This document shows, in pieces, positions 1-64,000 of a DNA stretch of 64,000 bases (the stretch's first letter is position 1; each line of letters begins with the position of its first letter). Source of the stretch: Desulfocapsa sp. Lineage in GTDB: Bacteria; Desulfobacterota; Desulfobulbia; Desulfobulbales; Desulfocapsaceae. The notes beneath the pieces were generated by a model. The model saw only the letters and a list, made by a program, of their open reading frames with translations. It made no database searches and was not told the DNA's origin. The position numbers were made by a program, and so were the translations under genes. The stretch covers positions 34,813 through 98,812 of the forward strand of contig JAESPV010000023.1 in NCBI GenBank assembly GCA_016765495.1. Direction: 5' to 3'.

Positions 1-1
1 C

Positions 2-727
2 AATCTCAGTTTCACCTATCCGCAATCCAAGCGAAGGATTCTTGATGCCATCACACTTACTATCACTCCAGGAATCCTTGGTATCACCGGCCCCACGGGA
101 TGTGGAAAAACAACTCTTTGTCAGGTTCTGGCTCGTATCTATCCGGTTGCCGATGGGACCCTCTTTCTTGGAAAAACAGATGTAAACGACATCTCGCCGG
201 AATCTGTGCAAGACATGATCAGCTATGTGAGTCAGGAAGCATTGCTGTTTTCAAGCAGTTTGCGTGATAACATTGCCTTCGGTAATGCAGATGCTTCCAT
301 GGATCTCATTATTAAAGCGGCAAAAGCAGCCGCCATCCATGATGAAATTATAGCATTACCAGAAGGCTACGAGAGTATGATCGGAGAAAAAGGTGTTACC
401 CTGTCCGGTGGCCAACGCGGCAGAGTTGCACTGGCAAGAGCCATACTCTGTGACCGGCCAATTATTATCATTGATGATGGCCTGGCAGCTGTGGATACCG
501 GAACGGAACAGGAAATAATTGAGAACCTTACTCCCTGGTTCAAGGGAAAGTCAGTGGTCTGGGTCAGCCAGCGAATCAAACAGCTTGCAGGAACAGATAG
601 GGTTCTTGTTCTCGAGGACGGTAAAGTCAGTGGTATCGGCCCCTATGATGCGCTTGTTCAACAGAATGCCTTTCTTAGCGAGATACGCCGTCGCCAACGC
701 TTGCAGGGGGAAAAAACGAATGCGTAA
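2..727 (+). CDS. ABC exporter subunit, ATP-binding half (partial, 5' end outside window)
   Basis: Only the nucleotide-binding domain of an ABC exporter subunit is inside the window; its membrane domain lies upstream of base 1. Reading in frame from base 2 gives Walker A GPTGCGKTT, a Q-loop (SYVSQEALLF), signature LSGGQRGRVALARAI and Walker B PIIIIDDGLAAVD. The usual catalytic Glu after Walker B is Asp here. That is typical of the degenerate site in heterodimeric exporters such as TM287/288, so this subunit probably pairs with the next gene. The stop overlaps the next start by 8 bp, which supports translational coupling. The substrate cannot be told from the sequence. Confidence 0.9.
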   Translation, partial: NLSFTYPQSKRRILDAITLTITPGILGITGPTGCGKTTLCQVLARIYPVADGTLFLGKTDVNDISPESVQDMISYVSQEALLFSSSLRDNIAFGNADASMDLIIKAAKAAAIHDEIIALPEGYESMIGEKGVTLSGGQRGRVALARAILCDRPIIIIDDGLAAVDTGTEQEIIENLTPWFKGKSVVWVSQRIKQLAGTDRVLVLEDGKVSGIGPYDALVQQNAFLSEIRRRQRLQGEKTNA

Positions 728-2522
728 CTTCGGATATTTTGAAGAAGATTACTCGCCTTCTCTCTCCGAGAAAGGATTGTGGCGTCGTATTATTACCTAC
801 CTGCGTCCCTTCCGCTTTCCCTTTGCAGGTGCTATTCTGCTCTCACTTTTTGTCACAACCTGCGCACTCGGTCTTCCCTGGCTTATGCAGCAGGCCATTG
901 ATCTTTATATAACCAACCCGGAGCTACACTTTGATCAACGCATGGAAGGACTCAGCACGTATGTACTCTTCTATGGAGGCCTGATATGTATTGGATTTAC
1001 AACTTCCTTTCTTCAGGTTCTGCTCCTTGAATGGATTGGACAATCAATCATGCATACCCTGCGTCAGGATCTTTTCAGCCATCTCCTCACGGTTAGACTG
1101 AAGTTTTTCAGTAAACAACCCGTTGGCCGCCTGGTCACACGCTTGACCAATGACGTACAAAATATGCACGAAATGCTTACCTCAATTTTGGTGACCATCT
1201 TCAACGACCTCCTGCGGATGGCATGTATTCTGGGCCTTCTTGTCTATATGAATTTCAGATTGGGCCTGATCCTCTGCCTTTTTGTCCCTCTGGCAGCAGC
1301 AGTTACCATTCTCTTCTCCAAGCTTGCCAGAAATCATTTTCGAGCCATACGTAAACAACTCTCCAAGGTAAATTCATTTGTTCAGGAAACGGTTTCAGGA
1401 GTTATGCTGGTGCAATTATTTGGCAGAACCAACGACTTGAGACAAGAGTTTGCAACGCTCAATAACAGCTACCTGCGAAAAACCCTGCGCCAGATTCGCC
1501 TTTTTGGAACATTTATGCCCATTACCGAGCTTATGAGTTCGGTGGCTATTGCCCTTATCCTCTGGTACGGCGGAGGACAATTCATCCAAAAGCAACTGAC
1601 TCTTGGTGAACTGGTTGCCTTTCTTTCCTACATGCGTCTGTTTTTCCAGCCTCTGCGTGAACTTTCTCAGAAATACTCCATTGTCCAATCAGCCCTTGCA
1701 TCTGCCGAACGTATTTTTGACTTACTGGATACGGACTCCGAAGAAGACAGAACTCCTGATATAAATAAAAAGGAAGCTCTTTCACTTACTGGTGATCTTT
1801 GTTTTGACACCGTCACCTTCTCCTATCTTCCCGGTCAACCAGTCCTTCATGATATTTCTTTTACAGTGAAACAAGGAGAGACTGTAGCAATTGTCGGCTC
1901 CACGGGAAGCGGGAAATCCACCCTGATTAATCTTATGCTCCGTTTCTACGAACCGGATAGCGGCAGTATCAGCCTTGCGGGACATTCTCTTGCTGATGTG
2001 ACAAAGAATGAGTTACGTAATGAAATCGGGGTTGTAATGCAGGAGATGCTCATCCTGCAGGACACACTACTGAACAACATAATTCTTGACACCGGAAAAG
2101 AACGGAAGGAAGTAACCGAACTGCTCCAACAGACTCAATTGAGCCAATTTGTCGAAAACCTTCCACAAGGCCTGGACACCATAATAGGTGAAGGTGGTCA
2201 AGCCATGTCAACCGGCGAAAAACAGCTTCTTGCCATCGCCAGAGTACTCTGTCGTAACCCATCTCTTCTGGTGTTGGATGAAGCAAGTTCAGCCATTGAT
2301 TCTAAAACTGAAAAGCTTCTGGAACAACCACTTGAACACTGCTTTAAAGGAAAGACGGTCCTTATCATTGCTCACCGACTATCCACTGTACAGCGAGCCG
2401 ACAGAATCATTGTGCTTGATAAAGGAAGAATTATCGAGCAGGGAAGTCACCACGAGTTGACTGAACAAAATGGTCCATACAGCAGACTGGTGGCACTTGA
2501 CTTTGAACCTGATACATTTTAA
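720..2522 (+). CDS. ABC exporter, membrane plus ATP-binding subunit
   Basis: A 600-residue half-transporter. The N-terminal ABC membrane domain (about residues 30-330) is followed by a nucleotide-binding domain with Walker A GSTGSGKST, signature STGEKQLLAIARV and a canonical Walker B LLVLDEASSAID, then the switch His in IIAHRLST. I chose the ATG at 720 because it gives the normal start of this family and overlaps the upstream stop (ATGCGTAA). Longer in-frame starts would run through the upstream gene. Paired with the Asp-containing partner before it, this forms a heterodimeric exporter with one consensus and one degenerate ATP site. It probably exports a lipid, drug or peptide; the substrate is unknown. 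Confidence 0.92.
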   Translation: MRNFGYFEEDYSPSLSEKGLWRRIITYLRPFRFPFAGAILLSLFVTTCALGLPWLMQQAIDLYITNPELHFDQRMEGLSTYVLFYGGLICIGFTTSFLQVLLLEWIGQSIMHTLRQDLFSHLLTVRLKFFSKQPVGRLVTRLTNDVQNMHEMLTSILVTIFNDLLRMACILGLLVYMNFRLGLILCLFVPLAAAVTILFSKLARNHFRAIRKQLSKVNSFVQETVSGVMLVQLFGRTNDLRQEFATLNNSYLRKTLRQIRLFGTFMPITELMSSVAIALILWYGGGQFIQKQLTLGELVAFLSYMRLFFQPLRELSQKYSIVQSALASAERIFDLLDTDSEEDRTPDINKKEALSLTGDLCFDTVTFSYLPGQPVLHDISFTVKQGETVAIVGSTGSGKSTLINLMLRFYEPDSGSISLAGHSLADVTKNELRNEIGVVMQEMLILQDTLLNNIILDTGKERKEVTELLQQTQLSQFVENLPQGLDTIIGEGGQAMSTGEKQLLAIARVLCRNPSLLVLDEASSAIDSKTEKLLEQPLEHCFKGKTVLIIAHRLSTVQRADRIIVLDKGRIIEQGSHHELTEQNGPYSRLVALDFEPDTF

Positions 2523-2658
2523 TTTCAGGTTCCATGAAATATCCCTGTGTTCATCCTGACCAGAATCACCACTGTTGTGATGACCTGTGATCAGTAGTAT
2601 TCAACTATTTCCGGCCTGCGTATTTGGTGGCCTCATTCAAGCAGTAAAGGATTCACAC

Positions 2659-3510
2659 ATGAACCAACATGGATACATCGGCCGAAAACTGCGCGTTCCC
2701 CAACTCAAAAACAGGCCAGCTATTGTCATCGTTACCTTTGGCACCAGCAGCCAGGCAAAACCACCACTGGAAATTTTCCAGCAACAGTTGGATAAACAGT
2801 TCCATGAGTACGAAATATTCTGGGCTTACAGCTCAAATATTATCTGCAGAAAAAAGAGAATACCCACCCTATCAGAAACTTTGGCACATGTTGAAGCGGC
2901 CGGATTTCGAAATGCTGTGGTTCAGCCCCTCCACATATTTCCGGGTACAGAGTATCAGCAGCTGGCAGAAACCTGCGAATATTTTCCCGGCCTCAGGATA
3001 ATTCTGAGTGAAACCCTGCTCCACCGCTGGAACTTTGTAAAAGAGACCCTAGGAGTGGTTGAAAAAGATTTTTTATCTCCAGAAGAAGGGCTGAACATAC
3101 TGGCAGTCCATGGCACACCTCTGGTTGCAGATCCTGTGAATAGCGCCTATCTTGGGCTGGAAAAACTGGTGAGTGCCCGCTACCTGAATGTACTGGTAAC
3201 TTCCATTGAAGGCATACCCGATTCTTCCGCAGTTTTTGCGAAAGTCAAACGGAAACAGCTGAATGACCTCTTTAAAAAGGTTAAAATAATTCCCATGATG
3301 TATCTGGCAGGTATGCATGCTGAAAAAGATTTAATGGGCGATGAGAACAGTTGGCGTACCACCCTGGAAGGAATGAACTTTAAAGTAGAGTGTTCAACAA
3401 TACGACATAAACAGGTAGAATACTTCAAAGGCCTGGCCTATTATCCTGAGATTATTTCCTTCTTCACAAACCGCTTGCGGCGTAGTCTGGAACTGGTCAC
3501 AATATACTGA
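2659..3510 (+). CDS. cbiK: Sirohydrochlorin cobaltochelatase, CbiK type
   Basis: About 283 residues, matching anaerobic cobalt chelatases that insert Co2+ into sirohydrochlorin in early B12 synthesis. Family landmarks are VTFGTSS near the N-terminus, VQPLHIFPGTEY, AVHGTP (first metal-binding His), VTSIEGIP, and PMMYLAGMHAEKDLMGDENSW (second His region, normally GDHAxNDMAGD). The last motif departs from the usual form, so metal preference could differ, for example toward iron or heme handling as with periplasmic CbiK paralogues. An in-frame GTG at 2587 would add 24 residues, but AAAGG eight bases before ATG 2659 favours the shorter start. No clear signal peptide is seen. CbiL lies 16 kb away behind a B12 riboswitch. 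Confidence 0.85.
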   Translation: MNQHGYIGRKLRVPQLKNRPAIVIVTFGTSSQAKPPLEIFQQQLDKQFHEYEIFWAYSSNIICRKKRIPTLSETLAHVEAAGFRNAVVQPLHIFPGTEYQQLAETCEYFPGLRIILSETLLHRWNFVKETLGVVEKDFLSPEEGLNILAVHGTPLVADPVNSAYLGLEKLVSARYLNVLVTSIEGIPDSSAVFAKVKRKQLNDLFKKVKIIPMMYLAGMHAEKDLMGDENSWRTTLEGMNFKVECSTIRHKQVEYFKGLAYYPEIISFFTNRLRRSLELVTIY

Positions 3511-4046
3511 TTTTTGTACCGGTCTCCGATTCAATACCGGGGCTGGTCTAACGTTCCAATTAATCAAATATTCCGTGCAGTTTTTAGTTTTTTGACTATA
3601 TCATTTTTGGAATAACAGAGGGAACTTATCGGTAAACCGGAGGCTTGCCCCCTGTTAAGCAGCGCATTATTCGGAATAAGACCAGGAAGTACTTCCTAGA
3701 ATAGATTGACAGCTAAACGTCAAGCGTTTTGTTGTTTGGTTTGGAAGAGAACGTCCGGTATCGGCTGACCAAAGCAGATCTACCAATCAAGGTGAATCGC
3801 AGCTGTGAATGTTGGCTACCGGTGAGAGGCACCTGAAAACTGGTGATTCCGATCCGTCCCTCGTTTGATTGAAATCAATTGGCATTGTATTCCGGATTTT
3901 GAAAGATGTTGAATTTGTAGATTTTTCACACGATAATGGATAAATTATCATACATGTGATTGACAGCCTTCCTCAAGAGACCACGTCAAAAATAGCTTCT
4001 GCTCCTCATGTATGGAAAGAAATGAGGACAAAAAAAGGGGTTTATT
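3511..4046. other. Intergenic stretch without a recognisable gene
   Basis: About 535 bases between cbiK and the antitoxin gene. I see no convincing ORF on either strand. It is interrupted by stops in all frames and probably holds decayed sequence continuous with the degenerate region downstream. An AGGGG ribosome-binding site just before 4047 belongs to the antitoxin. Confidence 0.5.
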
Positions 4047-4253
4047 ATGCAGGCACAACAACATGCACAGGATCTTTTGAATACAATTAACAGGCTTCCA
4101 CCAGAAAAGATTGTAGTTGCCGAGGATTTTGTTGAATTCTTAGGGCATCGTAATAAAATTGATCGCCTGGTAACGGCAGCAAGCAAACTTTCTGAAAAAT
4201 CTTTTCAGAAAGTTTGGGACAATGCAGAAGATGCAGAATATGACACCTTGTAA
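4047..4253 (+). CDS. Putative antitoxin of a PemK/MazF-like module
   Basis: A 68-residue small protein directly upstream of, and overlapping, a PemK/MazF-like toxin reading frame. It has a short helical N-terminus (LLNTINRLPPEKIVVAEDFVEFL) like DUF2281-type antitoxins, and an acidic C-terminus (WDNAEDAEYDTL) typical of toxin-neutralising tails. The start is supported by AGGGG about seven bases upstream. The role as antitoxin is inferred from size and position; the sequence alone is weakly diagnostic. Confidence 0.65.
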   Translation: MQAQQHAQDLLNTINRLPPEKIVVAEDFVEFLGHRNKIDRLVTAASKLSEKSFQKVWDNAEDAEYDTL

Positions 4254-4585
4254 ATTCGCTGATATTGTCCTGGTTCCATTTCCTTTTACCGATCAATCAA
4301 CGACTAAGAAACGGCCTGCTGTAATTGTCAGTTCCAGAGAGTACAACAATGGACGACCAGACCGCATCATTATGGCCATCACCAGCCGTTTACATCAAGT
4401 GGAAAAACTAGGCCAAAAAGTACTGGTTGATTGGCAAGGTGCAGGATTATTAAAACCTTCTGTGTTTAAACCCCATTTTGACCACTGTTGAAAACACTCT
4501 TATTCTCAAGAAACTCGGGCAGCTTCAAGGCGAAGACCAGCACGTCCTCGATAAAATTCTTCAAGATATCCTTGGATCAAATTAA
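4240..4585 (+). pseudogene. PemK/MazF-family toxin, frameshifted
   Basis: The first part reads as a PemK/MazF endoribonuclease: FADIVLVPFPFTDQS, KKRPAVIVSS, then DRIIMAITS and DWQGAGLLKPSVFKP. After the CCCC run at 4471-4474 this frame ends within six codons. The +1 frame from 4475 continues exactly as the family should (ILTTVENTLILKKLGQLQG and so on) and stops at 4583-4585. One extra C therefore splits the gene. It could be a true inactivating mutation, a phase-variable tract or a sequencing error. The likely start is ATG 4240, overlapping the antitoxin stop by 14 bp; ATG 4222 is also possible. Confidence 0.8.
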
Positions 4586-4619
4586 GAAATACCAGCTAGA
4601 TAACAATCTTTCCTTACGG

Positions 4620-5395
4620 CAGCGGTTCTGTTCCAGCCCTGCCAGATGTTGCCCCACCCACTACCCCACCCATCGCACACCAGGCAGGAGTGCCACTCCA
4701 CCGCTAAATTCCCGCCCAAACCCGAACGGTCCAAGTTCAGTGTTAGATTTGGGACCTAATATTACGATCCGTTTGGCAATTTGAGCTTGCCGATGGTGAA
4801 ACCATGGCCGGTGCACCGTTAAGAGATGGTGCGATCCGGGATGATCAGATTGTTCTGTCCTACTACTGGCAATCCAAATATGAACGTCTGGAACAGGCTG
4901 AACAACGGATAAGCTCGGGAACACAGCAAATAGCCGGTGTACTGATTTTGACTATTATGTCCGCACGATCGAAGAATACCTGGATGCTGTCAATGAAAGC
5001 GGCTCTACCGAAAATGACCGTTTGTCAGGCTCCATCGTTAACGACAACCTGTCCGGAGCAGGTGGTAATGCTCTGCTCACTCATGGGCGCACTCGGCAAT
5101 GATAATTTTGTTTTTTCCGCAGGTGACGGCCATGATATTATCACCGATGCCAATGCAGAGGATACAATATTGATCCATGGAACCACTTCTAAAGATGATC
5201 GTAAAAACTGCAGGATCCTTACAAAGATCGTGAAGCGATGATCTGCACCTGATCTACGGCGATGAAGACAAGATCACCATGCAGGGCTGGTTTTCCGGCA
5301 ATCGGATTGATATGGTTGCGGTGTATGCGGTGGTGAATTTCGATGTTACAACGGAAACCTTTAACGGCACCCCGGACAGTGATCCTGCTGGTATA
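4620..5395 (+). pseudogene. Decayed RTX/hemolysin-type calcium-binding protein fragments
   Basis: Protein-like stretches jump between frames. One frame gives LADGETMAGAPLRDGAIRDD (about 4783-4845). The next gives DYYVRTIEEYLDAVNESGST and DRLSGSIVNDNLSGAGGNAL (about 4950-5080). The first frame resumes with GNDNFVFSAGDGHDIITDAN (about 5095-5155), and a third gives DLHLIYGDEDKITMQGWFSG (about 5240-5300). The G-N-D and G-D-G-x-D patterns and the DKITMQGWF element are typical of RTX repeat proteins and their C-terminal repeats. At least three frameshifts and missing ends make this a remnant, not a working gene. It sits next to the broken toxin gene. Confidence 0.65.
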
Positions 5396-5401
5396 TTATT
5401 T

Positions 5402-5431
5402 AAAAAAATGTGACTTCAGTCACTTTTTTTT
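5402..5431. terminator. Stem-loop with A/T flanks, possible bidirectional terminator
   Basis: A GTGAC stem (5410-5414), TTCA loop and GTCAC (5419-5423), flanked by a run of seven A on the left and eight T on the right. The form is that of a rho-independent terminator readable from either strand. It closes the decayed RTX remnant. Confidence 0.6.
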
Positions 5432-5763
5432 AAAGCCACATAGTGTATGCTTCCTATCCTGAGGTGGAGCTTAACGACATCCCGTAACCAAACAAAACAA
5501 CAGAGATAATATCTTACAGCACTGCTGTTAAGCAGTGAAATAAAGTTAAAAAAAAAGCAGTTTAGAATATTGGATACGAGAACTGCATCCAGTCAAAAGA
5601 AGGAAAAATATGAATATAATGGTTAGGGATAAAGGAAACGCTACACTTGCCATAAAAAGGAGATATCGTAATTAAGATGGAACAGATACTCGACACGCCT
5701 CTTTTTACACAAAATCCGCGGACATATTATAGATTCTTTATCATGCTACAATGTTTTTTTGTA

Positions 5764-5806
5764 ACATGTCCCCTGATTTCTGTCTCTTACATGTCCCCTG
5801 ATTTCT
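5764..5806 (+). repeat. Two copies of an 18-base direct repeat
   Basis: ACATGTCCCCTGATTTCT occurs at 5764-5781 and again at 5789-5806, 25 bases apart. The function is unknown; it may be part of a mobile-element remnant. Confidence 0.7.
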
Positions 5807-5948
5807 CATTCCCTTTCAAGGATAATGGGCAGACGATAAATGACCACATTCATAAAGCTGCCAATGAGTAAAGAAAAAAGAGCCACGACAGTAAGCAGCA
5901 AAGATGTATTTTCTGATAACCATTGAATCATGGGGTATTATTTTGGTT

Positions 5949-5972
5949 TTGGATGTTGGACGTTGGATGTTG
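5949..5972 (+). repeat. 7-base tandem repeat TTGGATG/TTGGACG
   Basis: Units TTGGATG, TTGGACG, TTGGATG and a partial TTG follow each other with a 7-base period. Confidence 0.65.
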
Positions 5973-6032
5973 CTCTTCTGATCATTTTTAACCATACGAG
6001 CAGTTCTCGTAATTCCTTGAGAAAAAAACAGA

Positions 6033-6070
6033 AAAAAAGGACAACCATGCACAAAGCATGACTGTCCTTT
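6033..6070 (-). terminator. Rho-independent terminator of the flavodoxin gene
   Basis: Read on the minus strand, AAAGGACAGTCATGC pairs with GCATGGTTGTCCTTT across a short loop (two mismatches). A T-run broken by one C and G follows. It lies about 65 bases after the flavodoxin stop. Confidence 0.8.
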
Positions 6071-6135
6071 CCAATACTTTCAAATACCTGCAAAATTTTG
6101 CTCTAAAAGATGTTCAGATCCCTCGTGTGCGCTCC

Positions 6136-6603
<468 letters not shown>

Positions 6604-6650
6604 TTAAAAACTTCTGTGGTAAAAAGCCACGCCCTTCGGCACCAGAACAG

Positions 6651-6679
6651 AATTTAGTTACGTCTAACATTATTGTCAA
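6651..6679 (-). promoter_or_regulatory. Flavodoxin promoter with overlapping iron-box-like palindrome
   Basis: On the minus strand TTGACA (6679-6674), a 17-base spacer and TAAATT (6656-6651). The element TTAGACGTAACTAA (6667-6654) overlaps the -10 box and matches the shared core TTAGG-N4-GCTAA at 8 of 10 fixed positions. Spacing is identical to the promoters at 16146, 19050 and 27204. Confidence 0.7.
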
Positions 6680-6724
6680 CTATAAACTTCATTTACCTCC
6701 TCTATCCATTGGAATATACTGTTT

Positions 6725-8335
6725 TCATCCTCTCTCCTTCCAATCAGCCCTGTTTCTTTTCCGCACAAGCACTTTGCGGAAGAACCAGTCATAGCTCCCG
6801 GTGAGGACAGATAATAGCAGGACAAGTCCCCCAAGAGGCACAACCAGCCATGTATATTTTCCAAGGATGGGTCCAAAAATTCTCCCGTTATGGCATTCAA
6901 AGAGGAAATGCCACAGAGAGATACCGGTATTCTTAATTTCATGTGGCATCGGCAGGTGAGGAATCACTTTACTGTTCAGGATTTGAATTCCATTCCCATA
7001 ATCTGCCCAAAACAGGGGTTGCCCGTCATATACAGCAGCACCGGATGCCATCCCACCATACAGTATGCGACCGACACCAGGCCCTGCCGGTAGAGGATGC
7101 CCCTGTATATCCCGGCCCTGCTGTTTTTGCCTGTCCCAGATATAGAGACCACTGAACGAGCCGACAAGAAGTCTGTTACCATGAAGAGGCTCAAGAACAA
7201 CGGTTCCCATACCATGTACCGGCACCTTTATTTCTTGTGGCTCAAAGGGTTTTGACAGGTCGGCAGGAGCTTTGAAGAATCCTTTGTTGGTGGCGAGCAA
7301 TAAGGCATCCTCATCCTCCAGATAGACGGCTTTATGAATTTTAAAATGCCAGTTGTCATCCCCTGACTTTGGATACAACCAGGCTGGAACATGGAGGTTA
7401 ATGATACTTATCATCAAGGGCGGCCTGACAAACATACCCGTGAGCGCAATAATTGCCAGAAAGAGAGCAGAGTAAATTCCCAGTTGAAGATGATATTTGT
7501 GGAAAAACCGAAAATACCGTGGCTTACGGCGAGTTTTGTATTTCTTCCGGCTCCATGGAATGAACCAGATATAGAGAGATGAAACCGACAAAAACAGCAG
7601 GATCAGCCCAACTATATCCATAAACAGTTTCCCCGGTAAACCCAGAACAGAACCATCGTGGATTTTCAGGAGAAATCGAAACATTGCCACCCGATCCGGG
7701 CCAGAATCTGCTGACAGCAAAGTGATTTTTTGAAAAGAGCTCACAGACTGACCCGTATATGCCAAATATCCGCCATGGGCTGTAAAGGCATAGATTCGCT
7801 TGCCTGCCTGTACCAGGTCTATAATTTCTTCCTGCTGCAGATCTTTATTTTCCACTGTCCGCCAATTCCCTTTGGCTGGATCACAAACATACAGCCCGCT
7901 GCGGGTGCCTGCAAAAAGCATATCACCTTCATCTGCATTTTCCTCAACAAGCAGCAGCGCCCTGGTGTCCATATTATAGGCGCTGACCGGCAGACCGTCT
8001 GACATTCTCTTAAAGCTTTGTCCGCCATTCAGGCTTTTAAAAACTCCGGCTTTACCGGCAAGATAGAGAGTGGAAGGATTGTTGGCAGTTGTGGAAAAAA
8101 CCGCCTCCCGAAAGGAAAAGCGGTTCCAGTCTGCATACCGATAAACATCTGGCAGCAAAACAGCGGGGACAGTTATGCCGCGGAGTAGAGAAGGATGATT
8201 AATCAGGACACCGGTTATCCCCATCATAAGAAAATAGAGGAGAAAGACCAACCCTGTGTACTTGTGGATCTTCTTTGAGACGACAAAAACGAAGCGATAA
8301 CTACTGGTTAACGGAGTATGAGCGTGGGATATCAT
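6725..8335 (-). CDS. PepSY-associated transmembrane protein with propeller-like periplasmic segments
   Basis: 536 residues. An N-terminal helix (HKYTGLVFLLYFLMMGITGVL) has the His-containing pattern of PepSY_TM proteins. Two further membrane pairs lie near residues 255-280 and 300-325, and one near the C-terminus (WLVVPLGGLVLLLSVLTGSYDWFF). The loops contain repeated short units such as NPSTLYLAGKAGVFKSLNGG and LFAGTRSGLYVCD, like beta-propeller blades. PepSY_TM proteins are often found with iron and heme uptake and may act as membrane redox or ferric-reductase-like proteins. It follows the DUF4198 gene by 38 bases at the end of the heme/ECF row. The function is inferred from family and context. 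Confidence 0.8.
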   Translation of the reverse strand: MISHAHTPLTSSYRFVFVVSKKIHKYTGLVFLLYFLMMGITGVLINHPSLLRGITVPAVLLPDVYRYADWNRFSFREAVFSTTANNPSTLYLAGKAGVFKSLNGGQSFKRMSDGLPVSAYNMDTRALLLVEENADEGDMLFAGTRSGLYVCDPAKGNWRTVENKDLQQEEIIDLVQAGKRIYAFTAHGGYLAYTGQSVSSFQKITLLSADSGPDRVAMFRFLLKIHDGSVLGLPGKLFMDIVGLILLFLSVSSLYIWFIPWSRKKYKTRRKPRYFRFFHKYHLQLGIYSALFLAIIALTGMFVRPPLMISIINLHVPAWLYPKSGDDNWHFKIHKAVYLEDEDALLLATNKGFFKAPADLSKPFEPQEIKVPVHGMGTVVLEPLHGNRLLVGSFSGLYIWDRQKQQGRDIQGHPLPAGPGVGRILYGGMASGAAVYDGQPLFWADYGNGIQILNSKVIPHLPMPHEIKNTGISLWHFLFECHNGRIFGPILGKYTWLVVPLGGLVLLLSVLTGSYDWFFRKVLVRKRNRADWKERG

Positions 8336-8373
8336 AGGGTGCCAAGAAAAACGATTCTCTTTTTCACCATCTG

Positions 8374-9066
8374 TCAGTTTACCTGGAATGAGATGGTTGC
8401 GGTGTATTTTTCCTCAAGAACCTTCGCCTTTAACTCTTCGGAAGGCAACCTGCGAACCTCAGCCTTCAGTATCCACTGACCGGATCGTAATAATTTTATA
8501 TGGGTAATCCCTTTGGCATTGGTTTTGCTCGTCCAGGCATAGGCCTCTTTGGGGGAAAAGCCAATATAGGTTGCAAAAACATTGCAAAACCTTGCAGGTT
8601 TATCATCAATAAGCACCTGTACTTTCAAGTACTCCCCTGCGTTAATCAATGCCTTGGTGTGGTTTTCAAAGTAAAGGCTTAGAACTACATTTTCGAGACC
8701 TTCCATGGAGACGAGTTTATGGCGGATTTTCCCATTTTTCTCAACCATGGTGTAAAAACCATGCTTCGTGGCAGCGGTAACAATATACCCACCTTCTTTT
8801 CTAAGAGCCAAAGGGGTCACCAGAAAACCGCCTTCTCCAGCTTCCAGCTCTTTCACCACACCATCTGGTTGAATAAGATTAAATTCGACCAATTTATCCC
8901 TTTTAAGTACGTCAGACACGGGGAATTTATGGCCAAACCCAAAATACATTTTTGTTTGTGCGCCTAATCTCCCTCTAAAAGACGGCGAATAATCAGTGGC
9001 GTTCAACCAAAGATTATGACACTGGCCGATGGATGCTGAAAAAAGCAGAAAAATTCCTGCTGCCAA
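8374..9066 (-). CDS. Exported DUF4198 protein (NikM/NikK-like metal-associated protein)
   Basis: About 230 residues of the DUF4198 type, periplasmic proteins often encoded with nickel, cobalt or iron transporters. Mature-form features are HNLWLNATDYSP right after a predicted signal-peptide cleavage, a GFGHKFPVSD motif, and a C-terminal strand-rich part (VQVLIDDKPARFCNVF). The TTG at 9066 is the first standard start in the open frame, but it leaves out the basic n-region. The frame is open to a stop at 9111-9109 and encodes IIFRSVNCRISVLAAGIFLL. A rare ATA/ATT start at 9102 or 9099, just after AGGGAAG, would restore a full signal peptide. It sits between truncated ecfA and the PepSY gene. Confidence 0.8.
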   Translation of the reverse strand: MAAGIFLLFSASIGQCHNLWLNATDYSPSFRGRLGAQTKMYFGFGHKFPVSDVLKRDKLVEFNLIQPDGVVKELEAGEGGFLVTPLALRKEGGYIVTAATKHGFYTMVEKNGKIRHKLVSMEGLENVVLSLYFENHTKALINAGEYLKVQVLIDDKPARFCNVFATYIGFSPKEAYAWTSKTNAKGITHIKLLRSGQWILKAEVRRLPSEELKAKVLEEKYTATISFQVN

Positions 9067-9292
9067 TACAGAGATACGACAATTTACGGATCGAAAAATT
9101 ATACTTCCCTATTTTAGAGTTAATATGGGTTGTTATTCCCATTCCTTCAATTAAAAATATACCTTGATACCAGTGCAGTAAAATGAGCCAGGACGTCCCA
9201 TCACATGGCGTCAACACAGAACGAAACGTTCCTGATATCCTTTTTTAGCGCACTAACAGTTATTATGCTGCAAATTATTTCGTGCGCGTTCC

Positions 9293-10420
9293 TTATCTGA
9301 TTTCCAGAATAGCAGCCCCAGTTGCCTGTAAAAGCTCATGATCGTGGGTTGCCATAACAACGGTTGCTCCCTGTTCACACAGTTTCTTAATTTCATTCAC
9401 TAAGCATCCTAATTGATGTCCATCCATTCCGCTGGTTGGTTCATCAAGCAGCAGGGTACTCTCAGAGATTCCTTGCAACCTTGAAAATGCAGCTGCCAGC
9501 ACAAGACGCTGCATCTCTCCACCAGACAGTGTAAGCGGATGACAATCTCTTAATGGTTCAAGATTAAAACGGGTTAACCAGTCCTCCTGCGCACCTTTAT
9601 CCGCATTAATTTCTTCTCCAACTGTGGATGCAAAAAGCTGTAAATCCGGATGCTGAAGAGCCAAAGCTTTTACAGATCCGGGATTGGTGAACGTAATCAT
9701 TCCTTCACCGATTTTAAGCAACCCAAAAAGAAGACTCAGCAGGGTAGTCTTTCCACAACCGTTTTTTCCTGTTATGGCAACCACTTCGCCTGAGTAGACT
9801 TTTGCATTCATATGACGCAGCAGCCAATCCTGTTTCTTTCCATGACGAAACCCTACCTGATCCAATGTAAACACGGGAGCTGATCCATTTCGGCATGACG
9901 ATTTTTTACTATCCCCCCTTTCTTCCGGTTTGGCGGATACCTGAAAACGAAGTCCAAACTGTTTGCAAAATTCCAGGTCATCGAGTTTGTCCGTACTTCC
10001 CTTGTAAACAATGCTCCCCCTATCAAGAACAACCAGTTGATCAACCAGTTCCCGCATCCATAAAAAACGATGCTCGGCAATGACAATTGTTGTTCCTTTC
10101 GTTTTTTCTTTGTGGAGAAACTGCAGGAGGATCGCAATGCCGTCCGCTGACAAATTTGCCGATGGTTCATCAAGTACAAGAATTCTCGGAGCAAAACTCA
10201 TTGCCGTACCAATGGCCACCCGCTGCTGTTCCCCGGATGAGAGGGTATCCAGCAGCCGATGACGCATTTTTTGTAAGCCAAGAGTGTTCAGCAGCGCATT
10301 TACCTGTTTATCTGATTCTTCATGCTCATGCTTTTGACGAACCTTTGAAAGGAGGAGCTCCTGTTCCACACGAGCTGAGAAAAACTGATGCCGCGGGTCC
10401 TGAAAGACAGACCAATACAC
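9293..10420 (-). pseudogene. ECF-type duplicated ATPase, N-terminally truncated by fusion to ecfT
   Basis: 375 residues starting at GTG 10420, inside the overlapping ecfT frame. It opens at the Q-loop of the first ATPase domain (SVFQDPRHQFFS), so the first Walker A and about 85 residues are missing. The rest is intact: signature LSSGEQQRVAIG, Walker B ILVLDEPSANL, then a complete second domain with Walker A GKNGCGKTT, LSGGEMQRLVLA and LLLDEPTSGMD. Double ATPases of ECF vitamin/metal transporters need both sites, so this copy is probably not functional as read. An alternative is that an assembly gap removed the sequence. Confidence 0.8.
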
Positions 10421-10740
10421 ATAATGGGCAACATGGTGAGCGTGAGTTTCAGGTACTCCATAACCTTTGGTGGTCTACTCAGGATAAGGGCTTCAACAAA
10501 CAGATACATCACCATGGAAATCACAAAAAAAGCACCAATAAACATCAGTATTCTTCCTTGCCCGGCCAGGATCAGGTAACTCATGGCAGTAATTGTGAGG
10601 ATTCCCAGCATCAGCTGACTTTCGATTAGCGGCCCGATTAATGAAAACATCAGCGCCAATCCCATTTTCACCCTGGGGTCAAGGGAATGAAAAAAGGATT
10701 CTCCATATTGTGACACCTGTAACCTGGATACCATTTCCAT
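10300..10740 (-). pseudogene. EcfT-like transmembrane protein, C-terminally truncated
   Basis: ECF transporter coupling subunit homologue. Residues 1 to about 112 are normal (SLDPRVKMGLALMFS, four hydrophobic helices, SRPPKVMEYLKLTLTMLPIM). The reading then enters the ecfA region out of frame and ends after about 35 unrelated residues. Intact EcfT proteins are about 230-260 residues and carry the A-R-G coupling motifs in the part missing here. I chose the start at 10740 (MEMVSRLQ), 30 bases after the S-component stop. The break near 10395-10410 is shared with ecfA, which points to one deletion that removed both the end of ecfT and the start of ecfA. Confidence 0.8.
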
Positions 10741-10769
10741 GGGTAATATGCCTGTATTATGAATGTGTT

Positions 10770-11324
10770 TTATGTTGTTAGTAATCCTGCACGACTCAGC
10801 TCTTTTGACAATTTCACAGCTGCCCACAATCCAATCAGCACGCCGACTGCAGAACCTGCACTGTTAATAAGGATCAGCGTCCAGGCAAGATCAGTCTCTG
10901 CAAAGCCAATCCACCATGCTATTAGTGCACCAAAGACAATAACACTAAGGCGGAAGGTGAGTACTGCAATGATAAGAGCTGCCTGTTTTTGATAGCCGCC
11001 CAAGAGCCAGGCAATGCAATCGCCAGCCAGCCCCGCAAGGATAAAGGTTAGGAACATGAAGGGATGAGCAGGGAAGATAAACCCGTAAACCGTTCCCATG
11101 CAAACGCCGAGAAAGGTTAAAAAGCCAAGGCGTGGCAGGCGCATAATTGACATCCCGATGATAATGGCCTGTATCATGCCGAGCACAAGCGAACCGACCG
11201 CAGGAATTTTAGAGGCGAGCAGACCCAGCACAACTTTAATCAGAACTCCCATAACGATACAAAGTGCAGCTGTTATTCCTACTGCGCTGTACTCTTTAAA
11301 TGTCCAGCTACTGAACAACTTCAT
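10770..11324 (-). CDS. ECF transporter S component, MptD/Trep_Strep-like
   Basis: About 184 residues with five to six hydrophobic helices, beginning MKLFSSWTFKEYSAVGITAALC. The length, helix pattern and the run YGFIFPAHPFMFLTFILAGLAGDCIAW resemble the MptD family of substrate-binding ECF S components. AGGAG lies 11 bases before the ATG at 11324, which decides the start. It is followed by ecfT and ecfA, the normal ECF gene order. The substrate is not known. In this operon, next to heme-degrading enzymes, a tetrapyrrole, its breakdown product or a metal is an attractive guess. Confidence 0.75.
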   Translation of the reverse strand: MKLFSSWTFKEYSAVGITAALCIVMGVLIKVVLGLLASKIPAVGSLVLGMIQAIIIGMSIMRLPRLGFLTFLGVCMGTVYGFIFPAHPFMFLTFILAGLAGDCIAWLLGGYQKQAALIIAVLTFRLSVIVFGALIAWWIGFAETDLAWTLILINSAGSAVGVLIGLWAAVKLSKELSRAGLLTT

Positions 11325-11332
11325 TTGTTTGT

Positions 11333-11875
11333 TTACTCCTGAGAAATTCTCTGCATAAGCTTTTCTGCAAATACCCATGAATCCTGCTTGGTCATTCGTG
11401 TTTTAAATGGAATTTCTCCACTCTGTCCCATCATTTTATAAAATTTGACCAGCCCTTCTTTGTCTTTATCATCAAGCAGCAGGGGATTAATCTCACCACC
11501 AAGCAGACCGGCATGAACAGGGGGTGCGGGAAACAGATTAATAAGCGGCATGATATACTCCCATCCGCCATGTACCTTGCCTCTCACAAACACTCCGCTG
11601 GTATCGATGGCTACTCCAAATACCGCCGTCTGTTTAGTGCTCAGAATATCCAGGTAGCACCCCACGTATTCGTTGATGGACGGTAACACGGTATGGCTGT
11701 AAATTCCGGAGCCAAGCAGCACCACATCAACATCCTGCGGATCTGTCATTTCCTCTGCCGGGGCCACTGTCACCTCACCTTCAAGACGCTCGCCAATCCA
11801 ACGACCTGTCTGCATGGTTGATCCATACTTGCCGACACAGACAATCAGATATTTTGTTTTTTCTTTTATAGTCAT
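11333..11875 (-). CDS. Flavodoxin-domain protein, HemG-like
   Basis: 180 residues with a flavodoxin fold start: KYLIVCVGKYGSTMQTGRWI, where GSTMQT is the phosphate loop. VVLLGSGIYSHTVLPSI and AVFGVAIDTSGVF follow. This resembles flavodoxin_5/HemG-type proteins that oxidise protoporphyrinogen with menaquinone, or act as FMN reductases. It lies between the radical SAM heme enzyme and the ECF S component, nine bases before the latter, so it is probably its redox partner or a tetrapyrrole reductase. The start at 11875 gives the clean family N-terminus; the ribosome-binding site (GAGACG) is weak. Confidence 0.75.
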   Translation of the reverse strand: MTIKEKTKYLIVCVGKYGSTMQTGRWIGERLEGEVTVAPAEEMTDPQDVDVVLLGSGIYSHTVLPSINEYVGCYLDILSTKQTAVFGVAIDTSGVFVRGKVHGGWEYIMPLINLFPAPPVHAGLLGGEINPLLLDDKDKEGLVKFYKMMGQSGEIPFKTRMTKQDSWVFAEKLMQRISQE

Positions 11876-11941
11876 TTTTATTTCGTCTCTGCCATATTCT
11901 GTTATGCGCAACAGCCGCACTCTTCGGATGAGGTTATCCGA

Positions 11942-12019
11942 TCACGCAGAGATCATTACTTTGGGATCTTCCTGTAGTTTCTCTGTGACTGTCTTTTTTA
12001 GTTCATCGCTTATATGCAT
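11942..12019 (-). CDS. Possible small protein, perhaps frameshifted
   Basis: A 25-residue ORF (MHISDELKKTVTEKLQEDPK, then VMISA) with a good AGGGAAAG site before its ATG, in the gap between hutW and the flavodoxin-like gene. In another frame, sequence directly after it reads RDRITSSEECGCCA and stops at 11904-11902. One base change would join both parts into a protein of about 39 residues ending in a Cys-rich tail. No family is recognised. It may be a real small operon member or chance. Confidence 0.35.
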   Translation of the reverse strand: MHISDELKKTVTEKLQEDPKVMISA

Positions 12020-12031
12020 GAGTTCTTTCCC

Positions 12032-13606
12032 TTATTTGTTCTTTTTTGTCATTAAGCCAAAATAGTCTATCAGGGCCTGAGACATGGTTACCGTCCAGAA
12101 CTCCCCGGCTTCCGTCATTTCAAGCCAGCCGTTTTTGTGATGTATCACAAGGCCTGTCTTCTCCCATTGCTCAAGAAGTGGCTTAAACATTTCTGAAATA
12201 TCCAGGTCAAACTTTCTGCCAAGAGTGCGAAGGTTCACTGTTCCTTCTTCCATACAACCCACAAGCTCGCTGAAAAAAGCTGTTAACTCAGGAAGTTTCA
12301 TAACAGTGCCAATGGGTTTTTCACCGGCTTCAACCCGTTTAAAATAGTCGGGCAGCTCTCCCTCCTGAAAAAAATGATGCCCATGCAAACGCCCCCCTGC
12401 CCCACAGCCAAAGGGAATACAGGTCGCACCAAAACGGGTAAATGAGTTATATCGGTTACGTTCTCTGCTTGATCTGCCCCAATGACACAGTGACAGCCTG
12501 TTTAAACGGGCCTCCTGTGCCATCTGCCGTCCAACACTGAACATCTCGGCCTGAGTGGATATCTGAGCAGCCGGTGGCACTGTTCCCTCTTCAATGGCAT
12601 TGGCAAGAGGACCTCCATTAAAGATATTCAGCTGATACATGTCGCAGCCGTCAAGCTCAGTATCTTCAATGAAGGTGCGCACATCCTCCTGCCAGATATC
12701 CATGGTCTGATTAGGCAAACCATAAATCAGATCAATGATCACGGAGGCCTGGTTTCGATCACAGAGTTTTCCAAGCAGCTCAAGAATTGCTTCCCGATTT
12801 GCCCGTCGTCCCATCAACCTGCGGACTTTGGTATCAAATGTCTGTACGCCGAGTGAAAAGCGATTTGCCCCGCCTCGAATACAGGCATCAATTTTGGCTT
12901 CTGTGAAATTGTCTACCCGACCTTCAATCGTGATTTCACAGTCATTGGCAAGGGGCAGGTGTTTACGAACACAGACAAGCAGCCGTTCAAGATCTCCTGC
13001 TTCAAGATCTGTCGGGGTACCGCCGCCAAAGTAAACTGCATGGATTGGTCCTTCCTGTACCGCTGCCATTTCACTGGCCATGCTGATTTCGTGGAGCAGT
13101 CCATGACTGTAGGTTCGGCTGGAATCCTCTTCCAGCTTATACATGTAAAACCCGCAAAACCGGCAATGATTGCGACAAAACGGGATGTGTATATACACTG
13201 TGCGACGTTTGGAAGGATCAACCTTGTTCATGCATTTGGCCCAGGTTTCCAGCACCTTGTCTTTTTCCAGATAGGTTCCGCCAGCTCCTGCATGAACTGC
13301 TGTCTTTTTCTCAAAGGCATAGCGGAGAGAATCCACACCTTCTTTGGCAAAAAATGTTGAAATTTCAGGATGAAGCCGACTGGTCGAACGATTCATATCT
13401 CCCCAGTTCCCCGGCTTCTTTTTCTTCTCCCCCCCAGCTTTACTTTTTGTGCCCATACGTTTTTCTTTTGCAAGGCGAATAAGTTCGGGCGTAATAACTC
13501 CAATCCCCTTCATGCGGGCATATGTCTCCACACCTTTTTTGGCCATTGGCCGGACAAAGGGTGGTACCTTTTCAAAATATGCTTCTGCTTCTTCAGTCCA
13601 TTGCAC
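12032..13606 (-). CDS. hutW: Radical SAM heme-degrading enzyme, ChuW/HutW-like, with PCP_red domain
   Basis: About 524 residues. The N-terminal 55 residues (QWTEEAEAYFEKVPPFVRPM and LIRLAKEKRMG) look like the PCP_red helical domain. The radical SAM core begins VYIHIPFCRNHCRFCGFY, with the Cys-x3-Cys-x2-Cys cluster motif near residues 144-151, then YFGGGTPTDL, ITIEGRVDNF and FSLGVQTFDT as in the HemN/HutW branch. ChuW/HutW opens the heme ring without oxygen, releasing iron and a linear tetrapyrrole (anaerobilin). GGGAG before GTG 13606 favours this start over TTG 13642. It overlaps the HugZ-like gene by 14 bases. HemN-type coproporphyrinogen oxidase is less likely, given the neighbours. Confidence 0.85.
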   Translation of the reverse strand: MQWTEEAEAYFEKVPPFVRPMAKKGVETYARMKGIGVITPELIRLAKEKRMGTKSKAGGEKKKKPGNWGDMNRSTSRLHPEISTFFAKEGVDSLRYAFEKKTAVHAGAGGTYLEKDKVLETWAKCMNKVDPSKRRTVYIHIPFCRNHCRFCGFYMYKLEEDSSRTYSHGLLHEISMASEMAAVQEGPIHAVYFGGGTPTDLEAGDLERLLVCVRKHLPLANDCEITIEGRVDNFTEAKIDACIRGGANRFSLGVQTFDTKVRRLMGRRANREAILELLGKLCDRNQASVIIDLIYGLPNQTMDIWQEDVRTFIEDTELDGCDMYQLNIFNGGPLANAIEEGTVPPAAQISTQAEMFSVGRQMAQEARLNRLSLCHWGRSSRERNRYNSFTRFGATCIPFGCGAGGRLHGHHFFQEGELPDYFKRVEAGEKPIGTVMKLPELTAFFSELVGCMEEGTVNLRTLGRKFDLDISEMFKPLLEQWEKTGLVIHHKNGWLEMTEAGEFWTVTMSQALIDYFGLMTKKNK

Positions 13607-14087
13607 TGACAAGCTCCCGGACTTCTTTTTGAATCGGTTCAATGCGCGGGCTGCTGGTTACCCCGCTACGTTCTGAAACCATGATTCGCAAAAGCGGCAA
13701 CGATTTTCCCGTACTGAGATAGTGTTTTTTATACCCGCTGTACTCACCATTTTTCAGTTGCAGCTGTGCTTCAAGATTATCCCAGGCTCTTGCCACATCT
13801 ACCGGATTGGTCAGTTTTTCAAAGGCAGCAATACCAAAACAGGAAACGGCCCGATACCGTCTACATTGTGCATCAGAATCACAGATCTTGACACAAACAG
13901 CCCGTGTTGAAGCAAGACATTCTGCTGTTTTCCCTCTAGGATGTACCAGTCCACAGAGATCACCATTTTCCAGAAAATAGCTGAACTCTATGGCGTAGGG
14001 ACGTGCATCAGGATCGACCATACAGAGTGTCGCCCAACCAAATCCTTCCAGCAGAGCATCAATTTCATTGTCTTTCATTTCTCTCAT
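13593..14087 (-). CDS. HugZ/HutZ-like pyridoxamine 5'-phosphate oxidase-fold protein
   Basis: 164 residues with the split-barrel fold pattern of FMN- or heme-binding proteins: WATLCMVDPDARPYAIEFSY, then GLVHPRGKTAECLASTRAVC and YRAVSCFGIAAFEKLTN. HutZ/HugZ proteins bind or degrade heme and are commonly encoded with HutW. GGAG lies eight bases before ATG 14087. The end overlaps the radical SAM gene, so the two are probably translationally coupled. I infer a heme-binding or heme-delivery role. Confidence 0.75.
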   Translation of the reverse strand: MREMKDNEIDALLEGFGWATLCMVDPDARPYAIEFSYFLENGDLCGLVHPRGKTAECLASTRAVCVKICDSDAQCRRYRAVSCFGIAAFEKLTNPVDVARAWDNLEAQLQLKNGEYSGYKKHYLSTGKSLPLLRIMVSERSGVTSSPRIEPIQKEVRELVSAMD

Positions 14088-14201
14088 GGAAATACTCCCT
14101 TAATATGTACATTCAGCGAACCCCCGAACCTCTTGCAGAACCGATTCCAAATTCGTGCCAGCGAGACAAACATTCGAACGGAATCGGTCTACAAACTTCG
14201 G

Positions 14202-14567
14202 TTACGCTGCCTTCTCTTTACCGCAGCTGCAGTTCTTGCACTTACCGCAACCACCATGGCCGCGCGTTCTCTTTTTGTAAACAATCACTTTCCCGGTATC
14301 ATGGATTATATCCAGCCCTTTTTCTCCAGTGAGATATACGTTTTCTTTTGGTAAACCTGTCAGCCCCAGCAAATTATTAAATGCGTGTTTTGAGTCTGGC
14401 TCCACATCTGTTATTTTAGCAGTGTGTATAAAAATATTACCCTCTCCTGAATACGACTTCGCCATTACCATGGTGAGTTGTGCTGCAGTATCAGTGCTAA
14501 ACATTCCCTCAATCTTGATATGAAGATTACCGTTACGTTGATCCATATTGATTGCTGCCATGCCCAT
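14202..14567 (-). CDS. Hypothetical protein with Cys-rich metal-binding tail
   Basis: 121 residues, family not recognised. The body (MGMAAINMDQRNGNLHIKIE to about residue 100) is a mixed alpha/beta domain. The last 20 residues hold His and four Cys in the pattern HGGCGKCKNCSCGKEK, a likely metal or cluster site. AAGGAG before the ATG at 14567 decides the start; a longer open frame would run into the DUF2325 gene. It lies between DUF2325 and the HugZ-like gene in the same direction, so it is probably part of the iron-box operon. Confidence 0.6.
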   Translation of the reverse strand: MGMAAINMDQRNGNLHIKIEGMFSTDTAAQLTMVMAKSYSGEGNIFIHTAKITDVEPDSKHAFNNLLGLTGLPKENVYLTGEKGLDIIHDTGKVIVYKKRTRGHGGCGKCKNCSCGKEKAA

Positions 14568-14626
14568 TTCGATACTCCTTTGTTGTTTTGTTTTTTTGTT
14601 GGTTTGGTGTTTTAGTTCCTGGTTGC

Positions 14627-15907
14627 TTACTGCACTATTTCCGTCAAGCCTTTTGCAAGGGAAGACAATCCCGAACTGCGCATCATCACATAGGGTTTCT
14701 GGTACTGTTTGCATATTTTCTTAACGCAGATACATGCATCATGGCTGATGCAGTCTATGGGGCAGAGAACTGCATCAGCGGTGCTGAGCATCTTTGGTAA
14801 AATGGCACGGGACGCCTCTTTTCCACCATCATGGTGCAGGAAATTCCCGCCACGATTCTCTATGAGCTGCCGATAATGGGATACCATTTTATGCAGGCCT
14901 CCAACATAGAGTATGGTTTTTCCGCAAAGATCAGAGCCGGGGCAACAGCTTGTCTTTTGATCATCGCAGGTTGAGCAGTCGCATGAGGAATCCAAACTAC
15001 CAAGCATTGCAGTCTCCATGGACATAACTTCCTGTTGTAACAGCGAGAGGTTCTCCTCAAGTTGTCTGTTTTTCGACATGATCTCTTCAGAATCAGCATT
15101 TGCCAGTTCGAACAGTTCACATTTGTCTGCAAATTTCCTTTTAAACGCCTCAACCTCTGCAGTAAGTTCAGCGTTTCGCTTATTGCTTTCTCTTAGCTGG
15201 TCCTTTAACTTTCCGATCTCTCCTGACAGGCTGTTGCCTGCCAGTTCTGATTGAAGGCGAATATTTTTTTCTACTATTTTTTTATTCTCTGCTACAAGCA
15301 GAACGCTCTCTTCCTGCAGGTTTTTGAGCTTTTCCATCTCACAGGCCATGGCCATTTGCTCTTTTAGATGAATGTGTCTTTCTGACACCAGCACCTCTTC
15401 AAGCATGGTTGCTTTATTCGCTATCTCCTTATAAAGACGATGTTGCTGCTGGTTAACAACAATATTATCGTGGCCCATCATATGGTTTTGCCCATACACT
15501 TCAGCTCGCACATCCTTGGACAAAAGTTGATTTGTCATAATGGCCCAATATGCCCCGGCAACTGTTCCTTTTTTCACGTCCTGCTCCCAAAGTTCGAGAG
15601 CTTCATCATCGTTGACTGCAGCATACCGTTTTATCGCTACACGGTATCGTCCATCCAGAAATTTATGCATGGCCCTCGACTTCAAATTTCGACTTGCCGC
15701 AAAACCAACGAGAGTTAAATGAATCTGGTAATCACTGTCCCCCGGTTCCATCTGAAAAATCTTTTTCCTGGAAAATCTTCGCAAATCTGAACGGCGCAAA
15801 CAGGTTCCCAGTATGGAACAGTGATACCCCTCACCAACTTCCCATAGTTTTTTTCGCCGACTGGCAGTATTTTTCGTTTCCTCTGGTAAAGCAGTTTGTT
15901 CACACAT
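14627..15907 (-). CDS. DUF2325 coiled-coil protein
   Basis: 426 residues. The N-terminal part includes Cys in a GEGYHCSILGTCLRRSDL pattern. A long coiled coil spans about residues 160-300 (heptads rich in Glu, Lys and Leu). A Cys cluster follows (CDCSTCDDQKTSCCPGSDLC), then the DUF2325 domain: ILYVGGLHKMVSHYRQLIE, GNFLHHDGGKEASR, CPIDCISHDAC and RSSGLSSLAKGL. DUF2325 proteins are common in anaerobes but have no assigned reaction. GGAGGG before ATG 15907 sets the start. It is the first gene after the iron-box promoter at 16146-16174, so it is probably iron-regulated. A role in metal or redox sensing is possible, inferred from the Cys-rich segment. Confidence 0.85.
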   Translation of the reverse strand: MCEQTALPEETKNTASRRKKLWEVGEGYHCSILGTCLRRSDLRRFSRKKIFQMEPGDSDYQIHLTLVGFAASRNLKSRAMHKFLDGRYRVAIKRYAAVNDDEALELWEQDVKKGTVAGAYWAIMTNQLLSKDVRAEVYGQNHMMGHDNIVVNQQQHRLYKEIANKATMLEEVLVSERHIHLKEQMAMACEMEKLKNLQEESVLLVAENKKIVEKNIRLQSELAGNSLSGEIGKLKDQLRESNKRNAELTAEVEAFKRKFADKCELFELANADSEEIMSKNRQLEENLSLLQQEVMSMETAMLGSLDSSCDCSTCDDQKTSCCPGSDLCGKTILYVGGLHKMVSHYRQLIENRGGNFLHHDGGKEASRAILPKMLSTADAVLCPIDCISHDACICVKKICKQYQKPYVMMRSSGLSSLAKGLTEIVQ

Positions 15908-16145
15908 ATGGCACCCTCCTACAATGTTCAATTATTTTATTAGTTACAACTAAACCACAAACCCAAAAAAAATCTCGCTGCCCCGACAGGCTGGTCAGTC
16001 TGTCGGGAGAAGGAGAGAACACAATCCTTTCTACCTACGTGTAATGCATAGGCCAGTAGAGCTGTAAAAGCATCCCCACTGTCAAAGCAGTTTGTTTGGT
16101 AACTTTTCTCCACAATACACACCCTAATGTTTGCGGCATGTCAAT

Positions 16146-16174
16146 AATTTAGCATTGCCTAATTTAACTGTCAA
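16146..16174 (-). promoter_or_regulatory. Promoter of the DUF2325/heme operon with iron box
   Basis: Minus strand: TTGACA (16174-16169), 17-base spacer, TAAATT (16151-16146). The element TTAGGCAATGCTAA (16162-16149) overlaps the -10, so a bound repressor would block RNA polymerase. It is almost identical to the site before the fbpA-like gene. Confidence 0.75.
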
Positions 16175-16277
16175 CGCTAATTGTCTTCCCATGGCAAAAT
16201 ATATTATTCCGGAAGAAAACCTGGCTTCTCCAGTACCTTTCTGCTGAAACAAAGCCGCCTGTAAAAAAACACTCCGT

Positions 16278-16298
16278 CTATTGACAGTTTGTCAATAG
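16278..16298. promoter_or_regulatory. Perfect palindrome, likely PadR operator
   Basis: CTATTGACA and TGTCAATAG form 9-base arms around GTT. The palindrome covers the -35 box of the promoter for the PadR-type gene downstream, the usual place for autoregulation. Confidence 0.7.
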
Positions 16299-16309
16299 AT
16301 GAATAATAT
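16281..16309 (+). promoter_or_regulatory. Promoter of the PadR-family gene
   Basis: TTGACA (16281-16286), 17-base spacer, TAATAT (16304-16309), 27 bases before the start codon at 16337. Confidence 0.75.
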
Positions 16310-16336
16310 ATAGGCATCAACAAGTAAAGGAGATCT

Positions 16337-16726
16337 ATGAAACACCAGGGGAAACGAAGAGGGCAAGGACGACGGGTAGTCACCAAAAGAAAAATATCAG
16401 GTTTTTTACAGCCCATTTTCCTCCTGCGGCTTTATGGGCAGGATCGCCATGGCTATGATCTGTTACAGGGGCTGCAGGAATTTGTTTCAGATGCTGAAAG
16501 CTATGATCCGAGCATTATTTATCGGATCATGCGTAATATGGAGGGCAGTGGCTGGGTGACTTCATACGACGGAACAGTCAGCCGTGGCCCCCGTCGTAGA
16601 ATGTATAGTCTTACTGAAGAAGGAAAGAAACAGCTGGCTCAATGGATGAGTGATCTGCAAAGGACAAAAGATGAAATCAATCACCTTTTGACTGCCTACA
16701 GACAACAAACAACAGAGAGCCGGTAA
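16337..16726 (+). CDS. PadR-family transcriptional regulator
   Basis: 129 residues. The winged-helix PadR fold is seen in FLQPIFLLRLYGQDRHGYDL, then YDPSIIYRIMRNMEGSGWVT and RMYSLTEEGKKQLAQW. The basic N-terminus (KHQGKRRGQGRR) is longer than usual. AAAGGAG precedes the ATG. The promoter contains a perfect 21-base palindrome, so it probably represses itself. It is divergent from the DUF2325 operon and followed by a small Gly/Arg-rich gene, an arrangement common for PadR regulators paired with DUF5320-like proteins in anaerobes. The signal it senses is unknown. Confidence 0.85.
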   Translation: MKHQGKRRGQGRRVVTKRKISGFLQPIFLLRLYGQDRHGYDLLQGLQEFVSDAESYDPSIIYRIMRNMEGSGWVTSYDGTVSRGPRRRMYSLTEEGKKQLAQWMSDLQRTKDEINHLLTAYRQQTTESR

Positions 16727-16760
16727 AAAACAAACAAATTAAGTTGTGGAGGAAACACAA

Positions 16761-16973
16761 ATGCCAAATCAGGATCAGACAGGATCAGACAAACAGGGAA
16801 CACGTACAGATAAAGCTCAGGGTAGATGCCGGAATTCCAAGCAGGCATCTGCAGATCAGAACACTTCACTTTTGGGTGCATTGTGCAGACGATTTCGTGC
16901 AGGCGGACAAGAGCAGGGGCAAAAAAAACGCCGGGGTAATGGCGCTGGATTGCGTGGTAAGGGGAGACGCTAA
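16761..16973 (+). CDS. Small Gln/Gly/Arg-rich protein, DUF5320-like
   Basis: 70 residues beginning MPNQDQTGSDKQGTRTDKAQ and then GRCRN, with a strongly basic tail (KKRRGNGAGLRGKGRR). The opening recalls DUF5320 proteins (MPxGDxTGPxGxGPxTGRxxGxC), which are often encoded after PadR regulators and near NifX/NafY-type proteins, but it is divergent. GGAGG before ATG 16761 sets the start, 34 bases after padR. The function is unknown. Confidence 0.6.
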   Translation: MPNQDQTGSDKQGTRTDKAQGRCRNSKQASADQNTSLLGALCRRFRAGGQEQGQKKRRGNGAGLRGKGRR

Positions 16974-17044
16974 CTGAACAGGATTTGCCCGAAACTTCGG
17001 ATGGTTGTAATATTCCATGAGTCGTCATCCTCATTCAATAAAAA

Positions 17045-17069
17045 AAGGTGCACCTGTACGGTGCACCTT
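17045..17069 (-). terminator. Rho-independent terminator of the peptidase-like/DUF4198 gene
   Basis: Ten-base perfect arms AAGGTGCACC and GGTGCACCTT around TGTAC. Read on the minus strand the stem is followed by a T-run (plus-strand A-run ending at 17046). Confidence 0.85.
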
Positions 17070-17107
17070 GATCAATCCGGTAATCCTGTGTGCCGGGTAA
17101 TGTCTCT

Positions 17108-17770
17108 TTATTTAGTCGTGTTAAAAGTCAAGGTAAACGCATACCAGACAACCTTTTTTCCTTCCACCGGCAGCTTAAATTTGGCATTGATCAACTGTGT
17201 GCCCGGTGGACCGATTGTCACCTCAAACGGTTCAGAAGATGGCAGATAAGTCAGTTCTTGATGCTCAATACCGGTGTCACTACTCATGGTTACCCGCGCC
17301 TCTTTATAAGGCATGGGCTTACCGTCGAAATAAAGCTGAACAATAAGAGCCTGGCCCTCTTTCAGAGCGGTGGGGTTCTGCAGGGGGACGCTTTCTGCAC
17401 TTCTGCCCCGATATTCCTCAAGGTAGAGATAGGCATCGGGCAAGGTGAAGCCCGCATCAAGGAGAATCCCGTTAATGGCATAATCACAGGCACGATTCCA
17501 CATCTTCGGCTCCCGCGACTGCCGCCTTTTATGATGATTGCAGGCCGGATGCATAACAAGATGGGCAGCCAGTCCTTCAAGCTTGGCTTGAGAGAGGATA
17601 TTTATGTAGTCAGGGTTGTACGCAAAAACGTTTCCATCTGTCCAGGCTGTCTGACAGCTTGTATCCTCCTGAACTGTTAAGCGAAGAGCAAGGGATGCAA
17701 AAAATGGATGATTCAACAACAAAGAAGTCCTGGCTCGAATGACACTTTTATATGCGTTATGATTCTGCAT
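17108..17770 (-). CDS. Chimeric protein: VWA-associated peptidase-like domain joined to a DUF4198-like end
   Basis: 220 residues from ATG 17770 (AGGAAG upstream). Residues 1 to about 120 match the N-terminal domain of DUF2201/VWA-like proteins that partner MoxR ATPases: RARTSLLLNHPFFASLAL, then LVMHPACNHHKRR with the H-x3-H-H pattern, CDYAINGILLDAGF and a stop of similarity at EEYRGRSAE. From about residue 125 it reads LQNPTALKEGQALIVQLYFD and continues as the C-terminal half of a DUF4198 protein. The VWA part is absent, and the second half lacks its signal peptide. I read this as a deletion fusion of two genes. Its partner ATPase lies 11 bases upstream. Confidence 0.7.
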   Translation of the reverse strand: MQNHNAYKSVIRARTSLLLNHPFFASLALRLTVQEDTSCQTAWTDGNVFAYNPDYINILSQAKLEGLAAHLVMHPACNHHKRRQSREPKMWNRACDYAINGILLDAGFTLPDAYLYLEEYRGRSAESVPLQNPTALKEGQALIVQLYFDGKPMPYKEARVTMSSDTGIEHQELTYLPSSEPFEVTIGPPGTQLINAKFKLPVEGKKVVWYAFTLTFNTTK

Positions 17771-17781
17771 CAGCTTCCTAC

Positions 17782-18765
17782 TCAAACAAGAACATCTGCA
17801 TGTTTTGCAGCCCATCTGGCAAAGCCATCGGAACGTGCAAGCTCATTACAGTGACGCACTGCTTCCCTGATCAGGAGCACTGAAAATTCGTCTGGAAGGC
17901 GATCTGCAAAAATCAGCACCTGGTCACCCCGCTCCATGGTTGCTGCCCTGCCCACCATCTCGCACAGGGCAAAAAGGATTGCCGGGTCCGTGGGAACTTC
18001 TATTTGTCCGGGGCTTGCTATAATATCTTCAATCTCTGGCAGATCGCGCCATATCTTCATAAAACCTGAAAATTCTTTGGCAGCCCCTGTCCCCACAGTT
18101 CCTGCTAACAGCTCATAAAAAATTGCAGGATCTATGGAAGTCTTCAGGATACCAGACGCAAACTCCCACGAGCGGGGAGAAGGAAAAGCCTTACCGCTTC
18201 GTTCAGGATTGAAATCATGAAGAAGAGCCGGACGAAAACGTAAAAATGCAGTTAACTCCGAAGCAATGCCTGCTTCAGTAGCCCAGAGCAGCCATTCGTC
18301 AAAATCCACTGTAAAGTCAATATGGATGAAACGATTTGCTAAAGCCGATGGCATACGATGGGTTACGGATCTGTCTTTCTCCCGGTTACCGGCAGCTACA
18401 ACAGCCCAGCCGTCCGGCAAAACATAGTCCCCGAGTCGTCTATCAAGTACCAGCTGATAACACGCCGCCTGCACAAGGGGTGGCGCTGCATTCAATTCAT
18501 CAAGAAAAAGAACTCCCGATCCTTTCCGTGGCAGGAATGATGGTATGCACCATTCCGACAAACCATCGTTACTAATTCTGGGCAGGCCTCTCAAGTCAAC
18601 AGGATCAAGTAGAACGACCCGGATATCAATAAGAGCAAGACCTTGACTCTTTGCTGTTTGGGCGACTATCTGGCTTTTTCCAACACCAGGAGGACCCCAC
18701 AAAAAAGCAGGCTGCTTTAGCTTAATTAACTGTTTCAGTGATTTTGCAATATTTGATGCTTTCAT
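17782..18765 (-). CDS. MoxR-type AAA+ ATPase
   Basis: 327 residues. Walker A is WGPPGVGKSQIV near residue 25, Walker B VLFLDELNAAPPLVQ, sensor region VVAAGNREKDRSVTHRMPSALANRF. MoxR ATPases work with VWA-domain proteins to remodel or load metal into client proteins. The normal VWA partner should be the next gene, but that gene has lost its VWA half. It is transcribed from the iron-box promoter at 19050-19078, with a second possible box at 18821-18834. I infer a metal-dependent maturation role; the client is unknown. Confidence 0.85.
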   Translation of the reverse strand: MKASNIAKSLKQLIKLKQPAFLWGPPGVGKSQIVAQTAKSQGLALIDIRVVLLDPVDLRGLPRISNDGLSEWCIPSFLPRKGSGVLFLDELNAAPPLVQAACYQLVLDRRLGDYVLPDGWAVVAAGNREKDRSVTHRMPSALANRFIHIDFTVDFDEWLLWATEAGIASELTAFLRFRPALLHDFNPERSGKAFPSPRSWEFASGILKTSIDPAIFYELLAGTVGTGAAKEFSGFMKIWRDLPEIEDIIASPGQIEVPTDPAILFALCEMVGRAATMERGDQVLIFADRLPDEFSVLLIREAVRHCNELARSDGFARWAAKHADVLV

Positions 18766-18820
18766 TGTAATTATTGGCTCATATATTTATTCTTCTTTAG
18801 TCTTTGTGTATTTTTCAAGG

Positions 18821-18834
18821 GCTGCCTAACCTAA
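18821..18834 (-). promoter_or_regulatory. Second iron-box-like element before the MoxR gene
   Basis: Minus-strand TTAGGTTAGGCAGC matches the shared core TTAGG-N4-GCTAA at 8 of 10 positions. It lies about 55 bases before the start codon, with no clear -35/-10 pair of its own. Confidence 0.45.
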
Positions 18835-19049
18835 TTACTTGGAAACGGGGGCTACCAATCACACCTTTACAGGTCTAAAAAACGCAGGATATTGTTTTCA
18901 TCGGTGAAGGTGACATCCACGGAACGTATTGGTAATTTTCACGAATTCTTAAAGCTAATGCGAAACATTTTGCTGATTCCGTTTGCCTATCCAATACCAT
19001 TAAAGGCTTCGAGCAGTTCAGCAAGCGCCTGCCTTAGCGTACCTACACT
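18835..19049. other. Non-coding leader region with possible decayed coding remnant
   Basis: Between the MoxR promoter and its gene. On the plus strand, 18937-19036 reads FSRILKANAKHFADSVCLSN and IKGFEQFSKRLP to a stop, which has protein-like composition but no start and no recognisable family. I do not call a gene. Confidence 0.35.
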
Positions 19050-19078
19050 TACTTAGCCTGCCCTAAATCCATTGTCAA
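19050..19078 (-). promoter_or_regulatory. Promoter of the MoxR operon with iron box
   Basis: Minus strand: TTGACA (19078-19073), 17-base spacer, TAAGTA (19055-19050). TTAGGGCAGGCTAA (19066-19053) overlaps the -10, exactly as in the promoters at 16146 and 27204. Confidence 0.7.
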
Positions 19079-19127
19079 GCGTAAATTCTTGACTTTCCAG
19101 AAGGACTCCTGTACTTATCTGTACATA

Positions 19128-19290
19128 TTTTCAGGTTCCACATGAGTGGATAAAAAGGGAACCCGGTGCAAATCCGGGACGGGCCCGCCGCTGTAATCGA
19201 GGACGAAAGCTGTACAATGTCACTGGTTTAAAAACCGGGAAGACGCAGCTGTAGATTGATCCGAAAGTCAGAAGACCTGCCTGAAAAACG
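19128..19290 (+). ncRNA. Cobalamin (B12) riboswitch
   Basis: The conserved cobalamin aptamer parts appear in order: AAAAGGGAACCCGGTGCAAA (19151-19170), TCCGGGACGGGCCCGCCGCT (19171-19190) with GTAA after it, TCACTGG (about 19219-19225), GGGAAGACGC, and the distal AGTCAGAAGACCTGCC (19266-19281). It reads on the plus strand, toward cbiL. A terminator hairpin follows at 19352-19384, so control is probably by premature termination when B12 is bound. Confidence 0.92.
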
Positions 19291-19351
19291 ATACAGAAAC
19301 CTTCGTGGACAGGAAGATTTCTGTTGTACATCTGTGGATCAGCCAGGGCAT

Positions 19352-19384
19352 CCCGGATCAATTTTAATTGGTTCGGGTTTTTTT
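19352..19384 (+). terminator. Terminator of the cobalamin riboswitch
   Basis: CCCGGATCAATT (19352-19363) pairs with AATTGGTTCGGG (19366-19377) with two G-U pairs, followed by seven T. It is the expression platform of the riboswitch ahead of cbiL. Confidence 0.88.
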
Positions 19385-19561
19385 ATGCCCGAATCTTTAT
19401 ACAGATGGAAAAAAACAACAGAAGTACATCTTAAACCCTTGATGATTGTTGCCGCGATCATGCGACCAATGTATGGCTGGTGGTGAGGATGATCCTACGC
19501 CTGTAAGCGTCCATTATTATACTGCATTTTTGTTTAAACTTACTCTATCTGTACAATAAAT

Positions 19562-20290
19562 ATGAACAACACACTTTACATAATTGGTGTCGGCCCCGGA
19601 GACCCTGAACTGCTCACGTTCAAGGCACATACTATCCTGGATAGCTGTAGTGTCATTGCCACACCTAAAGGTTCAAAAAATGGCAACTCCACAGCATTGT
19701 CAATTATACAACAGGCGGTGGAGTTGGAAGGTAAAACAATCCTTGAACTCTATTTTCCCATGAAAAAGGTTCGAATGGGAGAAACGCCGGATAGAGAGGT
19801 GGAAAAAGGCTGGCAGGAAGCAGCTCAAACTGTGCTTACCAATCTGGATGCAGGCAAAGATGTCGCTTTCCCAACCCTGGGTGACCCCGCCATCTACTCC
19901 ACCGGATATTATCTCTACCAGACGATTATTGGGTTACGTTCTGATGTCAGGGTTGTTTTTGTGCCGGGAATTTCGGCTCTTAGTTCATGTTCCGCCACAA
20001 CATCCACCCCGATCTGTCTTGGTGATGACAGGCTTGCCGTTATTCCTGCAACATTTTGCTCAGACAAACTCAGAGAAACCCTCCTGGACTTTGATACAAT
20101 CGTTTTGATGAAGGTACACAAGGTCATTAATGAATTAAAAGAGTTGCTTGCAGATCTTGATTTATTAGACAGCGCAGTTCTGGTTGAAAAAACGGGTATG
20201 AAAGAAGAAAAAATCTATACTGATCTCAGCAAACTAACCGATCCTATTCATTATTTCTCTACTATCATTGTCCGCAAACATCTCCTGTAA
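19562..20290 (+). CDS. cbiL: Precorrin-2/cobalt-factor-II C20-methyltransferase
   Basis: 242 residues of the SAM-dependent tetrapyrrole methylase fold. Landmarks are YIIGVGPGDPELLTFKAHTI at the N-terminus, AFPTLGDPAIYSTGYY, VVFVPGISALSSCSATT and a C-terminal VEKTGMKEEKIYTDLS. It adds the C20 methyl group in anaerobic B12 synthesis. It is the only gene behind the B12 riboswitch in this window, with about 175 bases between terminator and start. CbiK at 2659 belongs to the same pathway. Confidence 0.92.
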   Translation: MNNTLYIIGVGPGDPELLTFKAHTILDSCSVIATPKGSKNGNSTALSIIQQAVELEGKTILELYFPMKKVRMGETPDREVEKGWQEAAQTVLTNLDAGKDVAFPTLGDPAIYSTGYYLYQTIIGLRSDVRVVFVPGISALSSCSATTSTPICLGDDRLAVIPATFCSDKLRETLLDFDTIVLMKVHKVINELKELLADLDLLDSAVLVEKTGMKEEKIYTDLSKLTDPIHYFSTIIVRKHLL

Positions 20291-20380
20291 CACCAACATG
20301 ACCATGGCCAATAGTGCTTGTAAAACATTAGGGTTGATTTTCCACCAGCGTTAAAAAGATACTGGCACGAATACACGTTC

Positions 20381-23257
20381 TCAACTCGGGGAAACAGCTA
20401 AAAATAAAGAATTATGAGTATTGTGTCCCCGGTATCCCCCCTCCCATTGCCGCAGTAATTTCGTCATCTCAGCTGCCGGTTGAGGTGCACTAAACAGATA
20501 CCCCTGTACCTTATCACATCCACGTTCTTTAAAAAACGCTAACTGCTCAACGGTTTCCACTCCCTCTGCCACAACCTCGAAACCAAGGCTTGCTGCCATG
20601 TTGATAATGGTGGAGGTAATGGCAATATCTTCATCACTGTCCGGAAGATTCATGACAAAAGCTCTGTCTATTTTCAAAGTTCCAAGGGGAAACTGTTTCA
20701 GGTATGCCAGAGAAGAATATCCTGATCCAAAATCGTCAACAGCTATTCCTATCCCCATATTCTTCAGTTCCCACAGAATAATAGCTGCATTATCTTTGTT
20801 TTCCATCATCATGGTTTCCGTAACTTCAAGTTCCAGCTGCGCAGGAGCCATGCCGAATTTTTCAAGTGTTTTTATTACTGAGACTGCAAAGTCCGTCTGC
20901 TGCAACTGACGGGCTGATATATTTACAGCCATTTGCAGCTCTATGCCTTCTTCCTGCCATAACACAGCCTGCCTGCACGCCTCACTCAGGACAAACTGAC
21001 CAAGTTCCAATATGATCCCTGTTTCCTCGGCCACTGAAATAAATTCCAATGGCGGAATATATTTCCCAGGTTCGACTTCCCAGCGTATCAGAGCTTCAAC
21101 ACCACTGACTGTGTTTTTCTTTATATCAATTTGCGGCTGATACCATACCGAAATTTCGTCTTCTTCCAGTGCCCGACGTAGTCCCTTACACAAATCATAA
21201 CGATTATGCACCTGATCGCTCAATTTCTGTCTATATTGATAAGAACTGTTTTTTCCTTCCTTTTTTGCACGAAACATTGCCAGTCCGGCATTACACACCA
21301 GCATGTCTGCATCATTTGCATCGTCCGGATAAACGGCACTTCCGACACTTACAGTAAGAAAAAAATCGTGACCACTTACATGAAAATCCGACCGAAATGC
21401 TCTAATAATTTTTCTCGATAACAGCTCTACAACTTTTAAATCCTGAATATCTTCAATCAACACCGCAAATTCATCAACACAATATCTTGACACAGTTGCC
21501 GATGTGTTAAAAACAGTGTTTATTCGCTCAGTCACCAGCCTCAGAAGTACCCCCCCGGATTCTGGATAGAATATCTCTCTAATGTGGCGAAAATTTTCAA
21601 TACGAAACCGAAAAACAACAACTTTCCGGGTTTGAAAGCTGTTATTGGCAACCGCACTCTCTAATTTTTGCAAAAAAAGATTCCGATTCGGTAATCCCGT
21701 TGGAATATCATAATGCGCCAGATTATAGAGTTTATCGTCCCTGCTCTGAATCTCAATCAAGTCCCTGAATTGCACACAAAAACCATTGATACCACCTGAA
21801 CGAGCCTTCACCACAGTAACATGGAGTTCCAGGGGAAGCCGTGAACCATCCTTCCGCTCATACCATACATTCCCCCGCCAATGACCGGGTTTCAGGAGCT
21901 TCAGACGTAAATTTTGCAAACAATCCAGCCGATCAATCCGTGACTTGAACATACTCCAGCTGCATCCAATAACATTCTCCGACGAACAACCAATCATGCC
22001 AAGGCCTGCCGCATTAATACCCCTCACAAAGCCACTTCGATCCATGAAAATAACACCACCAGTGGACTCCGTTACCAATGCCTGAACAAAATCCGCAAGC
22101 TGCCCCCCGGCCAGAGACTGATCAATCGGGATACCAAGGCAATCTTTGCATTCTTTTTCCTTAGATTCTTCATCTGGTTTTTCTTTAAGAGCAATGGAAA
22201 CAAGAGAAATTTCTTTACTCTGGGTATTGGGGGAAATATATTTACTGTGCTGTGCGGATTCCATAAGATCGATGTAACAAATGGCGCCCCCCCCTTTTCC
22301 CTTAACACGATAAACCTGCTGGTCGGCGGCATAAACAAGTGCTTCCACCTGTGTCTGTAGTGACTCCTCGACAAAAAATGATGACGCAATCCCCATGGAC
22401 AGGGTCGCTTCGCTGGGATTATTGTCACGAAAGTGCCTACCAATGCGCTTGGCGACATTCACGGCAATCTCACTCCCGGCCTCCGGCAGCAGGATGGCAA
22501 ATTCATCACCTCCAAACCGAAAAGGACTATCGCTGTTTAAGCGAATGCCACTCCTGATACTGTCTGCAACCTGCCTTAAAACCTGATCTCCTGCATGATG
22601 GCCCAATGTATCGTTGACCTGTTTGAATTTATCACAATCCATAAAAATAACACTGAGCTGGGTTTTGTCAGCAACAGCATCTTTTGCATTCTGGAGTAGA
22701 AGAAATTCAAAGTGTCTACGGTTGTAGAGGCCTGTAAGTCCATCGGTTCTTGCCTTTTCCTCCATCGTGAGGTACTGAGTTTGTACCTGTTTGAGAAGGG
22801 TTCTGTTTTTTTTCTGCCTGGCTTCCAGATCATGAGCCATCCAGGAAAGATTACGTAGAAGAATGACAAGTTGATCCTCATCGTCCCCTTCGTTCCCCAA
22901 ATCAAAATACACACCGTAGTTGCCCCGCTTTATTTCCATACAAAAACGATTAATGATACGCAGATCCCGGTTAATTACCCAATCAGCAAGTAAGCGTGAG
23001 AGAGGAACCAATAGGAACAGAAAAAAAATAGGGATTCCGACATATACATTTTTGCCAGGCATGAGATGTCCTGATTCGATCATCAAGGAAGTTATCAGCA
23101 TGGGAATAATAGTGACCAGCAAGAGAAAAAAAGCAAATCTTGCCGTAATCCCAAATCGTAAAACTTTAAACCTCCTTTTACCCTGCTCCGAGAGATTGGA
23201 TTGCTTACGACTGTAAGGAAAAGAACGCCACGCATCGTTTAAAAATTGTAACCTCAT
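20381..23257 (-). CDS. Cyclic-di-GMP signalling protein: membrane sensor, GGDEF, PAS, degenerate GGDEF, EAL
   Basis: 958 residues from ATG 23257 (GGGAGG upstream; a TTG start at 23350 would add 31). Two hydrophobic helices (FFLLLVTIIPMLITSLMI and IPIFFLFLLVPLSRLLA) and a HAMP-like stretch are followed by the first GGDEF domain with intact FRFGGDEFAIL. Then come a PAS domain (FVQALVTESTGGVIFMDRSG onward), a second GGDEF with YCVDEF in place of GGDEF (catalytically dead), and an EAL domain with EALIRW, ETMMMEN and DDFGSGYSSLAYL. The first GGDEF has an inhibitory-site-like R-x3-D rather than the usual R-x2-D. It may both make and degrade c-di-GMP. Confidence 0.92.
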   Translation of the reverse strand: MRLQFLNDAWRSFPYSRKQSNLSEQGKRRFKVLRFGITARFAFFLLLVTIIPMLITSLMIESGHLMPGKNVYVGIPIFFLFLLVPLSRLLADWVINRDLRIINRFCMEIKRGNYGVYFDLGNEGDDEDQLVILLRNLSWMAHDLEARQKKNRTLLKQVQTQYLTMEEKARTDGLTGLYNRRHFEFLLLQNAKDAVADKTQLSVIFMDCDKFKQVNDTLGHHAGDQVLRQVADSIRSGIRLNSDSPFRFGGDEFAILLPEAGSEIAVNVAKRIGRHFRDNNPSEATLSMGIASSFFVEESLQTQVEALVYAADQQVYRVKGKGGGAICYIDLMESAQHSKYISPNTQSKEISLVSIALKEKPDEESKEKECKDCLGIPIDQSLAGGQLADFVQALVTESTGGVIFMDRSGFVRGINAAGLGMIGCSSENVIGCSWSMFKSRIDRLDCLQNLRLKLLKPGHWRGNVWYERKDGSRLPLELHVTVVKARSGGINGFCVQFRDLIEIQSRDDKLYNLAHYDIPTGLPNRNLFLQKLESAVANNSFQTRKVVVFRFRIENFRHIREIFYPESGGVLLRLVTERINTVFNTSATVSRYCVDEFAVLIEDIQDLKVVELLSRKIIRAFRSDFHVSGHDFFLTVSVGSAVYPDDANDADMLVCNAGLAMFRAKKEGKNSSYQYRQKLSDQVHNRYDLCKGLRRALEEDEISVWYQPQIDIKKNTVSGVEALIRWEVEPGKYIPPLEFISVAEETGIILELGQFVLSEACRQAVLWQEEGIELQMAVNISARQLQQTDFAVSVIKTLEKFGMAPAQLELEVTETMMMENKDNAAIILWELKNMGIGIAVDDFGSGYSSLAYLKQFPLGTLKIDRAFVMNLPDSDEDIAITSTIINMAASLGFEVVAEGVETVEQLAFFKERGCDKVQGYLFSAPQPAAEMTKLLRQWEGGYRGHNTHNSLFLAVSPS

Positions 23258-23365
23258 ATCCTCCCTCTGAGCCTGCCTGTCTGTTGTATCAACAGGGTTT
23301 TTGCTGCTAACTGCAAAGCAGGCTCTGGTTATTTCGTTATATTCTCGCAATGTTTTTCGATTTAC

Positions 23366-24400
23366 TTATAAAAATAGAATCGGCTCTTTGCATGAAATAC
23401 AAACTGTCTCTCCTGGCGCCAGAATACTCCGATCGACAATCAGTGCAGTCAACCGTTCCCCGGTTGGAAGTTCCAGAAAATACAAAATAGTGGCTCCCCG
23501 GAAAATATGGCTGATTACTTTGGCCTTAATCGTTGATTGGGGATTCAGGATCACCTGTTCCGGCCTCACAAAAACATCTACCTTGCTCCCGGCGGCAAGC
23601 TTATTTTTATCACTGCACCGGATTATTCCAAGGGGATATTCAACAGAACCACCTTCCGTAACTTCACCAGGCAACAGAGTGCCATCACTAATAAAAGATG
23701 CTATTTCACTTGTCAACGGCTGGTTGTACAATGCAGCCGCAGTATCCCACTGGAGCAGCTTCCCATTCTTCATAACACCGACAAAATCGGCAAACGCAAA
23801 TGCCTCCGCCTGATCGTGGGTAACAATCAGTGTTGTGATCTTCTTATCCTTAACTATGTTTTTAACTTGCTCTGCAATCTGTTCCCGCATCCGCACATCA
23901 AGACCTGAAAAAGGCTCATCAAGCAAAAGGAGTGCGGGACTTGTTACAAGAGCACGCCCAAGAGCCACCCTTTGCTGCTGACCGCCGGAAAGCTGATGTG
24001 GATATTTCCTTTCGTAACCGGAAAGCTCCACAAGCAAAAGCATTTCTTCCACCTTCATTTTTTGCATTTTCGCAGACGTATTGGAAAGGGCAAATCGTAT
24101 ATTGTCGGCCACTGTCAGGTGTGGAAAAAGTGCATAATCCTGAAAGACCATGGCTATGTTTCTTTTTTCAGGCGGTATCCATATTGCCTCTGAGGAAACA
24201 TCTTTTCCTGCTATATTAATCTGCCCCTTTGTCTGTTTTTCAAGACCCGCAATAATCCGCAGCAGTGTGGTTTTTCCTGATCCACTGGAACCAAGCAGAC
24301 AGCCTATTTCCCCTTTCTGTAATGATAATGTTACATCGGACAGCGTTGGTACCGTGTTGTATCGATGAAAAATATGAGCTGTTTTCAGTTGTGTTGTCAT
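23366..24400 (-). CDS. fbpC: Ferric iron ABC transporter ATP-binding protein
   Basis: 344 residues. Walker A GSSGSGKTT, Q-loop VFQDYALFPHLTVADNI, signature LSGGQQQRVALGRAL, Walker B LLLLDEPFSGLD and switch VTHDQAEAFAFAD, then a C-terminal TOBE-like regulatory region (DVFVRPEQVILNPQ). This is the FbpC/AfuC branch. The ATG at 24400 overlaps the permease stop by four bases (ATGA), showing a coupled operon fbpA-fbpB-fbpC on the minus strand under an iron-box promoter. Confidence 0.9.
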   Translation of the reverse strand: MTTQLKTAHIFHRYNTVPTLSDVTLSLQKGEIGCLLGSSGSGKTTLLRIIAGLEKQTKGQINIAGKDVSSEAIWIPPEKRNIAMVFQDYALFPHLTVADNIRFALSNTSAKMQKMKVEEMLLLVELSGYERKYPHQLSGGQQQRVALGRALVTSPALLLLDEPFSGLDVRMREQIAEQVKNIVKDKKITTLIVTHDQAEAFAFADFVGVMKNGKLLQWDTAAALYNQPLTSEIASFISDGTLLPGEVTEGGSVEYPLGIIRCSDKNKLAAGSKVDVFVRPEQVILNPQSTIKAKVISHIFRGATILYFLELPTGERLTALIVDRSILAPGETVCISCKEPILFL

Positions 24401-26082
24401 GTCTTTGATGAACTTCGTATTAATAAGAAAACCGGTATCAAACCTGCCATTACCAAAACAAGGGAAGGGAGTGCTGCCCGTTCCCATTCGCCCTCTGAGG
24501 TCAACTCGAAAATTTTCACAGCAAGAGTATCCCAGCCAAAAGGGCGCGTCATAAGGGTCAGAGGCAGCTCTTTCATCACATCCACAAAAACCAGAACGGA
24601 ACCTACTAGAATTCCCTGGCTCAGTATCGGGATATGAACACGCCTTAACAGTGTAAAACCACGTAATCCGGCAAGACGGGCAGCATCGTCAAGCCCAGGT
24701 GTTATACGCTGCATATTGGAATCGAGTGCTGCATAGGCCGGTGCCAAAAAGCGTACAAGATACCCGGCCAGCATAATAATAATCGTGTTTCTGAAAATCG
24801 GATCAAGGGAAACATGAAAGAATGTTTCAGCAACGGTGACCAGACTCTTGTCGATCCCACTTATCATGACAAAAAACCCGACTGCAAGCACAGACCCGGG
24901 CACTCCATAGCCGACGGTTGCGAGTTTGACCATTGCCCCGGTTGCAGCATCGGGATGCAATCGTCGTGTGTAGGACAGAATCAGCGCAGCCGTGCAGGTG
25001 AGTACGGCGGCTATAAGGGAAAGTGCCAGGGTTTTCCAGGTATAACCGAGATACCTTGCACCAAACTCTATTGCAAATATCTCCTGCGTCCAAAAGAGTA
25101 ACTGCAGAACAGGAACCAGAAATGCCACGGTCAAAACAGTTGTACAGAAAAGTACGGCAGCCGTTTTTCTGCTTCCGGTCAGTTTGATCCTTTGTTGTTT
25201 TTCCTTGTTGATACCTGTAAAGCGCATTCTGGAACGCATTCGTTGTTCCATAACCAGCACAGCTATGACAAAAAGAAGCAAAATGGATGACAGTTGTGCT
25301 GCTGCAGATATTGAAAACAACCCATACCAGGCCTTGTAAATTCCAGTGGTAAAGGTATCATAATTAAATGCGGAAACTGCTCCAAAATCGGCGAGGGTCT
25401 CCATAATCACAAGCATTAAACCGCCTGCAATCCAAGGCCTGGACATGGGGAGCGCAACCCGAAAAAAAGCCTGATACTGATTGCATCCAAGAGTACGTGC
25501 TGCATCCATTGTCTGCGTTCCCTGTGTCATGAAGCCTGTGCGTGCGAGCAAGTACACATATGGGTAAAGCGACAGACTGATGATGCTTATGATTCCTGGT
25601 GTTGTACGAATATCCCCTATAATCACACCATCCCTATGCGGCATGATAATTTGCAATACTTTTTCCACAGGCCCGCTAAAATCAAGAATGCCAAGGTATA
25701 CAACGGCCAGCACATAGGAGGGCAGAGCCATGGGCAGAAGAAGTGCCCATGAAAAAAATCTCCTGCCAGGAAAATCACACATTCCTGTGAGCCAGCCAAG
25801 AGGCACACCAAGCAGCAGGGTGATAATTACTACACCGCTCACCAGCAGAAAGGAGTTACGTAATAATGTGGTAAGAAGATGTTCTGCAAGATGTGCCCAT
25901 ACTTCTCTATCTGGCGTAAACAGGGATGCCATCAGAATAAGGATGGGGATCAGTACCAGCAGTGCAATGGCTGTGGTGAGCAGTTGCCAGGTATCAGGAA
26001 ATCGTAAAAACCAACGAGAAACAGGCGCATCCTTTGCGGATACGCCTGTTGAGGATGAATTATTCACTTTTAAATTGAACAA
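24397..26082 (-). CDS. fbpB: Ferric iron ABC transporter permease, double-domain
   Basis: 561 residues with about 12 membrane helices in two BPD_transp_1 halves. EAA-like loops are AARTLGCNQYQAFFRVALPM and DDAARLAGLRGFTLLRRVHI. This is the fused form usual for Fbp/Fut ferric transporters. The ORF opens with TTG at 26082, and GTG at 26067 is an alternative; neither has a clear ribosome-binding site. It begins eight bases after the fbpA stop. AACAACTCAGTTGTT spans the junction and may form a hairpin. Confidence 0.88.
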   Translation of the reverse strand: MFNLKVNNSSSTGVSAKDAPVSRWFLRFPDTWQLLTTAIALLVLIPILILMASLFTPDREVWAHLAEHLLTTLLRNSFLLVSGVVIITLLLGVPLGWLTGMCDFPGRRFFSWALLLPMALPSYVLAVVYLGILDFSGPVEKVLQIIMPHRDGVIIGDIRTTPGIISIISLSLYPYVYLLARTGFMTQGTQTMDAARTLGCNQYQAFFRVALPMSRPWIAGGLMLVIMETLADFGAVSAFNYDTFTTGIYKAWYGLFSISAAAQLSSILLLFVIAVLVMEQRMRSRMRFTGINKEKQQRIKLTGSRKTAAVLFCTTVLTVAFLVPVLQLLFWTQEIFAIEFGARYLGYTWKTLALSLIAAVLTCTAALILSYTRRLHPDAATGAMVKLATVGYGVPGSVLAVGFFVMISGIDKSLVTVAETFFHVSLDPIFRNTIIIMLAGYLVRFLAPAYAALDSNMQRITPGLDDAARLAGLRGFTLLRRVHIPILSQGILVGSVLVFVDVMKELPLTLMTRPFGWDTLAVKIFELTSEGEWERAALPSLVLVMAGLIPVFLLIRSSSKT

Positions 26083-26090
26083 CTGAGTTG

Positions 26091-27095
26091 TTATTTATAC
26101 CGAGCCCGATCCATTAATTTTACTGCAGCTTCCTGAAATTCGCCGTATTTGGCTGTTCCAATCGGGTCAGCCTTGAAATCACCCCAGGATGCAACAAATT
26201 CCGACGGTTTAACAGCAGGATTGGCGGGATACTCCATATTGGAGCCTGCAAACAGGCCTTGCGCTTCAATTCCAGAGAACCATTCCAGCAGTTTTATAGC
26301 TTCTTCTTTATTCTTTGCACCCTTTATAAGACCACCACCTGAAACATTGACATGGACACCGGTGGTTTCCTGATTGGGCCAGAAAATCACCAGTGGTAAA
26401 TCCGGGTTCTTTTTCATCATTCTGCCGTAGTAGTAAGTATTGACAAGTGTCACATCAGCCACACCTGCAACAAGTGCTTCAAGGGCCTTTGAATCCTTGG
26501 CATAAGGTGCTGCAGCAAGATTTTTCACCCATCCCCTGACGATTTCTTCAGCTTTTTCTTCGCCGTGCTCAGCAATCATGGCAGCAACAAGAGACTGGTT
26601 GTACACCTTCTTTGAGGTACGAAGAGCAAGCTTGCCCTTCCATTTGGGATCGGCCAAATCCTCATAGGTGCTCAATTGCTCAGGATTCACCTTATTCTTA
26701 TTGTAAATGATGGTTCTAGCCCGCACTGAGAAACCAAACCATCTGTTTTCGGGATCACGGAGATGGGCAGGAATATTTGCAGCCAGTATTTTGGAATCCA
26801 CAGGCTCAAAGATACCGGTATCTGCAGCATGCCAGAGGTTACCAGCATCAACAGTGATTAACAGATCTGCAGCTGGATGTTCTCCTTCGGCTTTGAGTTT
26901 TTCCAGCAGCATCCCGGCCTTACCGGTGGTGTAATTTATCTTTACACCTGTCTTTGCGGTATACGCATCAAACAGCGGTTTGATTAAATGTTCTTTTCTA
27001 GCGGAATAAACCGATACTTCTGCCGCCTGCGTCATACTGGCCCAAACACCTGAGAACAGGATAGAAGCAGCAAGTAAAGCTGACATTTTTTTCAT
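26091..27095 (-). CDS. fbpA: Ferric iron periplasmic binding protein
   Basis: 334 residues with a signal peptide ending TQA before AEVSVYSARKEHLIKPLFDAYT. The fold is that of class II Fbp/Fut binding proteins. The consecutive tyrosines in NTYYYGRMM are the classic Fe3+ ligands, and the N-terminal YSARKE region is also typical. AGGAG precedes the ATG. The promoter at 27204-27232 carries an iron box over its -10 region, so expression should rise on iron depletion (inference). Confidence 0.9.
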   Translation of the reverse strand: MKKMSALLAASILFSGVWASMTQAAEVSVYSARKEHLIKPLFDAYTAKTGVKINYTTGKAGMLLEKLKAEGEHPAADLLITVDAGNLWHAADTGIFEPVDSKILAANIPAHLRDPENRWFGFSVRARTIIYNKNKVNPEQLSTYEDLADPKWKGKLALRTSKKVYNQSLVAAMIAEHGEEKAEEIVRGWVKNLAAAPYAKDSKALEALVAGVADVTLVNTYYYGRMMKKNPDLPLVIFWPNQETTGVHVNVSGGGLIKGAKNKEEAIKLLEWFSGIEAQGLFAGSNMEYPANPAVKPSEFVASWGDFKADPIGTAKYGEFQEAAVKLMDRARYK

Positions 27096-27203
27096 TGGAA
27101 ATCTCCTTAATTATTTTTAGAAATCCGGGAAATCCGGGACACAGCAACGTTTTAGCTTTGTGACAGGAACTGAAACAGCGCATAGTGTTTAGATCAAGAT
27201 AAC

Positions 27204-27232
27204 TATTTAGCATACCCTAATTTACCTGTCAA
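27204..27232 (-). promoter_or_regulatory. Promoter of fbpABC with iron box
   Basis: Minus strand: TTGACA (27232-27227), 17-base spacer, TAAATA (27209-27204). TTAGGGTATGCTAA (27220-27207) overlaps the -10. It is near-identical in sequence and spacing to the promoter at 16146-16174. Confidence 0.75.
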
Positions 27233-27429
27233 CCGTAATTATCTGGCTCCCTTCTAACAGTTTGACAGACAGAAAAAACTGACATCACAATAATTAAAAA
27301 CGAGGCCAGGGCATGATATGGATCATTTTTACATTTTCCCGGGTCACTGGTGGAAGCAGGAGCTTGTTAACTGACTCCTTTGTCATCAACCTGAAAGTAA
27401 AATTCATGGGAATAAGTACTATAAACCGC
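27233..27429. other. Intergenic region, nothing recognised
   Basis: About 200 bases between the fbpA promoter and the end of the BtuF/FepB-like gene. I see no gene and no clear terminator. Confidence 0.5.
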
Positions 27430-28446
27430 CTATAGATCGGTTAGAGCGACAGCCCATTGCCTGAGCATATCGGGAAATTCAATGACACTGGAGTCAATGT
27501 AAAAAGGAAGATTGTAAATGGCCATATTTTTGATTGCTGGAACATCAGCAAAGGCCGGATTATTTTTAATGGAACTTGCGAGAACCTTTTGCACTGCATA
27601 GACATTTCCGGTTATTACAATAATATCTGGTTTGGCTTCAATCATAGGGTCAAGAACAGGTCCCGTCCTCTTTTTGGCAACCGGATAATGCCCTTTGTCT
27701 GCTTTACCATTCGCTGGCAAAAAAACATCTCCCACGTTGATACAGCCCATGGGCTTCAAGAAGAAATTGTCTGAATAGCCGCCAGGTGCCTCAACTCTGA
27801 CCATCGCTTTGCCCGTGTCATTCTGGTATGTTCCGCTAAGAATAAGAACCTTTTTCCCAAGTATTTCTTTAGGAAGTTTTTTCTGCGCTTTAGCCAGATT
27901 TTTATTGTATTCTTCGATCAAAGCATCAGCTTTCTCCTCACGATCAAGAAGTTTAGCTGTCTGTCTTATGGCTGATTCCACCCCCCGCAAAAAATCGACA
28001 TAATCGATTTTCACCTCCAATCCTTCCAGAATAGAGGAGATCTTTCCAGGGTTTACCTTTGGCTTATAAATGCAGAAATTATCGTTCTTTTCAACGATCA
28101 CTCTTTTAACATTAAATTTTTTCAGACCATTGGGAATAGCTTTCTTATTTGAACTGACTACATGATTCGGGCAACCAAGGATCTGGCTGGCAGTTTTTAT
28201 CTCTCCGGACATTGGCCATATGGAGCCTCGCACCGACATAGCCACCGGCAGGACGTCGAGATTGTAGGCAATATTGACCACCCGGTCACCGATAATAATG
28301 ACGTCAACTATTTCCGGAGGCGCTGCCTTCGTCGTCCTGGTCCTCGCGTCTGCTGTTTTTCCAAGCATTACAAACACTGTGAGAAAAATAAGGCTTAGAG
28401 CTGTCAACGTTCTAACTTCTTTTGGCGCAAGTAATACTTTCCTCAT
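27430..28446 (-). CDS. Periplasmic binding protein of the siderophore/B12 (FepB/BtuF) type
   Basis: 338 residues from ATG 28446 (AAGGAG nine bases upstream). A signal-anchor-like helix (LSLIFLTVFVMLGKTADA) precedes VDVIIIGDRVVNIAYNLDVL. Later PAIKNMAIYNLPFYIDSSVI fits the PF01497-type fold with its long central helix (SAIRQTAKLLDREEKADALI). Cys residues in ILGCPNH and DNFCIYKP and KPMGCINVGD are unusual for the family. No membrane or ATPase genes of that type lie next to it, so it is an orphan here. An iron-box-like element at 28475-28488 lies just upstream. Confidence 0.75.
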   Translation of the reverse strand: MRKVLLAPKEVRTLTALSLIFLTVFVMLGKTADARTRTTKAAPPEIVDVIIIGDRVVNIAYNLDVLPVAMSVRGSIWPMSGEIKTASQILGCPNHVVSSNKKAIPNGLKKFNVKRVIVEKNDNFCIYKPKVNPGKISSILEGLEVKIDYVDFLRGVESAIRQTAKLLDREEKADALIEEYNKNLAKAQKKLPKEILGKKVLILSGTYQNDTGKAMVRVEAPGGYSDNFFLKPMGCINVGDVFLPANGKADKGHYPVAKKRTGPVLDPMIEAKPDIIVITGNVYAVQKVLASSIKNNPAFADVPAIKNMAIYNLPFYIDSSVIEFPDMLRQWAVALTDL

Positions 28447-28474
28447 GCTAACATTCTCCTTTTTGGTAGTTTGT

Positions 28475-28488
28475 TTTGCCAAACCTAA
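28475..28488 (-). promoter_or_regulatory. Iron-box-like element before the FepB/BtuF-like gene
   Basis: Minus-strand TTAGGTTTGGCAAA matches the core TTAGG-N4-GC(T/A)AA. The associated -35/-10 hexamers are poor. Confidence 0.55.
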
Positions 28489-28619
28489 CTTGATGGTAAA
28501 AAAAATCAGTCTCAAGGATAAATCGCAAGCACGAACCTTGTGAAAATACCCAGGTTGGGACTTTCTGAAAAACTTTCTGGAATTCTTGATTTATGTGACA
28601 GGATTACAGAAGTAACGCA

Positions 28620-29858
28620 CTAATCTTTATCGATAAAGGAGAGGGCAATCAGACCAAAAAATCCGCTTACAAGAACCAGAGCTAACTCACCTTTATTGAT
28701 TGATAATTGTTTTTTTCTTCTGGATATCAGGACAAATAAAGCCAATGCACTTAAAATACCCACCAGTGACCATAGACCACCAAACTGTAATTGCAAGTCT
28801 GCCTGCCCCCTGTATGGATTGTCAAACCTGAGCTGAAAGGGGAAGAGCAGGTCTCGTGAAATCGTAACCAGAAGCGGTGTAGGATTGTGCCGTTCAAGTT
28901 CATAGGAACGCAAAGGCTTATAATCACTATCCATTGCTGTTCCGTAAACCATTTGCAATCCACTGCTGATTGCCGTTTTGTACATGGGATTTACAAGAAA
29001 TTTAAAATCCATGTTGTCAGGTTTGTATGTATCAAGCGGTAGAGAAATAAGACGATAATTATCGTATGAAATCAGATACACATTCCCTTGCCTTGTGATA
29101 ACAGTTCCGTAAAATTCTTTGCGTTTATTTTCAGAAATGACAATATCCTGAATATCAAGTGTTGAATCTATCGGGGTTTTAACAATTTCAGGTTTATCTA
29201 AAACTCTTTTGATATGAAAAACCTGCCCCTCGCTGTCACGAACAAAAAAACCTTCATCAAATGGTTTGAGATTCGTGGTTTTTCCGCCAATGACGGTGGC
29301 TGGAAAGATAAATCCCTCCTTGTTCAACTTTGCAGTAAAACTATCGGTCAAGCCGGTATCGATCCGGTTAAAATCGGCATTGATAAATTCCATGGCCTTA
29401 TCGGTGAACCGGAAGACATCTTCGGGAAAGGGCATGATTGCCACTTCTGGATTGTTGTTGAAAAGTGGATAGAGTTCGATCTGCTGATGATGGCCATCCA
29501 GATGGCGACTTTTAATTTCCAGCCCCTGTTTACCGGCTTTAATGGTCTCTTTATCAAAGCTCTTTCCATCAATACTTACCGGTAGCAATTTTTTCCTTTC
29601 AAGATTCTTATAGTAAAGAAAGGGCAGCTGGAGCTCAAATTCTGCTCGGCTGAACGCTGTACCTTCTTCGTTCATATAGTTAAAACGATGCCCCCCCAAT
29701 GACTCCCGGTAAATAAACTGCTTCTGCGGAGGACTGAAGAAGAGCAACGGGTTACCAACTTCCTGTCCAAACACCTTATCGAATCCGGCAGGTAAACCAT
29801 AACTCATGGCAACAATCGCGAGAATGACAGCGCTGTAGCGTGAAATATGTTTCATCAT
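28620..29858 (-). CDS. DUF4857-like membrane-anchored protein of an ABC cassette
   Basis: About 412 residues. One N-terminal signal-like helix (AVILAIVAMSYGLPAGF), a large exported middle (SPPQKQFIYRESLGGHRFNY, IMPFPEDVFRFTDKAMEF) and two C-terminal helices (LVGILSALALFVLIS, GELALVLVSGFFGLIALSFI). It resembles DUF4857 proteins, which have no assigned activity. The start overlaps the permease stop (TGATG), with GGAAAGAGG upstream. It forms a three-gene operon with the permease and ATPase, which suggests one complex; its role there is unknown. Confidence 0.65.
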   Translation of the reverse strand: MMKHISRYSAVILAIVAMSYGLPAGFDKVFGQEVGNPLLFFSPPQKQFIYRESLGGHRFNYMNEEGTAFSRAEFELQLPFLYYKNLERKKLLPVSIDGKSFDKETIKAGKQGLEIKSRHLDGHHQQIELYPLFNNNPEVAIMPFPEDVFRFTDKAMEFINADFNRIDTGLTDSFTAKLNKEGFIFPATVIGGKTTNLKPFDEGFFVRDSEGQVFHIKRVLDKPEIVKTPIDSTLDIQDIVISENKRKEFYGTVITRQGNVYLISYDNYRLISLPLDTYKPDNMDFKFLVNPMYKTAISSGLQMVYGTAMDSDYKPLRSYELERHNPTPLLVTISRDLLFPFQLRFDNPYRGQADLQLQFGGLWSLVGILSALALFVLISRRKKQLSINKGELALVLVSGFFGLIALSFIDKD

Positions 29859-30526
29859 CACACACCTCTTTCCTGAAATCTGCGACCAGATTCAAAAACA
29901 GAAAGCAGTGCCAACGGTACAAGTACGATCAACCAGGGAAGTGCAGGAATAAACCAACCATAGCCAGAGCCGGAAAACAGCATGATAATGAGTACTGCAA
30001 AGACCAGAAGCAGAAATATTCGTCTTGACCAGTTAATCTCAAGAAGTACGGTAACGCCTCCAAAATATGCAAGCAGACCAGCCAACATCCAAGGCAGCAT
30101 CGTCGGCAACGAAGAGGCCGCCACTTCAACAGGAAAATATATTTTCAATGTCAGATAAATAAGCGCAGCATCAAGTCCGCAAATCATCAGGTAGAGCAAA
30201 AAACCGGAAAGCAGGCTGAAAAACAGCATGACCACGCGACTGGTCGGCAAATGCAGGGAAAGGCGTAAGCGCCGCCCAAGCATCTCTGGTACAAACTGGG
30301 CAGCAGCCAATACCAGTCCGGTGACAAGGGGGAGATAACGTATGTCCTGATAGAGTACTGTCTGTATATGAATAGCTTGGTACCACACCATTTCGGCATG
30401 TTCCGAATGCATCTGCTGGCGAATGTCGAAGAATATTTTCAGACAAATACCACAATTAAGCAGTAAAGCTGCTATAAAATAGTGTTTGAGTTTGAGCCAC
30501 TCTTTGAGCAGGAGGGACGAAAGCAT
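29858..30526 (-). CDS. ABC-2-like transporter permease
   Basis: 222 residues, about six membrane helices, beginning MLSSLLLKEWLKLKHYFIAA as ABC-2 permeases do. GRRLRLSLHLPTSRVVMLF follows the second helix. It starts two bases after the ATPase stop and overlaps the DUF4857-like gene. The substrate is unknown. Confidence 0.75.
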   Translation of the reverse strand: MLSSLLLKEWLKLKHYFIAALLLNCGICLKIFFDIRQQMHSEHAEMVWYQAIHIQTVLYQDIRYLPLVTGLVLAAAQFVPEMLGRRLRLSLHLPTSRVVMLFFSLLSGFLLYLMICGLDAALIYLTLKIYFPVEVAASSLPTMLPWMLAGLLAYFGGVTVLLEINWSRRIFLLLVFAVLIIMLFSGSGYGWFIPALPWLIVLVPLALLSVFESGRRFQERGV

Positions 30527-30527
30527 A

Positions 30528-31406
30528 TTAATATTTCCCCATCAGGCCGATAAAGCCGTCTTCCAGAGTCATGTCCACTTTGTGCAGGTCTTTGACCTGG
30601 ATACCAAGCGTAGTCAGATGCTGGACAACCTGTTCTGCTTCCGCAAAGGAGTATAGTGAAACCTGGTCACCCCGCTGTTCAATCCCTTTGATAATATCGT
30701 CTTTGTGTAAACTGAGTTCACTTTCATTTACAAAGACATACTTGTGAAAAGAGCCCATGAAATCATCAAGACCGGTTTGCATTATCTCACCCTGATCAAT
30801 AAAAAGCATCGTATCCACAAGTTGTTCTAAATCCTGGATAATATGACTGGTGACAAATATTGTCTTGCCACCAAGAGCAGAAAAATCATGCAATACATCA
30901 AGAAAAAGACGTCGATACCCTGCATCAAGTCCCATGGAATAATCGTCCAGGATCAGCAAATCAGGATTCTGAGCCATTATCACCCCAAGCACAACCTGAG
31001 ACCGTTGACCACAGGACATATTGCCCACTTTATGACCATGTGGCAGGCCCATTTTTTCAACCAGATTAAAAAAAACATCTCTTTCCCAGTTGGGATAACA
31101 CCCGCGATAAAACTTTTCGGTTTGAGAGATGGTCATAAATTCATAGGCCAGATGTCCCTCATGCAAGAGACCGATCCGCGTTCTGGTGGCCGGAGGCAGG
31201 TCATGCGAATCCTCACCAAGTACCAGACATCGACCACCAACTGGCTTGAGAAAGCCCATCAGAATATTGACAAGAGTCGTTTTTCCCTGGCCGTTCTTCC
31301 CCAGCAGACCACAAATCGACCCCTCAGGAATCGAAAAATTCAGATCCTCATAGATGACTCGTTCACTGTACTGATGACGAAGGTTATGTACTTCAATGGC
31401 GTTCAT
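30528..31406 (-). CDS. ABC transporter ATP-binding protein, atypical signature
   Basis: 292 residues. Walker A is GKNGQGKTT and Walker B LLILDDYSMGLD, with Asp where the catalytic Glu normally sits. The signature is MSCGQRSQVVLG rather than LSGGQ. The switch His is present (VTSHIIQDLEQLVD). The C-terminal 80 residues form an accessory domain. The altered catalytic residues suggest slow or regulated ATP hydrolysis. It is the first gene of the ABC/permease/DUF4857-like operon. The ribosome-binding site is weak. Confidence 0.85.
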   Translation of the reverse strand: MNAIEVHNLRHQYSERVIYEDLNFSIPEGSICGLLGKNGQGKTTLVNILMGFLKPVGGRCLVLGEDSHDLPPATRTRIGLLHEGHLAYEFMTISQTEKFYRGCYPNWERDVFFNLVEKMGLPHGHKVGNMSCGQRSQVVLGVIMAQNPDLLILDDYSMGLDAGYRRLFLDVLHDFSALGGKTIFVTSHIIQDLEQLVDTMLFIDQGEIMQTGLDDFMGSFHKYVFVNESELSLHKDDIIKGIEQRGDQVSLYSFAEAEQVVQHLTTLGIQVKDLHKVDMTLEDGFIGLMGKY

Positions 31407-31572
31407 ATACTGGCACCGGTGATAAATACTAACCCGACAAGTCGGAAACTTTTAGTGTCGCTGGATAAGTACCTTGTGGGGATATGTAGGTTAGTAATTT
31501 CATTCATGCTCTTTAAACTTCTTGTTTTTTATTGCTGCTTTTATGGAGTAAGGTACTAAGACACTTATGGAT

Positions 31573-31737
31573 CTATCTGTCCGAAGATTCACTTTCTTTT
31601 TTGCAATCCTTTCCTTTTTTAGCAGCACAGGTCGAAGAACCGCAGGAACACCACTTTCCTCCAGCGATTTTACGATACAGATACCAGACCGCAACAAGGA
31701 CTATTGCAACGGTTATAACGATGTCCCACAGTTCCAT
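31573..31737 (-). CDS. FeoB-associated Cys-rich membrane protein
   Basis: A 54-residue protein: N-terminal helix MELWDIVITVAIVLVAVWYL, then YRKIAGGKWCSCGSSTC and AAKKGKDCKKESESSDR. One membrane span followed by a Cys cluster (four Cys: C-x-C, C-x4-C and one more) matches the FeoB_associated family (PF12669) found with ferrous iron transporters. It lies on the minus strand between the DUF4198 gene and the ABC ATPase, 1.5 kb from divergent feoAB. The site before ATG 31737 is a G-run rather than a clean ribosome-binding site. It follows a terminator, so it may have its own promoter. Role inferred: helping iron release at FeoB. Confidence 0.8.
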   Translation of the reverse strand: MELWDIVITVAIVLVAVWYLYRKIAGGKWCSCGSSTCAAKKGKDCKKESESSDR

Positions 31738-31759
31738 TCACATTGCCCCCCCAAAAAAT

Positions 31760-31797
31760 CCCACGGATAAAGTCAAGTATTCACCCCTATCCGTGGG
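31760..31797 (-). terminator. Terminator of the NikL-like/DUF4198 operon
   Basis: CCCACGGATA (31760-31769) pairs with TATCCGTGGG (31788-31797). On the minus strand the stem is followed by six T. It lies 15 bases after the DUF4198 stop. Confidence 0.82.
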
Positions 31798-31811
31798 TTA
31801 CCAAATTCAGG

Positions 31812-32627
31812 TTATTTCATATCCTTTGCCTGCACCCAGATCACAGCGTCACGAGAGCATTTTTTACCCTTGTATGTGTAATCAGGATCAAGATCCAGTG
31901 CAGCAAATCCCCACCAGCCTGCGCGTGGAATACCATAGGTGAAAACACCATTATCGTCAGCAAAAATGGTCTGTAATACAAACGCATCCTGCGGTGCCTC
32001 AACTTCAGCTTCCTTTGCAAAACTGTTTGAATCCAACACCATCGCATGATTCAAAAACTCGACCTCAATTTCTGCGTTTGGTACAGGTTTTCCATTGAAC
32101 AACACCCGTCCCTGAAAAACATTACCAGTCCAAGTGTCATAGGGTTTTGTAAGAGGTACAATTTCAGTTGGCAGTCCAACCGGCTCATTCCAGGCACCCG
32201 GTTCTCCACCGACATTGACAATGACCTTGGTATTCTGCTTGATATAAAACGAGTCTGACTTCTCCCAATAAGGTTCTGGAATCAGACAAAAAATATGATC
32301 ACCACCACGAGCCTTGTATGTTGTTTCCCAGGCCTTTCCTGTATTCCCTATTCCTTTCCAGGAAATTGGTTGCAAGGTGTCAAGCAAATCCGTACGCTTT
32401 GGGGCATTTTCCCCCCGGGTACGAAGCACAAAAAACTGCTCTGCCTTCCCCATGTCCATGGTATGCCCTGCGTCAAAAGGGTGAGTGAACACCAGTTTGA
32501 GTGGAATCGTACCACCTTTGGTCACGGCCATTTCAGGGGTGTAGATCATCTGAAAATGGGCGGATGCCATGGAAGCCGATCCGATAATTGCAGCTCCTGT
32601 CAGCAGGGTAAGTAGTTTTGTTTTCAT
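31812..32627 (-). CDS. Exported DUF4198 protein (NikM/NikK-like)
   Basis: 271 residues from ATG 32627 (AAAGGAG upstream). The signal peptide ends ASMASA before HFQMIYTPEMAVTKGGTIP, leaving His as the first mature residue, a feature of NikM/NikK-type metal-associated proteins. THPFDAGHTMDMG and IVPLTKPYDTWTGNVFQGRV match the family, and the end is a carboxypeptidase-regulatory-like strand domain. It probably binds a metal in the periplasm to help uptake. Divergent feoAB and the NikL-like gene upstream suggest ferrous iron rather than nickel; this is inference. Confidence 0.82.
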   Translation of the reverse strand: MKTKLLTLLTGAAIIGSASMASAHFQMIYTPEMAVTKGGTIPLKLVFTHPFDAGHTMDMGKAEQFFVLRTRGENAPKRTDLLDTLQPISWKGIGNTGKAWETTYKARGGDHIFCLIPEPYWEKSDSFYIKQNTKVIVNVGGEPGAWNEPVGLPTEIVPLTKPYDTWTGNVFQGRVLFNGKPVPNAEIEVEFLNHAMVLDSNSFAKEAEVEAPQDAFVLQTIFADDNGVFTYGIPRAGWWGFAALDLDPDYTYKGKKCSRDAVIWVQAKDMK

Positions 32628-32723
32628 TTTGTACTCCTTTTTCATAAGTAAAATTATTCTATAAAAAGACCAAGCTCTTAATCTCAACCACCAGGACAAA
32701 ACTGAGGCTAATGCCAGCGGTTA

Positions 32724-33038
32724 TTATTCAACTATTTCTTTACCTGGAACCTTAATTTGATGCCCTTCTCCTGCATCAAACATGACGATGTAATCACCTT
32801 TTGGCTTATCAAAAGTGAACTCGGAATCCTCATTCATTTTTCCTTCCAGCAGGATTCTGCCATCCAGTGTTTCAAGACGTATAGAAACGCCGGCTGCTGA
32901 TGATCCATCCGAGAAACCGCCTTCACAAGTGATGGTGTCATCACCATTGTCAAAGCAAGAACATAATGGAGTATGCGCCTGAGCAATAGTCGCACTTACC
33001 AGTAAAGATACTGCTACAACAAAAGTTTTTAAAAACAT
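32724..33038 (-). CDS. Small exported NikL-like protein
   Basis: 104 residues. Signal peptide MFLKTFVVAVSLLVSATIAQ and A, then HTPLCSCFDNGDDTITCEGG, again with His at the mature N-terminus and three Cys. A short beta domain with GVSIRLETLDGRILLEGKM and VMFDAGEGHQIKVPG follows. This is the NikL-like accessory protein pattern, seen upstream of DUF4198 genes. AGGAGG precedes the ATG. Its promoter (33082-33110) faces away from feoA. Confidence 0.75.
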   Translation of the reverse strand: MFLKTFVVAVSLLVSATIAQAHTPLCSCFDNGDDTITCEGGFSDGSSAAGVSIRLETLDGRILLEGKMNEDSEFTFDKPKGDYIVMFDAGEGHQIKVPGKEIVE

Positions 33039-33081
33039 TGAAAAACCTCCTCATAATTTTTCTGATTAGTAAACCCATGCG

Positions 33082-33110
33082 AATCTAGCCCGACCGATTA
33101 TAGCTGTCAA
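33082..33110 (-). promoter_or_regulatory. Promoter of the NikL-like/DUF4198 operon with degenerate iron box
   Basis: Minus strand: TTGACA (33110-33105), 17-base spacer, TAGATT (33087-33082). ATCGGTCGGGCTAG (33098-33085) sits where the other promoters have the iron box and matches 7 of 10 fixed positions. Confidence 0.6.
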
Positions 33111-33118
33111 GTATATTA

Positions 33119-33132
33119 TTAGGCATGGCAAA
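33119..33132 (+). promoter_or_regulatory. Iron-box-like element upstream of feoA
   Basis: TTAGGCATGGCAAA matches the core TTAGG-N4-GC(T/A)AA at 9 of 10 positions. It lies between the divergent NikL-like and feoA promoters, so one bound protein could act on both. Confidence 0.6.
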
Positions 33133-33157
33133 AATAATACCTGACTGCAAACTCACG

Positions 33158-33186
33158 TTGACTCCTTGTAAAAATTACCGTATACA
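33158..33186 (+). promoter_or_regulatory. feoA promoter
   Basis: TTGACT (33158-33163), 17-base spacer, TATACA (33181-33186), about 40 bases before the feoA ATG. Confidence 0.7.
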
Positions 33187-33226
33187 GAAAACCTCAATAA
33201 AAGTAATCCTTGAACTGGAGAGCCAC

Positions 33227-33484
33227 ATGCGTAAACAAAAAAGAGGAAAACAGTGCAGAATGCTGGGCGATTGCAAACCGGGACAACGTGCAACAATTCG
33301 ATGTCACCATGGGAAAGGTGCCATTCGTCAACGATTGCTTGATCTTGGTTTTGTGCCCGGTGCAGCAATAGATATGGTCAGGAACGCACCGCTCGGAGAC
33401 CCTATCCAATGCAAAGTTTCCGGTTATAACGTCACATTAAGAAGATCAGAAGCTGATTTTATTGAACTAGAGGACGAAAAGTAA
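33227..33484 (+). CDS. feoA: Ferrous iron transport protein A
   Basis: 85 residues, SH3-like FeoA domain: LGDCKPGQRATIRCHHGKGA, then RQRLLDLGFVPGAAIDMVRN, APLGDPIQCKVSGYNVTLRR. FeoA is a small cytoplasmic partner of FeoB. The start at 33227 has GGAG nine bases upstream; an upstream in-frame ATG at 33125 would lie before the promoter and is rejected. The basic N-terminus includes Cys (KQCRMLGDC). feoB follows after 49 bases. Confidence 0.92.
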   Translation: MRKQKRGKQCRMLGDCKPGQRATIRCHHGKGAIRQRLLDLGFVPGAAIDMVRNAPLGDPIQCKVSGYNVTLRRSEADFIELEDEK

Positions 33485-33533
33485 ACAACACTCTTTTCGA
33501 ATCTTACCATCAATTCCATGACGACAAACTCCA

Positions 33534-36023
33534 ATGCCAAATAAAGAAAAACTCCTGGTCGGACTGGCCGGTCAGCAAAACGCCGGTAAATCCACCACGT
33601 TCAATATGCTCACCGGTGCTAATCAGCACATTGCCAACTATCCCGGTGTCACGGTTGATAAAAAATCCGGTACGTACACATATCAGGGCGTTAAAGTCGA
33701 AACTGTTGACCTTCCAGGTACCTATAGTCTGACATCGTTCTCTCTTGAAGAACGTGTTACCCGTGATTTTCTTATCACGGAAAAACCTGATGTTATTGTC
33801 AATGTGCTTGACGCTTCGTCACTGAAGCGGAGTCTTTATTTTACCTTTCAGGTACTGGAAATTGGATTGCCGGTGGCAGTAGCCCTGAATATGATGGATG
33901 TAGCTACTCGTAATGGTGTTCAAATTGACATTGGTCGCCTCCAACACAGGCTGGGCGTCGATGTCATCCCCACTGTGGGCAGAAAAGGTAAAGGAAAAAA
34001 AGAGCTGCGCGATGCCATTCTTTCTACGGCAAACCGTAAAGAAGGCAAGCCTCTGCGTATATCTTACGAGGACTTGGAACCTGCTATTCAAAAACTGGAG
34101 GAGAAACTCCAACCAACAAAACTTGCTGCTGTTTATCCCATCCGCTGGCTTTCCGTAAAACTTGTGGAAGGAGACAGCGAAGCTGAGCGAATTATTATAG
34201 AAGAACTTGGAGCATCGTCTCCAGAACTGGAAATGGCAAGAACAATCAGACGGGAATTTGAAGAAGATCATTACATGCCTGTGGCCGATTACATGGTCAG
34301 TTGCAGAGATCGACTGGCAAGTTCTATTGTCGATGTCTGCGTCAAGGAAACCAAGAAAGATAAGACCAACATTTCCGAGAAAATTGACGCTCTGGTTCTG
34401 AACCGTTTTGCAGCTCCAATTTTTCTTGTTGCCACAGTTTTCATCATATACCAGTTATCCATCGTTCAAGGCTATGAACTGACACAGTACTGGTGGCCGT
34501 TTCTGGCAAAGTTCCGTGGCTTCGTCGCCGGCATCCTGCCGGATGCCGGGATGCTGACAGATCCGTATAGCCGTTCCATGATCCTGTGGATGGTGGATTC
34601 TGCAAATGCTCTGCTCAACTATATCCCCATCTTTCTCATTCTCTTTGCCTTAATCGCCATCCTTGAAGATTCCGGGTACATGGCTCGCATTGCCTTTATT
34701 CTTGATAAAATGTTTTACGCATTTGGTCTCCATGGGCAATCAACCCTGCCTTTTATTCTTGGCGGTGTGTTTGCCGGGGGGTGTGCGGTGCCCGGGGTTA
34801 TGGCCACCAAGGGTATCCCGGATGAACGATCCCGGCTGGCAACTATCCTGACGGTTCCCTACATGAACTGTCTTGCTAAAATTCCTTTTTATACGCTACT
34901 GGTTAATGTTTTTTTTGTAGAATACAAATCCTGGGTCATGCTCTTTCTCTCCACCATCACTATCTTTGTGGCCTTGCTGGTGGCTCGATTGCTCACCGTT
35001 ACTGTGCTCAAAACAAAAGAAACTGCACCATTTGTTATGGAGCTGCCCAACTATCACCCACCCACATTTTTTGGTGTTGCTCAACGGGCAATTGAACGTA
35101 CCTGGCAATATATCAAAAAAGTAGGTACCATTGTCGTAGCTGTATCAATTTGTGTTTTCACCCTTCTCCAGTTTCCGGGAATTGGTAATGAACGAGAACA
35201 ATATTACGACACAGAAATCAACAAAGCCGTTACAGGATTTCAAAAAAATATTGAAAAAAGCAGCTATGCAATGCAGTTTCAGGATGATGCTGCAATTTTA
35301 GACCTGGTGAATCTGTATACGACATATAGGGCAGCAAAGCTCAACATTAAAGGAGCAAAAGCTTCACAAGCTCTGGCTCAGCGCTACCAAAAAAATCACC
35401 CGGATTTGTTTATTTTCCTGAAACCAAAAAAGGATACGGGTGCCAAAATTATTAACAAGGCAGTCCGGAAGCTTGCCTCCAAACGAAAGTCATTACGCAG
35501 GAATATAAAAGAGGAACAGATCGAAGGAAGTTTCCTCGGTTCTGTTGGCCGGTCACTGGAACCTGTCACTCAATGGGCTGGGTTTGACTGGAAAATCAAT
35601 GTGGCTATCCTCTCATCCTTTGCCGCCCGTGAATCCAGCGTGGCCACCATAGGTGTTCTGTATCAGCAGGGAGCTGATGAGAACAAAAGCCTTGAAGAAC
35701 GTATGGCTGCTGAAAGTACAGATGGCGGTTTTACTCCGCTTCATGCACTTGCAGTGATGGTTTTCTTTGCTCTGTACCCGCCGTGCCTTGCTACAACTAT
35801 TATGATTAAAGTTCAAACAGGATCCTACAAGTGGATGGCATTCTCAGTCTTCTTCCCCACAATGCTTGGTTTTATCGTGGCATCAATTATCTTTAGTGGC
35901 GGGAAGGCCCTGGATTTAAGCGGAATACAAATGATGGGGGTTTTCTATATATTTGTGGTGGCACTTACCGTCGTCACAGGTTTCAGTAGCTCCCGCGGAA
36001 GGAAGCTATCTGTTGTCAATTGA
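33534..36023 (+). CDS. feoB: Ferrous iron transport protein B
   Basis: 829 residues. The N-terminal G domain has G1 GQQNAGKST, a G2-region switch with the YPGVTVDKKSG motif, G3 DLPGTYSL and G4 NMMD. Gate segments include GGVFAGGCAVPGVMATKGIP and LTVPYMNCLAKIPFY, with the conserved Cys of FeoB. Residues about 551-664 form a charged, helical insertion (EREQYYDTEINKAVTG onward) between membrane parts, followed by FAARESSVATIGVLYQQ. A stop at 33519-33521 fixes the start at 33534; there is no clear ribosome-binding site, so translation may depend on feoA or the short overlapping ORF at 33519. A terminator follows at 36046. Confidence 0.95.
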   Translation: MPNKEKLLVGLAGQQNAGKSTTFNMLTGANQHIANYPGVTVDKKSGTYTYQGVKVETVDLPGTYSLTSFSLEERVTRDFLITEKPDVIVNVLDASSLKRSLYFTFQVLEIGLPVAVALNMMDVATRNGVQIDIGRLQHRLGVDVIPTVGRKGKGKKELRDAILSTANRKEGKPLRISYEDLEPAIQKLEEKLQPTKLAAVYPIRWLSVKLVEGDSEAERIIIEELGASSPELEMARTIRREFEEDHYMPVADYMVSCRDRLASSIVDVCVKETKKDKTNISEKIDALVLNRFAAPIFLVATVFIIYQLSIVQGYELTQYWWPFLAKFRGFVAGILPDAGMLTDPYSRSMILWMVDSANALLNYIPIFLILFALIAILEDSGYMARIAFILDKMFYAFGLHGQSTLPFILGGVFAGGCAVPGVMATKGIPDERSRLATILTVPYMNCLAKIPFYTLLVNVFFVEYKSWVMLFLSTITIFVALLVARLLTVTVLKTKETAPFVMELPNYHPPTFFGVAQRAIERTWQYIKKVGTIVVAVSICVFTLLQFPGIGNEREQYYDTEINKAVTGFQKNIEKSSYAMQFQDDAAILDLVNLYTTYRAAKLNIKGAKASQALAQRYQKNHPDLFIFLKPKKDTGAKIINKAVRKLASKRKSLRRNIKEEQIEGSFLGSVGRSLEPVTQWAGFDWKINVAILSSFAARESSVATIGVLYQQGADENKSLEERMAAESTDGGFTPLHALAVMVFFALYPPCLATTIMIKVQTGSYKWMAFSVFFPTMLGFIVASIIFSGGKALDLSGIQMMGVFYIFVVALTVVTGFSSSRGRKLSVVN

Positions 36024-36045
36024 TTGTCACAGTCTCAAAAGAGTG

Positions 36046-36084
36046 TCCGGTCAAGATTTAATAAAACTTGACCGGAACTTTTTT
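36046..36084 (+). terminator. feoB terminator
   Basis: TCCGGTCAAG (36046-36055) pairs with CTTGACCGGA (36067-36076), followed by six T at 36079-36084. Confidence 0.88.
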
Positions 36085-36091
36085 GAGAATA

Positions 36092-37024
36092 TTACCCCTG
36101 CATACGTTTAATATCAGCCAGTATTTCTTTGCCGCCATTTTCCAGAATATATTTACCTAAGCGCTCCCCAATTGCATCCGCCTGATCTCTTGGGCCCTTT
36201 TCTGTTTTTTGTAGAACCGTTTCGCCATCAAGACTTGCCAGACCACCGCGCAGAATCAGCTCATCTCCATCAAGAATTGCAAGGCCAAATGCGGGAATGG
36301 AGCATCCTCCCTCCATGGTTCGCAGAAAAGCACGTTCTGCGAGCAGGCAGGACTCCGAGTCTGGATTATTAAGACATGCCCTCACCTTATCATATTTTTC
36401 AATACTTAATGTCCCTGCCGCTTCAATGGCTATACAGCCCTGACCAACGGGTGGAATAAATTCCTCGTCTGAAAAGATCTTAATGATCATATCCTCATAC
36501 TCCATCCGTTTCACACCGGCATAGGCTAGCATAAGTGCGTCACAGGCACCATCAGTCATCTTCTGAATTCTTGTCTGCAGGTTTCCACGCATTTCCACTG
36601 TCTCCACATGGGGATAAAAATGCTTGAGGAGGGCGACACGACGAACAGATGAAGTCCCGATACTGATTTTTCGGCTGGTGTCATTCAGATCAATCGTTGT
36701 ATCCCTGGAAAGAAGAACGTCATTTGGCTTTTCTCTATCAGTAAAAGCAATCAGGGAAAATCCCCGGGGAAGAACAGACTGCATGTCCTTGGCACTATGT
36801 ACGGCTATATCGGTTGTTCCACTGTCGAGTTGCTCTTCAAGTTCTTCAGTGAAAACTCCTTTGGAACCGATTTTGGCAATGGAAACATCAAGAATTTTAT
36901 CGCCCCTGGTTTCCATGGAGCGAATCTTAGTCTCCATGCCGCTTTTTTGCAGCATTCCGGCGACAGTGTCTGTCTGCCACATGGCGAGTTTACTTTTTCT
37001 AGATCCAATGTGTATTGTTGTCAT
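36092..37024 (-). CDS. hemC: Porphobilinogen deaminase (hydroxymethylbilane synthase)
   Basis: 310 residues. IHIGSRKSKLAMWQTDTVAG at the N-terminus, VHSAKDMQSVLP with the substrate-binding Lys/Asp, GTSSVRRVALLKHFYP, and EGGCSIPAFG with the Cys that carries the dipyrromethane cofactor. It joins four porphobilinogen units in heme/B12/siroheme synthesis. AAGGAT precedes the ATG. The gene is convergent with feoB. The tetrapyrrole theme of the window includes cbiK, cbiL and the heme-breakdown operon. Confidence 0.95.
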   Translation of the reverse strand: MTTIHIGSRKSKLAMWQTDTVAGMLQKSGMETKIRSMETRGDKILDVSIAKIGSKGVFTEELEEQLDSGTTDIAVHSAKDMQSVLPRGFSLIAFTDREKPNDVLLSRDTTIDLNDTSRKISIGTSSVRRVALLKHFYPHVETVEMRGNLQTRIQKMTDGACDALMLAYAGVKRMEYEDMIIKIFSDEEFIPPVGQGCIAIEAAGTLSIEKYDKVRACLNNPDSESCLLAERAFLRTMEGGCSIPAFGLAILDGDELILRGGLASLDGETVLQKTEKGPRDQADAIGERLGKYILENGGKEILADIKRMQG

Positions 37025-37083
37025 TTTTTATCCTTATGGAAAATCCTCCTGAGAAAGAGGAAACGAAATAAGTAGGGAATATA

Positions 37084-37905
37084 ATGCCGGACTATCATAC
37101 CATAGGAAATAAAGAAAAAAAGCATGATTGCAAACAGTTTTCAAAACAGCTATCATTGCTTATGCGTTTCTTACTTTATAACATCCGTTATGCCACTGGA
37201 CATGGTTCCGGTTACCATTTCCCATTGCCTTTTACCGGCTTTTTTAAACAAACCGGAGGGACTCTTGGGCGTATTGTCTCTTTTGTCCGTTCTGTTGATC
37301 CGGATATCATTGCGTTGATTGAGGTTGACTCCGGTTCCTATCGGTGTAAAAAAAAATGTCAGGCCGCAGCCATTGCCAGACAGCTGAACCATTACCATGT
37401 CGTAGAGACTAAGTATCGTAATGAGTCCCTGGCAAATAAAATCCCTGTGCTCAATAAACAGGGTAATGGATTGCTGAGTAAACAGCCGATTATCAGTCAT
37501 CGTTTTCACTATTTTGATGAAGGGGTTAAGCGGCTGGTAATCGAGGTGGAGCTTGAAGATATCTCAATTTTTATCGTTCACTTGTCTTTGTCGTTTAAAC
37601 ACAGGCAGCAGCAGCTTGAACATCTCCATCGGATCATCGCCTATGGGAAGAAGCCAGTAATTGTAGCTGGTGATTTTAATACTTTTGGCGGGGATCGTGA
37701 AGTACAGCTTTTTCTAGCGGCCGCAGGGCTGATGAATGCGAACCTTGAAGGCTTACCGTCACACCCCAGTCATGCCCCAAAGCGAAATCTGGATTTTATT
37801 CTTCATAGCCCCGAGCTGATTGTTTCAAACTTTTCCATTCCGGATATTCGTCTTTCTGACCATGCACCTTTATTGTGTGACTTCGAGCTTTCGGGTAAGA
37901 GTTGA
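37084..37905 (+). CDS. Endonuclease/exonuclease/phosphatase-family protein
   Basis: 273 residues. The EEP fold is shown by MRFLLYNIRYATGHG, DPDIIALIEVDSGS (metal-binding Glu), VHLSLSFKHRQQQLEHL, VAGDFNTFGGDREVQ and a C-terminal LDFILHSPELIV with SDHAPLLCDF. Substrates of this superfamily include nucleic acids, lipids and phosphoinositides, so it cannot be narrowed. AGGGAAT precedes ATG 37084; an internal ATG at 37162 starts directly at the fold but has no ribosome-binding site. The last 36 bases overlap the end of the convergent histidine kinase gene. Confidence 0.8.
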   Translation: MPDYHTIGNKEKKHDCKQFSKQLSLLMRFLLYNIRYATGHGSGYHFPLPFTGFFKQTGGTLGRIVSFVRSVDPDIIALIEVDSGSYRCKKKCQAAAIARQLNHYHVVETKYRNESLANKIPVLNKQGNGLLSKQPIISHRFHYFDEGVKRLVIEVELEDISIFIVHLSLSFKHRQQQLEHLHRIIAYGKKPVIVAGDFNTFGGDREVQLFLAAAGLMNANLEGLPSHPSHAPKRNLDFILHSPELIVSNFSIPDIRLSDHAPLLCDFELSGKS

Positions 37906-39285
37906 GGGTGGAAGAGGCAGTCGAACTTCAAAGCAGGATCCTTCTTTTATTTTACTCCTTACCATAACCTGCCCGCCATGGGCTTCAACAACGGCCTTCA
38001 CGTAGTTTAGCCCCAGGCCTAAACCCTGTTTTGTACGGCTGCGATCTCCCCGATATAATCGCTCCCAGATACGATTTATTTCTGTCTTAGAGATCCCCAT
38101 CCCATCATCATAAAATCGTATTATGGCAAAGTGTGCATTTGTGGTAACATTGATTCTGACATTTCCTGATTCATGCCCATATTTTATAGCATTATCAAGA
38201 AGGTTTGCCCAGACCTGACTGATTCGTGTTTTATCGGCAAGAACCGGGACACTGTTTTTCTCTTTTTCAAGAACAACGGAAATTTGTTCCTCTTCAGCCA
38301 CATACTGGTAGAGTCCCACCACGTCTTCAAGTGTTTCCAGAATATCCAGCTCCTGCAGCAGAAGGCGCATTGTACCAGCCTCTGCTTCAGCCACGCTCAT
38401 CATAATCTTGAGCATGGAGAGCACACGTTCCGATTCTTCAAGGCAATCTGAGAGAGCACTCCGATAAAGCGCAGGTTTTTCTTTGTCTGATTGCAGTGCA
38501 TATTCGGCTACAGCTCGTAGTCTGGTCATGGGAGTTCTGAGATCGTGAGCTACGTTGTCAAGCGATGACTGCATTTCAGCAATGAGTTGTCTGTTTTGGG
38601 AAAACGTTTCTTCCAGAAGATTAAATATGGGAGTGAGATCCTTATTCTCAGGTTCTGTCTGCTGAATGAGTAGAGAGTTTTCCTTCAAAGCATCTCTTAC
38701 TGTTCTTTCCAGAGTTTGTAATGGTGATTTTATCAGATAGGCGAAGAGAAGGGCAAGACAGAGGCAGGGGAGCACCAGCAGTAAAAAGACCAGGTAAGAA
38801 GCGGTAACAATCTGCTTGTATATGGCAAGCCCTGTGGAATAATCATTTGTTCCCGCCTGAGCCACACCTCCACGTGGCAGCTTTTGGGAAATCAGGAGCC
38901 AGTTCCCGGAATTTTGCGGATGTAACAGATCGACCCACGCTCCTGTGCTTAAAGGATCAAGATCAACCAGCCCATGAAAGTCCATACTCTTATTTCCTGT
39001 GATTAAAAGCTGTTGTTCAGCATTTACAATTCTAATAAAATCTATTTCCTTCGGGATATTGCTTCCCAGAATGAAACGACTTTTACGGAAAGCATTATGT
39101 TGTTCGATGTAACTGTTTAGAGCTGTTGATATCTCGTCCAGACGCTGTTGTTGCAAATGGTGTTTTAGAAGTAATGTATGGAAAAAAAGAGCAATCCCGG
39201 CGCAGCCCCAGAGAATGAAAAAAAAAGAAATAATTCTCCTTGTTCCTGATTGAAAAAATAACGTATTATTCAACACGCAGAACAT
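37870..39285 (-). CDS. Sensor histidine kinase
   Basis: 471 residues. Helix one is about residues 17-40, a periplasmic domain of roughly 120 residues follows, and helix two is YLVFLLLVLPCLCLALLFAYLI. HAMP-like linker, then HisKA with NVAHDLRTPMTRLR (phosphoacceptor His), N-box NLLDNAIKYG, and G boxes DDGMGIS and GLGLGLNYVKAVVEAHGG. It partners the OmpR-type regulator upstream, overlapping it by 20 bases. The periplasmic sensor domain gives no ligand clue. Confidence 0.92.
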   Translation of the reverse strand: MFCVLNNTLFFQSGTRRIISFFFILWGCAGIALFFHTLLLKHHLQQQRLDEISTALNSYIEQHNAFRKSRFILGSNIPKEIDFIRIVNAEQQLLITGNKSMDFHGLVDLDPLSTGAWVDLLHPQNSGNWLLISQKLPRGGVAQAGTNDYSTGLAIYKQIVTASYLVFLLLVLPCLCLALLFAYLIKSPLQTLERTVRDALKENSLLIQQTEPENKDLTPIFNLLEETFSQNRQLIAEMQSSLDNVAHDLRTPMTRLRAVAEYALQSDKEKPALYRSALSDCLEESERVLSMLKIMMSVAEAEAGTMRLLLQELDILETLEDVVGLYQYVAEEEQISVVLEKEKNSVPVLADKTRISQVWANLLDNAIKYGHESGNVRINVTTNAHFAIIRFYDDGMGISKTEINRIWERLYRGDRSRTKQGLGLGLNYVKAVVEAHGGQVMVRSKIKEGSCFEVRLPLPPSTLTRKLEVTQ

Positions 39286-39940
39286 AGCCCATACCCCGAA
39301 CAGTATGAATAAGTTTGGTGTCGTATTCCTTGTCTATGTGGTTGCGAAGGCGGCAGACAAGAACATCAACCACATTGGTTTGTGGATCAAAACTATAGTC
39401 ATAGATTCGCTCAAGAATAGAGGTTTTCGAAAGAACCCTTCCCGGATTTCGCATCATGAGATCGAGCAGAGCGTATTCTTTTGCCGGAAGTGCGATTATG
39501 TTTTCCCTGCGTTTTATTTCACGGGTAAGTGGATTAAGCTGGAGTTCCCCAACTGTAATGATTTCGGACTCTCTCCCTTTTTGTCCTCGTCGGAGTAATG
39601 CCTGAATACGAGCCAATAATTCGTTAAAGGAGAATGGCTTGATCATGTAGTCATCCCCTCCCCGCTGCAATCCTTCAATGCGATCATCGACTGATTGTCT
39701 GGCACTGAGAATAAGCACAGGGGTAGCAATGTCCCTGGCCCGGATTTTTTCGATAAGAGTCAAGCCGTCAAGGCCAGGGAGCATGATATCTAAAATCGCG
39801 GCTCCGTAAGGTTCGGTGAGTGCCAATGAAAGGGCTTCAATCCCGTCATGACAAACATCGACTGTAAAACCAGCTTCCTGCAGACCTTTCTCAAGAAATG
39901 AGGCTATTTTTTTATCATCTTCTACAACAAGTATACGCAT
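39266..39940 (-). CDS. OmpR-family response regulator
   Basis: 224 residues from ATG 39940. The receiver domain starts MRILVVEDDKK, with phosphoacceptor Asp in AAILDIMLPGLDG and Lys in MIKPFSFNELLARI. The C-terminal winged helix ends HTVRGMGYVLRVE. It is the first gene of the two-component operon. Its targets are unknown. Confidence 0.93.
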   Translation of the reverse strand: MRILVVEDDKKIASFLEKGLQEAGFTVDVCHDGIEALSLALTEPYGAAILDIMLPGLDGLTLIEKIRARDIATPVLILSARQSVDDRIEGLQRGGDDYMIKPFSFNELLARIQALLRRGQKGRESEIITVGELQLNPLTREIKRRENIIALPAKEYALLDLMMRNPGRVLSKTSILERIYDYSFDPQTNVVDVLVCRLRNHIDKEYDTKLIHTVRGMGYVLRVE

Positions 39941-39972
39941 GATGAACCACAAGCTATTAGGAAACTATAGCT

Positions 39973-40698
39973 TTATCGAAGGATAATCACTGTTGCACAC
40001 CGACCTGTTTTCCCGTCACTCTCGCGGCATGCACGACGATACGAAAAAAATTCCTGTGAACAGGATGTGCATTTTCCTGATGTTCTGACATTTTTTTTCT
40101 GCAGCCCGGCATCAAGCAGCTGCATTTCAGAAATCTTCCAAAAGTCAAAATAGTTCTCTTTTACCTGAAAGGCAAGAAAGGATGGGAGTAATTCCTTTGC
40201 ATGATTTGTAAATTCGGCACAACAGGGGCCAAGGGAGGGACTGATGGTGGCATAAAGATCTGATGGCGAACTCTTGTAGTGAGTCTTCATTGCCTGGATA
40301 GTTTTTCCAAGAATCTGACTCACACTTCCCTTCCACCCACAATGGATGGCTGCAACTGCTTTGTGGATGGGATCAAAAAGTGTTACAGCCTGGCAATCTG
40401 CCTGCTGTATCATAAGGCCAATGCCTGAGATATTGGTCATCAATGCATCGTAATTTTCGACTTCGATGTCTTCCGTTACCTTTTGTTCTGCTATGAAAAG
40501 AGTATCTCCATGAACTTGTTTTGCGGAGAAAAGGGTATGGATATTCAGATGCATTTTGAGTCGTTTACGGTTCTCAGTGACAGCTTTTATGGTATCACCA
40601 ACCCCATAACTGAGATTGAGTGCCTGGTATGAGCCGGAACTCACCCCCCCAGTTCTATCTGTTGAATATACCGTTACTGTATGGCTATCATTTGACAC
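39973..40698 (-). CDS. pgeF: Peptidoglycan editing factor / multicopper polyphenol oxidase family
   Basis: About 241 residues of the YfiH/PgeF family: FSAKQVHGDTLF, MIQQADCQAVTLFDP, AAIHCGWKGSVSQILG and ISPSLGPCCAEF. The His and Cys metal-site residues are all present. YfiH proteins remove wrongly incorporated residues from peptidoglycan precursors. A GTG at 40698 preceded by AGGGAA fits better than TTG 40713. It ends 33 bases before the response regulator. Confidence 0.88.
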   Translation of the reverse strand: MSNDSHTVTVYSTDRTGGVSSGSYQALNLSYGVGDTIKAVTENRKRLKMHLNIHTLFSAKQVHGDTLFIAEQKVTEDIEVENYDALMTNISGIGLMIQQADCQAVTLFDPIHKAVAAIHCGWKGSVSQILGKTIQAMKTHYKSSPSDLYATISPSLGPCCAEFTNHAKELLPSFLAFQVKENYFDFWKISEMQLLDAGLQKKNVRTSGKCTSCSQEFFSYRRACRESDGKTGRCATVIILR

Positions 40699-40719
40699 TT
40701 TATTTCCCTGCAATTACAC

Positions 40720-40756
40720 AAAAAAAAAGGGAAGACTCCATAAAGGAGACTTCCCT
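40720..40756 (-). terminator. Terminator of the DUF3373 porin gene
   Basis: On the minus strand AGGGAAGTCTCC pairs with GGAGTCTTCCCT (one mismatch) around TTTAT, followed by eight or nine T. Confidence 0.85.
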
Positions 40757-40790
40757 GTTCAATACACACTACCAGTAAGCGGGTTAAGAC

Positions 40791-42404
40791 CTAGAAGTAT
40801 GCCTCAAAAGTAAGGTACACCTGATCAGCGCTTTCAACGGTGCTTCTGCCTGACGCGTCATTAACCGTGTTAAGCTGACTGAGCTCAGCAGCATCACCAA
40901 GATCATACGGTTTCATAGTCCAGTCCATTGATCCGGCATAGTCATACTCATAGCGCTGGTAACCAAAACGGATAAAGGTTTTAGCGTATTTGGAAATAGC
41001 TTCACCCGTGGGCAAGTCATAGATACCATATACTTCGTAGACATTACCGCGGGCAGCAAGCTTACCGAGATAGAGATCATCATGGCCCGGATTCATGGCA
41101 AGCCAGTATTCAGAACCGTAATTCCACTCAGCACCTAATTTCAGGCCAAGAGAGTCGATGTCATAACGGGCACCAAGATAAATGGAGTAACCGTTTTCAC
41201 TATCGGTATGAGGAGAACCTTCCATTCCCAACTGAGCAAGAGTGCTATTAATCACATCCTGAGGCACTCCTTCTGCGGCCATCTGCTGGGAAGCGCCTAT
41301 TCCGGCATAATCATTGAACATACCGTTTTCGTTTGGATCGGTTTGTGACCAGCCAGCAACTGCAAAGAAATTTACATCAGCAAGTTTATCCTGGTAGACA
41401 ACGGAACTGTGAAGAATGTTACCAACTTCCATCTGTGGACCAAAACCACCCTGGTTCGGTGGAAAGCCAGCAGCGAAGTTAACAAATTCACTTTCGAAGG
41501 ATGGATAGTTAAAGACGTTGAAAGCCATAAAAGACTGAATATTAACAAACCGATTGTCTTTTTTCATGACATCCCAGTTTAAGCCGGCAAAATCCATATC
41601 AGCCATGGTGTCGTTACCATCCTGTATTTCGAGTCCGGTTTCGAACCCGCGTCCATAACAGAAACGAATACGACCGGTTCCCATGGCTTCGGTTCCCCAA
41701 CGATAAGCATAGCCCAGGGAGAGACCATCAAATGGCCAATCCATATATGCAAGAGGGGTGGCCAAACGCTCATCAGCGCCCATGCGAACCTGTGCTGGAG
41801 GCCCATCTGTGGTGGGACGACGACCAATGGAAAACCAGATAGGTTGTCCACCAATGTTGTTCCAGTTTACGAATGCACGATCAACACGAAGAGCATTGTC
41901 GGAAGGCTGACGGGTAGAATTACCATCCCACATTGGGTAGCCGCCACCAAGTCCTTGAGGAGTGTTTTCCATTCCCCAGGCTTTGTACATGGCAAGACGT
42001 GCTTTGAACTCCAGATTCTCAGTTGCTTTTACACGCATATTCAGACGAAAACGATTGGTCCAGAGATTGTCACTCCTGGCAATTTGTCCATCGGCAAGAT
42101 CTGCCCGGTAGTAATCCAACCGGGAACGAAAATCACCATAGAATTTAATACGGGCTGCAAGATCCCAGCTCTCAGATCGATCTTCAAGGTCTGCAACGCT
42201 TTCCAGCAGATCATTACAGTCTCCGGCGCTGCAAGCACTGGTGCCTGCACTTTCTGCAACCTGAGCTTTCAGCAGGTCAAGCTGCCTGCTCAATTCTTCA
42301 ATTTTACGTTCCAGATCATTCGCACTTGCTCCACCACTGGCAGAAGCTACCGCAGGCAACGCAATGAGACCAGCAAGGGCCAACATGGAAAATTTCTTAA
42401 TCAT
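40791..42404 (-). CDS. DUF3373-type outer-membrane porin
   Basis: 537 residues. The signal peptide ends PAVASA, then a coiled-coil segment DLERKIEELSRQLDLLKAQV used to anchor to the cell wall, then a beta-barrel with alternating aromatic strands and a C-terminal Phe (YLTFEAYF). The pattern IKFYGDFRSRLDYYR is the DUF3373 opening. These porins are abundant in Desulfobacterota and Campylobacterota. It ends in a strong terminator. Substrate specificity is unknown. Confidence 0.85.
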   Translation of the reverse strand: MIKKFSMLALAGLIALPAVASASGGASANDLERKIEELSRQLDLLKAQVAESAGTSACSAGDCNDLLESVADLEDRSESWDLAARIKFYGDFRSRLDYYRADLADGQIARSDNLWTNRFRLNMRVKATENLEFKARLAMYKAWGMENTPQGLGGGYPMWDGNSTRQPSDNALRVDRAFVNWNNIGGQPIWFSIGRRPTTDGPPAQVRMGADERLATPLAYMDWPFDGLSLGYAYRWGTEAMGTGRIRFCYGRGFETGLEIQDGNDTMADMDFAGLNWDVMKKDNRFVNIQSFMAFNVFNYPSFESEFVNFAAGFPPNQGGFGPQMEVGNILHSSVVYQDKLADVNFFAVAGWSQTDPNENGMFNDYAGIGASQQMAAEGVPQDVINSTLAQLGMEGSPHTDSENGYSIYLGARYDIDSLGLKLGAEWNYGSEYWLAMNPGHDDLYLGKLAARGNVYEVYGIYDLPTGEAISKYAKTFIRFGYQRYEYDYAGSMDWTMKPYDLGDAAELSQLNTVNDASGRSTVESADQVYLTFEAYF

Positions 42405-42696
42405 TTTGGTGTTTTCTCCTTCCTCAGTTGATTTTTTCTGATCCAGCCCTCCTGAAAAGCCGGTATCGATACCTGTCCTGTTATTTTTGATACAATAGAA
42501 TAACAGTTAAAGGAACCGGAAATGGGTACAAATTTTTCAACCCATTCTTCTTTTAATATCGTATCTTTCCTTCTGTGTCAACTAAATATGCTGATTCTTT
42601 TACTTTTTCACCGACTTTTTCTATCGAATCCTTTGTAGTTATATGCTGTGGTACACGATGCGGCATAGTTAGTACTTTCCGGCTGGAATACAATCG
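42405..42696. other. Intergenic region before the porin gene
   Basis: About 290 bases. TGTTATT and AATAACA form a 7-base inverted repeat around 42479-42505, perhaps a regulator site for the porin gene. No gene is seen. Confidence 0.45.
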
Positions 42697-43194
42697 TTAC
42701 AACGCCTTGCTCAGTATCGTTTTTTTTACTCTACGACGGGTTGTTGTTCCCAGCAGAGAATATTGAAAACAGCGTTGATACCAGTCGCTCATTTGACGGG
42801 TTATTACCCAGATTCCTGCCAGGCTGTGCTGCCGAGCCCAAATCTCCCACTGTTTTACGAGTTGTGAGGCGACACCTCTGTGTCTGAATTCAGGAAGCAC
42901 CATAAGCCCTGTACCACAGGCATAGTTTTCCAGTAGCTGAATGGTTGTTTGGTCAGATTCTTCTGGAGCTTGCGCCTGATTGATAATAGTTGCAAAGGCT
43001 ATATATTTTCTTTGATATTTGGCCAGAAAAAGAGCCCGGTCAGGCTTAATAGAATAGCGTTGTATCTTATCCAGAAAGACGTGGACAAAGTCGGGATTCA
43101 TGTCTCTTTTCAGATCCTGAAAGGCTTGATCTACATCCTGACAGGTTGCTGATATGATTTGACAGGAAAAGGGAATCAGTTTGTTAGAGCTCAT
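42697..43194 (-). CDS. GNAT-family N-acetyltransferase
   Basis: About 165 residues from ATG 43194, which overlaps the upstream lipoprotein stop by 11 bases. The acetyl-CoA site is seen in GTGLMVLPEFRHRGVASQLV (R-x-x-G-x-A pattern), followed by a GNAT end (WYQRCFQYSLLGTTTRRRVK). The target is unknown. A longer open frame would run inside the lipoprotein gene and is rejected. Confidence 0.75.
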   Translation of the reverse strand: MSSNKLIPFSCQIISATCQDVDQAFQDLKRDMNPDFVHVFLDKIQRYSIKPDRALFLAKYQRKYIAFATIINQAQAPEESDQTTIQLLENYACGTGLMVLPEFRHRGVASQLVKQWEIWARQHSLAGIWVITRQMSDWYQRCFQYSLLGTTTRRRVKKTILSKAL

Positions 43195-43762
43195 CAAGGA
43201 TAGCAGCCTTTTTTTGCTTATATTCATCTTCAGTGATGAGCTGCTGTTTAAGGAGAAGGTTGAGAACTTGCAGTCGTTGTTCCATTGATTGTGGCCTGAC
43301 TGGAGATACAGGTGTTGTCTGATTTGCTGTATCGGCTTTTGTGTCACGTACCGGAAGAGCACGAAGGGCGATGGAGATTACCTGCTCCATCCAGGAGCAG
43401 TTGCGATTGGCTAAATGACAGAAGGCAGCTCTACTGTCATCTGTTTCAGAGGCCCAGATCAGGTTGGATGTGATATTGATGATATCCCCTTCTTTGGCAA
43501 TTTTCGCTTCAATCAGAGTCTGCAGCTCTGATCTTTCTGGCATGCGCCAATCGTTATATCCGCCACCGTTATAGCTTTCACAATACTCAACAGCCTCCTG
43601 CCAAGTCAAGCTTTGGCGGTTGTCGGAATGAGCCCACATAAGCTCACTCTTGGTGTCCAATACTGTTTGGGGAGCTATTTCAAATTGAGTTTTGTCAACT
43701 TCGGTAAATTTGGCGCAGCTGGAAATCAGTATGAGGCAGAGGATCATCAACGATTTCTGCAT
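43184..43762 (-). CDS. DUF1566 lipoprotein with SHOCT-like end
   Basis: 192 residues. A lipobox at residues 13-16 (ISSC) gives a short lipoprotein signal. The DUF1566 domain follows: VLDTKSELMWAHSDNRQSLT, AVEYCESYNGGGYNDWRMPE. After a Pro/Thr linker the C-terminus is SHOCT-like (LLLKQQLITEDEYKQKKAAI). AGGAG precedes the ATG. It is coupled to the GNAT gene. Confidence 0.78.
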   Translation of the reverse strand: MQKSLMILCLILISSCAKFTEVDKTQFEIAPQTVLDTKSELMWAHSDNRQSLTWQEAVEYCESYNGGGYNDWRMPERSELQTLIEAKIAKEGDIINITSNLIWASETDDSRAAFCHLANRNCSWMEQVISIALRALPVRDTKADTANQTTPVSPVRPQSMEQRLQVLNLLLKQQLITEDEYKQKKAAILDEL

Positions 43763-43911
43763 TGGTTTTCTCCTGGAGGATTAAACTCTGAGTAGTAAAG
43801 TAGATTCTTCAAGTTGTAGCAAAGAGATGGAGGGAAAGCCAGAAAGAAAAAACTACTCTTTTTCGATATCTGAACACTGGTACCTGATAACTCAGATCGC
43901 CGGGTCTGTAA

Positions 43912-44331
43912 TTACAGAGTTTTTATAAAATCACGTATTTCAAGACATACACGCAGGTAACAGGCACGTTTTTCATTCTCATCATGCATTTTAGCTGCAA
44001 GCAGAGGAGGGTCGTCGAAGCCATGGTGAATGACTCTGGTGGCTCCGGAAAACAGGGGACAATGCTCATCTGCATGACCACATACCGTTATGACCAGGTC
44101 AAACTGAATATGTGAAAGTTCATCCAGTAGTTTTGAATGATATCCGCTTATATCTACCCCCGCAGTTTTCATGGCCTTAACTGCCATGGGGTTCAAGCCG
44201 TGTTTTTCAATTCCTGCGGACCAGGCTGCAATTCGATTACCATGAAGATGGCGGACCCATCCTTCCGCCATCTGACTGCGACATGAGTTTCCGGTACAGA
44301 GAAAGAGAATTTTTTGTCGTGATTTTATCAT
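43912..44331 (-). CDS. arsC: Arsenate reductase, low-molecular-weight phosphatase type
   Basis: 139 residues. The P-loop CTGNSCRSQMAEG near the N-terminus, the later Cys pair in ITVCGHADEHCP, and the motif HHGFDDPP identify thioredoxin-linked ArsC. It reduces arsenate to arsenite. It is the last gene of the arsenic operon, nine bases after the permease. Confidence 0.92.
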   Translation of the reverse strand: MIKSRQKILFLCTGNSCRSQMAEGWVRHLHGNRIAAWSAGIEKHGLNPMAVKAMKTAGVDISGYHSKLLDELSHIQFDLVITVCGHADEHCPLFSGATRVIHHGFDDPPLLAAKMHDENEKRACYLRVCLEIRDFIKTL

Positions 44332-44340
44332 ACAATCGTT

Positions 44341-45441
44341 TTAGATCACAAGGTTAAAGAGGTATCCGGTAAAGAGAATACCGCCACCCACTACAAAGAT
44401 AAAGGTTGCAATCAGTTTTGGCTTCAGGACTTTACGTAGAATAACCATTTCCGGTAGTGATAGAGCAATAACACTCATCATAAAAGCAAGAACGGTTCCA
44501 AGGGCTGCTCCTTTTCCGAGCAGAGCGCCTACTATGGGTATCATTCCGGCGGCATTGGAGTACATTGGAATTCCGATCAGAACTGCAGCAGGAACCGACC
44601 ACCATGCATCCTTGCCCATAATAGAGGACATCAGATTTTCAGGAACATACCCGTGAATGAGTGCGCCTGCAAGAATTCCTGCAATCACGTATGGCCATAC
44701 CTTACCAACGATATCACGAAGAGCCTCGGTACCAAATGCTACGCGATCGCCCCAGGTTAATTTTTGCTGAATAACCAGCGCTTCACCATCACGCATTTCT
44801 CGAACCCATTCTTCAATCTGATCTTCCATGCCCATCCTGCCAATAACCCACCCGGAGATGATGGCGATGGAAAGGCCCGTTACCAGATAAAGTGCGGCTA
44901 TTTTCCAACCCAAAAGTCCATAGAGCAGAACGAGGGCAATCTCATTGATAAGGGGCGCTGCAACCAGAAAAGAGAGCGTTACACCAAGAGGAACTCCCGC
45001 CTGGACAAAACCAATAAAAAGAGGGGTGGCAGAACAGGAACAGAACGGGGTGATGATTCCAAATAAGGCAGCAAAAACATTTCCCGTTATTTCCCGTTTG
45101 CCTGCGAGAATTTTTTTTGTTCGTTCTGGTGTTACAAAGGTACGGAGAATACCAATGGCGAAGACAATAAGAGTGAGCAACAGCATTACTTTTGGTGCAT
45201 CATACACAAAAAATTGTACCGACTCGGCGAGATGGCTTCCCTGTTTGAGGCCTAAAACAGTGTAGGTGAAGAAATGGGAAAAAGAGAGAAGCTGACTGTA
45301 AAGAAGATACCAGCAGACGAGGATGCCAGCACCAAGAGCCAGATACGTACCATTGGAAAGCTGTTTTTTGTTGGTTCCAGGCTCAGGTTTCTTTGTGGTG
45401 CAGGCACATTCAGTCGGTGCTGCCATTTTGAGTGTTTTCAT
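44341..45441 (-). CDS. ArsP/DUF318-type permease
   Basis: 366 residues with about eight membrane helices. FGIITPFCSCSATPLFIGFV and GIPMYSNAAGMIPIVGALLG are the family signatures. The N-terminus is Cys-containing (ECACTTKK). In an operon between arsR and arsC it probably exports arsenite or organoarsenicals. It begins ten bases after the arsR stop. Confidence 0.88.
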   Translation of the reverse strand: MKTLKMAAPTECACTTKKPEPGTNKKQLSNGTYLALGAGILVCWYLLYSQLLSFSHFFTYTVLGLKQGSHLAESVQFFVYDAPKVMLLLTLIVFAIGILRTFVTPERTKKILAGKREITGNVFAALFGIITPFCSCSATPLFIGFVQAGVPLGVTLSFLVAAPLINEIALVLLYGLLGWKIAALYLVTGLSIAIISGWVIGRMGMEDQIEEWVREMRDGEALVIQQKLTWGDRVAFGTEALRDIVGKVWPYVIAGILAGALIHGYVPENLMSSIMGKDAWWSVPAAVLIGIPMYSNAAGMIPIVGALLGKGAALGTVLAFMMSVIALSLPEMVILRKVLKPKLIATFIFVVGGGILFTGYLFNLVI

Positions 45442-45451
45442 TTTCTTACCC

Positions 45452-45799
45452 TCACACGGTGCAATGTGTTTCTTCTGTACTGACCAGATTTTTCCGTAAG
45501 CGCATCTGTTTCAGCTCGTTGTCGTCTTCCAGCCAGGTTTTCAGGTGTGACAGCATTATTGCTTCGTATTCAGATTCGTGTTGATCCGATAAGTCATACA
45601 TGATCCATGTTCCCTGCCGTCTCCGCTGAACCAGCCCGGCATCTTCGAGAACCTTCATGTGTCTCGAAACCGTAGATTGAGCAAGTTGCAGGTAGGTTTG
45701 GATGATGCAAACACAGAGTTCCCCGTCCTGCAGGAGTTTTAATACTCTGACTCGGTTGGGGTCTGACAGAGCCTTCATGACTCGTATAAAGTGTTTCAT
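45452..45799 (-). CDS. arsR: ArsR-family repressor
   Basis: 115 residues. ELCVCIIQTYLQLAQSTVSR contains the Cys-x-Cys metalloid-sensing motif at the start of the recognition helix region, and HMKVLEDAGLVQRRRQG the wing. It is the first gene of the arsR-permease-arsC operon, and its promoter carries repeated ATATAGCCAT units, so it probably represses its own operon until arsenite binds. Confidence 0.93.
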   Translation of the reverse strand: MKHFIRVMKALSDPNRVRVLKLLQDGELCVCIIQTYLQLAQSTVSRHMKVLEDAGLVQRRRQGTWIMYDLSDQHESEYEAIMLSHLKTWLEDDNELKQMRLRKNLVSTEETHCTV

Positions 45800-45852
45800 A
45801 GGTTCTCCAAGTGCATACTTTCATATATAGCCATATAGCCATGTTGCGATAT

Positions 45853-45880
45853 AAGATAGTATTCAATTCCGGCTTGTCAA
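45853..45880 (-). promoter_or_regulatory. arsR promoter with likely ArsR site downstream
   Basis: Minus strand: TTGACA (45880-45875), 16-base spacer, TATCTT (45858-45853). Just downstream the sequence repeats GGCTATAT twice (about 45842-45825), in the usual ArsR operator zone. Confidence 0.7.
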
Positions 45881-45905
45881 CAAAAATTCGCTTATGCCTT
45901 GAGTG

Positions 45906-46919
45906 TTAAAACATGCCAGCCAGACTATCCGAGGTTTTTCTGATTCGTTTCAGCTGATCTTTGAGATCAGCAATCTCGGTTTTCCAGTATTCGTTTGAAG
46001 CAAATCCAGGGACAATGGGAGCTGAACCATCAGCGAGATACTGATGAGTCAACCAGGCAATATAATGAATAAAACGCATTGCACGGAGGGGTTCTACGAG
46101 GCGGAAAGTACGTTTGTCAAAGTGGTGGAAGGTTTCGTATCCTTCGAGAAAAAAATCGATTTCAAGGAGCGATTCTTTTGGAGTACCTGGCAGAAGCATC
46201 CAAAGATCCTGGATGGGGGGGCCCATAACCATATCGTCAAAATCAATAAGAAAAAAAGACTCACCAGGGCGATAAATAATGTTGGAAAAGTGGCAGTCGC
46301 CATGAATTCTGCTTATCAGTGTTCCTTCAAACAATGGAGATATTTCACTAATCAGTTCACTGCAGATAGATGAAAAGTTTTTAATCTCTGCTTCCTGCTG
46401 GATAAGTCCGCTTTTGAGAATATATTGAACCTGTTCTTTCGTGGATTTCCTGGGATGCATCGTAACTCGATCACGGGATGGATGCACACCACCGGTTGCA
46501 TGACAGCGTCCAAGCAAACGACCTATTTCCATCCACTGATCTTCATTAAATTCATCGTAACTTCTTCCTCCACAACGGAGAAAAATACTAAAATAAAGAT
46601 TCTCGTATTTTCCCAGTGTTTCACCATTGCGTAGTTTTACCGGTGGAATGACAGGAATTTCCAGCTGATCAAGTTCAAGAAGGAAGTCATGTTCATCCTG
46701 TAGCGCTGTCTTTGACCAGCGGCCGGGACGATAAAATTTAACCACCATCCCTCTGCCATCAGCAGCCTCAAGCTCAAAAACACGATTGATATAGCTGTTA
46801 AGTGGTCTACAGATATTTGAACAGGAAATATCAAGTGCTGCCTCAACCAGATTGAGCACCACATCGGGGCTAAGCTCAGGAAAGGCACCGGCGTGCCTAT
46901 TGTTATCAGAATAATTCAT
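45906..46919 (-). CDS. SrkA/YihE-like stress-response kinase
   Basis: 337 residues of the aminoglycoside phosphotransferase-like kinase fold. GMVVKFYRPGRWSK holds the ATP-binding Lys, RIHGDCHFSNIIYR the catalytic Asp loop, and FLIDFDDMVMGPP the metal-binding Asp. SrkA/YihE is a Ser/Thr kinase linked to stress survival. It is a single gene, divergent from the maturase gene. The role is by family only. Confidence 0.88.
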   Translation of the reverse strand: MNYSDNNRHAGAFPELSPDVVLNLVEAALDISCSNICRPLNSYINRVFELEAADGRGMVVKFYRPGRWSKTALQDEHDFLLELDQLEIPVIPPVKLRNGETLGKYENLYFSIFLRCGGRSYDEFNEDQWMEIGRLLGRCHATGGVHPSRDRVTMHPRKSTKEQVQYILKSGLIQQEAEIKNFSSICSELISEISPLFEGTLISRIHGDCHFSNIIYRPGESFFLIDFDDMVMGPPIQDLWMLLPGTPKESLLEIDFFLEGYETFHHFDKRTFRLVEPLRAMRFIHYIAWLTHQYLADGSAPIVPGFASNEYWKTEIADLKDQLKRIRKTSDSLAGMF

Positions 46920-46948
46920 GATCTGTTATTTGTGTTTGTAAAATTTTC

Positions 46949-47116
46949 ATGTTTTCAATTTTTCATTTATGTTTGGATTGGATAGATGTACCATACAAAA
47001 TGAACCAGGTCTTGGGTTCATTCTGGTGGGGTCACTCTTTTTTACAAGGGCTTTTTGCGCAAACAAGAGTTGCTCAACTCTCTGAATTGCAAACGGTTAA
47101 AGGTGGTGCAATCTAA
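46949..47116 (+). other. Candidate leader ORF upstream of the SbtM-like gene
   Basis: An open frame of 55 residues from ATG 46949, or 38 residues from ATG 47000 (MNQVLGSFWWGHSFLQGLFA onward, ending TVKGGAI). Its TAA overlaps the maturase ATG (TAATG), a coupled arrangement. It has no Cys or in-frame selenocysteine codon in the 38-residue form, so it is not a typical SbtA precursor. An 8-base hairpin, AATGAACC with GGTTCATT, lies over the second ATG (46999-47022), so this could instead be a structured leader. No ribosome-binding site is obvious. Treat as uncertain. Confidence 0.3.
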
Positions 47117-48573
47117 TGCTGAAAAATACAGAACCTCGATGGCAGTCTGATCTGGAAATCCTTACCCATGCTCAGCAGCAGCTTCGGGATGCTGCGGTTC
47201 CAACGCTTCCCAAAAGCAATGAGTCGATATGCCTTAATCCCACATTGAATCTTCTTGAATTCAATTGGACTCACCTTTGTGATCTTTTGCATGATAAAAA
47301 CACGGCAGGAACTCCTGAGAAGACTAAAGAGCTGGTTCTTCTCTATAAACGGCCTGGGGATGGTTCCATTTCCATAGCTCCGGCAACGGATATGCAACTG
47401 CTGGCCTTAAAGCTGCTGGCTGAAAACCTTGATCGTCAGGCTGTGGCGAAGGAAGCTGGCGTTATTGTAGGAAAAGTTGATGCGGCCGTAGAAGATGCAT
47501 GCGAAGATGGACTTCTTCTTTCTCCACCTTCGGCACTTGTCAGAACAGTCGCTCACTTTCCAGACTCAGGACAGAGAGACTGGCAACCTTATCTGCAATC
47601 AGATTATTTTACCCTGCAATGGCATGTTACCCAAGCCTGTGATCTCCATTGTAAACATTGCTATGACAGGTCTACTATTTCACCTTTGACCCTTGAGCAG
47701 GGAATAACAATCCTTGATCAGTTCCGGGAATTTGTGTTGGAGCAGAAGGTACATGGTCAGGTTACTTTTACCGGTGGGAATCCACTTCTATATGCACATT
47801 TTACAGAACTCTACAAAGAGGCAGCCAAACGAAACTTCAGTATTTCCATACTGGGGAATCCAACGACGAAGGAAACAATCGAATCCCTGCAACGGATTCA
47901 GCCCCTTTCCTTTTATCAGGTAAGTCTTGAGGGGTTGGCAGAACACAACGATTCCATACGGGGGGCAGGTCATTTTGAGCGGATTATGGAGTTTTTGGAG
48001 ATTCTGAATGAGCTGTCAATCTATTCCATGGTGATGCTTACTCTGACCCGTGAAAACATGGGACAGGTACTGGAACTTGCAGAACTATTACGTGGGAAGG
48101 TTGACCTTTTTACCTTCAATCGTCTCTCTCAGACCGGAGAGGGGGCAGCTTTGGCAACAGCCGCAAAAGAAGAGTATCGGGATTTTTTAAAAGAGTATCT
48201 TGAAGCAACAAAAACAAACCCGATCATGGGTTTAAAAGATAACCTGATAAATATCATTAAAGCGGATACCAAAGAACAAGTCTTTGGCGGATGCACAGGT
48301 TTTGGCTGTGGAGCAGCTTTTAATTTCTGTTCAATTTTACCCAATGGCGATATGCATGCCTGCCGCAAGTTTCAGTCACCCATCGGTAATGTACTGGAAT
48401 CTTCTCTACTTGAGCTATACCACTCGGAGGCTGCAGAGCAATATCGCCTGGGCCCGAAAGAGTGCCGAGGGTGTAAGATTCGTCCGGTTTGTGGCGGATG
48501 TCAGGCAGTTATCCAATCAAGTGGTCTGGATATTCGTTTACATCGAGATCCTTACTGCTTTATTGAGGAGTGA
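47116..48573 (+). CDS. sbtM: Radical SAM/SPASM peptide maturase, SbtM-like (thio/seleno-oxazole type)
   Basis: 485 residues. An N-terminal region of about 150 residues includes a winged-helix-like part (LLALKLLAENLDRQAVAKEA). The radical SAM core has CDLHCKHCYDRS at residues 175-182, then VTFTGGNPLLYAHF and FYQVSLEGLAEHNDSIRGAG. The C-terminal cluster region has GGCTGFGCGAAFNFC, HACRKFQSPIGN and CRGCKIRPVCGGC. This is the family named as maturase of selenobiotic (thio/seleno-oxazole) peptides. AAAGGTGG precedes the ATG. No canonical precursor peptide lies beside it: kinase upstream, efflux pump downstream. Assignment rests on motif recall. Confidence 0.8.
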   Translation: MLKNTEPRWQSDLEILTHAQQQLRDAAVPTLPKSNESICLNPTLNLLEFNWTHLCDLLHDKNTAGTPEKTKELVLLYKRPGDGSISIAPATDMQLLALKLLAENLDRQAVAKEAGVIVGKVDAAVEDACEDGLLLSPPSALVRTVAHFPDSGQRDWQPYLQSDYFTLQWHVTQACDLHCKHCYDRSTISPLTLEQGITILDQFREFVLEQKVHGQVTFTGGNPLLYAHFTELYKEAAKRNFSISILGNPTTKETIESLQRIQPLSFYQVSLEGLAEHNDSIRGAGHFERIMEFLEILNELSIYSMVMLTLTRENMGQVLELAELLRGKVDLFTFNRLSQTGEGAALATAAKEEYRDFLKEYLEATKTNPIMGLKDNLINIIKADTKEQVFGGCTGFGCGAAFNFCSILPNGDMHACRKFQSPIGNVLESSLLELYHSEAAEQYRLGPKECRGCKIRPVCGGCQAVIQSSGLDIRLHRDPYCFIEE

Positions 48574-48586
48574 GCATCTGGACGGA

Positions 48587-51500
48587 TCAGGCACTCACCT
48601 CTATCTGCTTTGCATGCGAACGCTTCTTCAGCATGTAATAAAGCACCGGCACAGCCATGCGACTCACCAGCAAAGAGGCGATCTCACCAAACATCAATGC
48701 AATGGCTAAGCCCTGGAAAATGGGATCTGCAAGTATAACAGATGCTCCAACCATAACGGCAAGAGCAGTCAGCAGCATGGGCCGAAAACGTACGGCTCCT
48801 GCCTCAACCACAGCTTCAACAAGAGGCAGACCATGGCTGATACGAAGCTCTATAAAATCAACAAGAATAATAGAGTTTCGTACCACAATTCCAGCACCCG
48901 CCATAAAACCAATCATTGAGGTGGCTGTAAAAAATGCTCCAAATGCCCAGTGAGCAGGCAGCACTCCAATCAGTGAAAACGGGATGGCTGCCATAACCAC
49001 AAGGGGAGTAAAGTAATCCTTAAACCAGCCCACCATAAGCATATAAATAAGGACCATCACCACACAAAAGGCCAGTCCGAGATCACGGAATACTTCCAAG
49101 CTGATATGCCACTCACCATCCCATTTAATGGCTGGCTGATCATTGGTAAAGGGTTGATTTAGATTATAAATCTGTACTGTATCACCGCTACCGCCAAAAT
49201 CTTCGGGATTCAGCTCAGCGAGACGTTTGTTCATGTCAAAAATTGCATAAACAGGACTTTCCACAGCTCCTGCCACATCACCGGTTACATAAATAACCGG
49301 TTTCAAATTCTTCCGATAAATCGGCTGTTCCACCACCATTTCACTCACTTTCACAAGTTCGCGTAAAGGTACAAGCGGTGCTGAAGGGTTCATGGCAGAG
49401 CGCAGGCCAATATTGAGCAATGCTTCTATGGAAACCCGCATGGAACGAGGAAGTTCAAGCACTATAGTAACATCTTCCTTATCGCGTGGCTGATGAAAAA
49501 GATCAATGGGCATACCTCGCATTGCAATTTGTACAACACGAGTGATTTCAGCCTCGGAGATATGGTTGAGAGCTGCCTTTTCCTTATCCACAGTGAGTAC
49601 CAGGCGACTTCGCTCAGTCTCCTGATACCAGTCCACATCGACCACTCCTTCAGTGGATTCAAAGATATCCTTTACCGCAGCAGCAAGTTTTACACGTTCA
49701 TTTTCGCCTGGTCCATAGATTTCGGCCACCAGAGTCTGGAGAACTGGAGGTCCGGGAGGCACTTCTGCAACAGCCACGGCTGCACCATATTTTTTTGCAA
49801 TCTCAGCGATCGCAGGACGTACCCGCACTGCGATATCATGACTCTTAAGCGTCCGTTCATGCTTAGGTAAAAGGTTAACCTGAATATCGGCAACCGTTGG
49901 CCCCTGCCGCATAAAATAATGCCGCACAAGACCATTAAAATTGTAGGGAGAAGCAATTCCAGCATACACCTGGTAATCAACCACTGCAGGATCATCCTTG
50001 ATCACTTCCGCCATTTCCAGAGCAACCCGGCTTGTGTGTTCAAGGGTTGATCCCTCGGGCATATTGAGTATCACCTGAAATTCACTTTTATTATCAAAGG
50101 GTAGCATCTTCACTTTAACCATGCCCAGATACACCATGGAACAGGCACCAAGCAGCATGGCGATGATAACCACAAAAAAGACAAAACGAGCAAAAGCACT
50201 TGCTAAAAGTGGCTCCATAATTCGATGATAGAGCCGGGTGAAAAAGTCGTCTGGTGCATGATCTTCATCGAGTTCATCCCCTTCAACGGCGCATTCCGGG
50301 GTGCTGCATTCCTTTTTCTTCCTCAGCAATTTGACCGCTGCCCAGGGGGTAACGGTGAATGCAATGATCACAGAGAACAGCATCGCCGCAGAGGCACCAA
50401 TGGGAATAGGACGCATATATGGCCCCATAAGTCCGCCAACAAAAGCCATTGGGAGAATAGCAGCAATAACAGCCAGAGTGGCAAGAATGGTGGGATTTCC
50501 AACCTCAATCACAGCTTCAATGGCAATTGTCGTCACTGATTTATCCTTACTCCCCGGTAACCGGATATGACGGACAATATTTTCCACAACCACTATGGCA
50601 TCATCCACCAGAATTCCTATGGAAAAAATCAGCGCAAACAGGGTGATCCGATTGAGTGTATACCCATACAGATAAAAAACCATCAGGGTGAGCGCAAGAG
50701 TGGATGGAATAGCCAGCATAACCACCGTGGATTCTCGCCAACCAAGAAAAAAGAGGATAAGGATTGCCACACCAAAGACTGCAATCCCCATATGAAGAAG
50801 AAGTTCATTGGATTTTTCTGCAGCTGTTTCTCCGTAATTTCTGGTCACCGTAACGGAGATATCAGCAGGAATCAACGTTCCCTTAAGGCTTTCCACCTTC
50901 TTCAGCACTTCAGCAACTACGCTCACGGCATTGGATCCTGGCCGTTTTGCAATGGACAGGGTCACCGCCGCTTCTTTCGTATGTCCGTCAGCTGTTCCAA
51001 AAAGAACATAATTATCAGGATCTTCCGGACCATCAAGGATGCTTGCAACTTCATCAAGGTAGACAGGACTCCCACCATAGACTCCCACAACTACGCGCCC
51101 GATTTCCTCCTTATTCTTTAAAAAAGTTCCGGTCTGCAGAAGTGTTTCCTGATTCATTGCCATCACCTTACCGCTGAAAGTCTGGGTGTTGGCCTGCTGT
51201 AGAGCAGGGATTAACTGTGCGACTGTAAGGTTTCTGGAAGCAAGAAGAAGTGGATCAAATTGAATACGGATTTGTCTTTTGGTACCGCCAATCAGAGTGG
51301 TTTCTGCTACATTGTGGATACTTTTTACTGCATCATCCACCTCGGCTGCCAGACGGCGCAAAATAAAATGATCATACTTCTTTGAGTGAAACGTGAGTGC
51401 CAGAATGGGCACATCATCTATTATATGCGGCTTGATTAGCGGAACCGAAACACCACTGGGAATACGATCATAATTTGTGGCCAGTTTCTGGGTGAGTCTT

Positions 51501-51850
51501 ACAATGGCGTTTTCCAGGTTTTCTCCCACGTAAAACCGTACCACCAGTAAACTCCGTCCTGCCATGGAGGTGGAGTAGATATATTCCACACCAGGAAGCT
51601 CGTAGAGCAGTTTTTCCATGGGTATGGACACACGCTCTTCCACTTCTTTGGGAGTGGCACCCTCCATGGAAACCATGACATCAATCATGGGCACCTTAAT
51701 CTGAGGCTCTTCCTCACGTGGCAGCAGCACGATTGCCATCACCCCCAGAAGCATGGAGGCAATAATACCTACGGCAGTCAGTTTAGAATCAACAAAAGCT
51801 GCTGCCAGCCTTCCAGCAATACCCGGATTATCGAATTCCTGATTTTTCAT
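48587..51850 (-). CDS. RND-family efflux pump, inner-membrane subunit
   Basis: 1087 residues. N-terminal helix, large periplasmic loop ([20 protein letters not shown]), central helices with [20 protein letters not shown] holding the proton-relay Asp pair, then a second loop and helices ending [20 protein letters not shown]. This is the AcrB/HAE1-like class. Together with the adaptor and TolC-type genes upstream it forms a complete tripartite pump. Substrate unknown. Confidence 0.93.
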
Positions 51851-51985
51851 TAGTGCCTCACTCCCCCATTCCTGTCATAAAAACAATCAATATAACGTGC
51901 TGTTAAAATGAATAACGTGAATATATCACCAAAGCACTTTCGCCCCACAAGGGGGTACTGAACTGAGTACTGGCCTACTAAGTTT

Positions 51986-53041
51986 TCACAAGTGCAGGCG
52001 TTTGATTTCCACGGGTTGCCCATCCTGCAGCTTATCATTATTGGTGGTGACCACTATCTCCCCTGGTTCAAGACCGGAAAGAACCTCCACATCACCACCA
52101 TAGGAAGCACCTGTTTTGACAAGTCGCATGCGGGCAATTTTTTCGTTTTCATCAAGCACGAAAACTATCTCCATCTGTCCTTTAAAAAGGACAGCTGAAA
52201 GGGCCAGCATTACAGTGGACTCCCCTGTTCCTTCGATACCAACCCTGGCAAACTGTCCTACTCGAAGGTCGGGATGTGACATAATATTAATTTTTACAGG
52301 AGCTGTACGGGACATTGGATCGGCAGCAGGTGCAACCTCAGCAACTTCACCGATAAGGATACGATTGACAACAGGAATTTCAACGGAGAGTTGATCCCCC
52401 ACCGCCACTTTAAAAAACAGCGCTTCTGGAACCTGAGCCAAAACCTGTAACTTCTCACCATTTTCTATTTGCAGCAGGAGTTTTCCAGGAGAGGTCAGAT
52501 CACTCGTATTTACAAATTTTTGGGTTATTGTTCCGGAAAAAGGTGCTGTAATAGTGGTATAATCAAGCATGGCCTGGGCTTCCTCGAAAACGGCCTCTGC
52601 AATACGAGTGAGATCCTGCAGGGATTTCACAGTTTCCCTGGTAGAAGCTCCCTGTTTCAGGAGCTTCTTTTCACGTTCAAGGTTGCGACGAGCCTGGGAC
52701 AGTTGTGCTTCAGCCTGTAAAACCTTGGCTGATATCTCACCGGCACTGATCCTGACCAAAACATCGCCCTTTTCCACCTTGGAACCGGGCACCACGGAAA
52801 GTTTAATAATCTGTCCTGCAATGCGGGAAGAGATTGAAGCACGCTCCACGGCCTCGAGAGTTCCCACAACCTCTATTCGTGACCGAACCTGTTCTTTTTT
52901 CACCTCAACTGTTTCCACAGGAATGGTGGGGAGACGTGGTACTTCAGCTTTTTTATGGTCTTCCGACCCTGAGCAACCCGGCAGAAATGCAACTCCTCCG
53001 AGGAGCAAAGCCCCGCAAAACATTTTATTCCAGTTTCTCAC
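51986..53041 (-). CDS. RND efflux periplasmic adaptor, lipoprotein
   Basis: 351 residues. Lipobox FLPGC at residues 19-23 anchors it in the inner membrane. RIEVVGTLEAVERASISSRI, a coiled-coil hairpin (LSQARRNLEREKKLLKQGAS) and a beta-barrel with VNIMSHPD-type strands identify the adaptor family. The gene starts four bases before the end of the TolC-type gene (ATGA). A 135-base gap follows before the pump gene. Confidence 0.92.
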   Translation of the reverse strand: MRNWNKMFCGALLLGGVAFLPGCSGSEDHKKAEVPRLPTIPVETVEVKKEQVRSRIEVVGTLEAVERASISSRIAGQIIKLSVVPGSKVEKGDVLVRISAGEISAKVLQAEAQLSQARRNLEREKKLLKQGASTRETVKSLQDLTRIAEAVFEEAQAMLDYTTITAPFSGTITQKFVNTSDLTSPGKLLLQIENGEKLQVLAQVPEALFFKVAVGDQLSVEIPVVNRILIGEVAEVAPAADPMSRTAPVKINIMSHPDLRVGQFARVGIEGTGESTVMLALSAVLFKGQMEIVFVLDENEKIARMRLVKTGASYGGDVEVLSGLEPGEIVVTTNNDKLQDGQPVEIKRLHL

Positions 53042-54393
53042 TTGCTCTCTCCTTCTCTGGTTATTCCTTCAAATTGAGCTAAGCCCATGGCCCTTCGTAA
53101 ATCAGCTTTTGCCACTTGTATGTTGGCACTTGCCACACTTTGTCTGACCCGGGCATCGGTGAGTCGCATTTCCACATCTATCAACTCAGAAGAAAGAATC
53201 ACTCCCTCCTTGAAACGCAACCTGTTGAGACGCGCACTTTCCTCAGCCTGCTCCACCATTTTTTTGGTTACCTCCAGACGCTGCACAGCCTGACGGTGGT
53301 TAAGATCAGCCTGCTTTACCTCAAGGTCCATACCAAGCTCTACTTTTTCCCGGATGGCCTGAATTGAAGCACGTTCTGCCATGGCTTTGGCCACATCAGC
53401 ACTGGCTCGATTCCCATCAAAAAGGCGATAATTCACTTTTACGCCAGCCATCCAGGAATTACCATCACCGTCCATTACAAAGCCCTTATCATATTGATAT
53501 GAGGCAAAACCATCAACGGTGGGCAGCTTCCCACCACGGGCAGCCCGCAGATTTGCTTTTGCTGCTTCTTCTGCATGGGCAAGGCTTTGAAGTTCTGGAC
53601 GCTGAGAATAGCTTCGCTCCTGCGGAATCTGCTGCTGACAGTCCTGTGTGGAATCAATAACAACACGCCCCTTTTTCAAACCCAGCAGATTGAGAAATAT
53701 CTTTTGAGAAAGTTCAAGACGATGTTCGGCAAGAATACGATTTTCACTGGCACTGGACTCCAGAACTTCCAGATTCAGAAGATCGGCCTTCAGCAGATCA
53801 CCAGCGTTATAGCGAGCCAGCGCCACCTTCAGAGAAGCACGAATTGCATCCAATGACGCCTTTCTGGCCTCCAGCATCTCTTTTGCCTGAACCACGCCAT
53901 GAAAACTGCGAACAACCTCAAATGCCAGACGGGAGTAGACGGCCTCACGTTCCATTTGTGAACGTGCAAATCCAGCATCGGCTGCTTCAATAGCAGCCTG
54001 ATCCCTTCCGCCATTGTACAAACGGTATTCTACCCCGGCACGAAAATTCAAATTATCAGTACGACCAGGATCATTGAAATCCATGGAAGGATTGAAAACA
54101 CCATGATTGAGGATATTACCAAAGGAATACATGGGATTGTTAGTCTGCCCGTATCCAGCCGAAATATCCACCTGCGGATAGTATCCGCCCCTGGCTTGAC
54201 CTACTGCTGCATTGGCTATTTTCATACGTTGCAGTGCAACACGACTGTCCGGACTGTGGACTAGCGAAAATTCCACACTGTTCCGTGCAGTCCATACTTC
54301 AGGAACTTCGGAAATATCACTTGAAGCAGCTGATACAAGGGGACTGACAAGGAAGAGGAAACAAAAAACAGCACTACCTGATTTTTTAATCAT
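53038..54393 (-). CDS. TolC-family outer-membrane efflux protein
   Basis: 451 residues with signal peptide (FCFLFLVSPLVSAASS). The repeated alpha-hairpin pattern NSVEFSLVHSPDSRVALQRM and later LARYNAGDLLKADLLNLEVL, RLRFKEGVILSSELIDVEMR is typical of TolC. It is first in the tolC-adaptor-pump operon and overlaps the adaptor by four bases. Confidence 0.92.
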   Translation of the reverse strand: MIKKSGSAVFCFLFLVSPLVSAASSDISEVPEVWTARNSVEFSLVHSPDSRVALQRMKIANAAVGQARGGYYPQVDISAGYGQTNNPMYSFGNILNHGVFNPSMDFNDPGRTDNLNFRAGVEYRLYNGGRDQAAIEAADAGFARSQMEREAVYSRLAFEVVRSFHGVVQAKEMLEARKASLDAIRASLKVALARYNAGDLLKADLLNLEVLESSASENRILAEHRLELSQKIFLNLLGLKKGRVVIDSTQDCQQQIPQERSYSQRPELQSLAHAEEAAKANLRAARGGKLPTVDGFASYQYDKGFVMDGDGNSWMAGVKVNYRLFDGNRASADVAKAMAERASIQAIREKVELGMDLEVKQADLNHRQAVQRLEVTKKMVEQAEESARLNRLRFKEGVILSSELIDVEMRLTDARVRQSVASANIQVAKADLRRAMGLAQFEGITREGESK

Positions 54394-54490
54394 AGCATCA
54401 CTCTATTAAATTCATTTTTGAACATTCGACATCAGCTATTTAAGGAAATGATTAACCCTACCCTGTCTCGCTGTTCTTAGCAAGAGCGAA

Positions 54491-54509
54491 CAAGAGAATT
54501 TTTCTCTTG
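54491..54509. repeat. Short hairpin in the tolC upstream region
   Basis: CAAGAGAA and TTCTCTTG form an 8-base stem around TTT, about 100 bases upstream of tolC. It could be an operator or part of a terminator for the amino-acid transporter. Confidence 0.45.
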
Positions 54510-54566
54510 CAGCAAGATATAATACTGAAAAAGCGATCGAATATGATGCTATCGGATAGGAGTTAT

Positions 54567-54589
54567 CAGTATTCAGTAACTGAATACTG
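54567..54589. promoter_or_regulatory. Perfect 23-base palindrome, candidate operator
   Basis: CAGTATTCAGT and ACTGAATACTG are perfect 11-base arms around one A. It lies about 175 bases upstream of the tolC-RND operon and 22 bases after the end of the amino-acid permease gene. Size and symmetry resemble TetR-type operators. Confidence 0.55.
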
Positions 54590-54611
54590 CATAGAAATAT
54601 TGAAAACCAGT

Positions 54612-55367
54612 TTAACGAAGGTATCTTGGTTTGAAAAACAAACGTACTTTTACACCGGTTATATGCCTGTTCAAATGTTTTTGCATTAGGCCAGCCAGCC
54701 AAAAAATGAGGATTGAAATGAGGAGAAAATACAGGGCAGCCACACTGAAATGTAAAAACACATTATAATCTCGCTCAAAGAGCTCACTGGCTTTATTCAT
54801 CAAATCTTTTTGATCATTAATAACAGGTAAAGTGAAATAAACAAGAGTTGTAGCATGAAACAAAAAGACCATTTCATTGGTATAAGCAGGCCATGCCAGA
54901 CGAAGCATATTGGGCCAGGTAACAGTACGAAAAACATTCCAGCGGCTCATACCACAGGACAAAGCAGCTTCAACTTCACCCTTGGATACGGTTTTTAAAG
55001 CTCCATAAAATATTTCAGCCGCATAGGCACTGGTGTTTAAGACCAGAACGAAGGGTCCTAAGAATAGCGGATGCAGCATAATATGGTCAATCCCCCATGG
55101 CTTCCACAGGGTTTGATTAAGAGCCAACATAATAGAATAACACATGAAAAACTGAACAAACAGGGGAGAACCACGAAAAGCATAAATATACCCCCGTGAC
55201 GATAGAGATATCAGCCGGTTCTGGCTATCCTTGCCAAGTGCCAGCAAAACAGCAAATGGAAAGCCCATCGGTATTGAAGCCAACGCAAAGTAAAGATTAA
55301 ACAGAGCAGGTTTGGCAAGTATTATAATATCCTGCACAAAGGCGGTTTGCTGGAGGGTTTCAAGCAT
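54612..55367 (-). CDS. Polar amino-acid ABC transporter permease (HisM-like)
   Basis: 251 residues, about five helices. The EAA-like loop is EVEAALSCGMSRWNVFRTVT. The start overlaps the previous gene by one base (TAATG). With the HisQ-like permease, binding protein and ATPase it makes a complete importer for polar, probably basic, amino acids. Confidence 0.9.
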   Translation of the reverse strand: MLETLQQTAFVQDIIILAKPALFNLYFALASIPMGFPFAVLLALGKDSQNRLISLSSRGYIYAFRGSPLFVQFFMCYSIMLALNQTLWKPWGIDHIMLHPLFLGPFVLVLNTSAYAAEIFYGALKTVSKGEVEAALSCGMSRWNVFRTVTWPNMLRLAWPAYTNEMVFLFHATTLVYFTLPVINDQKDLMNKASELFERDYNVFLHFSVAALYFLLISILIFWLAGLMQKHLNRHITGVKVRLFFKPRYLR

Positions 55368-56212
55368 TAGTCAGTTCCCACCAGGGTAAGGCCGCGACTG
55401 GCACGACGTTGAAGGAGTGCAAAAAATCGCTCCGAGAGCATGGTCATCAAGATAAAAAACAGAAACAATACAAAATAGTATTTCCAACGCCAGTCCGGAT
55501 GAACCAATCCCACTCTGGGAAAATAATTGGCAGAGCCAAGCCTGCCTGCCCACTGCACAATATCGGCAATTTGTAGTAGTGATAAAAGTGACGTTGCTTT
55601 AAGAAGCAGCATCCATACATTTGATAATCCCGGCAAAGCATATACCCACATCTGTCGTACTCTAAAGCGCCAAAATACCTGTCTGGGTGTAAATCCGTAT
55701 GCAGAAGCAGCTTCAAGCTGCCCCTTGGGAACGGCCTGCATGGATCCATGAATAACGTTGGCTGCAAAAGCCCCATAGACAATCCCCAGCGAGACGCAGG
55801 CCATGGCGAGATAATCACCAGTGCTTAAAATCCATTGTGCAGCATCGCAGGGAGGCCATCCTGTTGCAGCTGTCAGACTTTCCGCATCACACTTAAAACG
55901 TGACAGGAAGTATTCTATGGTTTTCTCAAATGCAAGAGGAAAAAATAAAATGAAAAGAACGTCAGGCACACCGCGCACAATCGTGGTGTAAAAATCACCA
56001 ATCCACTTAAAAGGCAAAAAAGATGATTGTTTTAAAGCTGCTCCTGCAAGACCAAACAACACGGTACACACAGCCCCGCCCACGGCGGCAATCAGTGTGT
56101 AGCGAACACTGGCATACCATGCCAGATGCTTCCCATTGGTGATATAGGCAAGTGATGCTCCAGCATCTTCGCCGAGCCATTGGGTCACCTGAGTAATTAC
56201 AGATTCAAGCAT
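55367..56212 (-). CDS. Polar amino-acid ABC transporter permease (HisQ-like)
   Basis: 281 residues. The family loop is GQLEAASAYGFTPRQVFWRF, and IVRGVPDVLFILFFPLAFEK is the typical early helix. An extra segment (FLSRFKCDAESLTAATGWPP) is inserted in the first periplasmic loop, unlike short HisQ proteins. It is coupled to the HisM-like gene. Confidence 0.9.
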   Translation of the reverse strand: MLESVITQVTQWLGEDAGASLAYITNGKHLAWYASVRYTLIAAVGGAVCTVLFGLAGAALKQSSFLPFKWIGDFYTTIVRGVPDVLFILFFPLAFEKTIEYFLSRFKCDAESLTAATGWPPCDAAQWILSTGDYLAMACVSLGIVYGAFAANVIHGSMQAVPKGQLEAASAYGFTPRQVFWRFRVRQMWVYALPGLSNVWMLLLKATSLLSLLQIADIVQWAGRLGSANYFPRVGLVHPDWRWKYYFVLFLFFILMTMLSERFFALLQRRASRGLTLVGTD

Positions 56213-56300
56213 TATTTATAACAAATTGATCTATCGGGAAAACCTGAGAAATAAACATAAATATCCGGTCAGACTCCTGACAGATTATCAAAACATTTCC

Positions 56301-56427
56301 GGTAACTGCTCACGGGGTAAGCGACTTACATTCGCAAAGCTCTGATTTTGTAACTGCTTCAGGGTGCCGCAGCTTTTCGCAATCCAGCGTGACTGCAGAA
56401 AGATTCGGTGCCCTGTGAGCAGTTACC
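56301..56427. repeat. Inverted-repeat element between binding-protein and permease genes
   Basis: GGTAACTGCTCACGGGG (56301-56317) and CCCTGTGAGCAGTTACC (56411-56427) are 17-base arms with one wobble, enclosing about 93 bases. Smaller inner repeats with GCAAAGCT and AGCTTTTCGC are seen. It has the look of a MITE or REP-like element, or a large mRNA hairpin separating the strongly expressed binding protein from the permeases. Confidence 0.65.
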
Positions 56428-56482
56428 ATTTTCGAATATTTACAAATAATAATCCCGCACAGAGGCGGTCTTTTGCGGATCT

Positions 56483-57235
56483 TTAATTTGCATAAAAAGG
56501 ACCATTATTAAAATACTTTTTAATCAACTTATCCACAGTACCATCACGTTTAAGTGCAGCAAGAGCAGCGTTAAGTTTTTGGGTAAGCTCAACATCTTTC
56601 TGACGCACTCCAATGGCAATTCCCCCACCAATTCGTACACCTTCACCGATAAATACGAAAGCGCCCTTTGACCCCTCAACAACAGGTACAAGTGGGTCGC
56701 CATCGGCAAGAAGGATATCCAGATTACCAGCCATCAAATCAGCCACAGCTTGATCAAAACTGTCAAAAGATAAAATCGTATTATTTTCTCCATAATGCTT
56801 TTTAGCATAACCCGCCTGAACCGTTGCTCCCTGGACACCGATTCGTTTTCCTTTTAATGCAGACAAATCGATCTTATGACCAGCTGCAGCAGCATACAAG
56901 GAAGGTGCCACAGGATAATATTCATCACTGAAATTTATGGTTTTCTTACGTTCATCCGTAGTTGACATACCCGCCATAATCGCATCGTAATTTCCTGCGA
57001 TCAGATTTGGGATGATCGAATCCCATTCATTTACAACCCACTCACAAGTCAAACCCGCCTTTTTACATATGGCATTGCCAAGATCAATCTCATACCCTGC
57101 TATCTTGCCACTGTCGTCAAGATAATTGTATGGCGCATATGCGCCTTCGGTACCAAGTCTGATAGTGTCCGATGCCATCACAGGCGCTGCCAGCATTGAT
57201 ATAGCCAGAACTGTAGATAATACTAATCTTTTCAT
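56483..57235 (-). CDS. Polar amino-acid ABC transporter binding protein
   Basis: 250 residues from ATG 57235 (AAGGAG upstream). The signal peptide ends APVMA before SDTIRLGTEGAYAPYNYLDD, and GYEIDLGNAICKKAGLTCEW plus DAIMAGMSTTDERKKTINFS are classic for HisJ/ArtJ/LAO-type proteins. It binds a polar amino acid in the periplasm; basic amino acids are most likely. Confidence 0.92.
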   Translation of the reverse strand: MKRLVLSTVLAISMLAAPVMASDTIRLGTEGAYAPYNYLDDSGKIAGYEIDLGNAICKKAGLTCEWVVNEWDSIIPNLIAGNYDAIMAGMSTTDERKKTINFSDEYYPVAPSLYAAAAGHKIDLSALKGKRIGVQGATVQAGYAKKHYGENNTILSFDSFDQAVADLMAGNLDILLADGDPLVPVVEGSKGAFVFIGEGVRIGGGIAIGVRQKDVELTQKLNAALAALKRDGTVDKLIKKYFNNGPFYAN

Positions 57236-57291
57236 AACGTTCTCCTTGTGCCTCAAATGATAAAATAAAATACCTGCGACAAGCGATGGGG

Positions 57292-58065
57292 CTACGCCAT
57301 TGCGCTGGATAAAAATTCTTGTAACCTTGATGATTTTGGCGAAGAAAACAGTTCAGCGGGATTCCCTTCTTCTTCAATTTTTCCCTTATGTAAAAATAGG
57401 GCTTTGTTGGATACATCCCGTGCAAAACTCATCTCATGGGTAACCACAATCATAGTTGTTCCCTCTTCTGCCAAGCGTCGAATAACCGCAAGCACCTCTC
57501 CCACAAGCTCTGGGTCCAGAGCCGAAGTCGGTTCGTCAAATAAAATGGCTTCCGGCCGCATTGCCAGTGCTCTGGCAATTGCAGCACGCTGCTGTTGCCC
57601 ACCTGACATAAACCCCGGATAGCTATCCGCCTTATCTGCAATCCCGACTTTCTCTAAAAAAGCCATGCCCAGATCATTGGCTTCAGGGCGTGACAACTTC
57701 TGAACGCGAATCGGTGCTTCAGTGACATTTTGGAGAATGGTCAAATGAGACCAGAGGTTAAACTGCTGGAACACCATGGAAATCCTGGATCGAAGGTTCT
57801 GTACCTGAGCGGCATCAGCAGCACTACGTATATTATTTTTATCTGTTTGAAATTGGATCGGGTCGCCATCAAGGATAATTTCTCCCTGATCCGGCATTTC
57901 AAGCAGGTTTATGCACCTTAAGAGAGTTGATTTCCCGGATCCAGATGAACCAATCAGCGAAATAACATCCCCGGAATGGGCTTCAAGGGAAATACCATGC
58001 AGAACTTCAAGGTCACCAAAGCGTTTATGGATATTCTCCATTTTAAGGATGGGGGTATTAGACAT
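57292..58065 (-). CDS. Polar amino-acid ABC transporter ATP-binding protein (HisP-like)
   Basis: 257 residues from ATG 58065. Walker A GSSGSGKST, the family marker LRCINLLEMPDQG, VFQQFNLWSHLTILQNV, signature MSGGQQQRAAIARAL and Walker B AILFDEPTSALDP. First gene of the four-gene importer. The ribosome-binding site is weak; an internal ATG at 58041 has better context. Confidence 0.92.
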   Translation of the reverse strand: MSNTPILKMENIHKRFGDLEVLHGISLEAHSGDVISLIGSSGSGKSTLLRCINLLEMPDQGEIILDGDPIQFQTDKNNIRSAADAAQVQNLRSRISMVFQQFNLWSHLTILQNVTEAPIRVQKLSRPEANDLGMAFLEKVGIADKADSYPGFMSGGQQQRAAIARALAMRPEAILFDEPTSALDPELVGEVLAVIRRLAEEGTTMIVVTHEMSFARDVSNKALFLHKGKIEEEGNPAELFSSPKSSRLQEFLSSAMA

Positions 58066-58113
58066 GAACAATAAGACTAATTTATAATTATTTTGTACGA
58101 TCCTGTCAGCCAC

Positions 58114-58326
58114 AGCTTTCTGTCATGCCTACACTACGAAACACCATAACACCATAACACGGGCAGAATCAATACGTTTTAAACCAGCCGCCTCCACAGA
58201 AAACATTTATAGCCAGCCAATTCCGGACACATGCTGATCACACTGCTAACAAGTGGAAATCGATACCACGAACACCAGGGCGAGGCAAGAGATATTCGTG
58301 CAGGTTGTGAGTGAGATGAAAAATTC
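58114..58326. other. Intergenic region before pal
   Basis: About 210 bases without a gene. ACACCATA is repeated in tandem near 58140-58160. Nothing else is recognised. Confidence 0.5.
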
Positions 58327-58354
58327 TTGACGTCTCTTCTTTTGCGACTAGAAT
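58327..58354 (+). promoter_or_regulatory. pal promoter
   Basis: TTGACG (58327-58332), 16-base spacer, TAGAAT (58349-58354), about 70 bases before the start. Confidence 0.65.
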
Positions 58355-58424
58355 GTAACTCAATGGAGACACGAACTATTTTTCAAAATTTACTATTCTG
58401 CGTTTTCCCAAAATGAGGTCTTTT

Positions 58425-59051
58425 ATGAATCCAATGGTCAAATCAGCATTTATCACCACCATCCTTCTTTCTTCCCTTGTATTACTAAGCACTGGTTGCA
58501 GCAAAAAATCAGTCATTCCACCAGAAGGAACAGAGCTTGGGGGAGCTGAGCTATCCGGTGGAACCAATATTAACTATCCTGCTGCTGATGGTTATTCGGA
58601 AACCGGGCTCGCTGCAGAAGAATCAATGGATTTCACCGGTGCGGAAAGGAGCAGTCTTTCTATTAACAGTGATGCTGATCAACAGTCAGAGGAGTATCGC
58701 CGCTCCCATGGCCGTTCTTCAATGGCTTTCAGCCCCATCTATTTTGATTTTGATCAGGCCGGGATCAACTCCGAAATGGCTCCTGTTCTCTCTGCCAATG
58801 CAACCTATATGAAAGAAAACCCCAACGCAGTGATTATCATTGAAGGAAATTGTGATGAACGGGGCACCAACGAATATAACCTGGCATTGGGCGAACGCCG
58901 TGCCATTAACACTAAAGAGTATCTGGTAAATCTAGGGGTTAACCCTGCCCGGATTCGCACCGTGAGCTATGGAGAAGAACGCCCCCTTTTTACCGGCCGG
59001 AATGAACTTGACTGGTCACAAAACAGACGGGCTGATTTTATTTCAGAATAA
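58425..59051 (+). CDS. pal: Peptidoglycan-associated lipoprotein (OmpA-like)
   Basis: 208 residues from ATG 58425 (GAGG upstream). The lipobox (LLSTGC) makes it a lipoprotein. After a low-complexity linker the OmpA C-terminal domain follows: IYFDFDQAGINSEMAPVLSA, IIIEGNCDERGTNEYNLALG, ERRAINTKEYLVNLGVNP. The D/R pair binding diaminopimelate is in place. Pal ties the outer membrane to peptidoglycan. Usual tol genes are not beside it. A strong terminator follows. Confidence 0.92.
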   Translation: MNPMVKSAFITTILLSSLVLLSTGCSKKSVIPPEGTELGGAELSGGTNINYPAADGYSETGLAAEESMDFTGAERSSLSINSDADQQSEEYRRSHGRSSMAFSPIYFDFDQAGINSEMAPVLSANATYMKENPNAVIIIEGNCDERGTNEYNLALGERRAINTKEYLVNLGVNPARIRTVSYGEERPLFTGRNELDWSQNRRADFISE

Positions 59052-59057
59052 TTGTAT

Positions 59058-59099
59058 AAAAAAGGGGTTTGGAAGATAGCACTTCCAAACCCCTTTTTT
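59058..59099. terminator. Bidirectional terminator between pal and cmk
   Basis: AAAAAAGGGGTTTGGAAG pairs with CTTCCAAACCCCTTTTTT around six bases. A-run and T-run flank both sides, so it can serve pal and the convergent cmk. Confidence 0.92.
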
Positions 59100-59120
59100 T
59101 ATGTTTAAGATTTTCCTGCC

Positions 59121-59807
59121 TTATTGAATTCGTGAGAGCAGTGCCTCTGTAACTTCATCAATGCTCAACAAACCTGTATCAATAACGACAGCATCCACGG
59201 CCTTACACAGGGGTGCTATTGACCGGCTCTGATCATCATGATCACGCTTGACTATCATTGTCAACAATTCATCCTCATTCACTAGCTTCCCCTGTGAACG
59301 AAGCTGCTCTGCTCGCCTCTGCATACGTATCCTGGGAGCCGCATCCAGATAAAACTTCCAGGCAGCGCCGGGAAAAACAACAGTTCCCGTATCTCGTCCT
59401 TCAGCAACTATCTGTCCTGCCATGCCTATTTCCTGCTGCATCAAGGTAAGTTTTTCACGAACCGCAGGAAGAGCTGATACTGTCGATGCAATCATGGACA
59501 TTTCAGGGCTGCGTATTTCCTGACTTACATCACGGCCATCAAGCAACACTCCCACATCATCATTACCTGCCCTTGCCGGAAGAAGTTTCAGGGAAATAGC
59601 ATCCAGGCAGTCACGAACAGCACCGGCATCAGCCAGATCAACTCCTGCTTCTTTCAGTTTTAAGCCAACTGCCCGATACATGGCACCAGTATCAAGATAG
59701 GTAAAAGAGAGGCTGGTTGATACTCTTCGACTGATTGTAGATTTCCCCACACCCGCTGGACCATCAATGGTGACAATTCTTTCTCTGCATGTATCAGACA
59801 TATCCAA
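59121..59807 (-). CDS. cmk: Cytidylate kinase
   Basis: 228 residues. P-loop IDGPAGVGKSTISRRV, DTGAMYRAVGLKL, VAEGRDTGTVVFPGA and the lid RMQRRAEQLRSQG. It phosphorylates CMP and dCMP. The start overlaps hisC by 14 bases, with AGGAAC upstream. Confidence 0.95.
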   Translation of the reverse strand: MDMSDTCRERIVTIDGPAGVGKSTISRRVSTSLSFTYLDTGAMYRAVGLKLKEAGVDLADAGAVRDCLDAISLKLLPARAGNDDVGVLLDGRDVSQEIRSPEMSMIASTVSALPAVREKLTLMQQEIGMAGQIVAEGRDTGTVVFPGAAWKFYLDAAPRIRMQRRAEQLRSQGKLVNEDELLTMIVKRDHDDQSRSIAPLCKAVDAVVIDTGLLSIDEVTEALLSRIQ

Positions 59808-60906
59808 GTTCCTGGAGACAATCGTTTAAGGTGTGAACAAAACGATCATTTTCTTCGGTTGTACCAACTGTTACCCGGATCACGTTGGTATACCCATAAG
59901 CCTTCATTGATCGAATAATAACTCCTTTATGAAGCATTGCCTCATGGAGAGCAGTGGCGTCCCCTTTCACATCAATAAGAAAAAAATTTGTCTGCGATGG
60001 GTAACTGGCACACCCTATTTTTTCGACCTCTTTTTGCAGCCAGGCTTTCCCCTCTCTGACTCCCCTGAGTGTTTTTTCGTGAAATTCAGTATCCTTTATT
60101 GCAGCGATGGCTGCCACCTGGGCCAGTTGATTCACATTAAAGGGCTGCCTTACTCTGTGTAAATGTCCTGCGACCTCAGCACTCATCAATCCGTAGCCCA
60201 CACGGATTCCTGCAAGACCATAGGCTTTGGAAAATGTACGAAGAGCCACAACCCCGCAACGGTCTTTTGAATTTTTAACAAGTGAGTATACATCTACCTG
60301 TTTATCGTAATCCATAAAATCCACATAGGCTTGATCGAGCACCACGATGACAGACTCGGGCACATCGCTGAGAAAAGAATACAGTTTAGCCGGTTCAATG
60401 GCCGTAGCCGTTGGGTTATTGGGATTATCAAGAAAAATAAGGCGGGTGCGATCAGTGACAGTGGCAAGAATTCCATCGAGATCATGGTGCATCCCCTTTA
60501 AAGGGAGAACTCTATTCACCCCGCCCCTCACCTGAACCACCTTCTGGTACATGAGAAAAGAAGGATGGCTTGTTATCACTTCATCCCCGGATTCTACGTA
60601 GGCTTTAACAAGAAACTCAATAATCTCATCTGAACCATTCCCAACAATAACCTCATCCGGCGAGAATCCATCTTTTTCAGCAATGGCCTGTACCAGGTAA
60701 TAATTTGAACCATCTGGATAACGATGCAGGTTGTTCAGTGACTGACGAATAGCCTCAATGGCTTTTGGCGAGGATCCCCAGGCATTTTCATTGGAAGCAA
60801 GTTTAATGGAATTCTTCACCCCATATTCCCTTTCCAACTCTTCAATTGGCTTTCCAGGGGGATAGGGAACGATGGATTTGATGTTGTCTGGAACCCGTGC
60901 TTTCAA
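59794..60906 (-). CDS. hisC: Histidinol-phosphate aminotransferase
   Basis: About 370 residues, PLP fold type I: IKLASNENAWGSSPKAIEAI, NLHRYPDGSNYYLVQAIAEK, IFLDNPNNPTATAIE, and the PLP Lys in TFSKAYGLAGIRVGYG. It makes histidinol phosphate in histidine synthesis. A TTG at 60906 with GGAG eight bases upstream fits better than the TTG at 60936. It is coupled to cmk. Confidence 0.92.
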   Translation of the reverse strand: MKARVPDNIKSIVPYPPGKPIEELEREYGVKNSIKLASNENAWGSSPKAIEAIRQSLNNLHRYPDGSNYYLVQAIAEKDGFSPDEVIVGNGSDEIIEFLVKAYVESGDEVITSHPSFLMYQKVVQVRGGVNRVLPLKGMHHDLDGILATVTDRTRLIFLDNPNNPTATAIEPAKLYSFLSDVPESVIVVLDQAYVDFMDYDKQVDVYSLVKNSKDRCGVVALRTFSKAYGLAGIRVGYGLMSAEVAGHLHRVRQPFNVNQLAQVAAIAAIKDTEFHEKTLRGVREGKAWLQKEVEKIGCASYPSQTNFFLIDVKGDATALHEAMLHKGVIIRSMKAYGYTNVIRVTVGTTEENDRFVHTLNDCLQELGYV

Positions 60907-61018
60907 AGTGATAGCCTCCGTTGAATAAAAAAACAAGAACTCATTCTGTAAGGTACTAACACCGGTATAAGTACCTTCACCAATTTTTTTTCAAAAAACA
61001 CAAAAAGATTATAAGGTA

Positions 61019-62476
61019 TTAGATATCCGGACATTTATTAGCTAATCCTGTTCCCATCTCTAAGTTAAATGCTGCTTTTAAAAGAGTATCCTCACGAAAA
61101 TGAGGCCCCTGTAACTGGATACCTATTGGGAGTCCAGCGCTACTGAAACCTCCAGGAACTGATATTCCGGGGATTCCCGCAAGGTTTGCTGAAATTGTCA
61201 AAATATCAGAAAGGTACAATGCGAGCGGGTCACCTGCGTGAGCCCCGTATTTCCAGGCAGGAGTGGGCGTAACCGGTGAGATAAGCAAATCACAGGACTC
61301 ATAGGCCTTTCGAAAATCATTGAGAATAAGGGTTCGAACCTGGGATGCCTTTTTATAATAGGCATCATAATAGCCGGAAGAAAGAGCGTAGGTTCCAATA
61401 AGGATGCGACGCTTCACTTCATCCCCAAACCCCTTGGAACGGGACTCCCGATACATATCAGCAAGTGATTCTGCATCCTGATCACGATATCCATAAACAA
61501 CACCATCATAACGGGCAAGGTTGGAACTGGCCTCCGCAGAGGCAATCAAATAATAGACGGCAACACAATAATCGGTGTGAGGTAATGAGACTTCAACGGT
61601 TTCAGCTCCGGCATCGCGCAGAATCCGAATTCCATTTTCTACGACTTCAGCCACTTCTCCGTCCAGCCCTTCCCCAAAATATTCTTTGGGGATACCTATT
61701 TTCATCCCCGCAAGTCCCTTGGTGAGGGATGTGGTAAAATCAGGAAGAGTCTGTTTAACTGAGGTGGAATCCCGTTTATCATAGCCTGCAATACCATTCA
61801 TCATCATTGCAGAATCTGTTACGTCACGGGTCAAGGGACCAACCTGATCCAGTGAAGAGGCAAAGGCCACCAGACCGTAACGGGAAACCCGGCCATAGGT
61901 GGGTTTCATACCAACCACCCCACACAGGGATGCGGGTTGTCTGATGGAGCCACCAGTATCTGAACCAAGTGAACCAAGACATTCCATGGCCGCAACAGAT
62001 GAGGCGGACCCTCCCGATGAACCACCTGCGACATAACCGTTTTTCCAGGGATTTCCCGGGATAGTAAAGGCACAGTTTTCAGAAGTGGATCCCATGGCAA
62101 ATTCATCCATGGCAACTTTACCAACAATGACTGCACCCTGATTTTTCAATTTTTCCACCACTGTCGCATCATATGGGGGAACAAAATTTTCAAGAATCTT
62201 TGAGCCACAGGTCGTTCTCACCCCCTTTGTACAAAGAAGATCTTTCATGGAAAAGGGAATTCCGCACAGGGGATCTGTTGTTCCTGCACCAATTAGTTTA
62301 TCTGCAGCATCAGCCTGTTTTAATGCCTCTTCTTCTGTGACGGAGATGAAAGAGCAAATATCTTCGTCTACACTTTTAATACGATCCAGACAACTTATGG
62401 TCAGTTCCCGGGATGAAATGTTCCCATTATCAAGTTCAATTCTTGCTTGACCAATGGTTAATTCAAATGGATTCAT
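61019..62476 (-). CDS. gatA: Asp/Glu-tRNA amidotransferase subunit A
   Basis: 485 residues of the amidase family. The catalytic Lys is in GIPFSMKDLLCTKG, and the Ser-cisSer-Ser region in VAGGSSGGSASSVAAMECLG with GSDTGGSIRQPASLCG. It releases ammonia from glutamine to amidate misacylated Glu-tRNA(Gln) or Asp-tRNA(Asn). GAGG precedes the ATG. gatC lies 74 bases upstream; gatB is not in the window. Confidence 0.95.
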   Translation of the reverse strand: MNPFELTIGQARIELDNGNISSRELTISCLDRIKSVDEDICSFISVTEEEALKQADAADKLIGAGTTDPLCGIPFSMKDLLCTKGVRTTCGSKILENFVPPYDATVVEKLKNQGAVIVGKVAMDEFAMGSTSENCAFTIPGNPWKNGYVAGGSSGGSASSVAAMECLGSLGSDTGGSIRQPASLCGVVGMKPTYGRVSRYGLVAFASSLDQVGPLTRDVTDSAMMMNGIAGYDKRDSTSVKQTLPDFTTSLTKGLAGMKIGIPKEYFGEGLDGEVAEVVENGIRILRDAGAETVEVSLPHTDYCVAVYYLIASAEASSNLARYDGVVYGYRDQDAESLADMYRESRSKGFGDEVKRRILIGTYALSSGYYDAYYKKASQVRTLILNDFRKAYESCDLLISPVTPTPAWKYGAHAGDPLALYLSDILTISANLAGIPGISVPGGFSSAGLPIGIQLQGPHFREDTLLKAAFNLEMGTGLANKCPDI

Positions 62477-62490
62477 TGCAATGCGGCCTC

Positions 62491-62517
62491 AAAATAAAAA
62501 AAGAACCATAACGGTTC
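62491..62517 (-). terminator. Weak terminator-like hairpin between gatC and gatA
   Basis: On the minus strand GAACC pairs with GGTTC around GTTAT, followed by a run of seven T. The stem is only five pairs, so it may act as a partial attenuator within the operon. Confidence 0.5.
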
Positions 62518-62550
62518 AAAAGAGTGTTTCTTTTAAAAGAGTGAAAAATT

Positions 62551-62835
62551 TCAGATGATCTTTGGGACGACAAATAACTCACCATTGTCCCTGGGGGCGT
62601 TTAGCAGAGCTTCATCTCTTGGCAAAGATTCCTGCATTTCATCTTCACGAAAGGCGTTATTTATTGAAAAAGCATGGGTGGTGGGTACCACACCTGCGGT
62701 ATCAAGTTCATCAAGTTTTGCAACGTAGGAAAGAATGCTGTCCAAGTGTCCGGTCATCCGGATAAGCTCTTCCTCTGTTAAGTTCAGCTTTGCCAGGTTT
62801 GCAACATGTTCTACTTCTTTACGGGTTATTTTCAT
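62551..62835 (-). CDS. gatC: Asp/Glu-tRNA amidotransferase subunit C
   Basis: 94 residues with the GatC opening ITRKEVEHVANLAKLNLTEE and the later ELDTAGVVPTTHAFSINNAF. It stabilises GatA on GatB. First of the gatC-gatA pair. Confidence 0.95.
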   Translation of the reverse strand: MKITRKEVEHVANLAKLNLTEEELIRMTGHLDSILSYVAKLDELDTAGVVPTTHAFSINNAFREDEMQESLPRDEALLNAPRDNGELFVVPKII

Positions 62836-62908
62836 TAGTATTTAAATGTAACGGGTTTGTAAAAAGCCGGGTTTTCGGATGGAGAATTTATACGACACCA
62901 TCAAAGAC

Positions 62909-64000
62909 TCAACTCAACTTTTTATAATTATCGAGATACTCCCGGAAAAATGCATCACCGGTGGCTGTAAAATCAACAATGGCCTCACTAAAGGCCACAA
63001 CACATTCTTTATCAAATTGGGTTCCTGCACAGTTATTAAGCTCAATGACCGCTTGATTCATATTCATATTTTTTCGATAATTTCGCTTGGAAGTCATGGC
63101 ATCATAACTATCCACCACCATCAAAATCCTGGTTAATTGATCAAGTTTATCCCCTGTCAAGCCATCAGGATAACCCTTTCCATCCATCCGTTCATGATGA
63201 TGACGAATAATAAACTGTTCTTTTTCCATAAAGCCCAAGGGCTTTATAATATTTGCCCCGATAACGGGATGTTTTCGTATAAGAACCCACTCCTCATCTG
63301 TAAGTTTCCCGGGTTTCTGAATACAGGAGAGATCTATAACCAGTTTTCCAATGTCATGAAACTGAGCAGCACGACGCAAAATAACCATATCCTGTTCCGA
63401 AATATTCATGGCAATCCCGAGAAGCACTGCATACTCCGTTACCCGCATGGTATGTCCAGCTGTATAAAAGTCTTTCTCCTCCATGGCATTCTGGAGACTG
63501 GACATTAACTGAACTGTTGCATTTTCCAGGCTATGACTATAGGTGAGCAAAAGCTTGTTGGTTTCTTCCAGCTCCGCAGCTTTAGCCCGAACATCGTCCT
63601 CAAGTTCTCGCTTATAGTGATACTCCCGACGAATAAATATCCGCTTTTCAATGGCACGGCGAATTTTTACGTTGAAGATATCAAGGTCTTCAATGGGTTT
63701 TGTTAAAAAATCGTAGGCACCAAGATTGATGGCTTTTACTGCATAATCCATGGAACCGGCACCGGTCAGAAAAATAACCGGGATATCGTGCTCACACCCA
63801 TTTAGAGCAGCGATGGTTTCAAAGCCGTCCATACCGGGCATATCAATATCAAGGAGAATCACATCGAACGAATCGTCTATGATATCAGCAACATACTTCC
63901 CGTCACTCACTGTTGTTACTTCATAACCGAACATTTCGAGAATTTTCGATATAGTGGTTCGCACCATGTTATCGTCATCTGCAACAAGAATTTTTGCCTG
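62909..64000 (-). CDS. Response regulator with HD-GYP domain (partial, 5' end outside window)
   Basis: The frame is open through the window end, reading QAKILVADDDNMVRTTISKI, so the true start is upstream of 64000 on the minus strand. The receiver domain has Asp in FDVILLDIDMPGMDG and Lys in FLTKPIEDLDI. The HD-GYP domain has AAQFHDIGKLVID and HHHERMDGKGYPDGL, so it should hydrolyse c-di-GMP. An ATG at 63967 would cut off the acidic pocket of the receiver domain. It is a second c-di-GMP gene in this window. Confidence 0.92.
   Translation of the reverse strand, partial: QAKILVADDDNMVRTTISKILEMFGYEVTTVSDGKYVADIIDDSFDVILLDIDMPGMDGFETIAALNGCEHDIPVIFLTGAGSMDYAVKAINLGAYDFLTKPIEDLDIFNVKIRRAIEKRIFIRREYHYKRELEDDVRAKAAELEETNKLLLTYSHSLENATVQLMSSLQNAMEEKDFYTAGHTMRVTEYAVLLGIAMNISEQDMVILRRAAQFHDIGKLVIDLSCIQKPGKLTDEEWVLIRKHPVIGANIIKPLGFMEKEQFIIRHHHERMDGKGYPDGLTGDKLDQLTRILMVVDSYDAMTSKRNYRKNMNMNQAVIELNNCAGTQFDKECVVAFSEAIVDFTATGDAFFREYLDNYKKLS

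Follow-up and report, generated by a model that had tools for sequence, protein, structure and literature searches.

The half site that IdeR of Saccharopolyspora erythraea (S. erythraea) occupies as one dimer is, in the excerpt of PMC8464063 drawn on here, a 14-bp element made of repeats 1 and 3. Its authors propose a 14-bp consensus, TTAGGNNNNCCTAA, with iron genes downstream, and the same excerpt reports the half site at one promoter, with a function that "remains to be investigated". In B. subtilis, MntR places one dimer on an 18-bp operator, and one of its sites overlaps a -35 (accessible text of PMC11275975). In T. pallidum the operator of TroR, a DtxR-family repressor of Treponema, coincides in part with the promoter; an 18-bp dyad stands before one tro operon, and in T. 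denticola the protein responds to Mn and Fe (PMC2628430, in the excerpt used).

The window, that is, the whole stretch of DNA analysed here, comprises 64,000 nt of a Desulfocapsa sp. (assembly GCA_016765495.1, contig JAESPV010000023.1, positions 34,813 to 98,812), a bacterium whose group consists of sulfate reducers. A sequence-only reading had described four minus-strand promoters that share an in-register element, and we confirmed all four: each has TTGACA, 17 bases and a -10, with an exact TTAG-N6-CTAA in the identical register. They lie at 6651..6679, before a flavodoxin gene (TTGACA-17-TAAATT; operator TTAGACGTAACTAA, 6654-6667), at 16146..16174 (TTGACA-17-TAAATT; TTAGGCAATGCTAA, 16149-16162), at 19050..19078 (TTGACA-17-TAAGTA; TTAGGGCAGGCTAA, 19053-19066) and at 27204..27232 (TTGACA-17-TAAATA; TTAGGGTATGCTAA, 27207-27220). 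A scan of the 3.81-Mb genome for exact TTGACA-N6-TTAG-N6-CTAA returned 4 matches, all inside the window, for 0.00 expected in 100 shuffles of the window. The basic element, the 14-bp palindrome TTAG-N6-CTAA, occurs at 13 places in the genome. Five copies are in the window, within a 20.6-kb stretch for which 0.07 are expected, and one precedes feoC; as to the concern that the motif might equally stand before unrelated genes, the other seven exact copies overlap ORFs and do not lie in clear upstream gaps. The copy overlooked in the earlier reading, TTAGTTGTAACTAA (15940..15953, minus strand), lies between the 16174 promoter and the start of the DUF2325 gene. The bare core TTAGG-N4-GCTAA showed no over-representation (4 places versus 6 for the backward control), and the full pattern at up to 2 mismatches was found less often than its control in the genome scan (19 versus 45).

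Weaker sites had also been proposed. A one-mismatch box, TTAGGTTTGGCAAA (28475..28488, minus strand), stands before a Peripla_BP_2 protein (ORF 27430-28515) that likely starts downstream of it, and another, TTAGGCATGGCAAA (33119..33132, plus strand), lies between the promoters of small104 and feoAB, which diverge. Taken alone, neither exceeds chance (6 versus 3.45 and 15 versus 22.45 in two counts), and the same is true of the degenerate promoter and box with 3 mismatches before the small104-DUF4198-ABC-DUF4857 genes (33082..33110, minus strand), since 10 matches at <=3 mismatches compare with 6.56 expected. Two related genomes, however, conserve the left part, TTATTAGGC, of the 33119 box as well as the TTGACA and part of the right arm of the 33110 promoter, and this lends some support to both. 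At 18834-18821, where a further box had been claimed, the left arm alone is present, and the element was not supported; nor was a one-mismatch site on contig C27.

Conservation was assessed in 49 upstream regions of orthologues in related genomes (16 of small104, 5 of MoxR and 28 of DUF2325; two are short, at 46 and 110 bases). Left out of this set were our own genome, a second small104 copy of genome G034 that has no locus, weaker small104 and MoxR matches, locus L144 (the L168 gene split in two), L182, which is partial, and those DUF2325 matches that have no locus. The regions hold 43 boxes, and 31 of the 49 have at least one exact copy (small104, 10/16; MoxR, 3/5; DUF2325, 18/28); the 18 without include the one of 46 bases. 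When the spacing between the TTAG and CTAA arms was varied, 43 copies were found at 6 and one each at 11, 13 and 14, with zero at 0-5, 7-10 and 12; at spacing 6 there were also zero copies in 66.6 kb downstream of the orthologues. Among the relatives' sites, the inner-flank G and C of the box are conserved only in part. FbpA orthologues (23 loci, with own, partial and weak matches left out) support the operator weakly: the box is present in 5 of 23 upstream regions and absent in 18, and a control arm pair, TTGA/TCAA at spacing 3, gave the same count of 5. Over all 72 regions, a TTGACA-like -35 stands exactly 6 from the box in 9 of 49 cases, and every other gap from 0 to 29 occurs at most twice. 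In other phyla, the promoter-plus-box combination is found upstream of FTR1 iron genes in 2 Spirochaetes and of metal ABC genes in 5 Thermoflexus, and 8 of the 21 places in the all-genome scan have no metal link, as judged by eye. By the geometry given in the excerpt of PMC8464063, TTAG-N6-CTAA corresponds to the first 14 positions of the 19-bp IdeR box. The DtxR/IdeR pattern named in the earlier reading is therefore found as one half, a single-dimer site, but not as the full two-dimer box TTAGGTTAGSCTAACCTAA; an arm of any kind for a second dimer appears in 1 of the 43 conserved sites.

The genes downstream had been called nearly all iron-related. This applies to Feo, the ferric ABC transporter, HutW and flavodoxin, but an iron link is not known for AAA/DUF2201, DUF2325, DUF4198 and DUF4857. 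The flavodoxin (6136..6582, minus strand; NCBIfam TIGR01753, 148.1 bits, cut-off 123) is of the short-chain type, an iron-sparing substitute for ferredoxin. Boxes 15940 and 16149 are followed by a minus-strand run (6725..15931) that appears, from orientation and gaps, to form one operon: DUF2325 (14627-15931), orf14202, orf13593, the radical-SAM heme-degradation enzyme HutW (12032-13642; TIGR04107, 504.8 bits, cut-off 400), Flavodoxin_5 (11333-11920), orf10770, an ABC ATPase (9293-10420), DUF4198 (8374-9066) and PepSY_TM (6725-8335). The AAA ATPase, labeled MoxR in the earlier reading and just above the Pfam AAA_5 cut-off (17782-18765), is paired with a DUF2201 protein (17108-17815; pair 17108..18765, minus strand). 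The ferric-iron transporter, also on the minus strand, consists of FbpA (26091-27095), FbpB (24397-26082) and FbpC (23366-24487), and a GGDEF-EAL protein gene (20381-23350, minus strand) lies about 15 bp beyond FbpC. In a PDB search FbpA matched the Fe(3+) binding protein 7li0 (E 1.8e-113). Its top NCBIfam names are phosphonate binders, under cut-off, and it is the PDB search that points to Fe(3+). A second minus-strand run (28620..33038) opens with small104 (32724-33038) and DUF4198 (31812-32699), includes an ABC ATPase (30528-31406) and ends with orf29858 and DUF4857 (28620-29861). On the plus strand, FeoA and FeoB occupy 33125..36023; FeoA probably starts at 33227, downstream of a promoter at 33158-33186 that reads TTGACT-17-TATACA.

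The earlier statement that the window holds no DtxR or Fur gene proved correct. Our genome (G000) has two DtxR-family genes, both with PF01325 and PF02742 above cut-off. They lie on contig C3, one on each side of a second feo operon; dtxR2 is outside the window cluster. The dtxR2 gene (C3:37345-37806; 154 aa; recognition helix SGPSVT) follows feoC, and dtxR1 (L027:4631-5137 on C3; recognition helix RASSVT) lies on the opposite side of the operon. An exact TTAG-N6-CTAA (L027:8521-8534) precedes the feoC start by 11 bp, without a recognised promoter, and dtxR2 comes further on. In dtxR2 both DtxR Pfam domains end at residue 129, the last predicted element is a helix, and a C-terminal SH3-like domain, which was looked for, is absent from the 154 residues, in contrast to three-domain IdeR and DtxR proper. 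The structure model has the MntR/DtxR fold. MntR comes first among its fold matches and near the top of its sequence matches; dtxR2 falls below the NCBIfam MntR cut-offs. D15, E18, H84, C107, E110 and H111 are invariant in 12/12 aligned DtxRs. The Asp8 ligand of MntR is kept, whereas the position of its Glu99 is Cys in dtxR2 and in 12/12 aligned sequences, which we take to be Cys102 in DtxR numbering. Like MntR as described in the accessible text of PMC11275975, dtxR2 is a two-domain protein, of a size class of about 140-155 aa; unlike those of MntR, the targets here are iron genes and not Mn transporters. Compared with TroR in the excerpt of PMC2628430, the sites here lie at several promoters of one iron cluster rather than before one tro operon.

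The suggestion to look for a regulator behind the same box proved fruitful, both in the boxed feoC that dtxR2 follows and in relatives. In G142 a box stands directly before a dtxR2-type gene, which is followed by DUF2325, orf14202 and flavodoxin, with MoxR-DUF2201 nearby; in G034 a box leads an ABC-dtxR2 gene run; and dtxR2-type genes accompany small104 in G161, G057 and G055. A DtxR gene lies <=6 kb from orthologues of window genes in 10 of 37 genomes, against a rough expected number of 0.6; the 10 linked genomes were entered in the computation and the other 27 judged by eye, and the place of DUF2325 in G142 is approximate in this count and exact in the locus comparison. Boxes occur <=400 bp upstream of 5 of the 54 tabulated non-own DtxR genes (G142, G116, G056, G069 and G231). 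Genomes with >=2 DtxR genes more often hold orthologues of window genes (20/37 versus 22/212; p ~1e-8, uncorrected for kinship and genome completeness, from genome lists compiled by hand from homologue searches).

The earlier proposal of a DtxR-type Fe2+ repressor regulon is supported by the two DtxR genes, the feoC box with dtxR2, the linkage in relatives and the conservation of the palindrome. From sequence, position, conservation, linkage and predicted fold, we infer binding, metal and direction of regulation: a DtxR-family repressor activated by Fe(II), most likely dtxR2, very probably has its operators in these boxes and would close the promoters when iron is sufficient. The metal-loaded repressor dimer would then sit on the 14-bp palindrome, one dimer between the -35 and the -10 of strong sigma-70-type promoters, and exclude RNA polymerase. 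As iron falls, the promoters would open, and the cell would produce its uptake systems for ferric and ferrous iron, the enzymes of heme use, flavodoxin and the AAA/DUF2201 pair. With its place after feoC, which itself has the box, dtxR2 would be the most likely regulator; dtxR1, across the same feo operon, may share sites.

It is also conceivable, if rather unlikely, that dtxR1 is the protein acting at the boxes, or that all DtxR paralogues use them in common, and that dtxR2 has a minor or local role. Genes of the dtxR1 type adjoin small104 or DUF2325 in G069, G063 and G067, and some genomes with a box at DUF2325 (G036, G162, G224 and G236) each yielded a single DtxR match, which is of a third, generic type, so that no one orthologue explains all boxes. 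Yet the five best non-own matches of dtxR2 (184-281 bits; next, 168), in G114, G062, G161, G057 and G034, all come from genomes that hold small104 (E below 1e-30), the dtxR2-type genes of G142 and G034 are themselves box-led, and the element before our own dtxR1 (TTAGTCTAA) has a spacing of 1, not 6. A midpoint-rooted DtxR tree with many long branches separates the A (dtxR2-like) and C (dtxR1-like) types; the G142 protein missed the A label in it, as it reads SGASVT, outside the motif used.

Fur governs such genes in many bacteria, and the genome has five FUR-family genes. Control of the cluster by a Fur-family protein is nevertheless very improbable: TTAG-N6-CTAA is to our knowledge no Fur pattern, neither 15-base Fur pattern occurs near the promoters at <=2 mismatches among the matches listed, the best 19-mer match (4 mismatches) falls within the PepSY_TM gene, and the contigs of the FUR genes have no exact box. 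We give still less credence to the divergent PadR gene at 16337 as a local regulator; it adjoins the 16174 promoter, but 12 related loci (stretches of 7.9-17.7 kb), several with boxed clusters, have no PadR match at E 1e-6. That the sites merely resemble one another as strong sigma-70 promoters do in A+T-rich DNA, with no operator and the TAA of the right arm serving also as -10, is almost certainly wrong in view of the preference for spacing 6 over the three wider spacings, the 40 of 49 relatives' boxes without an in-register -35 and the shuffling result.

If a DtxR-family repressor does act at the boxes, the kind of regulon is already known, and what is new is their half-site layout and the gene list. 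We tentatively propose, as a possibility somewhat short of an even chance, that an iron-starvation regulon of Desulfobulbales is run not by Fur but by a short DtxR whose metal ligands are part MntR-like and part DtxR-like, acting at half-site operators for a single dimer, several of which lie within the -35/-10 spacer. The regulon may add MoxR-like/DUF2201, DUF2325 and DUF4198/DUF4857, none of which is so far known to be linked to iron, as well as c-di-GMP turnover through the GGDEF-EAL protein behind fbpABC. A search of the DtxR literature by title revealed no such Desulfobulbales regulon among the matches listed. For iron control in this order, it would supply a conserved, testable operator together with a candidate for the regulator, and it would tie the poorly known families MoxR-like/DUF2201, DUF2325, DUF4198, DUF4857 and small104 to iron starvation. 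The many natural half-site promoters here also bear on the question of the role of single-dimer sites, as raised in the excerpt of PMC8464063. As to small104 itself, its structure model (pLDDT 87) shows beta strands and matched nothing in the PDB at E<=0.001. The sole Rfam match at gathering thresholds was a cobalamin riboswitch.

The four minus-strand promoters described in the sequence-only reading, at 6679, 16174, 19078 and 27232, were recovered as given: TTGACA is followed after 17 bases by TAAATT, TAAATT, TAAGTA and TAAATA, and each carries the 14-bp palindrome TTAG-N6-CTAA (the box) in one register. Searching for the two elements together, as TTGACA-N6-TTAG-N6-CTAA, gave four exact matches in the window (0.00 in 100 shuffled versions) and none elsewhere in the 3.81-Mb genome. 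When mismatches were tolerated, the pattern was no more frequent than chance: with up to two, the genome has 19 matches and a backward control 45; with up to three, the window has 10 where 6.56 are expected. The degenerate 33110, 28488 and 33119 copies, also proposed in that reading, are therefore weak when taken alone. In two relatives the divergent small104/feoAB region retains TTATTAGGC from the 33119 box and, from the 33110 box, part of the right arm.

Taken without the -35 hexamer, TTAG-N6-CTAA is found at 13 genomic places (backward control, 91). Five fall in the window, clustered within one 20.6-kb stretch where 0.07 would be expected; one of them, an exact copy at 15940-15953 shortly upstream of the DUF2325 start, had been overlooked. 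A sixth, TTAGGGAATCCTAA on contig C3, ends 11 bp ahead of the feoC start. Of the other seven, five (C15, C42, C65 and two on C83) are internal to ORFs of 182-532 aa; the C25 copy is at the 3' end of an ORF of 212 aa, and the C14 copy falls within a doubtful ORF of 104 aa. Counts show no enrichment of the narrower core TTAGG-N4-GCTAA (four genomic places; control, six); its signal lies in position.

We compared the upstream regions of orthologues of small104 (16), MoxR (5) and DUF2325 (28) from other genomes of the order. The box was present 43 times, in 31 of the 49 regions (10/16, 3/5 and 18/28, respectively). Against 43 copies at an arm spacing of 6, spacings of 11, 13 and 14 gave one each and spacings of 0-5, 7-10 and 12 none; four control arm pairs gave at most two copies at any spacing in the same regions, and no spacing-6 box was found in 66.6 kb of downstream sequence. 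When 23 FbpA upstream regions were added (72 in all), a TTGACA-like hexamer stood exactly 6 bases from the box in 9 of 49 boxes, and in at most two at every other gap from 0 to 29. The operator is thus conserved, and some of the sites also retain its position inside the promoter. Support is weakest for FbpA, with a box in 5/23 regions; one control arm pair also gave five, at a different spacing.

A stricter promoter-plus-box pattern, scanned over 84,980 species, each represented by a single genome, matched 21 places: six in clusters like the window's (five small104/DUF4198, one dtxR), five before metal ABC genes of Thermoflexus (L043, L048, L051, L059, L060), two before FTR1 iron-permease genes of Spirochaetes (L044, L058) and eight with no metal link on reading by eye. 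Pfam analysis covered two of the Thermoflexus loci (ZnuA), the two Spirochaete loci (FTR1) and a single DUF4198 locus; the others were read by eye.

The genome has two genes with a DtxR DNA-binding domain, dtxR1 and dtxR2, which flank a feoA-feoA-feoB-feoC operon on both sides (feoC was identified by Pfam); its five FUR-family genes lie on other contigs. A DtxR gene near the same box is present here, where dtxR2 lies some 600 bp downstream of the boxed feoC, and in G142, where the order is box, dtxR2-type gene (65%), DUF2325, orf14202 and flavodoxin, and MoxR-DUF2201 lies upstream at a distance of some 2 kb. In G034 the box is followed by an ABC gene and dtxR2, with MoxR-DUF2201 at about 4 kb, and G161, G057 and G055 combine small104, a dtxR2-type gene and divergent FeoAB. 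Among 249 genomes, the five best dtxR2 matches outside the own genome (G114, G062, G161, G057, G034; 60-87% identity, 184-281 bits) all come from genomes with small104; the sixth scores 168 bits. Window-type genes are present in 20 of the 37 genomes with at least two DtxR matches and in 22 of the 212 others (Fisher p ~1e-8, treating genomes as independent, uncorrected for kinship and completeness). Of 37 genomes searched for linkage, 10 have a DtxR gene no more than 6 kb from one of these genes, the remaining 27 having been assessed by eye from place lists. The linked gene is of the dtxR1 type in G069, G063 and G067, and G036, G162, G224 and G236, with a box at DUF2325, have a single DtxR match each, of a generic type. 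We consider DtxR-type control of the boxed genes very probable. Since the linked DtxRs are not all of the dtxR2 type, we regard it as possible, if rather unlikely, that the boxes belong to dtxR1 or form an operator shared among DtxRs.

For such DtxR-type control, dtxR2 is a candidate with a predicted two-domain MntR/DtxR fold and no SH3 domain (predicted structure and Pfam). Alignment with MntR predicts as ligands Asp15, Glu18, His84, Cys107, Glu110 and His111, invariant in 12/12 aligned family members; Cys107 corresponds to DtxR Cys102. In IdeR, repeats 1 and 3 of the 19-bp box, equivalent to TTAG-N6-CTAA, are read by one dimer, and a half site is also bound by one dimer (PMC8464063). In contrast to the IdeR box, 42 of the 43 conserved sites here lack any arm needed for a second dimer, which is present in one. 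A single Fe(II)-loaded dimer would occupy the DNA between -35 and -10, and polymerase would be blocked by a dimer so placed. DtxR-type metal regulons are already known; for MntR, single-dimer sites have been described, and for IdeR they are proposed. Among the DtxR literature matches listed, a set with most subscription journals outside its scope, no title concerned a DtxR regulon in Desulfobulbales.

Several of the putatively regulated genes have a recognizable iron function. FbpA is a ferric-iron binding protein by its match to 7li0 (E 1.8e-113), and FeoB and HutW, an anaerobic heme enzyme, score above curated cut-offs. Flavodoxin substitutes for ferredoxin under iron shortage. The AAA ATPase named MoxR is barely above the Pfam AAA_5 cut-off. 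For the MoxR-like AAA/DUF2201 pair, DUF2325, DUF4198, DUF4857 and small104, the putative iron link is this box and synteny only. A Campylobacter jejuni DUF2325 protein, encoded beside katA, is described as PerR-regulated (PMC9426514).

Residues 15-59 of HutW (12032-13642, minus strand) form an N-terminal PCP_red domain (PF08369), which takes its name from a protochlorophyllide reductase subunit. A GGDEF-EAL gene (20381-23350, minus) starts about 15 bp past fbpC and so may be cotranscribed with fbpABC from the boxed 27232 promoter, c-di-GMP turnover then sharing a transcript with ferric uptake. A leader of about 285 nt (18765-19050, minus) separates the boxed promoter from the AAA ATPase gene; it lacks a clear ORF, and Rfam gave no match for it at gathering thresholds. 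A cobalamin riboswitch (19116-19298, plus; RF00174, 130 bits) stands back to back with the 19078 promoter and precedes a gene for precorrin-2 C20-methyltransferase (19562-20290). The listed FeoA start (33125, plus) overlaps the 33119 box; a nearby TTGACT-17-TATACA promoter, kept as TTGACT-17-TAAACA in two relatives, and an ATG at 33227 suggest that the true start is this downstream ATG. Small104 (32724-33038, minus; 104 aa), probably exported, has a predicted beta-strand fold with no significant PDB match. Its AHTPLCSC motif is invariant in 11 aligned sequences, and the G067 gene (L074/L252) carries an in-frame stop codon.
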